Positions 1-48,831 of a stretch of DNA of 48,831 nucleotides are shown here, in pieces; the stretch's first letter is position 1; every line of letters starts with the position of its first letter. The DNA comes from Plasmodium relictum. Lineage: Eukaryota > Apicomplexa > Aconoidasida > Haemosporida > Plasmodiidae. Location: contig NW_021628673.1 in the NCBI RefSeq assembly GCF_900005765.1, forward strand, positions 1 through 48,831. Direction: 5' to 3'. The translations under genes were made by a program, and so were the position numbers. The notes beneath the pieces were generated by a model. That model did no database searches and was not told the DNA's origin. It saw nothing but the letters and a program-made list of their open reading frames with translations.

Positions 1-565
1 CCCTTGTGGATAATACGCACTAGTATGATATAATTTTATCTGTAATTCATTAATAATATAATCTTTAAATTCTTGGCTCATATATATTGAACCTTGATCT
101 GTTAAATTACTTCTGGGACATCCAAATATAGGGACTTATGTATTTCTTATAATATTTATTGCGTCCTTAGATGTGGGAGCTTTATCTATTACATCTGTTA
201 ACATAAAACGTGAATAATGGTCAATCGCTACTTGTATATAATATTCTTTACATTTCCAAGTTCTAGGACCTACAATATCTAACGATACTATATCAAATAT
301 ATTAGGTTTTGATAATGCTTGATTTACATCTGGTTTAAATCTTTTATTACACATTATTTGACATATTAGACAATTTGAAACATAATTTTCAATTTGTTTG
401 TTAATATTAGGGCACCAAAAATGCTTCTGAATGTTCTTTAATATTTTGTTCATTCCACAATGTCCTGAAAACTTACTTCTATGAAATCAATACATAAAAT
501 GGTTTCTATATTTTTCTAGATATATATAGTTTTTCTGTTTTGTAATGAACTGGGAATTCATTCTT
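1..565 (-). pseudogene. Retrotransposon integrase, copy 1 (HHCC + catalytic core, partial)
   Basis: Minus strand. The longest open part, 136-453 (105 codons), holds the zinc-binding end of the HHCC domain (HFWCPN, then C-X2-C in SNCLICQ) and the first core aspartate in SLDIVGP. After an in-frame TAA at 136-138 the same frame resumes with FGCPRSNLTDQG, which supplies the second core Asp, and runs to base 1 ending SAYYPQG, the usual H/Y-PQG core motif of gypsy integrases. The third catalytic residue (Glu) would lie beyond the window. Upstream, between 453 and 565, there are stops in the linker from RNase H. This is the best-preserved integrase core in the window: copy 2 has Tyr at the first Asp. 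It would act in the nucleus, inserting the cDNA. Confidence 0.85.
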
Positions 566-1439
566 CTATACTACATCTCTTGGTATATCATTCTGATTTT
601 TCCGTACTTCGTCAGCAATTTCTTGGCAAGATGGGATATTATATATATCTTCATATTCTTCTGAAGGTTTATTACAATACAATACCATATAATTTGGAAG
701 ATTGGTATCATCTTTTATTGATCTAGTAATCCAATCAGCTAGACTATTTTGTACTCCTTCAATGCGTTCAAATTCTAAATTAAATTCAGATAATCTCAGC
801 TTCCATCGACACAATTTTCCAGTATTAATTAAATCCATTCCAATTAAACTTTTACAATCTGTTTTTATTAATGCTTTAGATCCTTTAATATAATAATCGA
901 ATGTTTCACAATCTACTACTATAGCAAATAATTCTTTTTCAACTGTACTCCATTTTCTGTGAATATCATTTAATTTCTTAGATGTATAATGGACAAACTT
1001 AGTTTCACTGATATTCATTATTTATCTGAGTCAATACAGCTCTTATAGCATAATCGGAGGCATCCGTATAAATAGTATACGGTTTTCCTAACTCGAGAAA
1101 TGGAAGATAAGTTATTTTAGCCACTTTATTCTTAATTTGCTCAAATACTTGTGAATATTCTTCATTCCATTCAAACTTTTTCTTTTTAGTCAACAAAGGA
1201 GCTAATTTAGAAGTACAATTTGAAAATTTTTTTATATAATTCCTATAGTAATTAGCAGCTCCTAGAAACGATCTTAATTGTTTCTTTGATTTAGGTCTTT
1301 CTGTTATAATAATTGTTTCTATTTTATCTAATGAAGGTTTGATTCCTTCCCTATATATTATTTGTCCTAAATATGTAGTAGATGTTTTATATAATTCGCA
1401 TTTTTCAATATTTATTCCAAGATTGTTATCCATCAACAA
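566..1439 (-). pseudogene. Retrotransposon RT thumb/connection and RNase H, copy 1
   Basis: Two overlapping minus-strand open stretches cover this part. 1005-1439 carries the end of RT (YLGQIIYREG, RPKSKKQLRSFLGAANYYR, typical gypsy RT thumb motifs) and the RNase H start, PYTIYTDASDY, with the first catalytic Asp. 566-1018 continues RNase H with RKWSTVEKELFAI (catalytic Glu), IKTDCKSL (Asp) and NSLADWITR (last Asp). All four acidic residues are thus present, split by one frameshift near 1010. The stretch ends in TAG (566-568) after RDVV. Copy 4 has the same TAG at the matching place (33663-33665), where copy 2 has TGG. RNase H would remove the RNA template during reverse transcription. Confidence 0.85.
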
Positions 1440-2178
1440 TTTATAAACTCTTTTTTAAACATTATGATGCTCATTTATAGTTTTTGTTAAAATGATGATG
1501 TCGTCAATATGCACAACTACGTAATTCTCTTGAATTGATTCCATAAAATGGTAACACGTTAAACACAAATGTACCATGTTTAGAAACTATAAATTGTATA
1601 TTGCTTACTATTCTCTTCTAATGCAATATTCCCCAAAACATTTTTGAGATCTATTTTTGAAAATCATTTAGTACCATGAAATGTTTGAAATATGTATTTC
1701 ATATGAGGAATAACATATAAATTATCTAATATAAATTTATTTAAATAGCGATAATCTATAGTGGTTCTTCATTATTCATCTTTTTTCCTTACCATTGCAA
1801 TAGGTGAAATATATTCTTCATTACAGAGTTAAAACGACGAGCTCTTCCTTATACCTTAATAGAAACTTTATATTTATCGTTGGGTTTTATACTTTTATTC
1901 TCCTAAAGTTTAACACTCCTTTCTAATAAAATCTTCATTTTATCCTTATCCTTCTGATCATTTAAATCAGAGTTGTCAATAAAATTTTGTATGACTTCTT
2001 GATTTTATTTTTCCACTTTTTTCTCTGTATTTTCAGCTTGAACTTCAATACCATATGCATGTTTTTCATCTTCATCTTGAATGATATGTCCTAATTGTTT
2101 CATTATCGTAACACCAAGTAAAATAAGTGGTTTACTTCCCTCAATGATTACAAACTTCATTTTAATTGTTTTGCCATT
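1440..2178 (-). pseudogene. Retrotransposon RT palm and protease C-terminus, copy 1
   Basis: Minus strand, broken by several stops. Reading from 2178 down, SKPLILLGVTIMKQLG is the C-terminal part of an aspartic protease (ILLG followed by a helix). A charged linker follows. The RT fingers/palm comes next, with HGTK, a stop (TCA at 1664-1666, TGA on the coding strand, where copy 4 has Trp), FSKIDL (first catalytic Asp), then VVHIDDIIILTK. The last is the Y/F-x-D-D box with His at the aromatic position but both Asp residues kept. The coding strand was followed by matching to copies 2, 4 and 5. The protease D-T-G motif is absent because the sequence is cut at 2178 by LTR-C. Confidence 0.75.
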
Positions 2179-3283
2179 TGATTTATTAATTGGATATTCA
2201 AAGACTTGGATAAAAGTAATGAATATCCAAGTTAATAAAGAGCAAGTTATAGGACTCCTTTATAATTTTGTATTATAAATTCTATGTATAATACAAAATT
2301 AACTAAATCACTTAAACAAAATAAAAGTCTATAGAAGTTAAAAATAAAAGCAATCCACTTCCCATCCTTTTCTTTTTCAATTTTTTTCCATAAAAAAAAT
2401 TTTCCCAAAAAAAAAATAAAAAAAATAAAAAAAATAAAAAAAAAGACATAATATAATCATAACCGATATGTGTCTGATTTATTAATTGGCCGTTTAACGA
2501 CTTTGCTAGAGTATTAAACAAACAAATTAATAAAGAACATTTATGACTGAGTAAAATTTTATTACGCTTTTAAATAGCCTTATTAATTGTTATAAATGAG
2601 TTTTTAATTATAAAGAATTACTTATTCTTTTAATTAAAAAGTATATACAAACTATAACAATTAATAAAGTCAAATCTTTATATTATTAAATGTTATTTTT
2701 AAAATATAACATTGATTATACAAAAATTATTAATCTTATCTTTTTAATTTTTAAAAGATATTTAAATTTTTTAATTAACAAAAATTTTTCTTAACAAACA
2801 AAAAACCAAAAAAAAAAAATTATTTTTTTTTTAAAATATTTCAAAAAAAAAATAAAACAAAAAAAAAAAATATCTATATTTTTTTTTTTTTTTATTAGTG
2901 TTAGTACACAATTAGTTTGTACATATACATACACAAACTAGCTTAGTGTACTAGAATAATTATAATATTCTCTATTACTCAATCAGTGCATGGGTACTTG
3001 TAGATACATGTATGGTAACCTAGCATTTTGTACTGAAAAAGGTTAATAATAACCTTTATTAAACAGTGTCTTAAAAAAAAATAGTAATTGGATATACTAA
3101 GTCGGTCAAGGTTCTAGTATATTGACTTTTTGCATGCAATGTACTCCTAAAGAAGACATAATTATTTAAATTTTAAATACTTATTTGATATTATAAAATT
3201 AACTGTGAACATATATATAAGTTTTATTAAGACAAACCCTAAACTATATATTAATTAAGGGTAATGAATTTATTCATTGACCA
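2179..3283 (-). repeat. LTR-C, reversed, with a nested LTR-A
   Basis: The unit runs from TGATTTATTAATTGG at 2179 to TTCATTGACCA at 3283 and reads as LTR-C on the minus strand. Removing the nested LTR-A (2475-3065) and one TSD copy leaves about 509 bases, close to the 523 bases of the clean LTR-C at 38480-39002. Its first ~75 bases are the family-C terminal palindrome. Flanking 5-mers are CCATT (2174-2178) and GCAAT (3284-3288), so no clean target duplication is seen, and the retrotransposon it sits in has lost ~400 bases here. It may have replaced sequence by recombination instead of inserting simply. Confidence 0.8.
2475..3065 (-). repeat. LTR-A solo LTR nested in LTR-C, TSD GTGTC
   Basis: Reversed LTR of 591 bases, from TGATTTATTAATTGG (2475) to TTTATTAAACA (3065). 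It is flanked by GTGTC at 2470-2474 and GTGTC at 3066-3070, a perfect 5-bp target-site duplication. The host LTR-C resumes without loss directly after it, as shown by comparison with the uninterrupted reversed LTR-C near 39925. Subtype: the part at 2985-3060 matches the forward copy at 40243-40330 almost base for base and differs from other A copies. Confidence 0.9.
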
Positions 3284-4913
3284 GCAATGCAACATTGTAT
3301 TAAACAAAGCTTCTAAGAGTTAGTCTAGTTCTTGAAAATTCTAAAATTAATGTTATATTTTTATTTGTTATTATTCTTTTAAATTTGTCCTTTTTGTTTT
3401 CCAATACTTTATTTCGATAAATGGTTAATAAAAGATGTTATTAACCTTTTATAGTACATCAAGTTAGTTTACTAGTAGCGTATGCACAAGTTAGCCATGC
3501 ACTGACACTAGTTAAAAGAAAAAAATATATATATATATTATATATTTATTTTTGTTTTTATTTTTATATATTTTAATTAAAAAAAAAAAATTATTATTTT
3601 TTTTTTTTTTTTGATTGTCGGTTAACGTTTGTTTGAATTAAAAAGAGAATTAATTTTTACTTACATAAAAATTAATATATGAAAAAGTATAATGCTTATG
3701 TTGTATTCGATATATATATATAAAAATAACATTGAATAAATTGGAGCCTTAACTTTTGTTATTTGGTATAAATTGTGTGTTTTTAATTGAAAGAATATAC
3801 TTATTCTTTGTAAATAAAAACACACTTATAAAAGTAAACATATACCTGCTAAATAATACAGAATAATTTAATGTATAATATAAATATTATACATTATATA
3901 ATGCCTATATATATATATAATAAAAATAAGTATATATATATAAAAACGTATATTTAGTTATACATGCTCTTTATTAATTTGTTTATTCAGTACTCTAACA
4001 AAGTCATTAAGCAGGAAGTTAATAAATCAATAAACAAGTGCCAAATGACTTATCATATTAAAATTATCAAATATATTTTTGCGATATTTACAATCCTTTT
4101 AAAAATGATTTTTCTTCCCATAACAGTATATTCACAGGTCAATATAATCCTAGCGTTCTCTATTATCATATTATATTTTCTCCTCAAAACATTTCTATTA
4201 ATTCCTGAGTATTATTTTTTTCAAAAGAAACTTATTACAATGTTTGCATTAATTTCATAGATTCATAAAATTATATGTCTCTGGTTCTATCTAATAGTAT
4301 TTGATTCTTTATATATAAATAAATCTCTGTCTAAAACTTCTCAAAAAGTTTATCTTAGTCAAGCAATTTAGTTCCTTAAAATACAACTCATAAAGTGTTT
4401 ACTATATTCATCAATAAACGAATTTATAGTTTTCAATGTGCTTTTCATAGGCCCAATATTCGCAAATTTCAAAAATAGCTTATGTTTTTCTTCAAAATCC
4501 ACGAAACTAAATCTATATAATTGAATTTGTAAATTTAAAATATCTTTTATTTCTTCAATGAGTGTGAATGACGCCAAATTATTAGAATAAGCAGAAGAGA
4601 ATCCCTTCTTAATCAGCATGAGAGCTTTCATTTTGAATTATCTCAATACTTCCGCTGTTTCTTCAAATTATTTGAACAATTTAAAATAACCCTCCAAAGA
4701 TGTTTTACTAATCTTTGATAACCATTAAGATATAACAACCTTGTATATATTATCACCTTTCTTGAATACAAACTTGTAAGCTCCGTGTAAATTATTTATT
4801 TTTTAGAAAACTTTTAAATTCATCCTCCTTATTTCTTTATTCATTATAATGAAGTTTAAATCCAACGAATATTTAGTTACGTGTGCTTCATACATTCTAT
4901 AGTTGTATCTAAT
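3284..4913 (-). pseudogene. Retrotransposon gag, copy 1 (interrupted)
   Basis: Minus strand, in two pieces around solo LTR-A 3422-4029. The largest open part (4368-4631, 87 codons) contains MKSTLKTINSFIDEY, which aligns with KRSILKAMESFIIYC in copy 4 and NNILKATNYLIDEC in copy 2. The stretch before it, EEIKDILNLQIQL, aligns with NEITNMLYLQNHL in copy 4. Further upstream, LSKISKT is shared with copy 2. NMISHLALV next to 4035 is the second zinc knuckle (NMIDHLLPVC in copy 2), and after the LTR the frame resumes with RNKVLENKKDKF, matching QNKVLRNKEDEI. The LTR therefore landed inside the knuckle. Gag would form the retrotransposon particle and bind RNA. Stops and the insertion make it dead. Confidence 0.75.
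3422..4029 (+). repeat. LTR-A solo LTR, TSD ATAAA (reference copy)
   Basis: 608 bases, from TGGTTAATAAAAG (3422) to AATAAATCA (4029), flanked by ATAAA at 3417-3421 and 4030-4034. Hairpins inside it, in order: 3423-3446 (arms GGTTAATAA / TTATTAACC), an A/T-tract region 3510-3612, 3775-3825 (arms GTGTGTTTTT / AAAAACACAC with an inner AAGAATA / TATTCTT pair), 3870-3895 (11-bp arms AATGTATAATA / TATTATACATT), and the terminal palindrome 3970-4029. It carries GCACAAGTTAGCCATGCACT near 3484, a mark of the family. It interrupts gag of copy 1. Confidence 0.92.
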
Positions 4914-5520
4914 TGATTTATTAACTGAATGCTCGATAACCTTGCTAGTCTATAGAACAAACGTATTAATAAAAAGCATATGTGTGATCTCTTCTAGTTT
5001 TATATATTATAATATTAATTATCACAAAGGTTTATTAAATTTATAAGTTATACTTAATATCAACTTTATTATTAATTTATCACTCAACATATACACTATA
5101 CACTTATTTTGCAAAATATTATGTATCTTTGTTACATGCCAGATAATACATATCACGTTATGTTTAATTCTCTATCAAAAAAAAAAAAAAAATTATTATA
5201 CTTGTCCACATTTATTTTAATTTAATTTTTTTTTTTCGAGTATAATTAAAAAAAAAATAAAAATATTTAGTCTATGTCATACAAAAAAATAAAAAATAAA
5301 TAAACACTTTTAACCATTTAGTGTTTATACAAGAATTTGTAAATATTTTTTTTTGTATATATTATTATTTTACACATTTTTTTAGATTCGTACACTTAAG
5401 TACATGCATTTGAACGTTTGTATTTCTTTTGCATATCTTAAATGTACAACAAAAAACTTATTTATTTAATGTTGCTTCTTAACACCATTTAAAATAGGTA
5501 GATAATATCACTTATTTGAA
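4914..5520 (-). repeat. Probable 5' LTR of retrotransposon copy 1 (diverged)
   Basis: TGATTTATTAACTGAATGC at 4914 is a diverged reversed terminal palindrome (arm TTTATTAACT, loop with CTTGCTAG, arm ATTAATAAA ending near 4975). It sits directly before the gag leader of copy 1 on the minus strand, where the 5' LTR should end. The remaining ~540 bases have the A-tract/T-tract layout of the other LTRs but no close family match by eye. The outer end is not defined and 5520 is an estimate. A forward-type palindrome end (ACTAATAAATCA at 5775-5786) and a reversed LTR head (TTTTATTAACCA, ending 5950) lie further out, so more LTR remnants overlap this area. Confidence 0.5.
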
Positions 5521-6273
5521 AGCTCTTAAACATAATCTATAACATTCTATTAAGAATTTAAAAAGATCAATAAATCTCTTTATTAATCATATAGAAATAG
5601 AGCTTTTTTTATAAATTAATTTGTTAATGATTGAATGTTTAAGTATTAATAAAAACAAGAATTTTTATAAGCTATATAAATTTAAAGGTCAATTTTAAAA
5701 TATAGTTGATATAACTTTGTATATTTTTAATTAATTTATCTGTTGAATACTCTACAGAAGTTTTTCAGAAGACAACTAATAAATCAATAATAAGCTTTTT
5801 CTCAATATGATAATTATAATTAATTTCATTTTTTTTAATATTTTGATAATTAAAAAATAATATAAACAAAACTCATAATTACTACATATGCATGTATAAT
5901 GATAATAAATGCATAATAATATAAAAAAATATTTGTTATTTTATTAACCACAATTATGAACGCAGTTATACTTTTCATTTTAATGGTTAAAATTTGGTAT
6001 GTGAATATAACGAATAATTACTCTTGCATGTAATACAGTGAAAAGGAAATATAATTTATAATATTTTTTAAATTTTTAAAAAAAGGAAAAAAATGAAAAA
6101 ATAAAAAAAAAAATTGTTAATAACAAAAGTTGCAAATAATTTTTTTTATAAACACTCTAACAGGAAAAATAAGAAATGATAGCTATTATTTTATAGATGG
6201 ATTGTTATATTTTAAAATTAAAATAAATATAAATAAAATTAAAGTTTTATTCTAATTTATCAATCTTGTAAAA
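5521..6273. other. Spacer upstream of the two-exon gene, with LTR remnants
   Basis: No gene is seen. It contains a degenerate terminal palindrome at about 5735-5786 ending ACTAATAAATCA, and TTTTATTAACCA at 5939-5950, which is the outer end of a reversed LTR. From 5951 the sequence is plain A/T-rich spacer that must hold the promoter of the gene starting at 6274. No specific promoter motif could be recognised. Confidence 0.4.
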
Positions 6274-7353
6274 ATGAAGATTTCAAAGGTATTTTTTTTT
6301 CTTAACTTTTTGTCAGTTATCAAATTGTCAATGATATGCCTAGTTAAAATGGAACAAAATATAAAAGAATCTGGTAAAATAAAATTTAAAAAAATATAAA
6401 AAAGAAAACTAAATTTTAATACTAAAAATTATAGATATTTATCTTATATTCTCATCAATAATGTAAAAAGCATTACATATGTATCTATTATTTTTTAAAA
6501 TAAGGTTTGTACTAAAGATAACAGCTACTTTACATATTTACTAATTTTTTATTTTAAAATTAAAATATCAAAGTATTTTTTTTTAGATTATTTAATGGAT
6601 GATAATATATCAGAATCATTTTCATCACTTGCACTTAGAGAACCTACAATGAGTACATCAAATACAAGAGATGCTATGGTAAATACTGATATAACTCATT
6701 TACACTTTAATTATTTTTCTCCAATTGATATATTGAATTCCACTAGTGAAGAAATAGCAAATAATATTTTAAAAGAATTTTTGAAAGGTCCGATTGTGGA
6801 TGAAAACGATATAAAGGAATCTGAGTTTTATATGACGGATTATATTGAATCATTATTATTGGACCATTATGGATATATCTTGGAGGCTCATACAAAATAT
6901 ATATATGCTTTAATTAGTTATAAAATAGAAAGGATATATATGAAAGAGACAAGCAATCTTGAACTTGGGGATTGGGTACATAAATGTTTTATGTTAATGG
7001 ATGAAAATGAAAAAGAGAGGAGTTTTATGTGGAATAAATTGGTTGACAAAACAAATTATATAATTAGTCAAAATATATGGTTTGATTCAGTGAATGATGA
7101 TAAAAAAGATCAAATAATAGAAAAGTGCCACAGTATAATAAGGGAAAAGTGGCTTGAATTGGAGGAAAAAGAAATAACAGAATTTCTCTCTATGTTAAAA
7201 AGAAAACTCCGATTTACATTTTTTGTGTATTATTTTAGAAAAGCAAGAAAATTATGGGAACAACAGGAAAAACAAATAATGAAAATTTTGTTAGAGTATT
7301 TAGACTCCGTTGAAAAGGAAATAATAGAAAATAATCAGAAAGAACATAATTAA
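6274..7353 (+). CDS. Two-exon secreted/exported-type subtelomeric protein, family not recognised
   Basis: Exon 1 is 6274-6373 and starts MKISKVFFFLNFLSV, a signal-peptide-like hydrophobic stretch. The intron is 6374-6586, with GT at 6374 and a T-run ending TTTTAG at 6586. Exon 2 is 6587-7353. The split codon is G|AT (Asp), and joining keeps the frame into the ATG at 6595, giving 288 residues. A short signal exon followed by a long exon is the usual layout of exported subtelomeric Plasmodium genes. No clear PEXEL (RxLxE/Q/D) was found after the signal. The mature part is charged and helical with five scattered Trp (for example GDWVHKC, SFMWNKL, REKWLEL, RKLWEQQ) and no second membrane span. 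The C-terminal Trp/basic stretch recalls PHIST or tryptophan-rich families, but too weakly to assign. It lies between LTR clusters and looks intact. Confidence 0.75.
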
Positions 7354-7874
7354 TAAATTTAGAAGAATTATGAAGTTATAAAATAAAAGTATTATCTACC
7401 TTTTTTAATACTTGACAAGGTTATATAAAATAGGATTAAAGAACATCGGTTATATATGAAAAGTATCTACGAAAATACTTTAATAATCTACCGAAAGATA
7501 GTTCTCTGAAATACATATATAAAAGAAACGAAAAATAATTTTTTTATATAGCAATTTTTGTTTACATATAACACTTTTTTTGTATTCCTAAAATAAAAAA
7601 AATAAAAATGATTAAATTTTAACAAAAGAATTTTGATTAATTATTGGTTAGAATTCATAATTTGGCCAATAATGATATTAGAATATTATTAAATGAATGT
7701 ACGTTTTGAGTATCTATTTTTAACAGAAATAAATAGAAATTTTTAGTTAACTATATAAAATTCTTATAAATTAATTAGTATATTAAGATTAGTAAGGATA
7801 ATGAGTTAATATATTTTCATTATTAGGATTTTAAGAGCTATATGAAATATGATATTTACATTATGTTATGTAGT
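7354..7874. other. Spacer 3' of the two-exon gene
   Basis: A/T-rich sequence with no open frame and no LTR match. It holds the 3' untranslated region of the gene ending at 7353 and ends at target duplication GTAGT (7870-7874). Confidence 0.5.
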
Positions 7875-8494
7875 TGATTTATTAATTGCCTGTTTGGCGA
7901 CGTTACTAGAGTACTGAATAAACAAATTAATAAAGAGTATGTATAACTAAATATACGTTTTTTAATATATATATATACTTGTTCTTATTGTATGTATAAT
8001 GGTTTCTTATGATGTATAATATTTATATTATACATTAAATTATTTTATATTGCTTAAAAGATATATGTTTACATTTAAAAATAAATTTTTATTTACAAAA
8101 AATAAGTATATTTTTTTAATTAAAAACATACACACTAAATTTATAACAAATAACAAAAAATAAGCTCTAGTTCATTCAATGTTATTTCGAAACATACACA
8201 TTAAATATAACATAAACATTATACTTTTTCATTCATGAAGTTTTTCATGTAACTAAAAATTAATTCTCTTTTTAATTTGAACAAACACCAACCGATAAAA
8301 AAAAAAAAATAATTTTAATTTTTTTTTTTTAATTAAAAAAATGTGTATACAATAAAATGAATAAGACAAAACAAAAAATAACTTTATATATTTTTTTTCT
8401 TTAACTATCGCCAGTGCATGGCTGACTTCTATTTTCCTAACTGGTAACTCATTTTATTTTTACAAAAAGTTATTAACAATTTTTTTATTAACCA
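7875..8494 (-). repeat. LTR-A solo LTR, TSD GTAGT
   Basis: Reversed LTR of 620 bases, from TGATTTATTAATTGCC (7875) to TTTATTAACCA (8494), flanked by GTAGT at 7870-7874 and 8495-8499. It is complete: terminal palindrome 7877-7940, paired tract around 8015-8040 (AATATTTATATTATACATT), head hairpin at 8465-8494. It is the closest LTR to the two-exon gene, 521 bases past its stop, so it could affect transcript ends there (inference). Confidence 0.92.
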
Positions 8495-9506
8495 GTAGTA
8501 CAATTGTATAGATATTATATGCTATCTACAATAAATTATTTTGCAATTAATAAAATTAATAGAAGCTACTATACCTCATTAATTTTATTGTTTAGTATTA
8601 TACAAAATTCTATAAATAATTAATAAATAAGAAGTATAATGTTCAAAAAAAAAAAAAAATGGTGTATAAATAGAATGTAACATAGTTTCCATGCTTTAGA
8701 AGGGGCTACATTACTGTGTACAAAATAAAAGGAATATATAGAATAATAAATAGTTAAACTTTCCATATAAAAATAAGCTTAATATTTAAAAAGAAATGTA
8801 CTGGAATGCATTGAATTTAATGAACTTTTTCCAAAAATACATTGTCCTTTATTTAAGTGAATATGAATATATTAGTAAATTTTGTTCTACAGTTTTTTTA
8901 TATTTTAGTTTTAACCTTTTTTCTTTTTATTTATTATTTCAATTAATTTTATATTAGTAATATAGAAATAATATTTATATAACATTTTATCTTAGTTTTT
9001 ATTTTATATCATAAAAAAGACACATTATAATAAAATTTTAGTAATTTTACATATAAATGCAGATATCATATTGTATATAAATATCATATTCATCTTTAGT
9101 AAAAATTTCTTCTTTAATATAATATATGTATTTTAATTCTTTCTGCTAAAAAGAATTAAATTATGAATCCATACACTTTTTTAACGGAAACATTAGTTTA
9201 ATAAAATTATTTCTAAGAGAGAAGTTATTTTAATAAATAACACATATGAAATATGCTAATGATAATAATTCAGTGAAAAACTTATTCCTATAAATATAGA
9301 GTTTTTCCTTAATATGTCTGTATTTATGTTATAGAGTTAAATATTAGTGATATTATTATAAAATTTGGATAAATTATTGAAATAAATAATAATCATAAAT
9401 GATAGATTTATGTTGATTATTACTATTATTATTATTATGATTAAGAAACAATATTACTAATAATATTGTCATTCTTAAAATGATAATAAGACTATATCTA
9501 TGTATG
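8495..9506. other. A/T-rich spacer, no feature
   Basis: About 1 kb after the solo LTR with only short open frames. The TATTAT-type runs at 9420-9450 are simple sequence. No gene, LTR end or retrotransposon similarity was seen. Confidence 0.5.
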
Positions 9507-10380
9507 TAACATAGTTATTAATTGACTATTAGATGACTTTTGTGGAGTATTGATCAAAGAATAAATTCACTGTCCTTAATTAATGTGCAGTTTTAAGTTT
9601 AGCCTTAATAAAAAAAAATTTATACATGTGTGAAGTTAATTAAATAGCACTAGCAAATTAGTAAGACTAAAATTTTATTTTGTCTTACTTAGGAGTACAT
9701 GGCAAGAATAACCAAAGCATTAGCACTGTGACCAACTTGGTATGTCTAATAAAATATTTTTTTTTTAGACACATCTCAGTTATAATTATAACAATATCTT
9801 TTTATTTTTTGGTTTATTTTTTTTCTTCGCATATATAAAAAAAAAGGTGATTTTATTAATTTTGGAATATATAAAAATTTAAAAAAAAATTATAAAGGAG
9901 CCCTAAAATTTGTTCTTTATTAACTTGAATATTCATTATTCTTATTAAAGTCATTGAATAACCAATTAATAAATCAAGTATCGAATAACTTATTTAATAA
10001 AGAGTATATAAAGTGAATTATACAAGTTTTTATAATAAAAATTGCAATATTTAAGATTTATATTTTAAATATACATAATATATAATTTATTTAAGATAAA
10101 AAAATATTATTAATGAAAATTTTCAATATAATAATACTTTTTAAATGAAATAAAGATATAACTTATTATTATATTTAATTTATAGTAAATTAATGAAATA
10201 CTCATGTTTATGATTTTCTATTCATCATAAATATTTCATCCCTAGAAAAACAATATATTTTTTTTTTTAAATTAATAATCATTTTCGGTTCATTAAAATA
10301 AAATAAAAATTAAAAGAAAAAAAATTACTATTAAAAATTAATTGATATCTCTTATGTTCTTTTAATTCATATTTTTTTTT
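9507..10380 (-). repeat. Degenerate reversed LTR split by LTR-C
   Basis: Before the LTR-C insertion, 9507-9550 reads TAGTTATTAATTGACTATT and on through ATGACTTTTGTGGAGTAT. After it, 9982 on reads CGAATAACTTATTTAATAAAGAG. Joined at the AGTAT duplication these form one reversed terminal palindrome, so the insertion hit its loop. The body that follows (about 10010-10380) is A/T-rich and too diverged for a family call. The outer end is uncertain. Confidence 0.5.
9551..9976 (+). repeat. LTR-C solo LTR (short form), TSD AGTAT
   Basis: 426 bases, from TGATCAAAGAATAAATTCAC (9551) to AATTAATAAATCA (9976), flanked by AGTAT at 9546-9550 and 9977-9981. It carries the family-C marks GGAGTACATGGC near 9690, ACTGTGACCAACTTGGTATG near 9725 and AGACACATCTCAG near 9768. 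It is about 100 bases shorter than the copy at 38480, mostly in the A/T-tract middle. The target was the loop of an older LTR terminal palindrome. Confidence 0.9.
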
Positions 10381-10390
10381 AGTTTATAGG

Positions 10391-10978
10391 TGATTTAACA
10401 ATTGTCAATTCAAAGACTTTGCTAGAGTATTGAACATACAAATTAATAAAGAGCATGAACAAATTATTATCTGATTTTTAATATAATACTTATTTTTTTT
10501 TTTTTTTTTGCTTTATAAATAAGTAAATTTATATAAATAATATTTAATTTGATTAAGAGACCTCTTTATTGTTTCAGAGTTATTTATTTATCTTTACAAA
10601 TGTACACTTTATTTTTATTAAAAAAATTAAATCTTCTTTTATACTGTGATTATGTAAAATATTTTAATTATAAATAAAAAATTTAATTTAAAGTTATTTA
10701 ACTGTTTTTAAGACAAAAAAAATAAATATAACAAAATAACATACCTTTTATTTATTTTAAATAAAAAGTTTAATAATACTTTCATATTTTAAAAATTTAA
10801 TCCCCTTTTTCAAGGAATTTTTTTTTTTTAAATCCTTTTAATGACTCAAAAAAAAAATTATTCAACTTTTTTTTTTGAACTAGTGCCAGTATATTACTAG
10901 CTCGCATTTTCTTGAATAGAAAAATAAATTTTATATCATAAAAGGTTAATAATATCTTTTATTAAACAATCGATAAAA
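10391..10978 (-). repeat. LTR-A reversed copy
   Basis: It runs from TGATTTAACAATTGTC (10391) to CTTTTATTAAACA (10978), 588 bases. The terminal palindrome is at 10393-10455 (CTTTGCTAGAGTATTGAAC in the middle), and the head region AAAGGTTAATAATATC is at 10941-10956. Flanking 5-mers ATAGG and ATCGA do not match, so the insertion is old or the ends were rearranged. The middle is diverged from the reference copy. Confidence 0.65.
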
Positions 10979-11209
10979 AAGGAAAAAACGTTTTCAAAAA
11001 TTAGATATGAACATGAAAAAAATTAATTCTATTATATAGAACCATGTTTAACATTTAAAATAGGTTAATAATTCTATTTTTATGGATCAAAACTTTAATA
11101 ATACACGTAATAAAATTATTTTTAGTTTATTAGATATTACAGTTCAAATATACAATATACCAAAAAATAACAATACTATTACATCTTCAAAATGATGCTT
11201 TTATACATG

Positions 11210-11817
11210 TGGTTAATAAAAAAGTGTTATTAACATTTCGTAATATAAAATTAGCTTACTAGTTAGTAAAATATAAGTCAGTCATACACTGATGCTAGTT
11301 AAAAAAAAAAAAATATATATATATATTTATTTATTTTTTTTTATTTTATTTTTTATATATCTTTGTAATAAAAATAAAAAAAATATATTTTTTTTTTTTT
11401 TTATATACATAAGTTGACGTTTTTGAATTGAAAAGAGAATTAATTTTTACTTATATAAAATTTTAAATATGAAAAAGTATAATGTTTATGTTATATTCAA
11501 TTTGTATATTTTGAAATAACATTGAATAACTCAATTTAATTTTTGTTAGTTATAAATGTTGCGTGTGTTTTTAACTAAAAGAATATATTTATTCTTTGTA
11601 AATTAAAACATATTTATAAAGTAAATATATGTCCGTTAGGCAATACAAAATTATTTAATCCATATTAAATGTTATATATTAAAATTATTTCCATATATAA
11701 TAAAAATAAGTATATATATATATTAAAAATCTGAATATTTAGTTATATATGTTCTTTATTAATTTGTTTTTTCAACATCCTAGCAAAGTCATTGAGCAAA
11801 CAATTAACAAATAAACA
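11210..11817 (+). repeat. LTR-A forward copy
   Basis: TGGTTAATAAAAAAGTG at 11210 to AACAAATAAACA at 11817, 608 bases, the same length as the reference copy at 3422. It has GCACT-type and GATGCTAGTT marks near 11290 and the terminal palindrome at about 11755-11817. ACATG precedes it (11205-11209) and occurs again at 11815-11819, overlapping the last bases. This may be a target duplication after loss of a few terminal bases, but it is not clean. Confidence 0.75.
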
Positions 11818-12385
11818 TGCTACTATTATTCGTAAAATAAAAAATGAAACTTTAACAAATGTAGCTCAAGTAGAAAATTCCATAGCAGATAAAAGACATA
11901 TACTACATTTGGAGCTATTACACCAATAGATAAAAATAATATATCTGAAACTATTCTACATAAAGATATTTTACCCACGAGCGTTTAATCTATTATCATT
12001 TCATATGAATTCATTATGTCTGAACATCATTTAACTAAATCTTCCAAATATAAATCTTTCCTTGATATAACTCCTACAGTTACAACAAAAATACTATAAA
12101 GTGCAAATATAATCCAAAATTATCCAAATACTGAAAAACAAGTACATAATAATAAAAGAACATATTGTCACAATTATTTTTTTATCTTCTGTGCATGTAC
12201 CCATTTTATACATATCTGTAGATGTAACAAAAAAAACCTTATATAATGAAACGTATAAACTAAATGACATAGCAGTCAACTTTGCCACTTTATTCATGGA
12301 TAATTTATCTAAAAATATTTCAAAAATTAATTCTTCACAAACAAATATATTTTTGATCAATATATATTATTATCAACCTTTTTAA
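11818..12385. pseudogene. Unidentified degenerate coding-like patch
   Basis: This stretch is less A/T-tract-rich than its surroundings and looks coding-derived on either strand, but no frame stays open. Plus-strand reading gives pieces such as TTFGAITPIDKNNISETI and the open part 12191-12385 (NDIAVNFATLFMDNLSKN). Minus-strand reading gives 12094-12360, ending in a hydrophobic span (TICSFIIMYLFFSIWIILDY), then GVISRKDLYLEDLVK in another frame. No match to the retrotransposon gag or pol was found. It could be a remnant of a subtelomeric surface-protein gene cut by the LTR at 11817. Strand and family are undecided. Confidence 0.35.
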
Positions 12386-12477
12386 ACGTTAAATAGAGCT
12401 TAACGAAGTATAGATAATAATTTAATAGCACTTTTAATAAAGTTAAGAAAATGCTTCATATTGAAAAGATATGTATA

Positions 12478-13153
12478 CTTGATTTAGTAATTGTCTGTTC
12501 AATGATCTATGAAGGAGTCAAACGAAAAAATTAAAAATGAGTTTGTAAATGATTTATTGACTATTCAAAGATTTTTACAATGCTTTGGACAATGAGGTCA
12601 ATAAAAAACATGTAAACAGGCCTCTACTTATTTTGTTTATTACTAATATTATTTATTACAAATAATTATTAACTATTTATAAATTTGATTTACTAATTGT
12701 CCATTCAATGACTTTGATAGAGTATTGAGCAAACAAATTAATAAAGAGCACATAAAGTAATCTCTACCAATTGTTTTTATTAAAAGAATATTTCTTTATC
12801 CAAAATATTATTTTCATATAATTACGGTATATAACATAAAATAAAGGATTTATTTCGTATTAAATTCACAATCTTTTAAATAAAAATATGATAACTAGTT
12901 ATTTTTATTATTTTTAACACATTAATTAATTTATAAGACATTTATAAAGCTTAATAAAAATTTCCACCTACTCTTACTAATGCCAAATATGTAATATATT
13001 CATTCATTCGATAGTATAACAAATATTATATTTTAAGAAAATGAATTCTTGTTAGTGATAAAAATTATATTTTTATCAAAAACAATTAACTTAAAAATTT
13101 TTAAAAATTCTATAATAAAAAAAAAATATTTTTTTTTGATATACCTATATTGT
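12478..13153 (-). repeat. Cluster of degenerate reversed LTR ends
   Basis: Three reversed terminal-palindrome remnants lie in a row: about 12481-12540 (AATTGTCTGTTCAATGATC), 12548-12610 (GATTTATTGACTATTCAAAG) and 12686-12750 (TTTACTAATTGTCCATTCAA to AAATTAATAAAGAGC). The last is well kept. It is followed by ~400 bases of LTR-like body sharing TTTTATATAATTACG-type text with 14790-14805, so it is probably a separate minor LTR family. No target duplication was found. Confidence 0.55.
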
Positions 13154-13526
13154 TGGTCGATGAATAAATTCATTTCCCTTAGCTAATATAAAGTTTTAAG
13201 TTTTGACTTAATAAAAAAATTTATACGTATGTATGATTAATTGAATAGCAATAACCAATTAGTAAAACAAAATTTTATTTTGTCTTAACTAGGAGTACAT
13301 TACATGAAACAGATAAAGTACTAACACTGTGACTAACTTAGTATGTCTAATAAAAGTTTTCTTTTTAAGACACACCTCGGTTACAATTATATTAATGTCT
13401 TATTATTTTTTTTTTTGAGAGAGAGGAATGGATGAGAAAAGAAAGACAAGTTGATTTGCATTAATTAAATTTTTAACTTATTATAGACTTTAGTTTTAAA
13501 AAATAATTTAATTAATTTTGTATTAT
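13154..13526 (+). repeat. LTR-C forward copy, cut by LTR-A
   Basis: It starts TGGTCGATGAATAAATTCAT at 13154 and has the family marks CTAGGAGTACATTAC near 13290, GTGACTAACTTAGTATG near 13330 and AGACACACCTCGG near 13369. It stops at 13526, inside TTAATTAATTTTGTATTAT, where the LTR-A begins. The terminal palindrome part of LTR-C was not found after the LTR-A, so the junction is a truncation or a recombination and not a simple nested insertion. Confidence 0.8.
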
Positions 13527-14105
13527 TGGTTAATAAAATTTGTTATTAACCTTTTGTAGTATACTAAGCTAGTTTACTATTCGTGTACGTACAAGTTAGC
13601 CATGCACTGACGCTAGTTAAAAAAAAAAAATATATAAAGTTATTTTTATTTTGTTTTGTTTATTTTATTGTATATGCATCTTTGTAATTAAAAAAAAAAT
13701 AAAATTATTTTTTTTTCGTTGTAGGAAAATGCTTTTTTCGAATTAAAAAGAGAATCAACTTTTACTTATAAAAACTTAAGATATAAAACGAATGTTTATA
13801 TCATATTCAATGTATATTTTTTGAAATAACATTGAATAAATTAAAGTTTTAACTTTATTAATTGTTATAATTTGTTTGTATGTTTTTAATTAAAAGAAGA
13901 TATTAATTCTTTGTAAATAAAAACTCATTTATAACAGTTAATAGGTCTATTAAAAGATGTAGTAAAATTTAATACAGATTAAATATTATGTATCATAAGA
14001 AAACATTATATATATATGTAAACTTATACTTAGTTATATATGTTCTTTATTAATTTGTTTGTTTAATACTCTAGCAAAATCATCAGCCAACCAATTAATA
14101 AAACA
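13527..14105 (+). repeat. LTR-A forward copy
   Basis: 579 bases, from TGGTTAATAAAATTTG (13527) to AATTAATAAAACA (14105). It carries TTAGCCATGCACTGACGC near 13597, the ATTCAATG/CATTGAAT pair near 13810-13845, and the terminal palindrome at about 14045-14105. Flanking 5-mers do not match (ATTAT versus TTTGT), in keeping with loss of the right part of the LTR-C it adjoins. Confidence 0.8.
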
Positions 14106-15600
14106 TTTGTGTAAGGTTTATTAGAAAAAACGTATATTAAAATTCATATGTTTGAGTATATGAATATAAAAAACACTCACACTATGTTACATGTTTTGGT
14201 GTGTACACAAAAAAAATATTTATTCTTACTTAGTATGTAAATAAAAAATATATATATATATATGTGAACACGAAAGACAATTTTTTTTGTTCTTTTTTTT
14301 AATTAATTGAAAAAAAAAATAATTTTTTTTTTTCCCTTGATATTTGGTATACAGTGAAAATGAATGAAGTTGCGAATAATAATAATCGTATGGTGCATAT
14401 TTTAAATTAAGGAACAAATAATAATATTGATATTAAGTGATACAATTACTAGAAATTATATAAATAAAAAAGAAAAATTATTTTAGAAATAAAATAAATT
14501 TTGTGATATATTAAATAGTATAATTTACAAATAATTAATAATCATTTGTCACAATTAATATTACAATAAAATAAATCAAGTAGAATTATCTCTACGCGTT
14601 CTTGGTTAATTTGATTATTCAAAGTACTATAAAAGTTTTTGGATGACTTATTAATAAAATAAATATTGTACAACTTAATTAATTAAGAAAATTTTAAACA
14701 TCCCCTATCAATTTGTTTATAATAAAATTATTTTCGTGATAAATAAATTAATTAAATTCAAGTATCTACTAATATATATACTTATGTTTTATATAATTAC
14801 GTTATATATTATAAAGTAAATAAGTTATTTTCTATAACATTTATAATTCCTTAGATAAAAATATATTAATTCAATTTTTTTATTTCCCTTAATGCATCAT
14901 TTATTCTACACGAGGAGCTTAACTAATTTAATGAGATTTCTTTCTTTTCTTTATTAAAACTTAAATTTTTAATATAAAAACTTTGATTATATATAAAGTA
15001 ATATTTATTCTTTGCTGATTTATAATTCTTCATAATTATAAATTCTCTAATAACAATTATTTAATCAAAAGCAATTAATAATAAAATTATTAATTAATTT
15101 AATTAAGACGATATTATTAAAAAAGGGAGAGAATAATCATTAACAAATATAGTAAGGCCAAATATATATAATACTGTTAAGAAAAATAATAACACGTATA
15201 TATATTTGTACAATAATATGTTGAGCTAGACTATTAAAATATTCTTCTAAATATACTGAGTTCGCTCCTAAATTTTTACCTTACATTGTATTATCAATTC
15301 AGGTATTTCAAAAGGCTAATAATATTTTTATTAATTGATAGGCATTTAATAAATCATCTCATCCAAAGAAATATTTTATTATTTTTTTTTGTTATAAAAA
15401 ATGTATATAGATAAGATATATATAATCCCAACATATGGACATTGCAAATTTAGAGAGTTTAAGTTTGTACTTAAAACTTACACATCTATAAAAGTTAATA
15501 TTTATTTTTATTAACCAGTTTATAACTATACAACTTTAAAAAATTATAGATATAAAATGAATGTATTTAATAATATCTACTTTTGTTGACTATTATATAT
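14106..15600. repeat. Degenerate LTR remnants
   Basis: No gene. LTR-derived scraps include a forward palindrome-like stretch at 14600-14665 (TTGGTTAATTTGATTATTC), a reversed head at 15311-15350 (AAAAGGCTAATAATATTTTT) and another at 15490-15517 (TTTTTATTAACCA). A poly-A/poly-T pair lies at 14280-14335. Boundaries cannot be set. These are the oldest-looking LTR traces in the window. Confidence 0.4.
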
Positions 15601-18600
15601 GTATAATAAATATCTTTAATTTAATCATTATGAACTTTAGCTTTTGTTCATCTCATTTGTTGCATCTTCACCATCTATGATAAACGAAAAAAAAAAGAAA
15701 TAACTATGAAAAACAAAAAGAAAATAAGAGAGATTTTGTTCCTCTAGTTCATTTTGCTATATTTTTAAAATATTATATTAGTAGGTAGTAGTATATATAT
15801 TGAATATAATTTATTATCTTAATGTTCCCTTAGGAATTCTCAATTTTGAGGATTGATTAGATTATTTAATTTTTTAATTATAAATAAAGGAAAAACACTT
15901 ATATTATTTTTTTTTTAATATTTACTGTTTTCTGTATTCAAGATAAAAAAAAATAAAATAATAATTAATAAATATATAAATAAAATAATAAAATTCCTTT
16001 ATAATTTAATTGTAATTATACATATAAAATGGAGATTAATAGAAATTTAAGGGATTTTGAAGGAAATATGTAATTTAGTTAAAGAAGTATAAGCATTTTT
16101 CAACATATAAGCTTATGGTATTAAAAAGAATAAATGTCATTAATTAGTGAAATGCTAGATAGGATGGAACAACTATTTAGTTAGCTTTTTCATCTAGCTA
16201 ATTAATGTATTTATTTAGATCTAAAGAAAAAAAATACATAAATATATACACTTTTTTTATAAGAATTTATCCTTTTAAAGTTTTATACTATTTTTTTGTA
16301 TTTTTATTTTTTTTTTGGAGATTTGTAAAAATTTACCGAAGATGGTTTGAATGATTGAATGTAAACTGAATAATTCTACTATGAAATGAAATACTTTGTT
16401 TTTAATATCATGAACTATGAGTAAAAAATGAAAACAGTAATAAAAATTTTAATTTATTTTTATGAATTATATATATATCAAAAAGAATAAAATAGTGGAA
16501 TATATATGTATTTATTAGGGGTGATATGTCTTTAATATTGTTTAAGATACTTATTTTATGTTATATCAATGTTGCATGTTAAAGCGCGCATAAATGAGTT
16601 AATTGAGGACTAATTAAACTATTGGGTTCATTATGAAAATTTTGAATTCACAATTTAATAAATCATAATAGAAATTAATTCCAAAAAAAGAAGTTAAAAT
16701 AACCTTTCATCTTTTTTCTAGAAAATGTTATAACTAACGATTTTAAAAAAAAAAAGACGTAATAATATTCGATTAAAATCAGATGAAATTATTTTATAAA
16801 ATTATAGATTTTTTATCGGTAAAATATAAGAGTATCATTAATTACTTTTGTGAAAAATTAAAAAAAATAGTCTATTTGTTAAAGAAAACCTCTTTCATTA
16901 TTTATTTTAACACAAATAACAATATTAACAAAAAATGAATCATAATTTTTCTATTGTTGAATTTAAATAAATGTACCTTTTCCAAATACTTAAAACATTT
17001 AAATTTCTTTTATATTATAATTTTTCTTAGACGTTTTTAAGCAAAATTTCACTAAGGGTAATGAAAGAAAAAAAAAATTATTAAATCTATTAAATTAAAA
17101 ATGAAAATAAAAGACAAGAAAATATTTTATAAATTTTTAATTTATATTTTGTTCATTTTAGAATTTCTGCATAGAGCATATATAATAGTATGATTAAAAT
17201 TAAATTGTTTAATGAAATATAATCTTAGAATCTTAAATATCGAATACTACATAATAATTATTACATTTTTTTTTAATAATTTCTTTTAAAAGAAAATATC
17301 CTAATATTTAAAAAATAACAATTCCTTAAGAGGTTTTTGTGATTTATAAATATGAATTTTCAAAGAATAAAACAATTTATTAGTTGACAACAATTATTAG
17401 CAAAAAATTCTTTAAGACACTTTAAAATATGCTTTGAAAATAAAAAAAATTTACAAAAGATAAAATAAAAGGAAATCATAATAGAATCAAATTATATTAT
17501 TCTTATAATTATTTTATTTGAATTTTATAAATAAATAATGTTTTTAGTATTTATATTTTTAAGTTATTAATATAAATAATAATTCTGCTGCTAATATATC
17601 TAAAATAATTGCTGACAAATGTTTGATTATATATTTTTTTTCCATTTGTTCTTTAATATTGTTAGAAAGAGTATTTTTAACATATATTTATATACTAATT
17701 TTAACTTTTATTATATTGCTTCCTTTTTTTTTTCTTTTTTTATATATTCCCTTTTATTTTATTTTACTTTTATTTTTTTTCCAAGACTAGAAATAAAACA
17801 AAATATCATCATTTACTTTTTATACATAACAAAAGTATAATATGAAAAACGTTGTAAAAATATGAATGATGTTATATTTTTTTGGAAAATCATTTATTGT
17901 TTTATGTGAAATTATTTATGATTGTAAATAGAATTTTATTTTTCCTTATTGTTAAATTATATGTCTATTTAAAAGGATTTAATATACTATTTTAGTTAGT
18001 GAAATTATTGCAACATTTTTAATAAATTATAAGACAATAATTTAAAATTTAGGTATAATAAAGATATGATAAATAAAAATGAATATTAACTTGTCTATAT
18101 ATAATTTCAGAATACTAAGAAAAATGTTCTAGATTTGTGAAGCTAACAAATCGAGCACATATACTTTTTTTTTATTTATATCCTCTTGTATGTACGTACT
18201 ACTTTTTTTGATCACAAAAAAAAATGTGAATAAGATGTTACATTAAATACCTGATAGATATGATAAAAATATCAATAGAGAATATTTTTATTAAAATTAT
18301 ATGCTTGTATTTACATAAAATGTTTATTGCATGTTATATATGCTTTATATGCTAAATCTTTAATATTTTTGCAAAATTAAAAAAACTTAATTTTTAAACT
18401 GATAACAATAGAAATGTTTTTTATAATAAACATAATAGATATCCCTGTACACGCTCTTATTTGCTCCAATACTTTATAAGAATCTTTGAATAGAAAAATA
18501 ATAAATCAAGATACTAAAAGCATATTTAAAGAGAATATTACAAAAGAATTAATATAATATTAAACGGTCATTTTTTTTTTTTTATCGTTATGAATATATT

Positions 18601-19412
18601 AATTTTTCAATTTTTAAAAATTTAAATTGAGAATATATTATTAGTTTTTTTCTCCACTACATTTTCTTCAATCATTGTTCTGATTTTTTATTATTTAACT
18701 TATTACAATTTTTTAACATTTTTTGAATATTAAGACATTTGAAAATTATTTTATGATAATAGATTTTTTTTGTTAATATTTAGTAGAATTTTACTAATGT
18801 ATGAACCCAAAAAAATAAAAATAAAGATGTTTGATATTTATTTTTCGATTATTATTATTTCCCTTATACAATTGCGTAAAATAAAATTAAAAAGTTCAAT
18901 TTTATGTGTAAAATATTTAAGAAAATTTTCTGCATTGCAAGTGCACTTCATTAGCAAAAATGTTTCCATGAAACGTAATAAAAGAATCTTATTTTAATAA
19001 AAATTATAAAAAAAAATATATATATTATATATATATATAAATAAATTTTTTTTTGGAATTTGTTGAGGTTAAATGAAATTTTATATAAAGAGATAAATTT
19101 CTATCATTTATGAGTATAAATTTTTAATAAAAGGTCACGTTTTATATTATTATAGTTTCTAAGCATTGAATATAAAAAATTTTAATTAAATTTTTATGTT
19201 TTATTAAGCTGTTTAAACTTTCGATAGATTAAATATTTTTTTACAAACTGTAAAAGTATTGAAATCATATATTTTTATTTTTAGGATTTTAATATTTACA
19301 TGAAAAATTTAGTTATTTTATATTATATAATGCAATTATTTAGAAGCTTAAAAATTATTTATGATATGTACTGAACAATAAATAAAATTTTTAGAGGATA
19401 TTTCCTTCTATA
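15601..19412. other. 3.8-kb A/T-rich region without recognisable features
   Basis: Only short low-complexity open frames (for example 17619-17840, almost all Phe/Ile/Tyr, and 18770-18997) are present, and neither has a coding-like composition. No LTR end, palindrome, gag or pol similarity was seen until the degenerate palindrome at 19413. An alternating AT tract lies at about 19018-19038. It is the largest stretch free of retrotransposon material in the left three-quarters of the window. Confidence 0.55.
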
Positions 19413-19472
19413 TGATCTTAATTTGATTGTTTAATACTAAAAATAAGTCATTGGATAGTCAATAAATCGAGT
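19413..19472 (+). repeat. Degenerate LTR terminal palindrome
   Basis: GATCTTAATTTGATTGTTTA through GTCAATAAATCGA is a diverged forward LTR end lying immediately before the 5' LTR of copy 2. No body of this LTR could be traced to the left. Confidence 0.45.
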
Positions 19473-20055
19473 ACCAAAAAAAATTTAGTAAAATTACAAT
19501 GATTAATTAGATTACAAAAAAAAAATTTGATTTTTTATCTTTTTTTTGTTTTGCTACATTTGTTATAATAATGTAACTTCCTAAAAAAATAAGAATTATT
19601 TTTTTTTTTTTTGATGATTAAGGAGAATGAAATACTTTCTTAAAATTTTTATTGACAAATCTAAATTTTTAAATAATGATCGAATTCGAAATTAAAAACA
19701 AAAATAAGAATTATGTTTTCATTAATATTTAATTTTTATGTATTTATGAAATAGTATCAATAACTATAATTAAATTTATTTGTTTGTTTTAATTAAATTA
19801 TTTTTACACTATAAATATTTTTAATGAGAATTTAAATTTTTTATGAAAATAAATACATATTTTTAATTAAAGTAAATTAATGCCTCTAAAATAATAATTT
19901 CTCATCTAGTAAACTATATGTGTAAAGTTTATGTATTTATAATATAAATATATTTTTACAATAATTAAAATAATTAGAGACATCTCTACATGCTCTTTAT
20001 TAATATGTCTGTTTAATATTCTAACAGAGTTATTCAACTATCGATTAATAAATCA
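19470..20055 (+). repeat. 5' LTR of copy 2 (LTR-B)
   Basis: It ends with the terminal palindrome and CGATTAATAAATCA at 20055. From about 19600 it matches the 3' LTR in order (GATCGAATTCGAAATT near 19678, TTATTTGTTTGTTTTAATTA near 19776, TGCTCTTTATTAATATG near 19990). The first ~100 bases expected from the 3' LTR are missing or rearranged; a TG start was not found, so 19470 is approximate. Confidence 0.75.
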
Positions 20056-21060
20056 ATTTACGACAACAGAAAGAAATTAGAAACATACGTAAGAAAAACT
20101 CTATTATAATAGCAATTACAGTTATAATGGAGTAAGTTATCCAGAAGCAAAATTTGAAAGTTTTTAATGAAATAAATAATTTAAGTAGCTCTTAGAAGTT
20201 TACAATTAGGAAAGATGGTGATGAAAATAGAATGATAATACCTAAAGGATTATCAAAGATTAGCAAAACATTTTTTTTGAATTATCTTAAATGATTCAAA
20301 AATTTTGAAGACGCATTGATGTTGAAATGGCCTAGAATTAAACAGCATGTTTTAGTTAAAAAGTTATTAACTTCTACTTATTCTAATAATTTGGTACTAG
20401 TTATATAGGGTAAAGAAATAACGGAAAATTTATAGTTACAGGTTAAAATAGCAAGATTCGTATTCAGAAATGGGAAAGCAAAGTACAACATATTTTTGAG
20501 TATTACAAATGCTTACCTATGAACAACATATTGAAAGCTACAAATTATCTTATTGATGAATGTAAATGTGTGCTATTAGATGTTTATGTTTTGAAGAACT
20601 TAATTGTTTGGATGAATTAGATATTTGGAAATGTTTTAGAGAAAAATGTTCATTATACATGAAAGAATTGATTCTGTTAAACAAACTCAAAGGCAGGGAA
20701 TATTGTGAAGTCATGAACTCATAGCAAAATTTAGGAAAAAGTTTTAATAGCATTAATATTATTAACTTCAGAATACAAGCTATTTAGAAAAAGGGTAGAA
20801 TGAAAAAAAAAATGCTAATATCAGTTTGTTTACTAAATGCCACTGCTATGAAAAAAAAGGTTATATAAAGAAAGGTTGTATACATAGTAAGAAAAAATGT
20901 GATAATTGTAATATGATAGATCATTTATTACCTGTATGCCAAAATAAAGTATTGAGAAATAAAGAAGACGAAATTAAAGGTGTGATAACAGATCAAACTA
21001 TATTATATTAATACTAAAATGTTCAAGAATGAAACGGATTTAAAAAATAATAGAGTTAAT
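20056..21060 (+). pseudogene. Retrotransposon gag with two zinc knuckles, copy 2
   Basis: Broken reading frames. LSKISKTFF near 20252 and NNILKATNYLIDEC near 20522 align with copies 1 and 4. The open part 20826-21011 has two knuckles. The first is C-X1-C...Y-X4-C (KCHCYEKKGYIKKGC, residues 4-18), with Tyr where His is expected and an unusual Cys spacing. The second is a canonical C-X2-C-X4-H-X4-C (residues 25-38, CDNCNMIDHLLPVC). The pair would bind retrotransposon RNA during particle assembly. The frame then continues QNKVLRNKEDE, a stretch also found in copy 1 past its inserted LTR. Stops upstream make gag non-functional. Confidence 0.8.
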
Positions 21061-21299
21061 GCAAAATTATTTGAATAATTAAAAAGCGTATTTAGAAAAA
21101 TAGAGAGATAAAGAGAAGATATAAAGAAAATAAACCAAAAGAAAGTGATAATGATTTTACTGAGAAGAACAAAATTCATAAAGTATATAAAAGAGAGGAA
21201 TCAGAAAAAGAGTTCAAAACTAGCAAAAATTCAGAAAAATCAGATGAAAATGAAGCATCTATTAATAAAATTGAGAGTTTGAATGTGATAAAGGATTTG

Positions 21300-22367
21300 G
21301 AACAAAAAAAAAACAAATAGTTGAAATAAATGGAAAGAAAGTAGATATTTTACTAGACACAGGAGTATAATTCCTCAAAATAGTAGAACTTTCATCAAAA
21401 GAATTAAATATGGAACTTGATTCTAAAATTCCACCAATTGAAGTCTGTGGAGTATTTGATGGTGATAAAGTAAGAACATTTAAAAAAGTAGTGATAAAAA
21501 TGATATCCAATAACGGAAAGATTAGAAAGATATTTGCTATATTTAATAAAACAAAAATAATTATATTACTTAGTGTTATGATAATGAATAGATTTGGATA
21601 TCCTATTAAGGAGGATGATAAAAATCTACATTTGTCATGGAAGTTGAATATGAAAAGGTAGAATAAAATATAGAAAAATAAGATCAAGAAATTATTCGGA
21701 GGTTCATTGATAAAACTGACTTAATTAATCAAAAAGACTAAGAAAAAATCAAAAAAAGAATTAGAAGAAAATTCTAAGCTTTGGAAAAATAAGAATATGG
21801 AACACACGTATAAATATAAAGTTTATATTAAAGTGAAAAGAAAACATCTCCGTTATAGCCATAGACCATTAGATGGAGAAATACTGACAGTACTACATTA
21901 CGGAATGGATGAAATGCTACGATTAAAGTTTATAAGTCGTTAGTGTAGAATGGACTTCACTAATTATAACGATTCGGAAGAAGAATAGTCAATGGAGAAT
22001 TACCTTAGAATCTGGTATTTAAGAGGATCTTTATTAGATGACTTATTTGTTATTCTATACATGAAAAATACATTTCAGACATTTCATGGTATTAAATAAT
22101 TTTCAAAAATATATCTCAACAGTGGTTTTTGGAACATTGTATTAGAAGAAGATAGCAAACAAAATATATATTTTATAGCTCCGAAATGTAGAATCTTTGT
22201 ATTTAACGTATTGCCATTTGGATTGAAAACAAGTTTCACATAACTTCAAAGAATAATGGAAAATATTTATATGGAGTTAATTAAAAAAAAATGCTGATCT
22301 GTTTATATTGATGACATCATTGTTTTGATAAAAAAGATGACTAAGCATTATAAAGTATTAAATATAT
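21300..22367 (+). pseudogene. Retrotransposon protease and RT, copy 2
   Basis: VDILLDTGV followed by a TAA near 21368 is the aspartic-protease active-site loop (D-T-G). The open part 21410-21661 is its C-terminal half, with PPIEVCGVFDGDKVR and the downstream helix. RT follows: FHGIK, stop TAA (22097-22099, Trp in copy 4), FSKIYL (first catalytic Asp replaced by Tyr), LPFGLKTSF, and SVYIDDIIVL (intact YIDD box near 22305). After TKHYKVLN the frame is cut at about 22367 and joins text that in copy 1 lies beyond RNase H. Reverse transcriptase would copy the retrotransposon RNA into cDNA in the particle. Confidence 0.82.
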
Positions 22368-23783
22368 GATATTGTATTGTAGTAAATCTCAAGAACATGA
22401 AGATATATATGATATTCTATCTTGTAAATAAATTGCTTATGTAACACAGGAAAACAAAAATAATTTATGAAGAGATATAGCATGGAAAAATGAATTACCA
22501 ATTTACTTTGGAACAGGACAATTATATATACCAGAAAAATATAGAAATTGTTTAATATATTTTTTTCATAGTAATAAATTGCAGGGAATTGTGGAATAAG
22601 TAACATATTAAAAAAAATTAGTATGCATGCTTGGTGAGTTAATATTAACTGAGAATTTGAAGACTACATTTCAAATTGTTTAGCATGTTAGATAACACTT
22701 AAAGATTTAGACCAGATACAAATCAAGCATTATCAAAACCTATTATATTTAATATAGTATCTTTATATATTATAGGACCCACAAAATGGAAAGGAAAATA
22801 ATACTTTATGCATGTAGCAATTGGTCATTATTCACGTTTTATGTTAACAAATGTAACAAATAAAACCCTTATTACTATGGATGCAATAAATAATATAAGG
22901 AATACTTGGATCCTTATATTTGGAGTCCCAGGAAATATTTTAACAGATCGAAGCTTGATTTATATGAGAATTTCGGGATTATATTACTATTGAATTACGA
23001 ATAAAATTATATAGTATCATCTCATACTATCCATAAGTGAATAGTATAAATGAAAATTATCAGAAAAGTCTTCATTATATGAGAAAGAGGATCTACCTAT
23101 CGAGGCAGTAAAAAACGTAGTGTTAATATATAATATAACACATGGCACGATAGGAAAAACACCATATTTTGTTATGTATGGAATCGATTATATATATCCA
23201 TTTTTTTAAACAATACTGCCATAAACTACTTCATAAATGAGAATCATTTATCTAAGTGATCGATGTAAAAAAGTACATGTGGCAATTTAATTAAAATTAA
23301 AGAATATCCCTTCATTAAGAATAAAGATATTAATATTGGAGATATTATTTATTATGAATTATATGAATAAGAGGGAAACTAAATAAAATATTGGAGTGGA
23401 TATGTACCATATAAAGAGTACATTGGCCTTTCCCTCAGAGTAATTAATGTTGAAAATTAGAATTTGAAAACAATACCTATTTATTATAGAGGTAGGGAGA
23501 TACATATTCTTCAATCGAAAATTAAAATGTTAAGTAATAAGGCAAAAGATATATATAAAATGGATTTGAAGAAACTTACACAGGTAATTGATAAGAATAA
23601 AAGGAAGTCAAAATCTATACATGCATTGAATATTAAGGGTTATTTTGATATTTACGGAAGAAGTAATAATTCATATTATGAAAATATTAATACGAATAAT
23701 GGAAAGATTAGTAATGAGATACAGAAGGAAGTGAAAGTTATAAAACAGAAAGATAAATTATAAGTAAAATTAGTAATTCCCCT
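22368..23783 (+). pseudogene. Retrotransposon integrase and C-terminal tail, copy 2
   Basis: It begins ILYCSKSQEHEDIYDILSC, matching VLYCNKPSEEYEDIYNIPSC of copy 1, then AWKNELPIYFGTGQLYIPEK. The HHCC zinc domain is decayed (ISNCLAC remains). The core reads FNIVSLYIIGP with Tyr in place of the first Asp. The open part 22808-22993 is HVAIGHYSRFML through FGVPGNILTDRS (second Asp kept). The C-terminal part, open at 23464-23763, is basic and ends FDIYGRSNNSYYENINTN, a tail also found in copy 4. Stops are scattered. A functional integrase would insert the cDNA with a 5-bp target duplication, as the solo LTRs show. Confidence 0.82.
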
Positions 23784-23796
23784 TAGTGGCGGAGTA
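23784..23796 (+). promoter_or_regulatory. Polypurine tract of copy 2
   Basis: AGTGGCGGAGTA lies directly before the TG of the 3' LTR (23797). Copy 4 has AGGTGGTAAAGTA at the same place. A purine-rich tract ending at the 3' LTR is the plus-strand DNA primer site of LTR retrotransposons, and it independently supports the LTR start set by the target duplications. Confidence 0.8.
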
Positions 23797-24448
23797 TGGT
23801 TGATAAAATATATCATTATCCTTTTATATAATTATAATTAGATGACCATGCGGAAAATAAAGAGTTAGCCATGTATTTACTATTCTTAAAAAAAAAAAAA
23901 TATTTTTTTGTGTGTGTGTGTGTATTGATTTTATTAAATTTATTCTTATTCATTTAAAAAAAAAAAAAAAAAGATATATACATATATATTTTTTTTTTAA
24001 TAGATTAGAAAAGATTTAATGAAATGTTTTTATAAAATTTTGTTGTCAAATCGAATTAATTTTTAAACAGTAAAAATTGAATTCGAAGTTTAAAAGAAAA
24101 GCAAAAAGCATTTTTTTTTATTAATATTTAATATGTATGTATTTTAAAAATACAATTAATAACTATAATTTATTTGTTTGTTATAATTAAAAAATTTTTT
24201 TTTAATCATTAATTTTAATGTGGATTTATATTTTTAATAAAAATAAAGATACATTTTTTATTAAAGTAAATAAGTTCCTCTGAAACAAAAATTGCTCATT
24301 TTTGTAAATTATATGTACAAAGTTTACGTATTAGGAGCGTAAATATATTTTTATAATAAAATTATTAGAAATATTTCTACATGCTCTTTATTAATCTGTT
24401 TTTTCATTTCACTAGCAAAGTGATTGAATGGAAAATTAATAAATAACA
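23797..24448 (+). repeat. 3' LTR of copy 2 (LTR-B)
   Basis: About 652 bases, from TGGTTGATAAAATATATC (23797) to AATTAATAAATAACA (24448). It begins with a head hairpin (GATAAAATATATCATTATCC), has GAGTTAGCCATGTATTTAC (the family-B form of the A mark) near 23861, a (GT)n run at 23909-23923, and the terminal palindrome at 24386-24443. Confidence 0.85.
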
Positions 24449-24520
24449 TATAAATTTTATTTTTTATACCTAAATTACAGTAGCAACGTATTTCTCTGTA
24501 TACTTTTTTAAAATGTACAT

Positions 24521-24751
24521 TTGCAAATGTATATTATAAAGCTTTATGAATATATAAGTTTAGGCAGTAATTTCATATATATTGCTTCATATGTAATATG
24601 TTCCATTTTCATGATATTTATTAATAAACAAAGAAAACAATATAGAAACAAAAACAGTACAATTTGCACTATTGATTATGAAAATATCAAAAAATATAAA
24701 GATTCAAGAAAAATTTACCTAGAAAATAAAAGATTGCCATTAAAGCTTTAA
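24521..24751 (+). other. Small ORF with one membrane span and basic tail (possible gene remnant)
   Basis: 76 codons just beyond the 3' LTR of copy 2. After a short start it has FIYIASYVICSIFMIFI, a membrane span, then a strongly basic tail (NKQRKQYRNKN) and a mixed hydrophilic end. This is the layout of the C-terminal end of a Plasmodium surface or exported membrane protein (stop-transfer plus cytoplasmic tail), so it may be the last part of a gene cut off by the retrotransposon. No family was recognised, no upstream exon was found, and chance is not excluded. Confidence 0.3.
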
Positions 24752-26751
24752 TTATAGTAATGATGTAATTGCCCCTAAATCTTAAAAATAAAGAAAAATA
24801 AAGTTCATGTAAATATACTAGGATAATACAAATGATTTTGTTTCTTTACTGTGACATACATAAATAAATATATATAAAAAAAATAATGAATAAAAATAAA
24901 AAACTATTTACATTTCATTATAGATTTAAAAAGTGTTCATAAATTGTTCATTTAACTTTTTTTTCTTTAATTCTTTCTTAATAAATCATTTTGAAATGAA
25001 ACATTTTTTATATAAAAAAAATAGTTTGTAGCAAAAAGATGAGTCTTTTTAATAGAAACGCTAATTGAAAATATATATAATTAGAAAATTAAAACATAGA
25101 AAAGAATAATATGATAGTGATATACTTCATTTTTTGCTTAATTTTTAATTTCTTATGATTTTTTTAATAAAAAAATTTTATCTTTTTTGTTTTTTGTTTC
25201 TTGTGAAAAAAAAAAAACACATATCCAAAACTTTTTTACATGTTAATTATTTATCTTCTTTTAAACAATATATATATATATAAAACTTAGAATATCTCTT
25301 AGTATAAAAGATATAATTAAAAGAAAATTTATACTATGAATATTTTTAAATTTCAAAGATAAAACAATTAATTTTTTTTTTTTTATTATGTTTCCATTTA
25401 TTTACCTTTTCTAAATATTAAAATTATATGATATTTTATAATAATTTATATTGTTAAAATATATTAAGATAATAGCTTTGCTTTAGGTACTTTTTTCGGC
25501 ATTTCTCATATATATCCAGAATAAAAAATATAAAAATAAACTTTTTTGTTATTTTATGTGTATAAAATAAAAAAATTTAAATATAAACGTTATGCTATTA
25601 TTTTTATAAAATTAAATAAAATAAATTAATAAATTTGTGATTTTTAATTTATAATCTATAAAAATTTAAATATGATTTTATACTAATAATTATTCATAAT
25701 TACTATATTTTTAATTTTTATATTTATTTTTATAAGTTTTCATTTTTTTTTAATTTAATATTATAAAAAACCTTTTTTATTTCACTTATTATTTAATTGA
25801 AATTAGATTTATTTTTGTTGAATTTAACTTTATTTAGAGTTAATTTCACAGCATTTATTTAAATTTATAATATTTTAATTATACAAATACAATTTGGTTA
25901 AAAGGTTAATGGAATAGAAATTTTGATTTTATAAACTATTATAAAAATAATTTTTTCATATAATATTGATTAATTCTCTTTTCAATGATTTTTGTGAAGT
26001 ATTAAAAAATTATGTAATACACATATAAAGTAATCTGCATTTTATTTATTTTAAAATTTCTTAAAATAAACAATGTATTGTATGATGTCTAAATCTATAT
26101 ATAGATATATATATATATATAATATAACCAAATTCGTGTATCTATTAAAATACAAGTGCAAGCATATACTTTTTCAATGTTTATATTATTTCTAAAATAA
26201 TTATCAATGAAAATCTCGATTCATTTTAAAAAAAATTCTCAAAAAGATACTTAAAAAATAAATATTCAATCATTTATTAATTTATTTAAAAAACGAAATC
26301 CATCACTACACTACGTTCATTTGTTCTATCCTAAAAGTGGCAAAACAATTAAAACTTTTTTATATAAATACTTTATTGCATGCATTATTTTTAATTTCAC
26401 ATTTCGTTTGTGTATTTTTTTACCGGATATATCCGTTTTGTATATATTTTACTATAATTCCTTTTAATAGTGTTTTATTTCTTAAAATGGCACGTAAATA
26501 AGAGTATATTTCTTCAATAAACTATTAAATTTAATATATAAAATTTTATTTTCTATTCAAGAAGGGCTATAAATATTTCGACTATTTATATATAATTTTT
26601 AATATGCTATTACGCATGCAATTTAAAATGAAATAAAATAGTAAACTGAAAAATTTGAGTTTTTTTTTTTCAAATTATGATTTATAAACAGAAATGTTTG
26701 CAATTGTAGTAATAGTTGCAATTATACTTTTTATATATAAAAATTAAAATG

Positions 26752-26804
<53 letters not shown>

Positions 26805-27024
26805 TTTTTTATATTTAACAAAAAATTAATTATATAGTAGTATCAAAAATTATAAACTGAAGATAATTATTTTCATAAAATGAAAGCATGTTAATGTTAT
26901 AAGAGTGAACATATGAACGTTGTTAATTTATTATAATTAATTTTAATAGAAAATCATAATTTTACTTTTTTTTTATTCACTAAATTAAAGATTTATGAAA
27001 TATTTTTGTATCTGTAATTAATAT
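24752..27024. other. A/T-rich spacer with an (AT)n microsatellite
   Basis: No gene or LTR was recognised. TTAATTCTCTTTTCAATGAT near 25970 weakly resembles an LTR end and is not called. A 41-base alternating AT tract lies at 26759-26799. The last ~200 bases must hold the promoter of the gene at 27025. Confidence 0.5.
26759..26799. repeat. (AT)n microsatellite
   Basis: Uninterrupted alternating AT of about 41 bases, 226 bases upstream of the ATG at 27025. Confidence 0.95.
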
Positions 27025-27693
27025 ATGAACAATATATATATATATATTATTTTAATTTATTTGAAACTAGTTCTTATAAATTCATCACAAATGAGTGATT
27101 CCGTAAAACAAGAAAATATACCATGTATAGGAAATCCATCTTTTGAGCAATGTAAGATAGCTAGTTATTTAGAATTCGAAATAACAGTAAGATATTTATC
27201 TAAATTAAAGGAAGAAAGTAGTGACGAAGATAAAAAAAAAGCTTTAAATAATTATGATGCTATAGCACAAGATATTGATAAATTTGAAAAAGATTGCAAA
27301 CTTTATAAAGTACCAAAAGAAATGCAGTATCCAATGGCATACAGAATAAGTAATCGTCTATATGATTATTGTTTTGATGAACCATTGACAGAGCAATATT
27401 CCTTAAAATTAAAGGAAATTTTTAGTGTGGAGGAAGATACATTTCAAAAAGTTTTTTTGGAGGCATTAAAGGAAAAGGACAATAAATATAAAAAGAAAAT
27501 AATTGACAATATAAATTTGATAAAAGAGTATCTTAAGGAAAAGGGAGAATCTAAGGGAATTGCATTATCCGAAGAAAAATTACAAAATGCAGCAACCAGA
27601 ATAAGAGGTTTTTTAAATGATTTCTTTTCTTTTTCTATAATACCTTCCAGAACTTTTCCTGTGGAACCTGATGATGGAAGCCCACCCTTATAA
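27025..27693 (+). CDS. Small secreted protein with four cysteines, unknown function
   Basis: 222 codons in one exon. Residues 5-20 (IYIYIILIYLKLVLINS) form a signal peptide, with likely cleavage near SSQ. The mature chain has four Cys (IPCIGN, FEQCKIA, KDCKLYK, YDYCFDE), all in the first ~115 residues, suggesting two disulphides. A charged, helical, Lys/Glu-rich second half follows, ending with a Pro/Ser tail (PVEPDDGSPPL). There is no second membrane span or GPI-type hydrophobic end, so it is predicted to be secreted. Codon use and the lack of any break over 669 bases set it apart from the dead retrotransposon text. No PEXEL was found. I do not recognise the family. A plausible class is a lineage-specific subtelomeric secreted protein. 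An unseen upstream exon is possible but not needed. Confidence 0.78.
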   Translation: MNNIYIYIILIYLKLVLINSSQMSDSVKQENIPCIGNPSFEQCKIASYLEFEITVRYLSKLKEESSDEDKKKALNNYDAIAQDIDKFEKDCKLYKVPKEMQYPMAYRISNRLYDYCFDEPLTEQYSLKLKEIFSVEEDTFQKVFLEALKEKDNKYKKKIIDNINLIKEYLKEKGESKGIALSEEKLQNAATRIRGFLNDFFSFSIIPSRTFPVEPDDGSPPL

Positions 27694-29046
27694 TTAAATC
27701 TTTATGAGTTATTTAGAACTTTTTAAATAATTTTTAATTATAAAAAATTATGCCTAGAGATACTAAAACTTTTTCCACAACTTTTTTATTGATTCAACCC
27801 CAATTGAGTACTGAAAAATGAAGCGATAAAATAGTTAGTTACCTGAATAAATATATTTTTGGCATTCACTGGCATAAAATTTATCATAAAAACAAAACAA
27901 ATAAAATTTTTTTTGTAAATTAGAATGTTAAATAATATAATGGATTCTATCATAATTACTTATAAATTATATGTATTAGTGAGTTCTATGTTAAGTTTTT
28001 TTAGCACTATAATTATATTATTTTTATATTTTATATTAAAAAAAATAAAATGAAGTAAGTTACTGTATAAATGGTTTGTATTTTAAGCCCAATGGTTCTT
28101 TTTTCTTATTATAAGTTAAAAAAAAATATGTAATGTTTTTTTATTTTTGAAAAAATTATTTTTTATAAAGAATTTATATGTTTTTATTATTATATATCAT
28201 TTATGGTTTTTGCGTTATACATTATTAAATAATACATGAAAACCTATTTTTTAACATTAAATAATAAGGTCAAAAACAATTAGCATGAAAACAAGAAAGA
28301 TTAAAAAAAAAATAATGAAAGTCGTAATGAAAAAATACACTAGTCGAATAATATACTTTTTATGCTTGAATGATAATTAATTTTTATATATGTACATTAA
28401 TAAAGCTTTATTTAAATAAGTGTGTATATTATATATTAATTGTCCACTCATAGACTTGTATTGAATAACATTAAAATAAAGTGCATATAGAAAGATATTT
28501 CTATTAACTTTACTCATTGAGAAATTACATATTAAAAATAATATATTGGTTAATAAAGAAAATTATAAATCTTTTTTTAAATTCTTAATATAATTTTATA
28601 AAATTATAAAACTAATTTTGAATAACATTAATTTTTTTTTTTTAGGATTCAACATAATTTAGAAGAATAGAATTAAGTTTGTTCTATATGCAAAACGTGA
28701 TTAATAAATCATTCTATTTTTACAAAAATAAAGTATTTAACAAAACTTTCACTTTCTCCACAAGCAAAACATTAAAGGATTGAAACGAAATTAATTTTTA
28801 TTTTTTTTTTTTTATTATAAAATTATGATTATTTTAAATTAAGAAAAAAATAATTTTCTTTTTTGGGAAAAGAGAGATATGGATGGTGCAGTCCATTTTC
28901 CTCTATAAAAATTCGTAAAATTTTTGTAAGCATGCAATATATCTTAAAATAATCTCTGTTTTAATAGTAGTATAATATGATGGGTGTTAAATATATATAT
29001 ATATATATAGTTATTAATATTTTTATAAAATAGTGAAAATTATTCT
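27694..29046. other. Spacer with scattered LTR scraps
   Basis: No gene. A degenerate reversed palindrome lies at 28433-28480 (ATTAATTGTCCACTCATAGA), and TTGGTTAATAAAG at 28546-28558 resembles an LTR start. Poly-A/poly-T tracts and an AT tract at 28990-29010 are simple sequence. Confidence 0.4.
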
Positions 29047-29111
29047 ACATACTCTTTATTAATTTGTTCATTCAATAGTTGATTAATTGACTATTCAATG
29101 ACTTTGTTAGA
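29047..29111. repeat. Terminal palindrome with inverted right half
   Basis: CTCTTTATTAATTTGTTCAT at 29049 is the normal left half of an LTR end. It is followed not by the loop and right arm in forward order but by TTGATTAATTGACTATTC through ACTTTGTTAGAGT, which is the loop and right arm in reverse complement. The piece thus looks like an LTR end whose right half has been flipped. Confidence 0.55.
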
Positions 29112-29112
29112 G

Positions 29113-29735
29113 TGTAGTCTAATAAACAATTTCATTAACCTTTTTTAAATTAATAGTTCTTATGAAAAATAGTAAGTCAATCATGCATTTGCTAGCTTTA
29201 AAAAAAAAGAAAAAATTTCATTTTTTTTTGTGTGTGTGTTGTTTTGTTAAATTTATTTTTATTCATTTCAAAAAAAAAAAGATAATTTTTCTTTTTATGA
29301 AAGATTTAACGAAACGTTTTCGTAAAATTTTTGTTCTCAAACCTTATTAATTTTAAAAAATTAAAATTTAAATTAGAAATTTAAAGAAAAAATAAAAAGG
29401 ATTTTATTTATTAATATATAATTTTTACTTGTTTTTCTAAGACTTTTAATATCTATAATTTGAATTTATTTGTTTTTTTTATTTTACATAATCAGAAGTT
29501 TTAATGAAAATTTAAATTTTTAATTAAAATAAATGAATATTTTTATTAAAGTAAATAAATAGATCTGAAACAGTAATTGCTTAGCTGTGTAAATTATATG
29601 TATAAAATTTATGTATTACTAGCATTAATATATTTTTACAATTAATAAAATTAATGGATACATCTTTATATGATCTTTATCAATTTGTTTGTTCAATACT
29701 ATAGCAAACTCATTGAACTTCCAATTAATAAATCA
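29113..29735 (+). repeat. LTR-B, 5' LTR of copy 3
   Basis: About 623 bases ending CCAATTAATAAATCA (29735). It matches the 3' LTR of copy 2 throughout: the GT run at 29230-29238, TTTAACGAAACGTTTTCG near 29306, TCTGAAACAGTAATTGC near 29565 and the terminal palindrome at 29672-29735. The start is diffuse (TGTAGTCTAATAAAC at 29113). It is followed directly by a gag fragment, so it is the 5' LTR of a third element. Confidence 0.75.
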
Positions 29736-30098
29736 TACCTATAACAGAAAGTTTATCCAGGGTAGATCACTAAATTATGTTCTAACGGAGATATAATTAT
29801 CATTTTACAATTGATGATTAATTTACTAAGACATTTGTTTAAATATTCTGAAGAATGCATCGAAAATATAAAAAAAATCATAAAAGTTGAACTAGATCCC
29901 AATACATTAAAAGATATGAATTCATTTTATATTATAAAGTATTTGTTAATGGCTGTTTATATTTAGAAGAACCTAATGAATATAATGTTAATGATCTCTA
30001 GAAATATTTAGGTTACGAATTCCATATCATTGTAAGAAATGAGTACCTATAAAAATACCTAAAAATGAGAAATTCATGAAGATGGTATCTTAAGTACT
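29736..30098 (+). pseudogene. Retrotransposon gag N-terminal fragment, copy 3
   Basis: It starts with TACCTATAACAGAAAG, close to the leader after the LTR in copy 2 (ACGACAACAGAAAG). A readable stretch LLRHLFKYSEECIENIKKII through ELDPNTLKDMNSFYIIKYLL shows a helical gag-like segment, interrupted by stops and a frameshift. It is cut at 30098 by the 5' LTR of copy 4. The rest of copy 3 is not found with certainty. Confidence 0.6.
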
Positions 30099-30551
30099 TG
30101 GTGAATAAAGGACTTCATTTACCTTTTTAGTTTTTAAAATAATGAAATACAGAAAATAAAATTAATTAGTTCATGCAATATACTAGAAAAATGTATGTAT
30201 AAAGATATGTATACTAAAATATATGTAGCAATCTTTTATTATAGAGATATGTATGTAGAAAAGCATATCTGAAGACATATGTTGGTAGAAAGATAAGTTA
30301 TAAAAATAGAAGGAAAAACTAGTAAAATATATATAATACTTTTTATAAAAAAAAATAAATATACGAGACTTCATATTTTTATTTAGGTTGTTTATTTACT
30401 CAAAATAAACAAAAATATATAAGAAAGTAAGAATAGTTATAGTAAACTATTTTATAATAAATGAACTTAATGGAAAATTTTCTGCATTCTCTTTATTAAT
30501 TTGACTGTTTAAAATACTTTGAAAGCATTCAAACAGTCAATAAAAGCCTCA
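30099..30551 (+). repeat. 5' LTR of copy 4 (LTR-D)
   Basis: 453 bases, from TGGTGAATAAAGGAC (30099) to AAAAGCCTCA (30551). Compared with the 3' LTR it shares TTTTTAGTTTTTAAAATAAT near 30123, ATACTAGAAAAATG near 30180, CAATCTTTTATTATAGAGAT near 30229 and the terminal palindrome at 30487-30542 (arms TTGACTGTTT / AAACAGTCAA). The D family is shorter than A or B, and its palindrome pairs better than the others. Confidence 0.85.
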
Positions 30552-31676
30552 TCATGTTAGAAATCACATTATAATAAATAGGGGCATAAAAAGATTAAAA
30601 AATTTTAACATAATAACTAATCTAACTAAATCATATAAATTTATGATTAAAAAAATGGAAACACTTAATTATGTTTATGTAACTATCAAAATTTAATGCG
30701 ATATATGTAAAATATTATTTTGCTTCAAAGAATCTAAAAATACAGTTATACTAATGTATTGATCTAAAAAAGAAATATGTTTGTTGTTTAAAATAGTATT
30801 ATTTAATTTTCACTATAATGCACTAGTAGTGATTTCTGCTAATGAAATAACAAATATGTTATACTTACAAAATCACTTATCTAGAGTTATATACCAGGAT
30901 GTGGATAAGAGATATAGGGAGTACGTCAATCTTATATGTATCAGACCAAAAAGAAGCATATTAAAAGCTATGGAGTCTTTTATTATTTATTGTGAAATAT
31001 ATGTTAAGTGTTGTTTATGTTTTGATATTAATAACTTAACTGAGGAAGATACTTGAAGGCGTTTTAGCCGAAGATACCTTCACATTTAAGAAAACAAATC
31101 TAGGTAGAAAAACTTCAAGGGAAGGCATTTTGCAAATCTATGAATTATATGGTAACATTGAATAATTCACTTATTAATGAATTGGGTGAAGAATTAGAAT
31201 TTTATGATGATAGAAGATGATATGATAATGGAAAGTACTAAATTTACATCATACAATATATGAATTTGTTGAAGCGAAAAATATAGTATTAGAAGAAATT
31301 TCTTAGATCTCAAGAAAAGTTGTAATAAGTGTAATCTTATAGATTATTCATTATTGGTATGTTTACATAAAGTTTTAAAGGATCAATCAGATAGGGCCAA
31401 ATGTGTTATGGTCAATGGAAATGTAACGTTACTTTTAAATTTAACAATAATGATACTAATATGAAAATATTAGATATAATTCAGAAAATTGTAAATAAAC
31501 AAAAATATACATTTGAAAAACAAAATGGTAAATATAAGGAAATATATCAAGTAAAAAGTTCAAAGAAAATGAGGAATTTGTTATAATAAAAAATAGAGTT
31601 AATAATGTGTACATAGATGAAGAATTAGAAAGAACATAAATTTAAGAAAAATATAGAAAAAATTGAAGAGAGTAAA
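30552..31676 (+). pseudogene. Retrotransposon gag, copy 4
   Basis: The open part 30781-31056 (91 codons) contains NEITNMLYLQNHL and RPKRSILKAMESFI, aligned with gag of copies 1 and 2. A later stretch has SCNKCNLIDYSLLVCLHKVL near 31316, a zinc knuckle of form C-X2-C-X4-Y-X4-C (His replaced by Tyr), followed by the same KVL-K tail as copies 1 and 2. The first knuckle is not readable. The open part 31401-31586 is a Lys/Asn-rich linker to the protease. Not functional. Confidence 0.75.
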
Positions 31677-32461
31677 TTGGTTGCAAATAGAGTACTATGT
31701 GATGATTATGTTAGAATTTTTTGTCCGTATTGTGAAGAAATAGTTGAAATAAATAGAAAGGAAGTATATGCTTTATTAGACACGGGATCATATATATGTA
31801 CTATATCAGCCTTTTCCTCAAAAAAATTAGATATTGAACTCCACTTGGATTTCCTACTAATCATTATCAGTGGAATATGCATTGAAAAAAGTCATAGTTA
31901 TTAAAAAAGATTGCAATACATATGAAGTCTACATATGAACAAATAAGTACAAGATTTGCTACAAAGGATACATAAAAAATTCTCGTATTAATTTATGGTA
32001 TAGCAACAACATAATTAGGGTGTTTGCTATGAAGAAGAATAAAAACTATTTATATATATAATGAAAGTTATACCAGAAAAGAAAGAAAATGTAGGAAGAT
32101 ATATTCAAGAATTTATTTAATTTATTCAGAAATTTATTGATAGAAGTGATTTGATACCTCAAAAAAGAGAGAACTAAGGAAATTAGTAAAATATAACTCA
32201 GTACTTTGAGGAAATAAAATGAAAGGAGTATCAAGTAATTATGAAGTTTCAATTAAAGTACAAGGAAAACTACATAGATATAGTATCAGAACTTTGGGTA
32301 AAGAAAATTTAGTTGGAGTACATATAAAAAATAGATGAAATGGTAACAATAGGAATCATATGTGTAATTATTATGAAACAATTGACTTCATATATAGTCT
32401 TTAGAAAAAGGATGGTTAATGGAAAATAACAGTATATTATAGGTATTTAGATATATATGCA
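31677..32461 (+). pseudogene. Retrotransposon aspartic protease and linker, copy 4
   Basis: The open part 31677-31904 (75 codons) has EVYALLDTGSYICTIS, the best-kept protease active-site loop in the window (L-L-D-T-G-S), near residue 35. A frameshift follows, before the flap. Further on, KFLNIS-type text on the other strand is a shadow and is ignored. ECKENYIDIVSEL-like linker sequence leads to RT. Retropepsin-type protease would act as a dimer to cut the Gag-Pol chain. Confidence 0.7.
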
Positions 32462-33600
32462 TTGGATTATTTATATATTTTCCCACATATAAAACATATA
32501 TTTCAAACATTTTATGGCACCAAATGGTTTTCAAATGTAGATCTTAAAAACGGATCTTGGAACATAGGATTAGATGAAAATAGCAAGAAGTATACCATAT
32601 TTGTGGTATCTATATCTAGGGTATTTATATTTAATGTATCGCCATTTGGATTAAAAACTACTGCTCAATTTTAGAGAATAATGGAAAATGTACTTATGGA
32701 AATGATTCGAGAAAATTCCGTAGTTGTATATATTAATGACATCAATATTTTTATGAAAATAGTAATTGAACACTTTAAAGTATTACAAAAAATATGTAAA
32801 TTGCTTATCGATAATAATATAGAAATTAATACAAAGAAGTGTAAATTCTGTAAGATATCTATAACTTACATAGGACAAGTAATAACCCTTAAAGGAAATG
32901 TACTTTCATTAAGTATAATAAAAATCATTATTGAAGCAGATAGACCTAAATCTAAGAAACAATTTTTATTATTTTTAAGGAATACTAAAAATTATAGAAA
33001 CTATATAAAGAACTTGCCAGAATAGACTTCCAAATTAGTTATATTATTATCCAAAAATAAATAACTTATTTAAAATGAAAATCACTCTCAAGTATTTGAA
33101 CAAATAAAAAAAAAAGACTGAAATACTTTATCTTTTTCTGAAATTAAAAAACCTTATGCCATCTATACAAATGCACACGATTATACTATAGGAGTTGTAT
33201 TAACTCGAATATATGGTGATATTTTTCCAAAGGAGATTAATTTATTATTCATCAAGAGAAATGAATAATATTCAACGGAAATGGAGTACAATAGAAAAAG
33301 AATTATTTTTAATCTCTATAGTATGTGAAAAATTCGACTATTATACTAAAGGATCAAAGGCCTTGATTAAAAAAAATATTGCAAAGGTATCATAGGAATA
33401 TATTCTGCTAATACTGGAGAATTATATAGATGGAAGTCGAGATTATCTGAATTTAATTTGTAATTTGAACATTGATGGAATTAAAAATAGTTTGAATGAC
33501 TGAATTGCCATATATATAGAAAATAAACTTTATCTCTCATGTTACATGATACATTGTAGCAAGACATTAGAAGAATATAGGGATTTATGTATTATTCCAT
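32462..33600 (+). pseudogene. Retrotransposon RT and RNase H, copy 4
   Basis: RT: 32462-32674 has FYGTKWFSNVDLKNGSW (first catalytic Asp present) and SPFGLKTTAQF, then a TAG. 32681-33025 has VVVYINDINIFMK, the YxDD box with the first Asp changed to Asn, then KKCKFCKISITYIGQVIT and RPKSKKQFLLF (thumb). RNase H: PYAIYTNAHDYTIGVVL has Asn for the first catalytic Asp. 33213-33395 has RKWSTIEKELFL (Glu kept), then IKKNIAKV where KTDCKSL should be. LNDxIA near 33488 has TGA for the Trp of LADWIT. Reverse transcription would be impossible from this copy. Confidence 0.85.
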
Positions 33601-34930
33601 CTTCTTAAAAAATTGCTAGTAATATGCGAGAAGATAAAAATAATATTGTAAGAGACGTAGTGTAGAGAAATTATTTTCTTATGCATTACAGAACAAGAAT
33701 GTTATATATACCAAAAAAGGTTATAATCCATTTAATGAACTGGTTTCATTTTAGTAAACTTTTAGAATATTTTGAATCCAATAAAACATTAAAGAGAAAT
33801 AAACTATATTTTTGGTATCCTAATATTAGTAGTGATATTGAAGAAAATGTTACGAATTGTTTAGTTTTCTGGCTAATAGGTAGAAGTTCAAATATAATGA
33901 AAACTAATCATTATAAAAACCTAACTTATTTCATATTTTTTTACTAGATATTGTTGGATATAAAAAATGAAAATTGAAGAATATTTTATATATGTAGCAA
34001 TAAATCATTATTTACGTTTCATTCTGGATAGCCTTATTATGAGAGAGTCTACTGATAATGATGCATTTTTCATGATGAAACATAGCTAGGTTTTTATATT
34101 TAGGTTCCCAAGAAGTATTATAACGGATCATTGCTCTATTCCTATAATAAAAAAATTTAATACTAACACTCATTATTCTTATGGAAATGGTATTAACGAA
34201 AGTTCCCATAAAAGTCCTATTTATAAGTTTAAAATAATATATTTACTAAAGAGATAATTAGAAATACAATATTAATCTACAATAGTACATCTCATGGAGC
34301 CATAAGAGAAACACCTTATTTTTTTATGTTTAAATTGGGTTGTATATGCCCTGTTTTTTCAAGATTAGAACCTAAATTTATCTTAGAAATGACAGTGATT
34401 TATGTGAGTGATAGATGGAAGCAAGTGCATGTATATTTAAATGAACTCAAAGAAAGAAAAACAGTTGAAACTAAAGATATTAAAGTCATTAGTCTCATTT
34501 CATTTGAATTGTCTAAATACGAAAGAAATAAAATGAAGAATTAATTATAGAGGAAATAATCAGTGCAAACTATATGGATCTTTTCCATATAGAGAAACTA
34601 AAATTGAAGAAGTAAAATTAAAAGTAATTCTATATTAAAGATATAAAGAAATATAAATTATACTTACTAAGAATAAATTATTAAGCAATAAAATAAGGGG
34701 AAAATAAGAAACTCAGTTGATGAATACAATATAGGTTACTGAGGCAAATAAGGAAAGGCCAAAATTTATGTAGGAATAAAAACCTTAAAACTATGATATT
34801 TATGGAAGAAGTATTATTTCACCATATGATATAAATAATAATAAGAATAATAAAATAAATGAGGATAAACAAAAAGAGTTTTATATTATAAAACAGGGAA
34901 AAAATCAGAAGATAACACTATGTTTCCCTA
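33601..34930 (+). pseudogene. Retrotransposon integrase and tail, copy 4
   Basis: After TAG at 33663-33665 the open part 33681-33947 has the HHCC domain remains (LYFWYPNIS, VTNCLVF with the second Cys lost). LLDIVG near 33945, in a shifted frame, carries the first core Asp. VPRSIITDHC near 34107 carries the second. 34326-34544 (72 codons) is the integrase C-terminal domain region (VIYVSDRWKQVHVYLNEL). The tail NYDIYGRSIISPYDINNN near 34793 matches copy 2. Stops and shifts are frequent. Confidence 0.78.
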
Positions 34931-34942
34931 GGTGGTAAAGTA
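34931..34942 (+). promoter_or_regulatory. Polypurine tract of copy 4
   Basis: GGTGGTAAAGTA directly before the 3' LTR TG, in the same position and of the same composition as in copy 2 (AGTGGCGGAGTA). Confidence 0.75.
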
Positions 34943-35403
34943 TGGTAAATAAAAGAGTTCATTTTCTTTTTTTAGTTTTTAAAATAATGAAAACTATCAT
35001 ATAAATGTTATTATCCTATATGAAATACTAGAAAAATGAAAGTATAGAGATATGCATACTAGTATTTGTTTATCAATCTTTTATTATAGAGATAAATATG
35101 CAGAAAATATATCTGTACATATCTTTTTGTAGAAAAATATTCTTTATAAAAAAAAAAAAAAAATTATAAAATGTAGTAATTTTTTTAAAAAAAAAATTTT
35201 TTAATTTAATTTTTTTTTATATACAAAATTCTAGATTTTTATTCAGATTGTTTATTTTAAGTAAATAAACAAAAATTTATATAAAGTTCAAAAGAGTTAT
35301 AATAATCCGTTTTATAATAAATGTAGTATATACTTTATTGCATTCCCTTTATCAATTTGACTGTTTAAAATATTTAGAATTCAAATGGCCAATTAATAAA
35401 AGA
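34943..35403 (+). repeat. LTR-D, 3' LTR of copy 4 and probable 5' LTR of copy 5
   Basis: About 461 bases, from TGGTAAATAAAAGAG (34943) to about AATTAATAAAAGA (35403). It is preceded by the polypurine tract of copy 4. The text after it (TCATTAGGGCATAAGAG near 35442) resembles the leader after the 5' LTR of copy 4 (AATAGGGGCATAAAAAG near 30578), so it also stands in the 5' LTR position of copy 5. The long A/T tracts at 35148-35220 are an addition compared with the 5' LTR. Confidence 0.8.
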
Positions 35404-38242
35404 GTATTGATATTTGATAAAAACTGTAAAAAAGAAAATAGTCATTAGGGCATAAGAGTGTATCGCACAAATAAAAAAAGCAATGAAAAAATAGAAGTGA
35501 AATAATTTAATCTTTCAATAAGTGTCATTGTTGAGAAGAGGGTCATTTGTGGAGAAATTGTATAAATCGTTAAAAAGAATAATTGTAGTAGAATAGGTCA
35601 TTTGGCATGGATATGTTATCATATAGTCTTGAGACACAAAAATAATGACATCAATGGTAATATAATCAATAGAAACTATGACACTACTTTTAAATTGAAT
35701 AGAAATATCTCCAATATGCTAAAACTATATATAATTAAGAAATATGTAAATAGACAGAAAAATAATTGAAAAGAAGATAAAGCAAAAGTATCGTAATAAT
35801 AAACCAAAAGAAAGAGATGAGAAAATTGTTTGAAAAAGAAATAAAGTTGATGCATATATAAGTGAAGAGCCAGAAAAAGTCTTGAAATACAAATAAAATG
35901 CAAAGAAAATTGATGATAGTGAACTAGCTGTGATTAGAGTATAAAATGATGAAAATAACATATAATTATGTAAAATTTGGGGGAAAACAATGAAAATTAA
36001 AGAAAAAGGAATACGTGGGAGTATAAGAACATGATAGAAATTATGTACATTATCAGCACGCTCAGTAGGATAATTAAAAATTGATTTATTAATTTCTTGT
36101 TTAATTAGTTCGTTGAAGTATCAAATAAACAAATTAATAAAGAGCACGTATAACTAAATATATTGATCTTTAGTTCATATACTTATATATAGAAATATTT
36201 ATCATATATAGCATTTAAGTAGAATTAAGCAATTATGTATTACTTAGCAGGCACATTTTTATTTTGACAAATGTATACTTATTTACAAAGAATAAGTGTG
36301 TTCTTTTAATTCAGAAATACACACAAATAATTAAGTTATAACAAAAAACAAAATTAAATTATAAATGGTTCACTGTTATTTCAAAATATGCAAATCAAAC
36401 ATAAAAAAAAAGTTATACTTTCATTTATTAAAAGAAATAAAAGTTTTCTTATAGTTATTTTTCATACATTAATTTTTATATAAGTAAAAATTAATTCATT
36501 CTTCAATTCAAAAACTTAACAAAAAAAAAATGAAAAAAAGTAAAAAAAATATTTTCTTTTATATTTACAAAATATATATAGAATAAAATAAACAAAAAAA
36601 AAAAATATAGCTATTTATATATAAGTATATTTTTTTTTTAACTAGCTTCGGTGTTTGATTGACTTGTATTTTCCTGGTCACTAAGCTAACTTTATATATT
36701 ATAAAAGGTTAGAAACGTCCTTTATTAACTAAAAATAAAACCTGATTTAGAAATTACACCTATTAGAGCCCACATAATTTTTAATGATGGAAAGTTAGAA
36801 AATTTAAAATAGTTGTGATAAAAAGTGAAATACCTAACGTGCACACTAAAGCAAGATTCTCCACAATAAACCTAGGTAAATATCTCATATTACTTAATTT
36901 TGCTGTAATTAAATGAATAGGACTTAGTGTAAAGGATAAATATAAAAATAATGAGTATATAATGAAGGATAGATAAGAGAGCGAAGAAAATATAGAAATG
37001 CCCATTCTAGCAGTTATTCAAAATTTTATTGACAAAAGTGGCCTAATGTCTCAAAAGAATAAAGATGAGATAATGAAACTCTAAGATATGATTTAATACC
37101 GTTAAATAAAATGAAAGAAGTATCAAATAAAAATAAAGAGTCTATTAAAATACAAGGAAAACCACGAATATACAATCTCATAACTTTGAAGAAATGTTAG
37201 CTGAAACACATAAGAAAATAGATGAAATTGTAACAACGGAAGTCATAAATAGAATTGGTAGAGCAAAATAGACTCCTCGTATGGTCTTAGTTTGCAAAAA
37301 GGATTATCAATATAGAATAATAATATATTATAAATATTTTAATAAATATATATTTAAGCCATTTATTTGTTTTGCAACTTATAAAACATATATTTAAGAT
37401 ATTTCATGGAGTCAAATAGTTTTCAAAGGAAGATATGAACAACGTATTTTGGACCATCGGATTAGATGGAAATACTAGAGAGTATGTCGGATTTTTTGTA
37501 CCTGTAGGTGGAACATTTGTATTTAATGCATTTCCATTTGGAATAAAAACTATTCATACTCTATTTCAAGGAATAATGAAAAATGTTTTTATGGAGTTTA
37601 TCTAAGAAAATTGTATAGTTATTTATATTGATAATATCATTATTTTAAAAATAACCTTAATTAAGAGCATTAAAGTGTTAGGAAAAGTAATTTAGTTGCT
37701 TATCAGTAATAATTTAGAAATATAGAAAAGTATGTATTCTATAAAATGTCTATAAGTTATTTAGGTCAAGTAATATATCACAAAATAATTAGATCTTCAT
37801 TAGATAAAGCAACAACAATTATTTAGGTAGAACGACCTAAATCAAAGAAACAATTTTAATCATTTTTAACAGATTCTAATTATTACAGAAATTATAAAAA
37901 GAATTTTTCTCATTGAAGTTATAAACTAATTTCTTTGTTAGTTGAAAAAAAAAAGTCTGAATATATTGAGGAACACTCACAAATACTTAAAAAAAATTAA
38001 TGAAAGTGTCCGAAAAAACTTATTTGTCATTTTCTAAACTTTGAAAGACTTATATCATCTATATTGATATATCAGATTATATATGAACTGCATTAACTCT
38101 AATAGATAGTGAAAATGGTCATACTGATTTTATTCATTATGTATCTAAGAAATTAAATTATGTTAAACTAAAATGGGGTACAATTGAAGAACTATTTTCA
38201 ATAATCGTAATCGTGAAACATTCGATTATTACATTAGGGGAT
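35404..38242 (+). pseudogene. Retrotransposon copy 5: gag end, protease, RT, part of RNase H
   Basis: Most of gag is missing. NKCHCxEEGHLWRNC near 35538 is the first zinc knuckle with its His kept and the same C-X1-C spacing as copy 2 (x is a stop). CSRIGHLAWIC near 35585 is the second. The protease active-site area near 36010 is decayed. After solo LTR-A (36082-36731) the frame resumes with ITPIRAHIIFNDGKLENLK (protease flap). RT has FHGVK, stop TAG (37417-37419), FPFGIKTIH and IVIYIDNIIIL (YIDN, second box Asp lost). RNase H starts near 38040 and is cut in FDYYIRG at 38242 by reversed LTR-C. Integrase and 3' LTR are missing. Confidence 0.8.
36082..36731 (-). repeat. LTR-A solo LTR, TSD AAAAT
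   Basis: 650 bases, from TGATTTATTAATTTC (36082) to TTTATTAACTA (36731, last triplet CTA instead of CCA). Flanks AAAAT at 36077-36081 and 36732-36736 match; the duplication is low in complexity, so it is weaker evidence than the others. The interrupted protease text of copy 5 continues on both sides when compared with copy 2. Confidence 0.85.
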
Positions 38243-39159
38243 TGATTTGTTAATTGATTATTCAATGAATTTAATAAAAGTGATGAATATTCAACTTAAT
38301 AAAGAGCAAATTTTAGGACTTCTTTGTAATTTTGTATTAAAGTTTCTATATAACATAAAATTAATGAAATCACTTTTAAAAAACCCAAATCTATAATAAT
38401 TTAAATATAAATTCAATTGATGCAGTCCACTTGCACTAATTTTCTCCTCCATTTTCACGAAAAAAAAAATGTTTCTCCCTGGTTAATGAATAAATTCATT
38501 GCCCTTAATTAATATACAGTTCAATATTTATCTTATTAAAACTTATATATATATGTTCGTAATTAACTTCATAATACTAAACAATTATTTAAAACTTAAA
38601 TAATTATGTCTTATCTAGGAGTATATTGCATGCAAAAAGTTAAGTTGCTAGAACTTTGATCAACTTAGTGTGTAATAACTGTTTTTTTTTTTAAGACACA
38701 TATTGGTTATGATTATATTATGTTTTTTTTATTTTTTTTATTTGAAGTTTTCGTTACATGTTTTTTTTTGATGATAAATTTTTTTGGGAGAAAAATGAAA
38801 GAGGAAAGGATAGCAAGTGGGTTGCTTTTAATAAATTTTATTTAATTTATATAGACTTTCATTTTTTAAAGGTATTTTAATTAATTTTATATTATATAAA
38901 ATCTATAATACAAATTTATGAAGGTATCCTAAAAATTTGCTATCTATTAATTGGGTGTTCATTACTTTTATCTAAGTCTTTGAATATCCAATTAATAAAT
39001 CACTCCCAAACAAAAATTTAAAAAAAAAATTTGTTTGTTTTTTTTAAAAACATAAAAGAAAATATAAACGAAAAAAAAAAATAAAAAGACAATATAATTA
39101 TAATCTAAACGTATCTTAAAAAAAAACTTTTATTAGACACATTAAATTAGTCACAGTGT
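38243..39159 (-). repeat. LTR-C reversed, split by another LTR-C
   Basis: It begins TGATTTGTTAATTGATT at 38243 (family-C terminal palindrome to about 38310) and runs to 38479. It continues after the nested LTR-C at 39008 with AACAAAAATTT and the mark TAGACACATTAAATTAGTCA near 39135. The outer ~150 bases are missing because a forward LTR-C starts at 39160. Its inner end truncates RNase H of copy 5. Confidence 0.8.
38480..39002 (+). repeat. LTR-C solo LTR, TSD CTCCC (reference copy)
   Basis: 523 bases, from TGGTTAATGAATAAATTC (38480) to CAATTAATAAATCA (39002), flanked by CTCCC at 38475-38479 and 39003-39007. Because CTCCC is rare in this A/T-rich text, this is one of the strongest target duplications in the window. 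It lies inside a reversed LTR-C. Its terminal palindrome (38946-39002) has the family-C arms GTGTTCATTA / TGAATATCC. Confidence 0.93.
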
Positions 39160-39704
39160 GGTCAATTAATAAATCTATTGCCCTTAATTAATATGCATTT
39201 TAAACATTTAAAATTTAAATAATTATGTATCCTTTAGGAAAATATTGCATGCTAAAAAATTTTAGCTATTAGAACCTTGGCTAGCTTAGTGTGTCTAATT
39301 ATATTTTTTTTTAAGACACACCTCGGATATAATTATCTTATGTCTTTTTTTTTTATTTTTTTTTTTTTGCATGTTTTATTTTTTTATTTAATTTATATAT
39401 ATATTTTTTTTTTAAAAAAATTTTTTTTTATTATTTTTTTTTATTTTTGGGGATTTTTTTTTTTTGATAAAAAAGAAAGAGATTTTTGGGAAAAAAAAAT
39501 TTTGAATGGAAAAGATTAGCAAGTAGATTGCTTTTATTTTTTTTGAACTTTTATAGATTTTAAAAATCTTAGTGATTTAATTAATTTTGTATTATAAATA
39601 AAGTCTATAATACAAAATTATAAAGGAGTCCTAAAATTTGCTCTTTATTAACTTGGATATTCATTACTTTTATTCGAGTCTTTGAATATCCAATTAATAA
39701 ATCA
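39160..39704 (+). repeat. LTR-C forward copy, left arm of an inverted pair
   Basis: 545 bases, from TGGTCAATTAATAAATC (39160) to CAATTAATAAATCA (39704). The terminal palindrome is at 39641-39704. The poly-T middle at 39345-39450 is expanded. Flanks CAGTG and ATATT do not match. A reversed LTR-C without its own terminal palindrome follows immediately. Confidence 0.82.
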
Positions 39705-40160
39705 ATATTCTATATTTATAATACAAAATTAATTAAATCACTTTAAGAAAATAAAAGTCTATAAAATTTAAATAAAATAAAAGTAATCCAATTGCTATTC
39801 TTTTCTCTTTCAATGTTTCTCCATAAAAATTCATTCTCCAAAAAAAAAAAAAATAATAATAATAATAATAATAAAAAATATATTTTTTTTTTTGTAAATA
39901 AAAAAAATAAAAAAAAGAAGATATTATATAATCATAACCAAGATGTATCAAAAAAAAAAAATAGTAATGAGACACATTAAGTTGGCCAAGATTCTAGTAA
40001 CTTAAATTATTGCATGCAGTGTACTCCTAGATAAAGGAATAATTATTTAAGTTATAAATAATTGTTTAGTACTACGAAATTAACTACAAACATATATATA
40101 AGTTTTATTAAGATAAACATCAAAATGTACATTAAGGACAATTCATTTATTTATTGACCA
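39705..40160 (-). repeat. LTR-C reversed, right arm of an inverted pair
   Basis: It begins within family-C text (TTTATAATACAAAATTAATT at 39715), lacking the first ~100 bases including the terminal palindrome, and runs to TTTATTTATTGACCA at 40160. The mark GTTGGCCAAGATTCTAG at 39981 and TGCAGTGTACTCCTAG at 40014 match the reversed copy at 3100-3150. It contains a (AAT)n run at 39853-39876. Confidence 0.82.
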
Positions 40161-40169
40161 ATATGTAAT

Positions 40170-40241
40170 ATAAAAGTATATACACTAAAAATCAGTATAT
40201 ATAGTTACACATGCTCTTTATTAATTTTTTTGTTAAATAAT
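40170..40241 (+). repeat. LTR-A end fragment, cut in the palindrome
   Basis: ATCAGTATATATAGTTACAC then ATGCTCTTTATTAATTTTTT at 40210 is the last part of a forward LTR-A. It stops halfway through the terminal palindrome where the next LTR-A starts at 40242. Confidence 0.6.
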
Positions 40242-40838
40242 TGGTTAATAAAGGTTATTATTAACCTTTTTCAGTACAAAATGCTAGGTTACTGTACGTG
40301 TATCTACAAGTACCCATGCACTGACTAACAGAGAATATTATAATTATTGTAGTACACTAAGCTAGTTTATGTATGTGTATGTACAAACTAATTGTGTACT
40401 AACACTAATAAAAAAAAAAAAAATAGATATTTTTTTTTTTGTTTTTTATTTTTGTTTTAGAGATATTTAAAAAAAAAAAAAATAATTTTTTTTTTTTTGG
40501 TTTTTGTTTTTTCGTGTTTTAAGAAAATTTTTTGTTAATTATTAATTTAAATATCTTTTTAAAATTAAAAAGATAAGATTAATAATTTTTGTATAATCAA
40601 TGTTATATTTTAAAAATAACATTGAATAATGTAAAGATTTGACTTTATTAATTGTTATAGTTTGTATATACGTTTTTAATTAAAAGAATAAGTAATTCTT
40701 TATGATTAAAAACTCATTTATAACAATTAATAAGTCTATTAAAAGAGACAATAAAATTTTACTCAGTCATAAATGCTCTTTATTAATTTGTTTGTTTAAT
40801 ACTCTAGCAAAGTCATTAAACAAGCAATTAATAAATAA
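40242..40838 (+). repeat. LTR-A forward copy (subtype shared with 2475-3065)
   Basis: From TGGTTAATAAAGG (40242) to AATTAATAAATAA (about 40838). It holds two partly repeated head segments: TGTATCTACAAGTACCCATG near 40299 and GTACACTAAGCTAGTTTATG near 40352, the same doubled head found reversed at 2890-3060. Flanks do not give a clean duplication. Confidence 0.82.
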
Positions 40839-40841
40839 AGT

Positions 40842-41134
40842 ATTGAATAACCAAATTAGTAAAGAACATATAGAAATGTCTCTACTTATTTTAATTATTG
40901 CAAAAATATATTTATACTATTAATAGGAAAATTTTGAACATTGACTAATAAAAGCTATTATTATGTTTTTGTAGAATAAACATAGTTATATATAGGACTA
41001 AGGATATTTCCGTACTAATTCCAATAAAACACGTTCTTAACAATATTACATACTCTTAAAAATGTTTTAAACATATGTAACGTTAAAAAATTCATAAAAG
41101 GTGAATTATTTTATCATTTTCGAATGTCTAAAAT
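40842..41134 (-). repeat. LTR-B reversed fragment and spacer
   Basis: AAATTAGTAAAGAACATATA then GAAATGTCTCTACTTATTTT at 40872, followed by TTATTGCAAAAATATATTTA, is the reverse complement of the last ~110 bases of LTR-B (compare 19940-20020). The rest to 41134 is A/T-rich with no match. Confidence 0.6.
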
Positions 41135-41620
41135 TGGTTAATAAAAAAAAAATTGTTATTAACCTTTTGTAAAATAAAATGAGCTATCAGTCTGGAAAAT
41201 TGAGATCAGCCATGCACTGACGATAATTAAAAAAAAAAATACATATAAGGTAATTTTTTTTTGTTTATTTTATTTATACACATCTTCGTAATTAAAAAAA
41301 AAAAAATTAAATTATTTTTTTTTTTTATTGTCAGTTGGCATTTTGTTAGAACTAAAAAGAGAATTAGTTTTTATTTATATAAAAACTTAATATATAAAAA
41401 AGTATAATGTTTATGTTGTATTTAATGTATATATTTTTGAAATGGCATTTAATAAATCAGAGTTTAATTTTTGTTATTTATTATAAATTTTGTGTATGTT
41501 TTTAACTAAAAAGAATATATTTGTTCTTTGTAAATAAAAACATATTTATAAAAGTAAACATACATCTGTTGAACAATACAGAATTATTTTATTCAATTTA
41601 AATATTATACATTAAATTAT
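41135..41620 (+). repeat. LTR-A forward, left arm of a ~950-bp inverted repeat
   Basis: It starts TGGTTAATAAAAAAAA at 41135 with CAGCCATGCACTGACG near 41211 and runs through the GTATGTTTTTAACT/AAATAAAAACATA hairpin near 41490-41560. It stops near 41620 without its terminal palindrome, where the reversed LTR-A begins. Confidence 0.78.
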
Positions 41621-41943
41621 TCCATATTTCTTAGTAGAAACATATTTGCTTTTATTAATGTGTTCTTATTTACAAAGAATAAATATGCTTTTTTAGTTAA
41701 CAGCACACAAAATTTATAATAACAAAAATTAAAACTCTGATTTATTCAATGTTATTTTAAAATATACACATTGAATATAACATAAGCATTATACTTTTTC
41801 ATATATTAATTTTTGTATAAATAAAAACTAATTTTCTTTTCAATTCGAACAAACGTCAACTGACAAAAAAAAAAAAAAAAATAATTTAATTTTTTTCTTT
41901 TTAATTACAAAGATGTGTACAAATAAAATAAACAAAAAAAAAT

Positions 41944-41994
<51 letters not shown>

Positions 41995-42087
41995 AGCTGG
42001 CATTTAGTGCATGGATGACATATTTTTCTGACTGATAGCTCATCTTATTTTACAAAAGGTTAACAATAATTTTTTTTTTATTAGCCA
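41621..42087 (-). repeat. LTR-A reversed, right arm of the inverted repeat
   Basis: It starts near ATTATTCCATATTTCTTAG, lacks the terminal palindrome, and ends TTTTTATTAGCCA at 42087. An uninterrupted 45-base AT tract lies at 41947-41991 in its A/T-tract part. The two arms pair over most of ~450 bases. Flanks AAAAT and ATACT differ. Confidence 0.78.
41947..41991. repeat. (AT)n microsatellite inside LTR-A
   Basis: About 45 bases of uninterrupted AT at the position where other LTR-A copies have short TATATA runs, so it is an expansion of an LTR-borne tract. Confidence 0.95.
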
Positions 42088-42654
42088 ATACTCAGTATAA
42101 TAAAAAGGCATAAAGAAAAGAGTTTATGCTTATTAAAGTTATAAAAACAATTTATCATTTTTAAGCATTTAACTTTTCTGTTTGAAAAACTTCAATGAAT
42201 ATATGATTCTTTTCTATACATTTTTTTATTAGAATTAGTACACGAATAACTATCATACTAAAATGTGCATATCTATATTTAAAATATAAAAGGATAATAA
42301 TAATTTTTATTAACCAATCTTATATCATTAGAGTGTTTTAATATCAAAAATAAAAAGTTATATAGATAATTTTATAAGAAAATTTTATATATTTTTTTTC
42401 ATTCTTTATATCATTTTTTTAAATTTGATATATCTACACTAATGGAACTTTTATCCACATGAAAATTATATTCAGAATATTTAGTAATAACTATTATAAG
42501 GATAATATACTTTTTCTATTATTATTTTTATAAGTCAGATTAACTTTTTGAGTATGTATTAATTTTTATTTCTTATTTATTTTTTATGTTTTAAAAGGAA
42601 AAATAAATGAAGTAATTGGATTATAAAAACAATTTTTAATTTGAAAATGAACAA
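42088..42654. other. A/T-rich spacer with an LTR head remnant
   Basis: No gene. AAAAGGATAATAATAATTTT at 42289 followed by TATTAACCA at about 42310-42318 is a diverged outer end of a reversed LTR. The rest shows nothing recognisable. Confidence 0.4.
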
Positions 42655-43027
42655 GGAATTTTAAAACTTAATATATGAAAAAGTATAATGCTTATGTTGT
42701 ATTCAATGTGTATATTTTTGAAATGGCACTTAATAAATCAGAGTTTTATTTTTGTTATTTGTTATAAATTTTGCGTGTGCTTTTAAATAAAAGAATATAC
42801 TTATTCTTTGTAAGTAAAAATGAATTCATAAAAGTAAATATATATCTGTTAAGCAATACGGAATTATTTAATATTTAAATTAAATATTATACATTATAAA
42901 ATGTCAATATATATATAATAAAAATAAGTATATATAAAAAAAATCGTATATTTAGTTATACAAGCTCTTTATTAATTTGTTTGTTCAATACTCTAGTGAA
43001 GTCTTTTAACAGACAATTAATAAGTCA
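42655..43027 (+). repeat. LTR-A forward (head deleted), left arm of an inverted pair
   Basis: It begins inside the LTR near AACTTAATATATGAAAAAGT, lacking the first ~230 bases, and ends ACAATTAATAAGTCA at 43027 with a complete terminal palindrome (42966-43027). It is followed without spacer by a reversed LTR-A. Confidence 0.75.
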
Positions 43028-43427
43028 CATATATAACATTTAATTAAAATTAAGCAATTACGTATTTCTTAATAGACATATATTTATTTTAGCAAATGTA
43101 CACTTATTTACAAGGAACAAGTATACTCTTTTAATTTAGAAATGCACATAAATAATTAATTATAACAAATAACAAAATTAGATTCTAAGTTATTCACTAT
43201 TATTTTGAAATATACAAATCGAATATAACACAAACCTTATACTTTTTATTTATTAAAAGAAATAAAAAGTTTTCTTATAGTAATTTTTCATACATCAATT
43301 TTCATATAAGTAAAAATTAATTTTTTCTTCAATTCAAAAAACAACTAAAAATAATAATAATTAAAAAAAAAACTTTTCTTTTTTTTATATTTAAAAAAAA
43401 AAATATAGAATAAAAAAAAAAAAAAAA

Positions 43428-43494
<67 letters not shown>

Positions 43495-43556
43495 ATTTTA
43501 GTTTCAGTTTATATCTGATTTGCACTTTCTTAACTAGTAAGCTAATTTTATATATT
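43028..43556 (-). repeat. LTR-A reversed, right arm of an inverted pair
   Basis: It lacks its own terminal palindrome, starting near ATAACATTTAATTAAAATTA, and most resembles the subtype at 36082-36731 (AAGCAATTACGTATT near 43058, AAGTTTTCTTATAGT near 43267). A 62-base AT tract lies at 43430-43491. Its outer end is missing, replaced at 43557 by the next LTR. Confidence 0.75.
43430..43491. repeat. (AT)n microsatellite inside LTR-A
   Basis: About 62 bases of uninterrupted AT, the longest in the window, in the same LTR position as the tract at 41947. Confidence 0.95.
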
Positions 43557-44143
43557 TGATTTATTAATTTCCTTCTTAGCATGTATAACTAAATATACGG
43601 ATATATATATATACTTATTTTATTATATATATATATATATAATAGCTTTTTATAATATATAATATTTATATTATACATTAAATTATTATGTATTGCTTAA
43701 TAGATATATGTTTATTTTTAAAAATGAGTCTTTATTTACAAAAAATAAGTATATTCTTTTAATTAAAAACACACACATAAGCTTATAACAAATAACAAAA
43801 ATTAAGCTCTAGTTCATTCAATATTATTTTGAAATATACACATTGACTATAACATTAACATTATACTTTTTCATTTATTAAGTTTTTATGTAAATAAAAA
43901 TTAATTCTCTTTTTAATTAGAACAAACTTCAATCGACAAAAAAAATAAAATAAAATAAAATAAATTAATTTTTTTTTTTAATTACATAGATGTGTATAAA
44001 TAAAATAAACAAAAAAAAAAAATTACTTTATGTATATATATTTTTTTTTTAACTGGCATCAGTGCATGGCTGATTTGTACATACAAGACTAGTAATCTAA
44101 CTTTATGTACTATAAAAGGTTAATAACATCTTTTATTAACCAA
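43557..44143 (-). repeat. LTR-A reversed copy
   Basis: 587 bases, from TGATTTATTAATTTCC (43557) to CTTTTATTAACCA (44143). The terminal palindrome has lost its loop and one arm (TTTCCTTCTTAGCATGTATA). ATATT precedes it (43552-43556) and ATACT follows (44144-44148), a possible target duplication with one change. What follows is a bare right half of another terminal palindrome. Confidence 0.82.
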
Positions 44144-44895
44144 TACTCTAGTAAAGTCATTAAACGACCAATTAATAAATCAGTACTCTTTCAAAACCAT
44201 TGAGCACCCAGTTAATAAGTAATCAAATTTTTATGATTTACTTTTAATAATCTATATTCTTCTATTAAAATGTATTTTTAATATCATACAGATATTATTT
44301 TTAACATTCAATTAAATTATTGTATTAAAAAAAATAGTTTATCATATTTAAATATTAGTCCTATTTTTTAGAGAAAAGAGTTAAATACAAAAAAAGTATA
44401 CCTCATTAATAATCAATAATTAAGCAAACAAATTTCGTAAACTTTATTTATAATATATGTACTTAATTATTTTTATAAAAGAGAAAAAACGAAAAAACAA
44501 AAAAACAAAATGTAAAGTATATAACAGTGTATATTTAATTATATATTATGTTACAAAAAAATATAGAATATACATATATATTTAGAATTATTAAAAAATT
44601 GTATACAGGGCATTTATATAATATTGGCATATAACCTTTTTAAAAAATTTTAAATGAATTAACAAAAATAGAATTATAAAAAAAAAAAAAGATAAAATAA
44701 AAATGAAATAAAGGGAAATTAGAAACATGGGTAAATGAAATAACATATAAAAAAAAAAATAATAAAGAACAAAATATATCTTATAAAGAGAAATTAAAAT
44801 GTGTAATCTAAAAAAAAGTTTTAGAATACATAATATATTTAAAATGTAAAAATTAAAAATATATCTTAATTTTTTTCTTTCTAACGACTTTAACA
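44144..44895. other. Spacer with two half-palindromes; 3' flank of the RBP-like gene
   Basis: 44144-44185 (ACTCTAGTAAAGTCATTAAA through CCAATTAATAAATCA) and 44186-44222 (GTACTCTTTCAAAACCATTG) are right halves of LTR ends in a row. The remaining ~650 bases are A/T-rich and contain the 3' untranslated region of the minus-strand gene. The 101-codon frame at 44591-44896 is almost wholly hydrophobic low-complexity sequence and is not called. Confidence 0.5.
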
Positions 44896-47800
44896 TTAAA
44901 CAGAAGGTAAATCAATAAATTCTTCCTTTTTATAAAAATTATATGTATTATCAGAATTTTTATGTTCATCACATTTTTTATTTTTGTAATCAGTTTTCCT
45001 ATATTTATATAAAATTGAAATAACTACACTATAACACATGATCAATTCTATTAATATTCCTATTGTTAATTTAGTCTGCGAGTTATCAAATTTACTTTTT
45101 TCGTTTTCATCATTTAGTCTGGATAGTTCTACATACATCTCATTATTTTGGAAATTATTGCCATTATTATTATTTATTAATTTATTTTCATATATTTTTT
45201 TATTAATTCCATTTGGATAAATTTTTATTTGATCATGTTCCCCTTTTTCAATTGATTCTTTTTCATAATTTTCTATTATATTATTCACATTATTTACAAT
45301 ATTATAAATGGACAATATCGTATCACTGCATTCATGCAAGAATTCTTTATTTTGTTCTATACTGTTTCTTATATTTTCAAAAATCATTTTAAATTTTTTT
45401 ATATTACTTTTAGTTCTTTTTATATATTTATTTAATTCATTTAATATTTCCATATTTTCCTCTTCTGATAGATCATGATCTTTCTCATTCTGGTACAATT
45501 CTGTATCCTTCAGTAAAAATATTGCTCTTTGTATCAAGTATGAAATTTGTTTGTTGTAATTTTCCAATTTATCATTTTCACTATTATTGTGATTTTCTAA
45601 TTCATCTATTTCTGTAACTATATTTATAGTATATTCATAAATTTCTTTAATCTTTTGCATTTTTTCTTTTGTATCTATAGATTCAATACAAAGTAATTCT
45701 TGATTTTCTCTTATGGTATGTTCAATTTTTTCTAAATAGTTTTTCTTGTCTAATATTCTCTTTTTTTCATTTTCTATAATATTTTCATATGATTCTGCTA
45801 TATCAGTATATTTTTTAGAAATGTTCTCCATTTCTTTCAACTTTATTTCATTTATTTTTTTGTAAATATTTTTAAAGTATTTTTTTTTTCGTTTAAATTC
45901 TTTATAAAGATATTGTAACTCCTGTAAATTTTTATCAACGGAAATCAAATTTTTTTTTTCCTCTACTCTTAAAAGTTTATTTTGTATATCATCTATTATT
46001 TCCATATATATTTGCTCTTCTATTTTAAATTCCTCTGCAAGTTTATTTGAATCTTCAATATTGTCCGACTCATAACTACTTATGATATTAATAGAAAATA
46101 ATTCATTAGTTTTATTAATGTCATTATTTATAGAGTCATAACTATTTATAACATACTTTGTATATTCAATAGCATAATTTTTTTTTTTTTCAATCATTTT
46201 TGTATCTTTTGATATTTCAGTATTAATAGCTGTGATAACTAAAGAGAGAAAGTATAATTTACATTTCTTCTTTAGTTCTAATAATTCATAGAAAGAAACA
46301 TTGTTTTCTAAAATGTTATTGTTTTTTTCAACTACTTTACTTTCAATAATATTAATATAATCTTCTAATTTCCCTATTACACTCAAGGTAAACTTCTCTA
46401 TATATAATCTTTCAATAAACTCGTTTAAATCATTTAAAAAATCCTTATATTTATTAAGTTCTGTTGTCATTTCATTTGTTTTTAATTCCATCTCCATTTT
46501 ATTATATTTTTCTATATAAGAATTAGTCATTTCTTTAAAATACGTATAATACTCTTTAGAATTTTTTAAAATTTCATTATAGTCCTTAATATCAATATTT
46601 ATTCCTCTTATCTTCTTATATTTCTCAAGGGAATCTCGTGAACTGCATAAAAGTTTATCAATATCATCTTTCATGTCTTTAATTTTTTTCATTAATTCTT
46701 CTCTTGTTTTTATTTTTTCATAAACATTTTTCATATTAATAATATGTTTTTCATTTTCTTTTTCTTTACTTTCAATATCAAATGAATCACCTTGTATACT
46801 TAAAACAATATCTTCTGTATCTTTTATATTTTTATAATCTTTCAATCTTGATATTGCATCTATATTCATATCTATAAATTCTGTCGCTTTAAACATTTCA
46901 TTGTAAATGAAATATGATTTATCTTTATATGAAGAATATACTATTTTTCTTTTTTTAAATTCACTATTTTTATTTTTTGCATTATCTAATTCAACTAATG
47001 CAGTATTTATTCTTTTTGAATATATCATATTTTGAACATTTCTTTTAATGTCTTTTGTATGTTCATTCAATTCTAAATACTCTTTTTCCGCCTTTTTATT
47101 AACTTCATCTAACTTATATTTCATATGCAAAATTAATCTTAATGTCTCATTTTTTTTAGCATCATTAATATTAATTAGCAATTGTTTCATTTCCTGATTT
47201 AGTTCCTTAAGTTTTTCTTTTTCTATTTTAGCCTTCTCATTTTTCTCTCTCACATCATTATAAGTGCCAAATGATACAGAAATACTTGATGCCGCTTTTT
47301 CTATATCTTTGTATGACTCATCAAATGCATCGCATATTTCATTCATTTTTCTTTCAAAATTTTTAAATATTTGTATAATACGTTCTTCTCTCAACCAAGA
47401 ATTTTCGAAAAAGGAAATTGAAGTGTCAATAGTTAAATTTATCGATTTTTTTAATATTTTTATATTTTTTTCCTCTTGATCAGCTATTTTTTTTATCTCT
47501 TCCAAGATTCCTTCTTCATAATATTTTTTATACATTTTCATTTCATCTTCTATATTACTAATTTTTCTCTCCACTTCCTTGATTTTAAATAATTCAGTAC
47601 TTATTTTTTTTTTTTCTTGTTCAATTTTATTTAGAATTTCTAAAATTTTTTTTAAGTTATCTTTCTCTATTTTTAATTCATCTAATGGATCTTCATTATA
47701 TCTTTGAGACACAGTATAAAATGATTCTATTTCATTTTCAGCAACATTTATAATATCTAGTGTTATACTTTTTATTTTCTCTATACCTCGTATAGCGTCA

Positions 47801-48831
47801 CTTGCAGTTATTCTTGTAATTTGTATTTTAGTAAATGCATCTATAGACTTTTCATTATTTGCTTCATATTCACATTTCATATTAATATCTTCTTGATTTA
47901 TTTTAATTAATCTTTCTTTTAATCTTTCTAATATATATTTATTATCGTAATAACTATCCTGGATTTCTATTAGCATATCTATAACATAATTTTTTTTCAT
48001 TTCAACTTTCATTTTTTCTGCTAAAATTAAAGAATCTTTTAAGAGATCATTCACCTCCTTTGTGTATTCTAAAGATAATGTATAATTTTTACTAGTTTCC
48101 TGTGCGTGTCTTTCTGCATTTTTTGAACAATTTTCAGATTCATGAACATAATTATTTATATTTTGCATTACTGCTTCAGTTATATTTTGTGTTTCATCAT
48201 TATCATGCTTTTTTAAATATTCTATTTTTTCTCTTCCTCTTATGGTATTATTAAGATATAAGGAAGAAGTTTCCTTATGCTTTTCAACTTCTGTTAAAAG
48301 CATGTTTATATTTTCTGAATTGGATTCAGTGCGATCTTTAATTAATATAACTTTCTCTATGCTTCCATTTATTGAATCCTCATCTAAGTTATGTATAAGT
48401 AAATTTTGTAATTCCTCTACTTTTTTAAGATCATCCAATATATTTTTTTGAATATTTTCTGATTCTATGAATTTTTTCTCTGCATTTTTTTCTTCTTCCC
48501 TTACCTTTTTTACATTACTTTGTATTTCATCCATTACTATACTAAATTTTGTCAACATTAAAAATTTTCCCATATTTTTAAGAGCTTCTGATGCATTATC
48601 TATTTTATTCTTTTCTTTTATAATTTCATTTAATTTTTTTTTGACTTCCATTTGGATCCTATTAATTTCATCTTCTTTTATATCTTTAGATACTGTTTCC
48701 CTTAATGAATTCACTTCTTGTTCCAATTTAATTATTATCTCCTTATTTTTTTTAGCATTATTAACATAATCCTCATATTTAAAATTAACTAATTCACATT
48801 CTGTCGAGTCTGGTATTTTTTCTTTCAATTC
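44896..48831 (-). CDS. Reticulocyte-binding-protein-like (RBL/RBP) invasion ligand, C-terminal 1311 residues
   Basis: The frame is open to the last base. The final in-frame codons at the edge are GAA (48831-48829) and TTG, not a start, so the N-terminus, its signal exon and the receptor-binding region lie outside. What is visible is an extremely long, Lys/Glu/Asn/Ile-rich helical chain with coiled-coil spacing and few Cys. One membrane span follows about 37 residues before the end (LTIGILIELIMCYSVVISIL), then a short basic-then-acidic cytoplasmic tail ending FIDLPSV. This is the layout of Plasmodium RBL/RBP proteins, which sit in rhoptries, move to the merozoite apex and bind erythrocyte receptors. 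These are typically ~2500-3000 residues, so about half is shown. The RBL family is expanded in avian Plasmodium (from memory). There are no stops or shifts, so it looks functional. Another large coiled-coil membrane protein is the alternative. Confidence 0.82.
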   Translation of the reverse strand, partial: ELKEKIPDSTECELVNFKYEDYVNNAKKNKEIIIKLEQEVNSLRETVSKDIKEDEINRIQMEVKKKLNEIIKEKNKIDNASEALKNMGKFLMLTKFSIVMDEIQSNVKKVREEEKNAEKKFIESENIQKNILDDLKKVEELQNLLIHNLDEDSINGSIEKVILIKDRTESNSENINMLLTEVEKHKETSSLYLNNTIRGREKIEYLKKHDNDETQNITEAVMQNINNYVHESENCSKNAERHAQETSKNYTLSLEYTKEVNDLLKDSLILAEKMKVEMKKNYVIDMLIEIQDSYYDNKYILERLKERLIKINQEDINMKCEYEANNEKSIDAFTKIQITRITASDAIRGIEKIKSITLDIINVAENEIESFYTVSQRYNEDPLDELKIEKDNLKKILEILNKIEQEKKKISTELFKIKEVERKISNIEDEMKMYKKYYEEGILEEIKKIADQEEKNIKILKKSINLTIDTSISFFENSWLREERIIQIFKNFERKMNEICDAFDESYKDIEKAASSISVSFGTYNDVREKNEKAKIEKEKLKELNQEMKQLLININDAKKNETLRLILHMKYKLDEVNKKAEKEYLELNEHTKDIKRNVQNMIYSKRINTALVELDNAKNKNSEFKKRKIVYSSYKDKSYFIYNEMFKATEFIDMNIDAISRLKDYKNIKDTEDIVLSIQGDSFDIESKEKENEKHIINMKNVYEKIKTREELMKKIKDMKDDIDKLLCSSRDSLEKYKKIRGINIDIKDYNEILKNSKEYYTYFKEMTNSYIEKYNKMEMELKTNEMTTELNKYKDFLNDLNEFIERLYIEKFTLSVIGKLEDYINIIESKVVEKNNNILENNVSFYELLELKKKCKLYFLSLVITAINTEISKDTKMIEKKKNYAIEYTKYVINSYDSINNDINKTNELFSINIISSYESDNIEDSNKLAEEFKIEEQIYMEIIDDIQNKLLRVEEKKNLISVDKNLQELQYLYKEFKRKKKYFKNIYKKINEIKLKEMENISKKYTDIAESYENIIENEKKRILDKKNYLEKIEHTIRENQELLCIESIDTKEKMQKIKEIYEYTINIVTEIDELENHNNSENDKLENYNKQISYLIQRAIFLLKDTELYQNEKDHDLSEEENMEILNELNKYIKRTKSNIKKFKMIFENIRNSIEQNKEFLHECSDTILSIYNIVNNVNNIIENYEKESIEKGEHDQIKIYPNGINKKIYENKLINNNNGNNFQNNEMYVELSRLNDENEKSKFDNSQTKLTIGILIELIMCYSVVISILYKYRKTDYKNKKCDEHKNSDNTYNFYKKEEFIDLPSV

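Follow-up and report, generated by a model that had tools for sequence, protein, structure and literature searches.

In the analysed window, a 48.8-kb contig (48,831 nucleotides) of the 22.6-Mb Plasmodium relictum genome in which decayed Ty3/gypsy LTRs are abundant, the LTRs end in a palindrome, and the edge of its hairpin was shown to be a single-nucleotide hotspot for insertion of the same elements, a new feature that was absent from the initial annotation of this sequence. The palindrome makes up the 3'-terminal 65 bp of the LTR of a Ty3/gypsy-type family and, by position, belongs to U5.

Both strands were scanned with a 65-nt motif, complete A- or B-type copies being those that matched at least 45 of 62 positions. 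Fifteen such copies were found in the window and, together with five C-type and two D-type copies of lower motif score, made up 22 complete palindromes, in addition to several interrupted ones. The initial annotation, which had counted more than 20 copies in both directions, was borne out, and its coordinates were correct to within a few bases. A 17-nt loop motif gave 1,786 matches over the whole genome with up to two mismatches and its reversed control gave 2, so the recurrence is not due to chance. The copies in the window were as follows (z, RNA folding; TSD, target-site duplication):

Starts 3965, 5722, 11750, 14041, 19991, 24382, 29671, 40774 and 42963, plus strand: A/B-type palindromes, 65-nt motif scan
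Starts 2475, 4914, 7875, 10391, 12686 and 36082, minus strand: A/B-type palindromes, 65-nt motif scan
Starts 2179 (minus), 9912 (plus), 38243 (minus), 38938 (plus) and 39640 (plus): C-type palindromes
Starts 30487 and 35343: D-type palindromes
3422 to 4029, plus: A-type LTR, ends TGGTTAATAAAA...AATAAATCA, TSD ATAAA (5/5), palindrome 3965 to 4029 (motif 55/62)
2475 to 3065, minus: A-type LTR, TSD GACAC (5/5), palindrome 2475 to 2539 (motif 58/62; z −3.94)
7875 to 8494, minus: A-type LTR, TSD ACTAC (5/5), palindrome 7875 to 7939 (motif 53/62)
11210 to 11814, plus: A-type LTR, TSD ACATG (5/5), palindrome 11750 to 11814 (motif 54/62)
36082 to 36731, minus: LTR, TSD ATTTT (5/5), palindrome 36082 to 36146 (motif 51/62)
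38480 to 39002, plus: C-type LTR, TSD CTCCC (5/5), palindrome 38938 to 39002 (z −7.85)
12686 to 12750, minus: A-type palindrome (motif 58/62; z −2.07)
10391 to 10455, minus: A-type palindrome (motif 57/62; z just −0.42)
14041 to 14105, plus: A-type palindrome (motif 54/62)
42963 to 43027, plus: A-type palindrome (motif 56/62; z −2.57)
19991 to 20055, plus: B-type palindrome (motif 53/62), end of the 5' LTR of a decayed internal region, primer-site remnant next to it
24382 to 24446, plus: B-type palindrome (motif 53/62; z −2.00), probably in the 3' LTR of the element whose 5' LTR ends at 20055
29671 to 29735, plus: B-type palindrome (motif 58/62), best RNA fold different from the expected one
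30487 to 30543, plus: D-type palindrome, inner stem TTGACTGTTT/AAACAGTCAA (z −3.07)
39640 to 39704, plus: C-type palindrome (z −7.53, folded as 66 nt, 39639 to 39704), inner stem TTGGATATTCA/TGAATATCCAA
2179 to 2243, minus: C-type palindrome (z −7.79)

The 5-bp target duplications started immediately past the final CA of the dyad, which places it at the exact 3' terminus of the LTR, as the initial annotation had proposed. The five bases following this CA were repeated just before TGGTTAAT or TGGTCAAT, 150–1500 bp upstream, in 25 cases, against 0–3 cases at each of the 24 other offsets within 12 bases, and at least 4 of 5 TSD letters were shared by 56 of 128 start–end pairs. Measured LTR lengths were mostly 500–660 bp (393–660 bp among TSD-paired LTRs), with termini TGGTTAATAAA...AATAAATCA of the TG...CA type expected of Ty3/gypsy LTRs, and sequence conservation peaked from about −28 to +37 of the loop, reaching background level past the final CA. 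The Pfam domains RVT_1, RT_RNaseH and Integrase_H2C2 were detected in separate pieces from more than one element, and the order in the window, reverse transcriptase (32.4–33.0 kb) before integrase (33.7–33.9 kb), fits Ty3/gypsy:

32420 to 33947, plus: decayed pol, reverse transcriptase at 32420 to 33025 (RVT_1; piece 32675 to 33022, 9e-8; piece 32420 to 32671, 6e-4, below the Pfam cut-off) and integrase zinc-binding domain at 33666 to 33947 (Integrase_H2C2, 2.9e-7)
569 to 1439, minus: decayed pol, pieces containing an RNase H domain (RT_RNaseH, 1.3e-15; RT_RNaseH_2, 1.7e-10)

A tRNA-Ser(GCT) primer-binding site started 2 nt downstream of the LTR end, so that the dyad does adjoin the start of minus-strand DNA synthesis, as had been suggested. 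Matches of at least 11/16 occurred at 8 of 311 LTR ends and at 0 of 311 in the shifted control, and the offset was 2 nt in all ten LTR ends matching at 10/16 or more. The remnant in the window was:

20058 to 20073, plus: tRNA-Ser(GCT) primer-site remnant, 2 nt past the LTR end (11/16 match)

Moreover, the primer-binding stretch is extended, which the initial annotation overlooked: the 22 copies examined, part of 32 retrieved by that same tRNA-Ser match, were complementary to the tRNA over 41–59 nt beside the hairpin, in one stretch just past the LTR running from the tRNA 3' end on to the anticodon arm. The middle of this complement had diverged in 14 of the 22 and was unbroken in some others.

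Copies with a well-kept primer site were computed to form, as RNA, a 24-bp hairpin with the apical loop CTAGCAA: the full hairpin was predicted in 15 of 20 copies chosen by primer-site match, with energies of −16.0 to −16.9 kcal/mol in 14 of these. Among the window copies, z values of −2 or lower were obtained in 12 of 17 (strongest, −7.85), including that at 29671 by way of a different fold, and were not reached in five, including the D copy at 35343. Many copies are decayed. On average, the 3'-terminal 65-nt window was the most structured of the LTR (mean z −2.83 vs. −0.49 elsewhere); in a sample of 24 LTRs with about 38 windows each, it took first place in 8, one of the top two places in 13 and a place below the tenth in 7. 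The LTR also holds further inverted repeats besides the terminal dyad.

The initial annotation held that structure, not bases, is selected, and this was half right. Families A, C and D had inner arms that differed in sequence and yet paired, in agreement with its description of C and D as symmetric with other arm sequences; within A, the pair −4/+17 (n = 116) was T-A in 68 copies, C-G in 27, C-A in 9 and T-G in 4. In the outer stem and the loop ACTCTAGCAAAGTC, on the other hand, the sequence itself was conserved, which means that bases are under selection too. The proposed scoring of paired changes between arms gave a divided result: paired cells, double-change cells and the covariation score exceeded all 500 shuffles, while the two measures on which relatedness has the least inflating effect showed no excess (pairs with double changes, 8 vs. 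7.7 in shuffles; further pair types, 31 vs. 31.1). The compensatory support therefore consists of a few family-level switches rather than many independent events. The effect of swapping arms was small (7.44 vs. 7.22 pairs of 12), in a test whose fixed windows misplace the C arms, which scored just 5. A stem next to the primer site, as in a U5 hairpin, was accompanied by compensatory change in few lineages only.

LTRs were inserted into the palindromes of other LTRs preferentially at one nucleotide, the edge between the 5' stem strand and the apical loop, duplicating ATACT; the LTR of these elements is an insertion hotspot for its own kind, as has been proposed for Tf1 and Ty1 LTRs. Over the whole genome, about 148 places (places, not events) with a right-hand junction at this edge were found among the matches listed, with 0 in reversed controls: about 93 inverted among 100 listed out of 105 places, and 55 of 75 places in the same orientation. 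Two comparison sites 8–9 bp from the loop edge (centres 46 and 29), with a predicted attractiveness 0.55 of that of the edge, gave 2 junctions (0 inverted, 2 same-orientation) and at most 19 (4 inverted, at most 15 same-orientation), respectively, at similar detectability of the host part with up to two mismatches (0.78 for the loop edge, 0.79 and 0.66). Locally, 12 of 155 nested junctions fell on a single inverted position and every other position had three or fewer; the ratio of inverted to same orientation was 12 to 2 in the loop and 49 to 76 over the rest of the LTRs. Just 3 of 56 fully flanked insertions were located in a loop, which makes it a hotspot and not an exclusive target. The host LTRs in 12 listed pairs were 70–86% alike, and the flanks past the host LTR end differed in a by-eye comparison of ten local right-hand junctions, indicating separate insertion events; contigs C470 and C480, with two junctions in common at the same 178-bp spacing, look like a duplicated segment. 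Among the interrupted palindromes inspected, none of C type was recognised as carrying an insertion at the loop edge. Examples in the window, in which insertions were nested twice where the end at 44182 abuts a further palindrome half, were:

9551 to 9976, plus: LTR inverted in another LTR's palindrome at the stem/loop edge, TSD AGTAT (ATACT in host orientation; 5/5), host halves on both sides
40774 to 40838, plus: A-type palindrome of an LTR itself inserted, inverted, in another LTR's hairpin (motif 59/62; z −5.59; junction 40838/40839)
40212 to 40241, plus: palindrome 5' half, loop edge interrupted by a same-orientation LTR starting at 40242 (junction analysis)
44143 to 44182, plus: palindrome 3' half, split off by an inverted LTR with its end at 44142; the LTR to which this half belongs terminates at 44182, directly against the 3' half of another palindrome, 44183 to 44222 (motif scan, junction analysis)
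29050 to 29140, plus: palindrome 5' half containing an inverted LTR end whose own loop is interrupted too (motif scan, junction analysis)

Part of the hotspot is plain sequence preference of the integrase. Based on a palindromic target motif derived from 53 insertions outside loops, per-site use climbed with motif score from 2e-5 to 1e-2, and the loop centre was the top-scoring LTR position, with a predicted use 16 times the average. The five best positions of the LTR, with centres 38, 18, 17, 29 and 46 bp from its end, all belonged to the terminal palindrome, and the C and D loops scored low (−0.5 and −2.0). With the hotspot in the hairpins and the loop as the best match, each LTR carries the landing pad of the next one. 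The excess over neighbouring sites could come from positions invisible to the 53-site model.

We consider it fairly probable that a U5 hairpin of the initiation structure and an integrase-favoured loop acting as self-target are combined in one sequence. In the element RNA, the hairpin would stack directly on the duplex of tRNA and primer site as part of the structure that initiates reverse transcription, possibly of the packaging structure as well, a role that would make the inner arms change together. In chromosomal DNA, the same palindrome would serve as insertion target because the integrase favours a T..A...T..A pattern across ATACT and because a further feature, perhaps extrusion or distortion of the hairpin apex or the binding of a protein, would raise its use above similarly patterned neighbours; each new copy would thereby bring along a landing pad for further ones, and the elements would pile up in subtelomeres. 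These LTRs are not known to have a tethering host factor. A more far-reaching version is put forward tentatively, as possible rather than probable: the stem/loop edge would be kept for this purpose, the integrase recognising old LTRs by the extruded hairpin or by its att-like inverted arms, with one-nucleotide, mostly inverted insertion building Russian-doll stacks in subtelomeres that spare genes, and the same hairpin forming an RNA priming complex with the tRNA-Ser complement of up to 59 nt.

Sequence preference combined with high copy number, the palindrome having no targeting role and the site being coincidental, is somewhat unlikely as the whole explanation. The smooth rise of insertion rate with motif score fits it, as does the use of 3 of 142 loops in the fully flanked set, about 2–6 times that of equally scored sites elsewhere; yet centres 46 and 29, at about 0.55 of the predicted rate, had 74-fold and about 8-fold fewer junction places, and inverted orientation was favoured at the loop and not across the rest of the LTR. 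That bias, the hotspot itself with its far less used comparison sites, the clustering of the best integrase positions and a left arm resembling the LTR end, inverted, would all suit a palindrome selected chiefly as DNA, in which an integrase-preferred site between att-like arms tethers intasomes to old LTRs as a safe haven and RNA pairing is a by-product. We regard this as unlikely, since C and D retain pairing without an integrase-preferred loop and the inner arms, mostly unneeded by the integrase motif, pair with different sequence.

Polyadenylation at the LTR end, marked by the hairpin and an AATAAA in the 3' arm, would account for the conservation of that hexamer (90–97% per base), but AATAAA is frequent in an 80% A+T genome and the palindrome doubles as the integrase-bound end. 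Cleavage typically occurs 10–30 nt downstream of AATAAA and would miss the LTR, given that the dyad ends 2 nt before the primer site; an RNA-processing signal is thus very improbable. Inverted arms and TG...CA ends are also seen in foldback or MITE-like DNA elements, whose insertion at LTR ends has a negligible probability: none of the duplications noticed surrounded the 65-bp inverted repeat alone, those detected by the LTR-end comparison surrounding the entire LTR with the motif at its 3' end.

If the preferred reading of hairpin and self-target is true, a target that is structural, carried by the element itself and precise to one nucleotide would let a retrotransposon live in a gene-dense parasite genome in a simple way and without harm, and would be a counterpart of the protein-tethered targeting of Ty3, Tf1 and Ty5. 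Loop-edge nesting may partly explain the broken-up short-read subtelomere assemblies of avian Plasmodium, and the extended tRNA complement provides an example in which reverse transcription may continue past the modified base of the primer where it usually stops.

Structured U5 regions beside the primer site are known from the U5-IR and Tf1 self-priming structures. In retroviruses, as excerpted from PMC3185550, which cites the U5-TPsiC interaction of avian sarcoma virus, U5 is likewise structured just upstream of the primer site, with tRNA contacts beyond the 18-nt primer site, whereas the present 65-nt dyad reaches the LTR end, has a family-specific inner stem and carries the insertion site in its loop. 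Pairing of the template with several parts of the primer tRNA is shared with Ty3 and Ty1 (bipartite primer sites) and Ty5 (anticodon priming), according to the portion of PMC5371799 considered, but here it forms a single stretch of up to 59 nt directly past the LTR, unbroken or with a diverged middle.

The Ty3/gypsy elements of avian Plasmodium (Bohme et al. 2018, PMC5880244), as far as the excerpts of that account extend, have in common with the present ones the 22.6 Mb genome, subtelomeric fragments, domain content and a tRNA-Ser(GCT) site, reported for P. gallinaceum with a length of 15 nt. For P. relictum they report 344 TE fragments, against 1,786 matches to the present loop motif alone, and LTRs of 253 and 257 bp in the most complete copy, against mostly 500–660 bp here; terminal hairpin, loop-edge insertions and extended tRNA complementarity do not appear in those excerpts. 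Nested plant LTR retrotransposons and the palindromic target motif of Tos17, in the sections of PMC6911290 compared, show similar 5-bp duplications and palindromic integrase preference, and own-family preference in some gypsy groups; LTRs were not commonly targeted there and repeated nested pairs were always at least 50 bp apart in position, whereas the present LTRs were struck at one nucleotide, in about 148 places. There is also a likeness to Tf1/Tf2 of fission yeast, for which the available part of a review (PMC5371812) relates the proposal that insertion hotspots are spread by LTRs, which would promote nesting, and lists a title on single-nucleotide targeting among its references. There, too, the LTR itself bears the signal directing insertion, and targeting is, by that title, to a single nucleotide; that signal is the site of a host DNA-binding factor with fork-barrier activity (Sap1), whereas the present one is a U5 hairpin edge fitting the integrase's own motif, in an apicomplexan host.

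The 65-nt imperfect inverted repeat that closes the Ty3/gypsy LTRs was scanned on both strands of the window, and 15 complete copies of the A/B type, five of the C type and two of the D type were recovered together with interrupted palindromes, in agreement with the coordinates of the initial annotation and with its count of more than 20 occurrences. The window holds decayed Ty3/gypsy LTR elements, and LTR-retrotransposon fragments are described in subtelomeres of P. relictum in an excerpt of PMC5880244. The following open frames are also present:

6595-7353, + strand: ORF of 252 aa near LTRs, without Pfam match
27025-27693, + strand: ORF of 222 aa with a Pfg27 domain (Pfam, 3.2e-25), between LTR clusters
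44896-48828, - strand: open frame of 1310 aa close to the edge of the window, no Pfam match

Pfg27 is a gametocyte protein family. The 252-aa ORF is perhaps a member of a subtelomeric gene family, and the 1310-aa frame is, by its look, perhaps a large invasion-type protein.

Across the assembly (22,602,028 bases in 514 contigs, the window being contig C250), the 17-nt loop motif was found at 1,786 places with at most two mismatches (reversed control, 2). The 344 TE fragments counted for the species in the same excerpt (PMC5880244) fall far short of this number, and LTR remnants seem to be under-annotated in this genome. In a conservation profile of 93 local copies, taken from 111 with up to three loop mismatches in 20 fetched genomic stretches plus the window, conservation peaked from about -28 to +37 of the loop and returned to background level past the CA at +37.

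The LTR end was examined by anchoring on the final CA of the motif (140 of 217 ends) and searching for the next five bases directly before a TG located 150-1500 bp upstream. Among the 58 five-base matches, 21 began with TGGTTAAT and four with TGGTCAAT (enrichment of about 51- and 36-fold, respectively); the same tally for five bases taken from 24 other offsets, up to 12 bases from the CA, gave 0-3 vs. 25 at the CA, in line with the initial placement of the dyad at the LTR 3' end. When both LTR ends were required, at least four of the five target-duplication letters were equal in 56 of 128 start-end pairs, and all five in 34. LTR lengths in the pairs with a duplication ranged from 393 to 660 bp; those of the best P. 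relictum copy in the excerpt of PMC5880244 are shorter (253 and 257 bp). Because the 5-bp duplications begin right after the CA of the motif and flank the LTR, the palindrome is the exact LTR 3' end; a reading as a foldback element or MITE was discarded, since the duplications belong to the LTR.

Downstream of the LTR end, a 2-nt spacer leads to a tRNA-Ser(GCT) primer site. At least 11 of 16 positions matched in 8 of 311 LTR ends vs. 0 of 311 at the position 30 nt further, which bears out the suggestion that the dyad adjoins the region where minus-strand synthesis starts, and the offset was 2 in all ten LTR ends with at least 10 of 16. Within the tRNA set used (40 genes of 66 assembly matches, the remainder being one nuclear match and 25 on contig C514, which is probably organellar), the Ser isoacceptor reached at most 7 matches, Leu and His at most 6, and the rest less. 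Two C-type LTR ends were followed by a tRNA-His-like site (L045, - strand index 5246; L050, - strand index 859; both fetched genomic stretches), and the primer may therefore vary from family to family.

Where the 5' end of a copy is preserved, the sequence following the LTR is complementary to tRNA-Ser(GCT); the complement starts at the CCA and extends to either nucleotide 33 or nucleotide 27, which defines two types of extended primer stretch. The 66-nt stretch from L045, used as query, matched 34 places. Two of these are tRNA-Ser genes, and 22 of the 32 others were examined (L045, L050 and 20 fetched for the match, L091-L110), and, being selected by this match, their complementarity in 22 of 22 gives no frequency. 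It spanned 41-59 tRNA nucleotides and, in all but two of the 22, extended into the anticodon arm. At most one mismatch was present in seven copies: L045 (59/59, tRNA nucleotides 27-85), L091 (53/53), L092-L095 (52/53) and L097 (41/41 up to another insertion). In 14 copies the middle had diverged with both ends kept (48-54 identities over 56-64 aligned letters), and L050 showed about 42 complementary nucleotides with two mismatches, interrupted by another LTR. Position 26 of eukaryotic tRNA-Ser, usually a dimethyl-G that stops reverse transcriptase, adjoins the end at 27; the end at 33 falls within the anticodon loop, which is the starting point of tRNA halves. The extended stretch may plausibly stem from primer copying past the usual stop. 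No earlier report was found in the literature on extended primer sites, as covered with few subscription papers.

RNA folding of 17 window copies gave z values of -2 or lower in 12 (one via another fold; best, -7.85). In a scan along 24 LTRs drawn at random from 54, the terminal window had the strongest average structure (mean z -2.83 vs. -0.49 elsewhere), and ranked below tenth in seven of the 24. A reading of the entire LTR as a series of hairpins was rejected: other inverted repeats are present and are on average weaker than the terminal one. Further repeats within LTRs, with hairpins of their own by eye, occur at 2880-3081 and 3412-3565 (e.g. around TAGTACACAATTAGTTTGTAC). Among the 20 copies fetched by primer-site match, 15 carried the full 24-bp hairpin in the computed fold, TTTATTAATT...GTTTGTTTAATACT[CTAGCAA]AGT.ATTAAAC...AATTAATAAA, with energies of -16.0 to -16.9 kcal/mol in 14 and -13.6 in one; the remaining copies comprised one shifted hairpin (-12.0), one without this fold (L105), two interrupted by another LTR and one with masked letters.

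Other roles for the loop were considered. By eye, the A loop sequence TAGCAAAGTC fits a Pol III A-box, but it is absent from the C loop and no B-box was seen downstream. Against the tRNA set, the A palindrome had no run longer than 7 nt, and a 10-nt run of the C palindrome with tRNA-Arg was judged nothing special. As for an RNA dimer signal, the A loop holds only the 4-nt CTAG, absent in C by eye.

The inner arms differ among families (GTTTAAT/ATTAAAC in A, TTGGATATTCA/TGAATATCCAA in C, TTGACTGTTT/AAACAGTCAA in D) with pairing retained, as had been noticed initially, and within A the pair -4/+17 was T-A in 68 copies, C-G in 27, C-A in nine, T-G in four and other in eight (n = 116). Covariation was evaluated on 69 copies: 40 random ones out of 96 with the A length, every one of the 22 with the next length, and seven picked from the window, including one D copy. 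Another 17 records, which had other lengths, were omitted. Paired cells (87.9% vs. 84.1% in shuffles), double-change cells (89 vs. 41.9) and the covariation score (0.190 vs. 0.130) were reached by none of 500 shuffles, and slid versions of the alignment paired at 24-52%. In the same copies, pairs with a double change (8 vs. 7.7) and further pair types (31 vs. 31.1) showed no excess. Swapping arms among 135 copies, in fixed windows that misplace C arms, lowered pairing slightly, from 7.44 to 7.22 of 12 (none of 1000 swaps reached the observed value; 6.75 with letters shuffled). The outer stem is nearly invariant and uninformative on covariation. The initial proposal that structure rather than bases is selected is partly supported, by the first three measures and not by the two that equal shuffles; we read this as pairing kept via few family-level changes.

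At the thresholds used, 114 palindromes were complete, 52 left-only and 27 right-only. Among the incomplete ones a break recurs at the loop edge, the junction of the 5' stem strand and the apical loop: ...TTCAATACT is followed by the inverted LTR end TGATTTATTAATT, and ...TTATTAACCA by ATACTCTAGCAAAG, with ATACT flanking both sides as a 5-bp duplication. Across the genome, the inverted right-hand pattern occurred at 105 places (reversed control, 0), 93 of the 100 listed being inverted (2-3 ambiguous), six same-orientation and one intact; the right-hand same-orientation pattern occurred at 75 (55 same-orientation, 20 inverted; reversed control, 0). Left-hand junctions were less specific (240 and 252 places; controls, 18 and 22). 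For comparison, two other sites of the palindrome were chosen from those ranking next by integrase motif, with host parts about equally detectable. The first gave 0 inverted and 2 same-orientation junctions (36 more places resemble intact palindromes); the second gave 4 inverted junctions and no more than 15 in the same orientation, three of these in tandem 31 bp apart. Locally, 155 of 318 junction flanks lay within LTRs, and 12 of these share one position, in inverted orientation and 35 bp away from the end of the host LTR, vs. at most three per position elsewhere. Inverted and same-orientation insertions numbered 12 and 2 at the loop edge vs. 49 and 76 in the LTR outside its last 65 bp. Filled loop edges in the window lie at 9551-9976, 40242, 40839 and 44142; insertions are nested twice at 29050-29140 and 44142-44222.

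Some of the genome-wide junction places are duplicates (contigs C470 and C480). That segmental duplication alone produced the nested sites is opposed by the hosts, 70-86% alike in 12 pairs compared, and by the ten distinct flanks seen by eye outside the host LTR at ten local right-hand junctions; most local loop-edge insertions are therefore separate events. Sequence preference of the integrase explains much of the use of this site. Outside loops, T was preferred at -5 and A at +5 from the duplication centre (28 and 32 of 34 sites), with A/T at -2/+2; the motif was symmetrised on 33 sites. In a leave-one-out evaluation of 53 sites, use per site rose with score from 2e-5 to 1e-2. With scores of 4.3-5.5, the A loop is the best LTR position, at a predicted 16 times the average, and the next four positions likewise fall within the terminal palindrome. 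Just 37 of 247,363 positions match the loop's score in a wider model, and 343 are as high in a narrower one, 21 of them loops. Of the 142 loops in the fully flanked set, three were filled, about 2-6 times the use of sites of equal score. Sequence preference does not fully account for the much lower counts at the comparison sites, 8-9 bp away, or for the orientation bias, and hairpin extrusion or a bound protein at the loop edge would be a natural guess for the excess.

No earlier report of loop-edge self-insertion was found in the literature on nested or structure targeting, U5 inverted repeats and integrase targeting of own LTRs, few subscription papers being included. The U5 hairpin is real and precisely placed in a known kind of element, and the property with no earlier report in that literature is its use, at a single nucleotide, as an insertion hotspot by elements of the same family.
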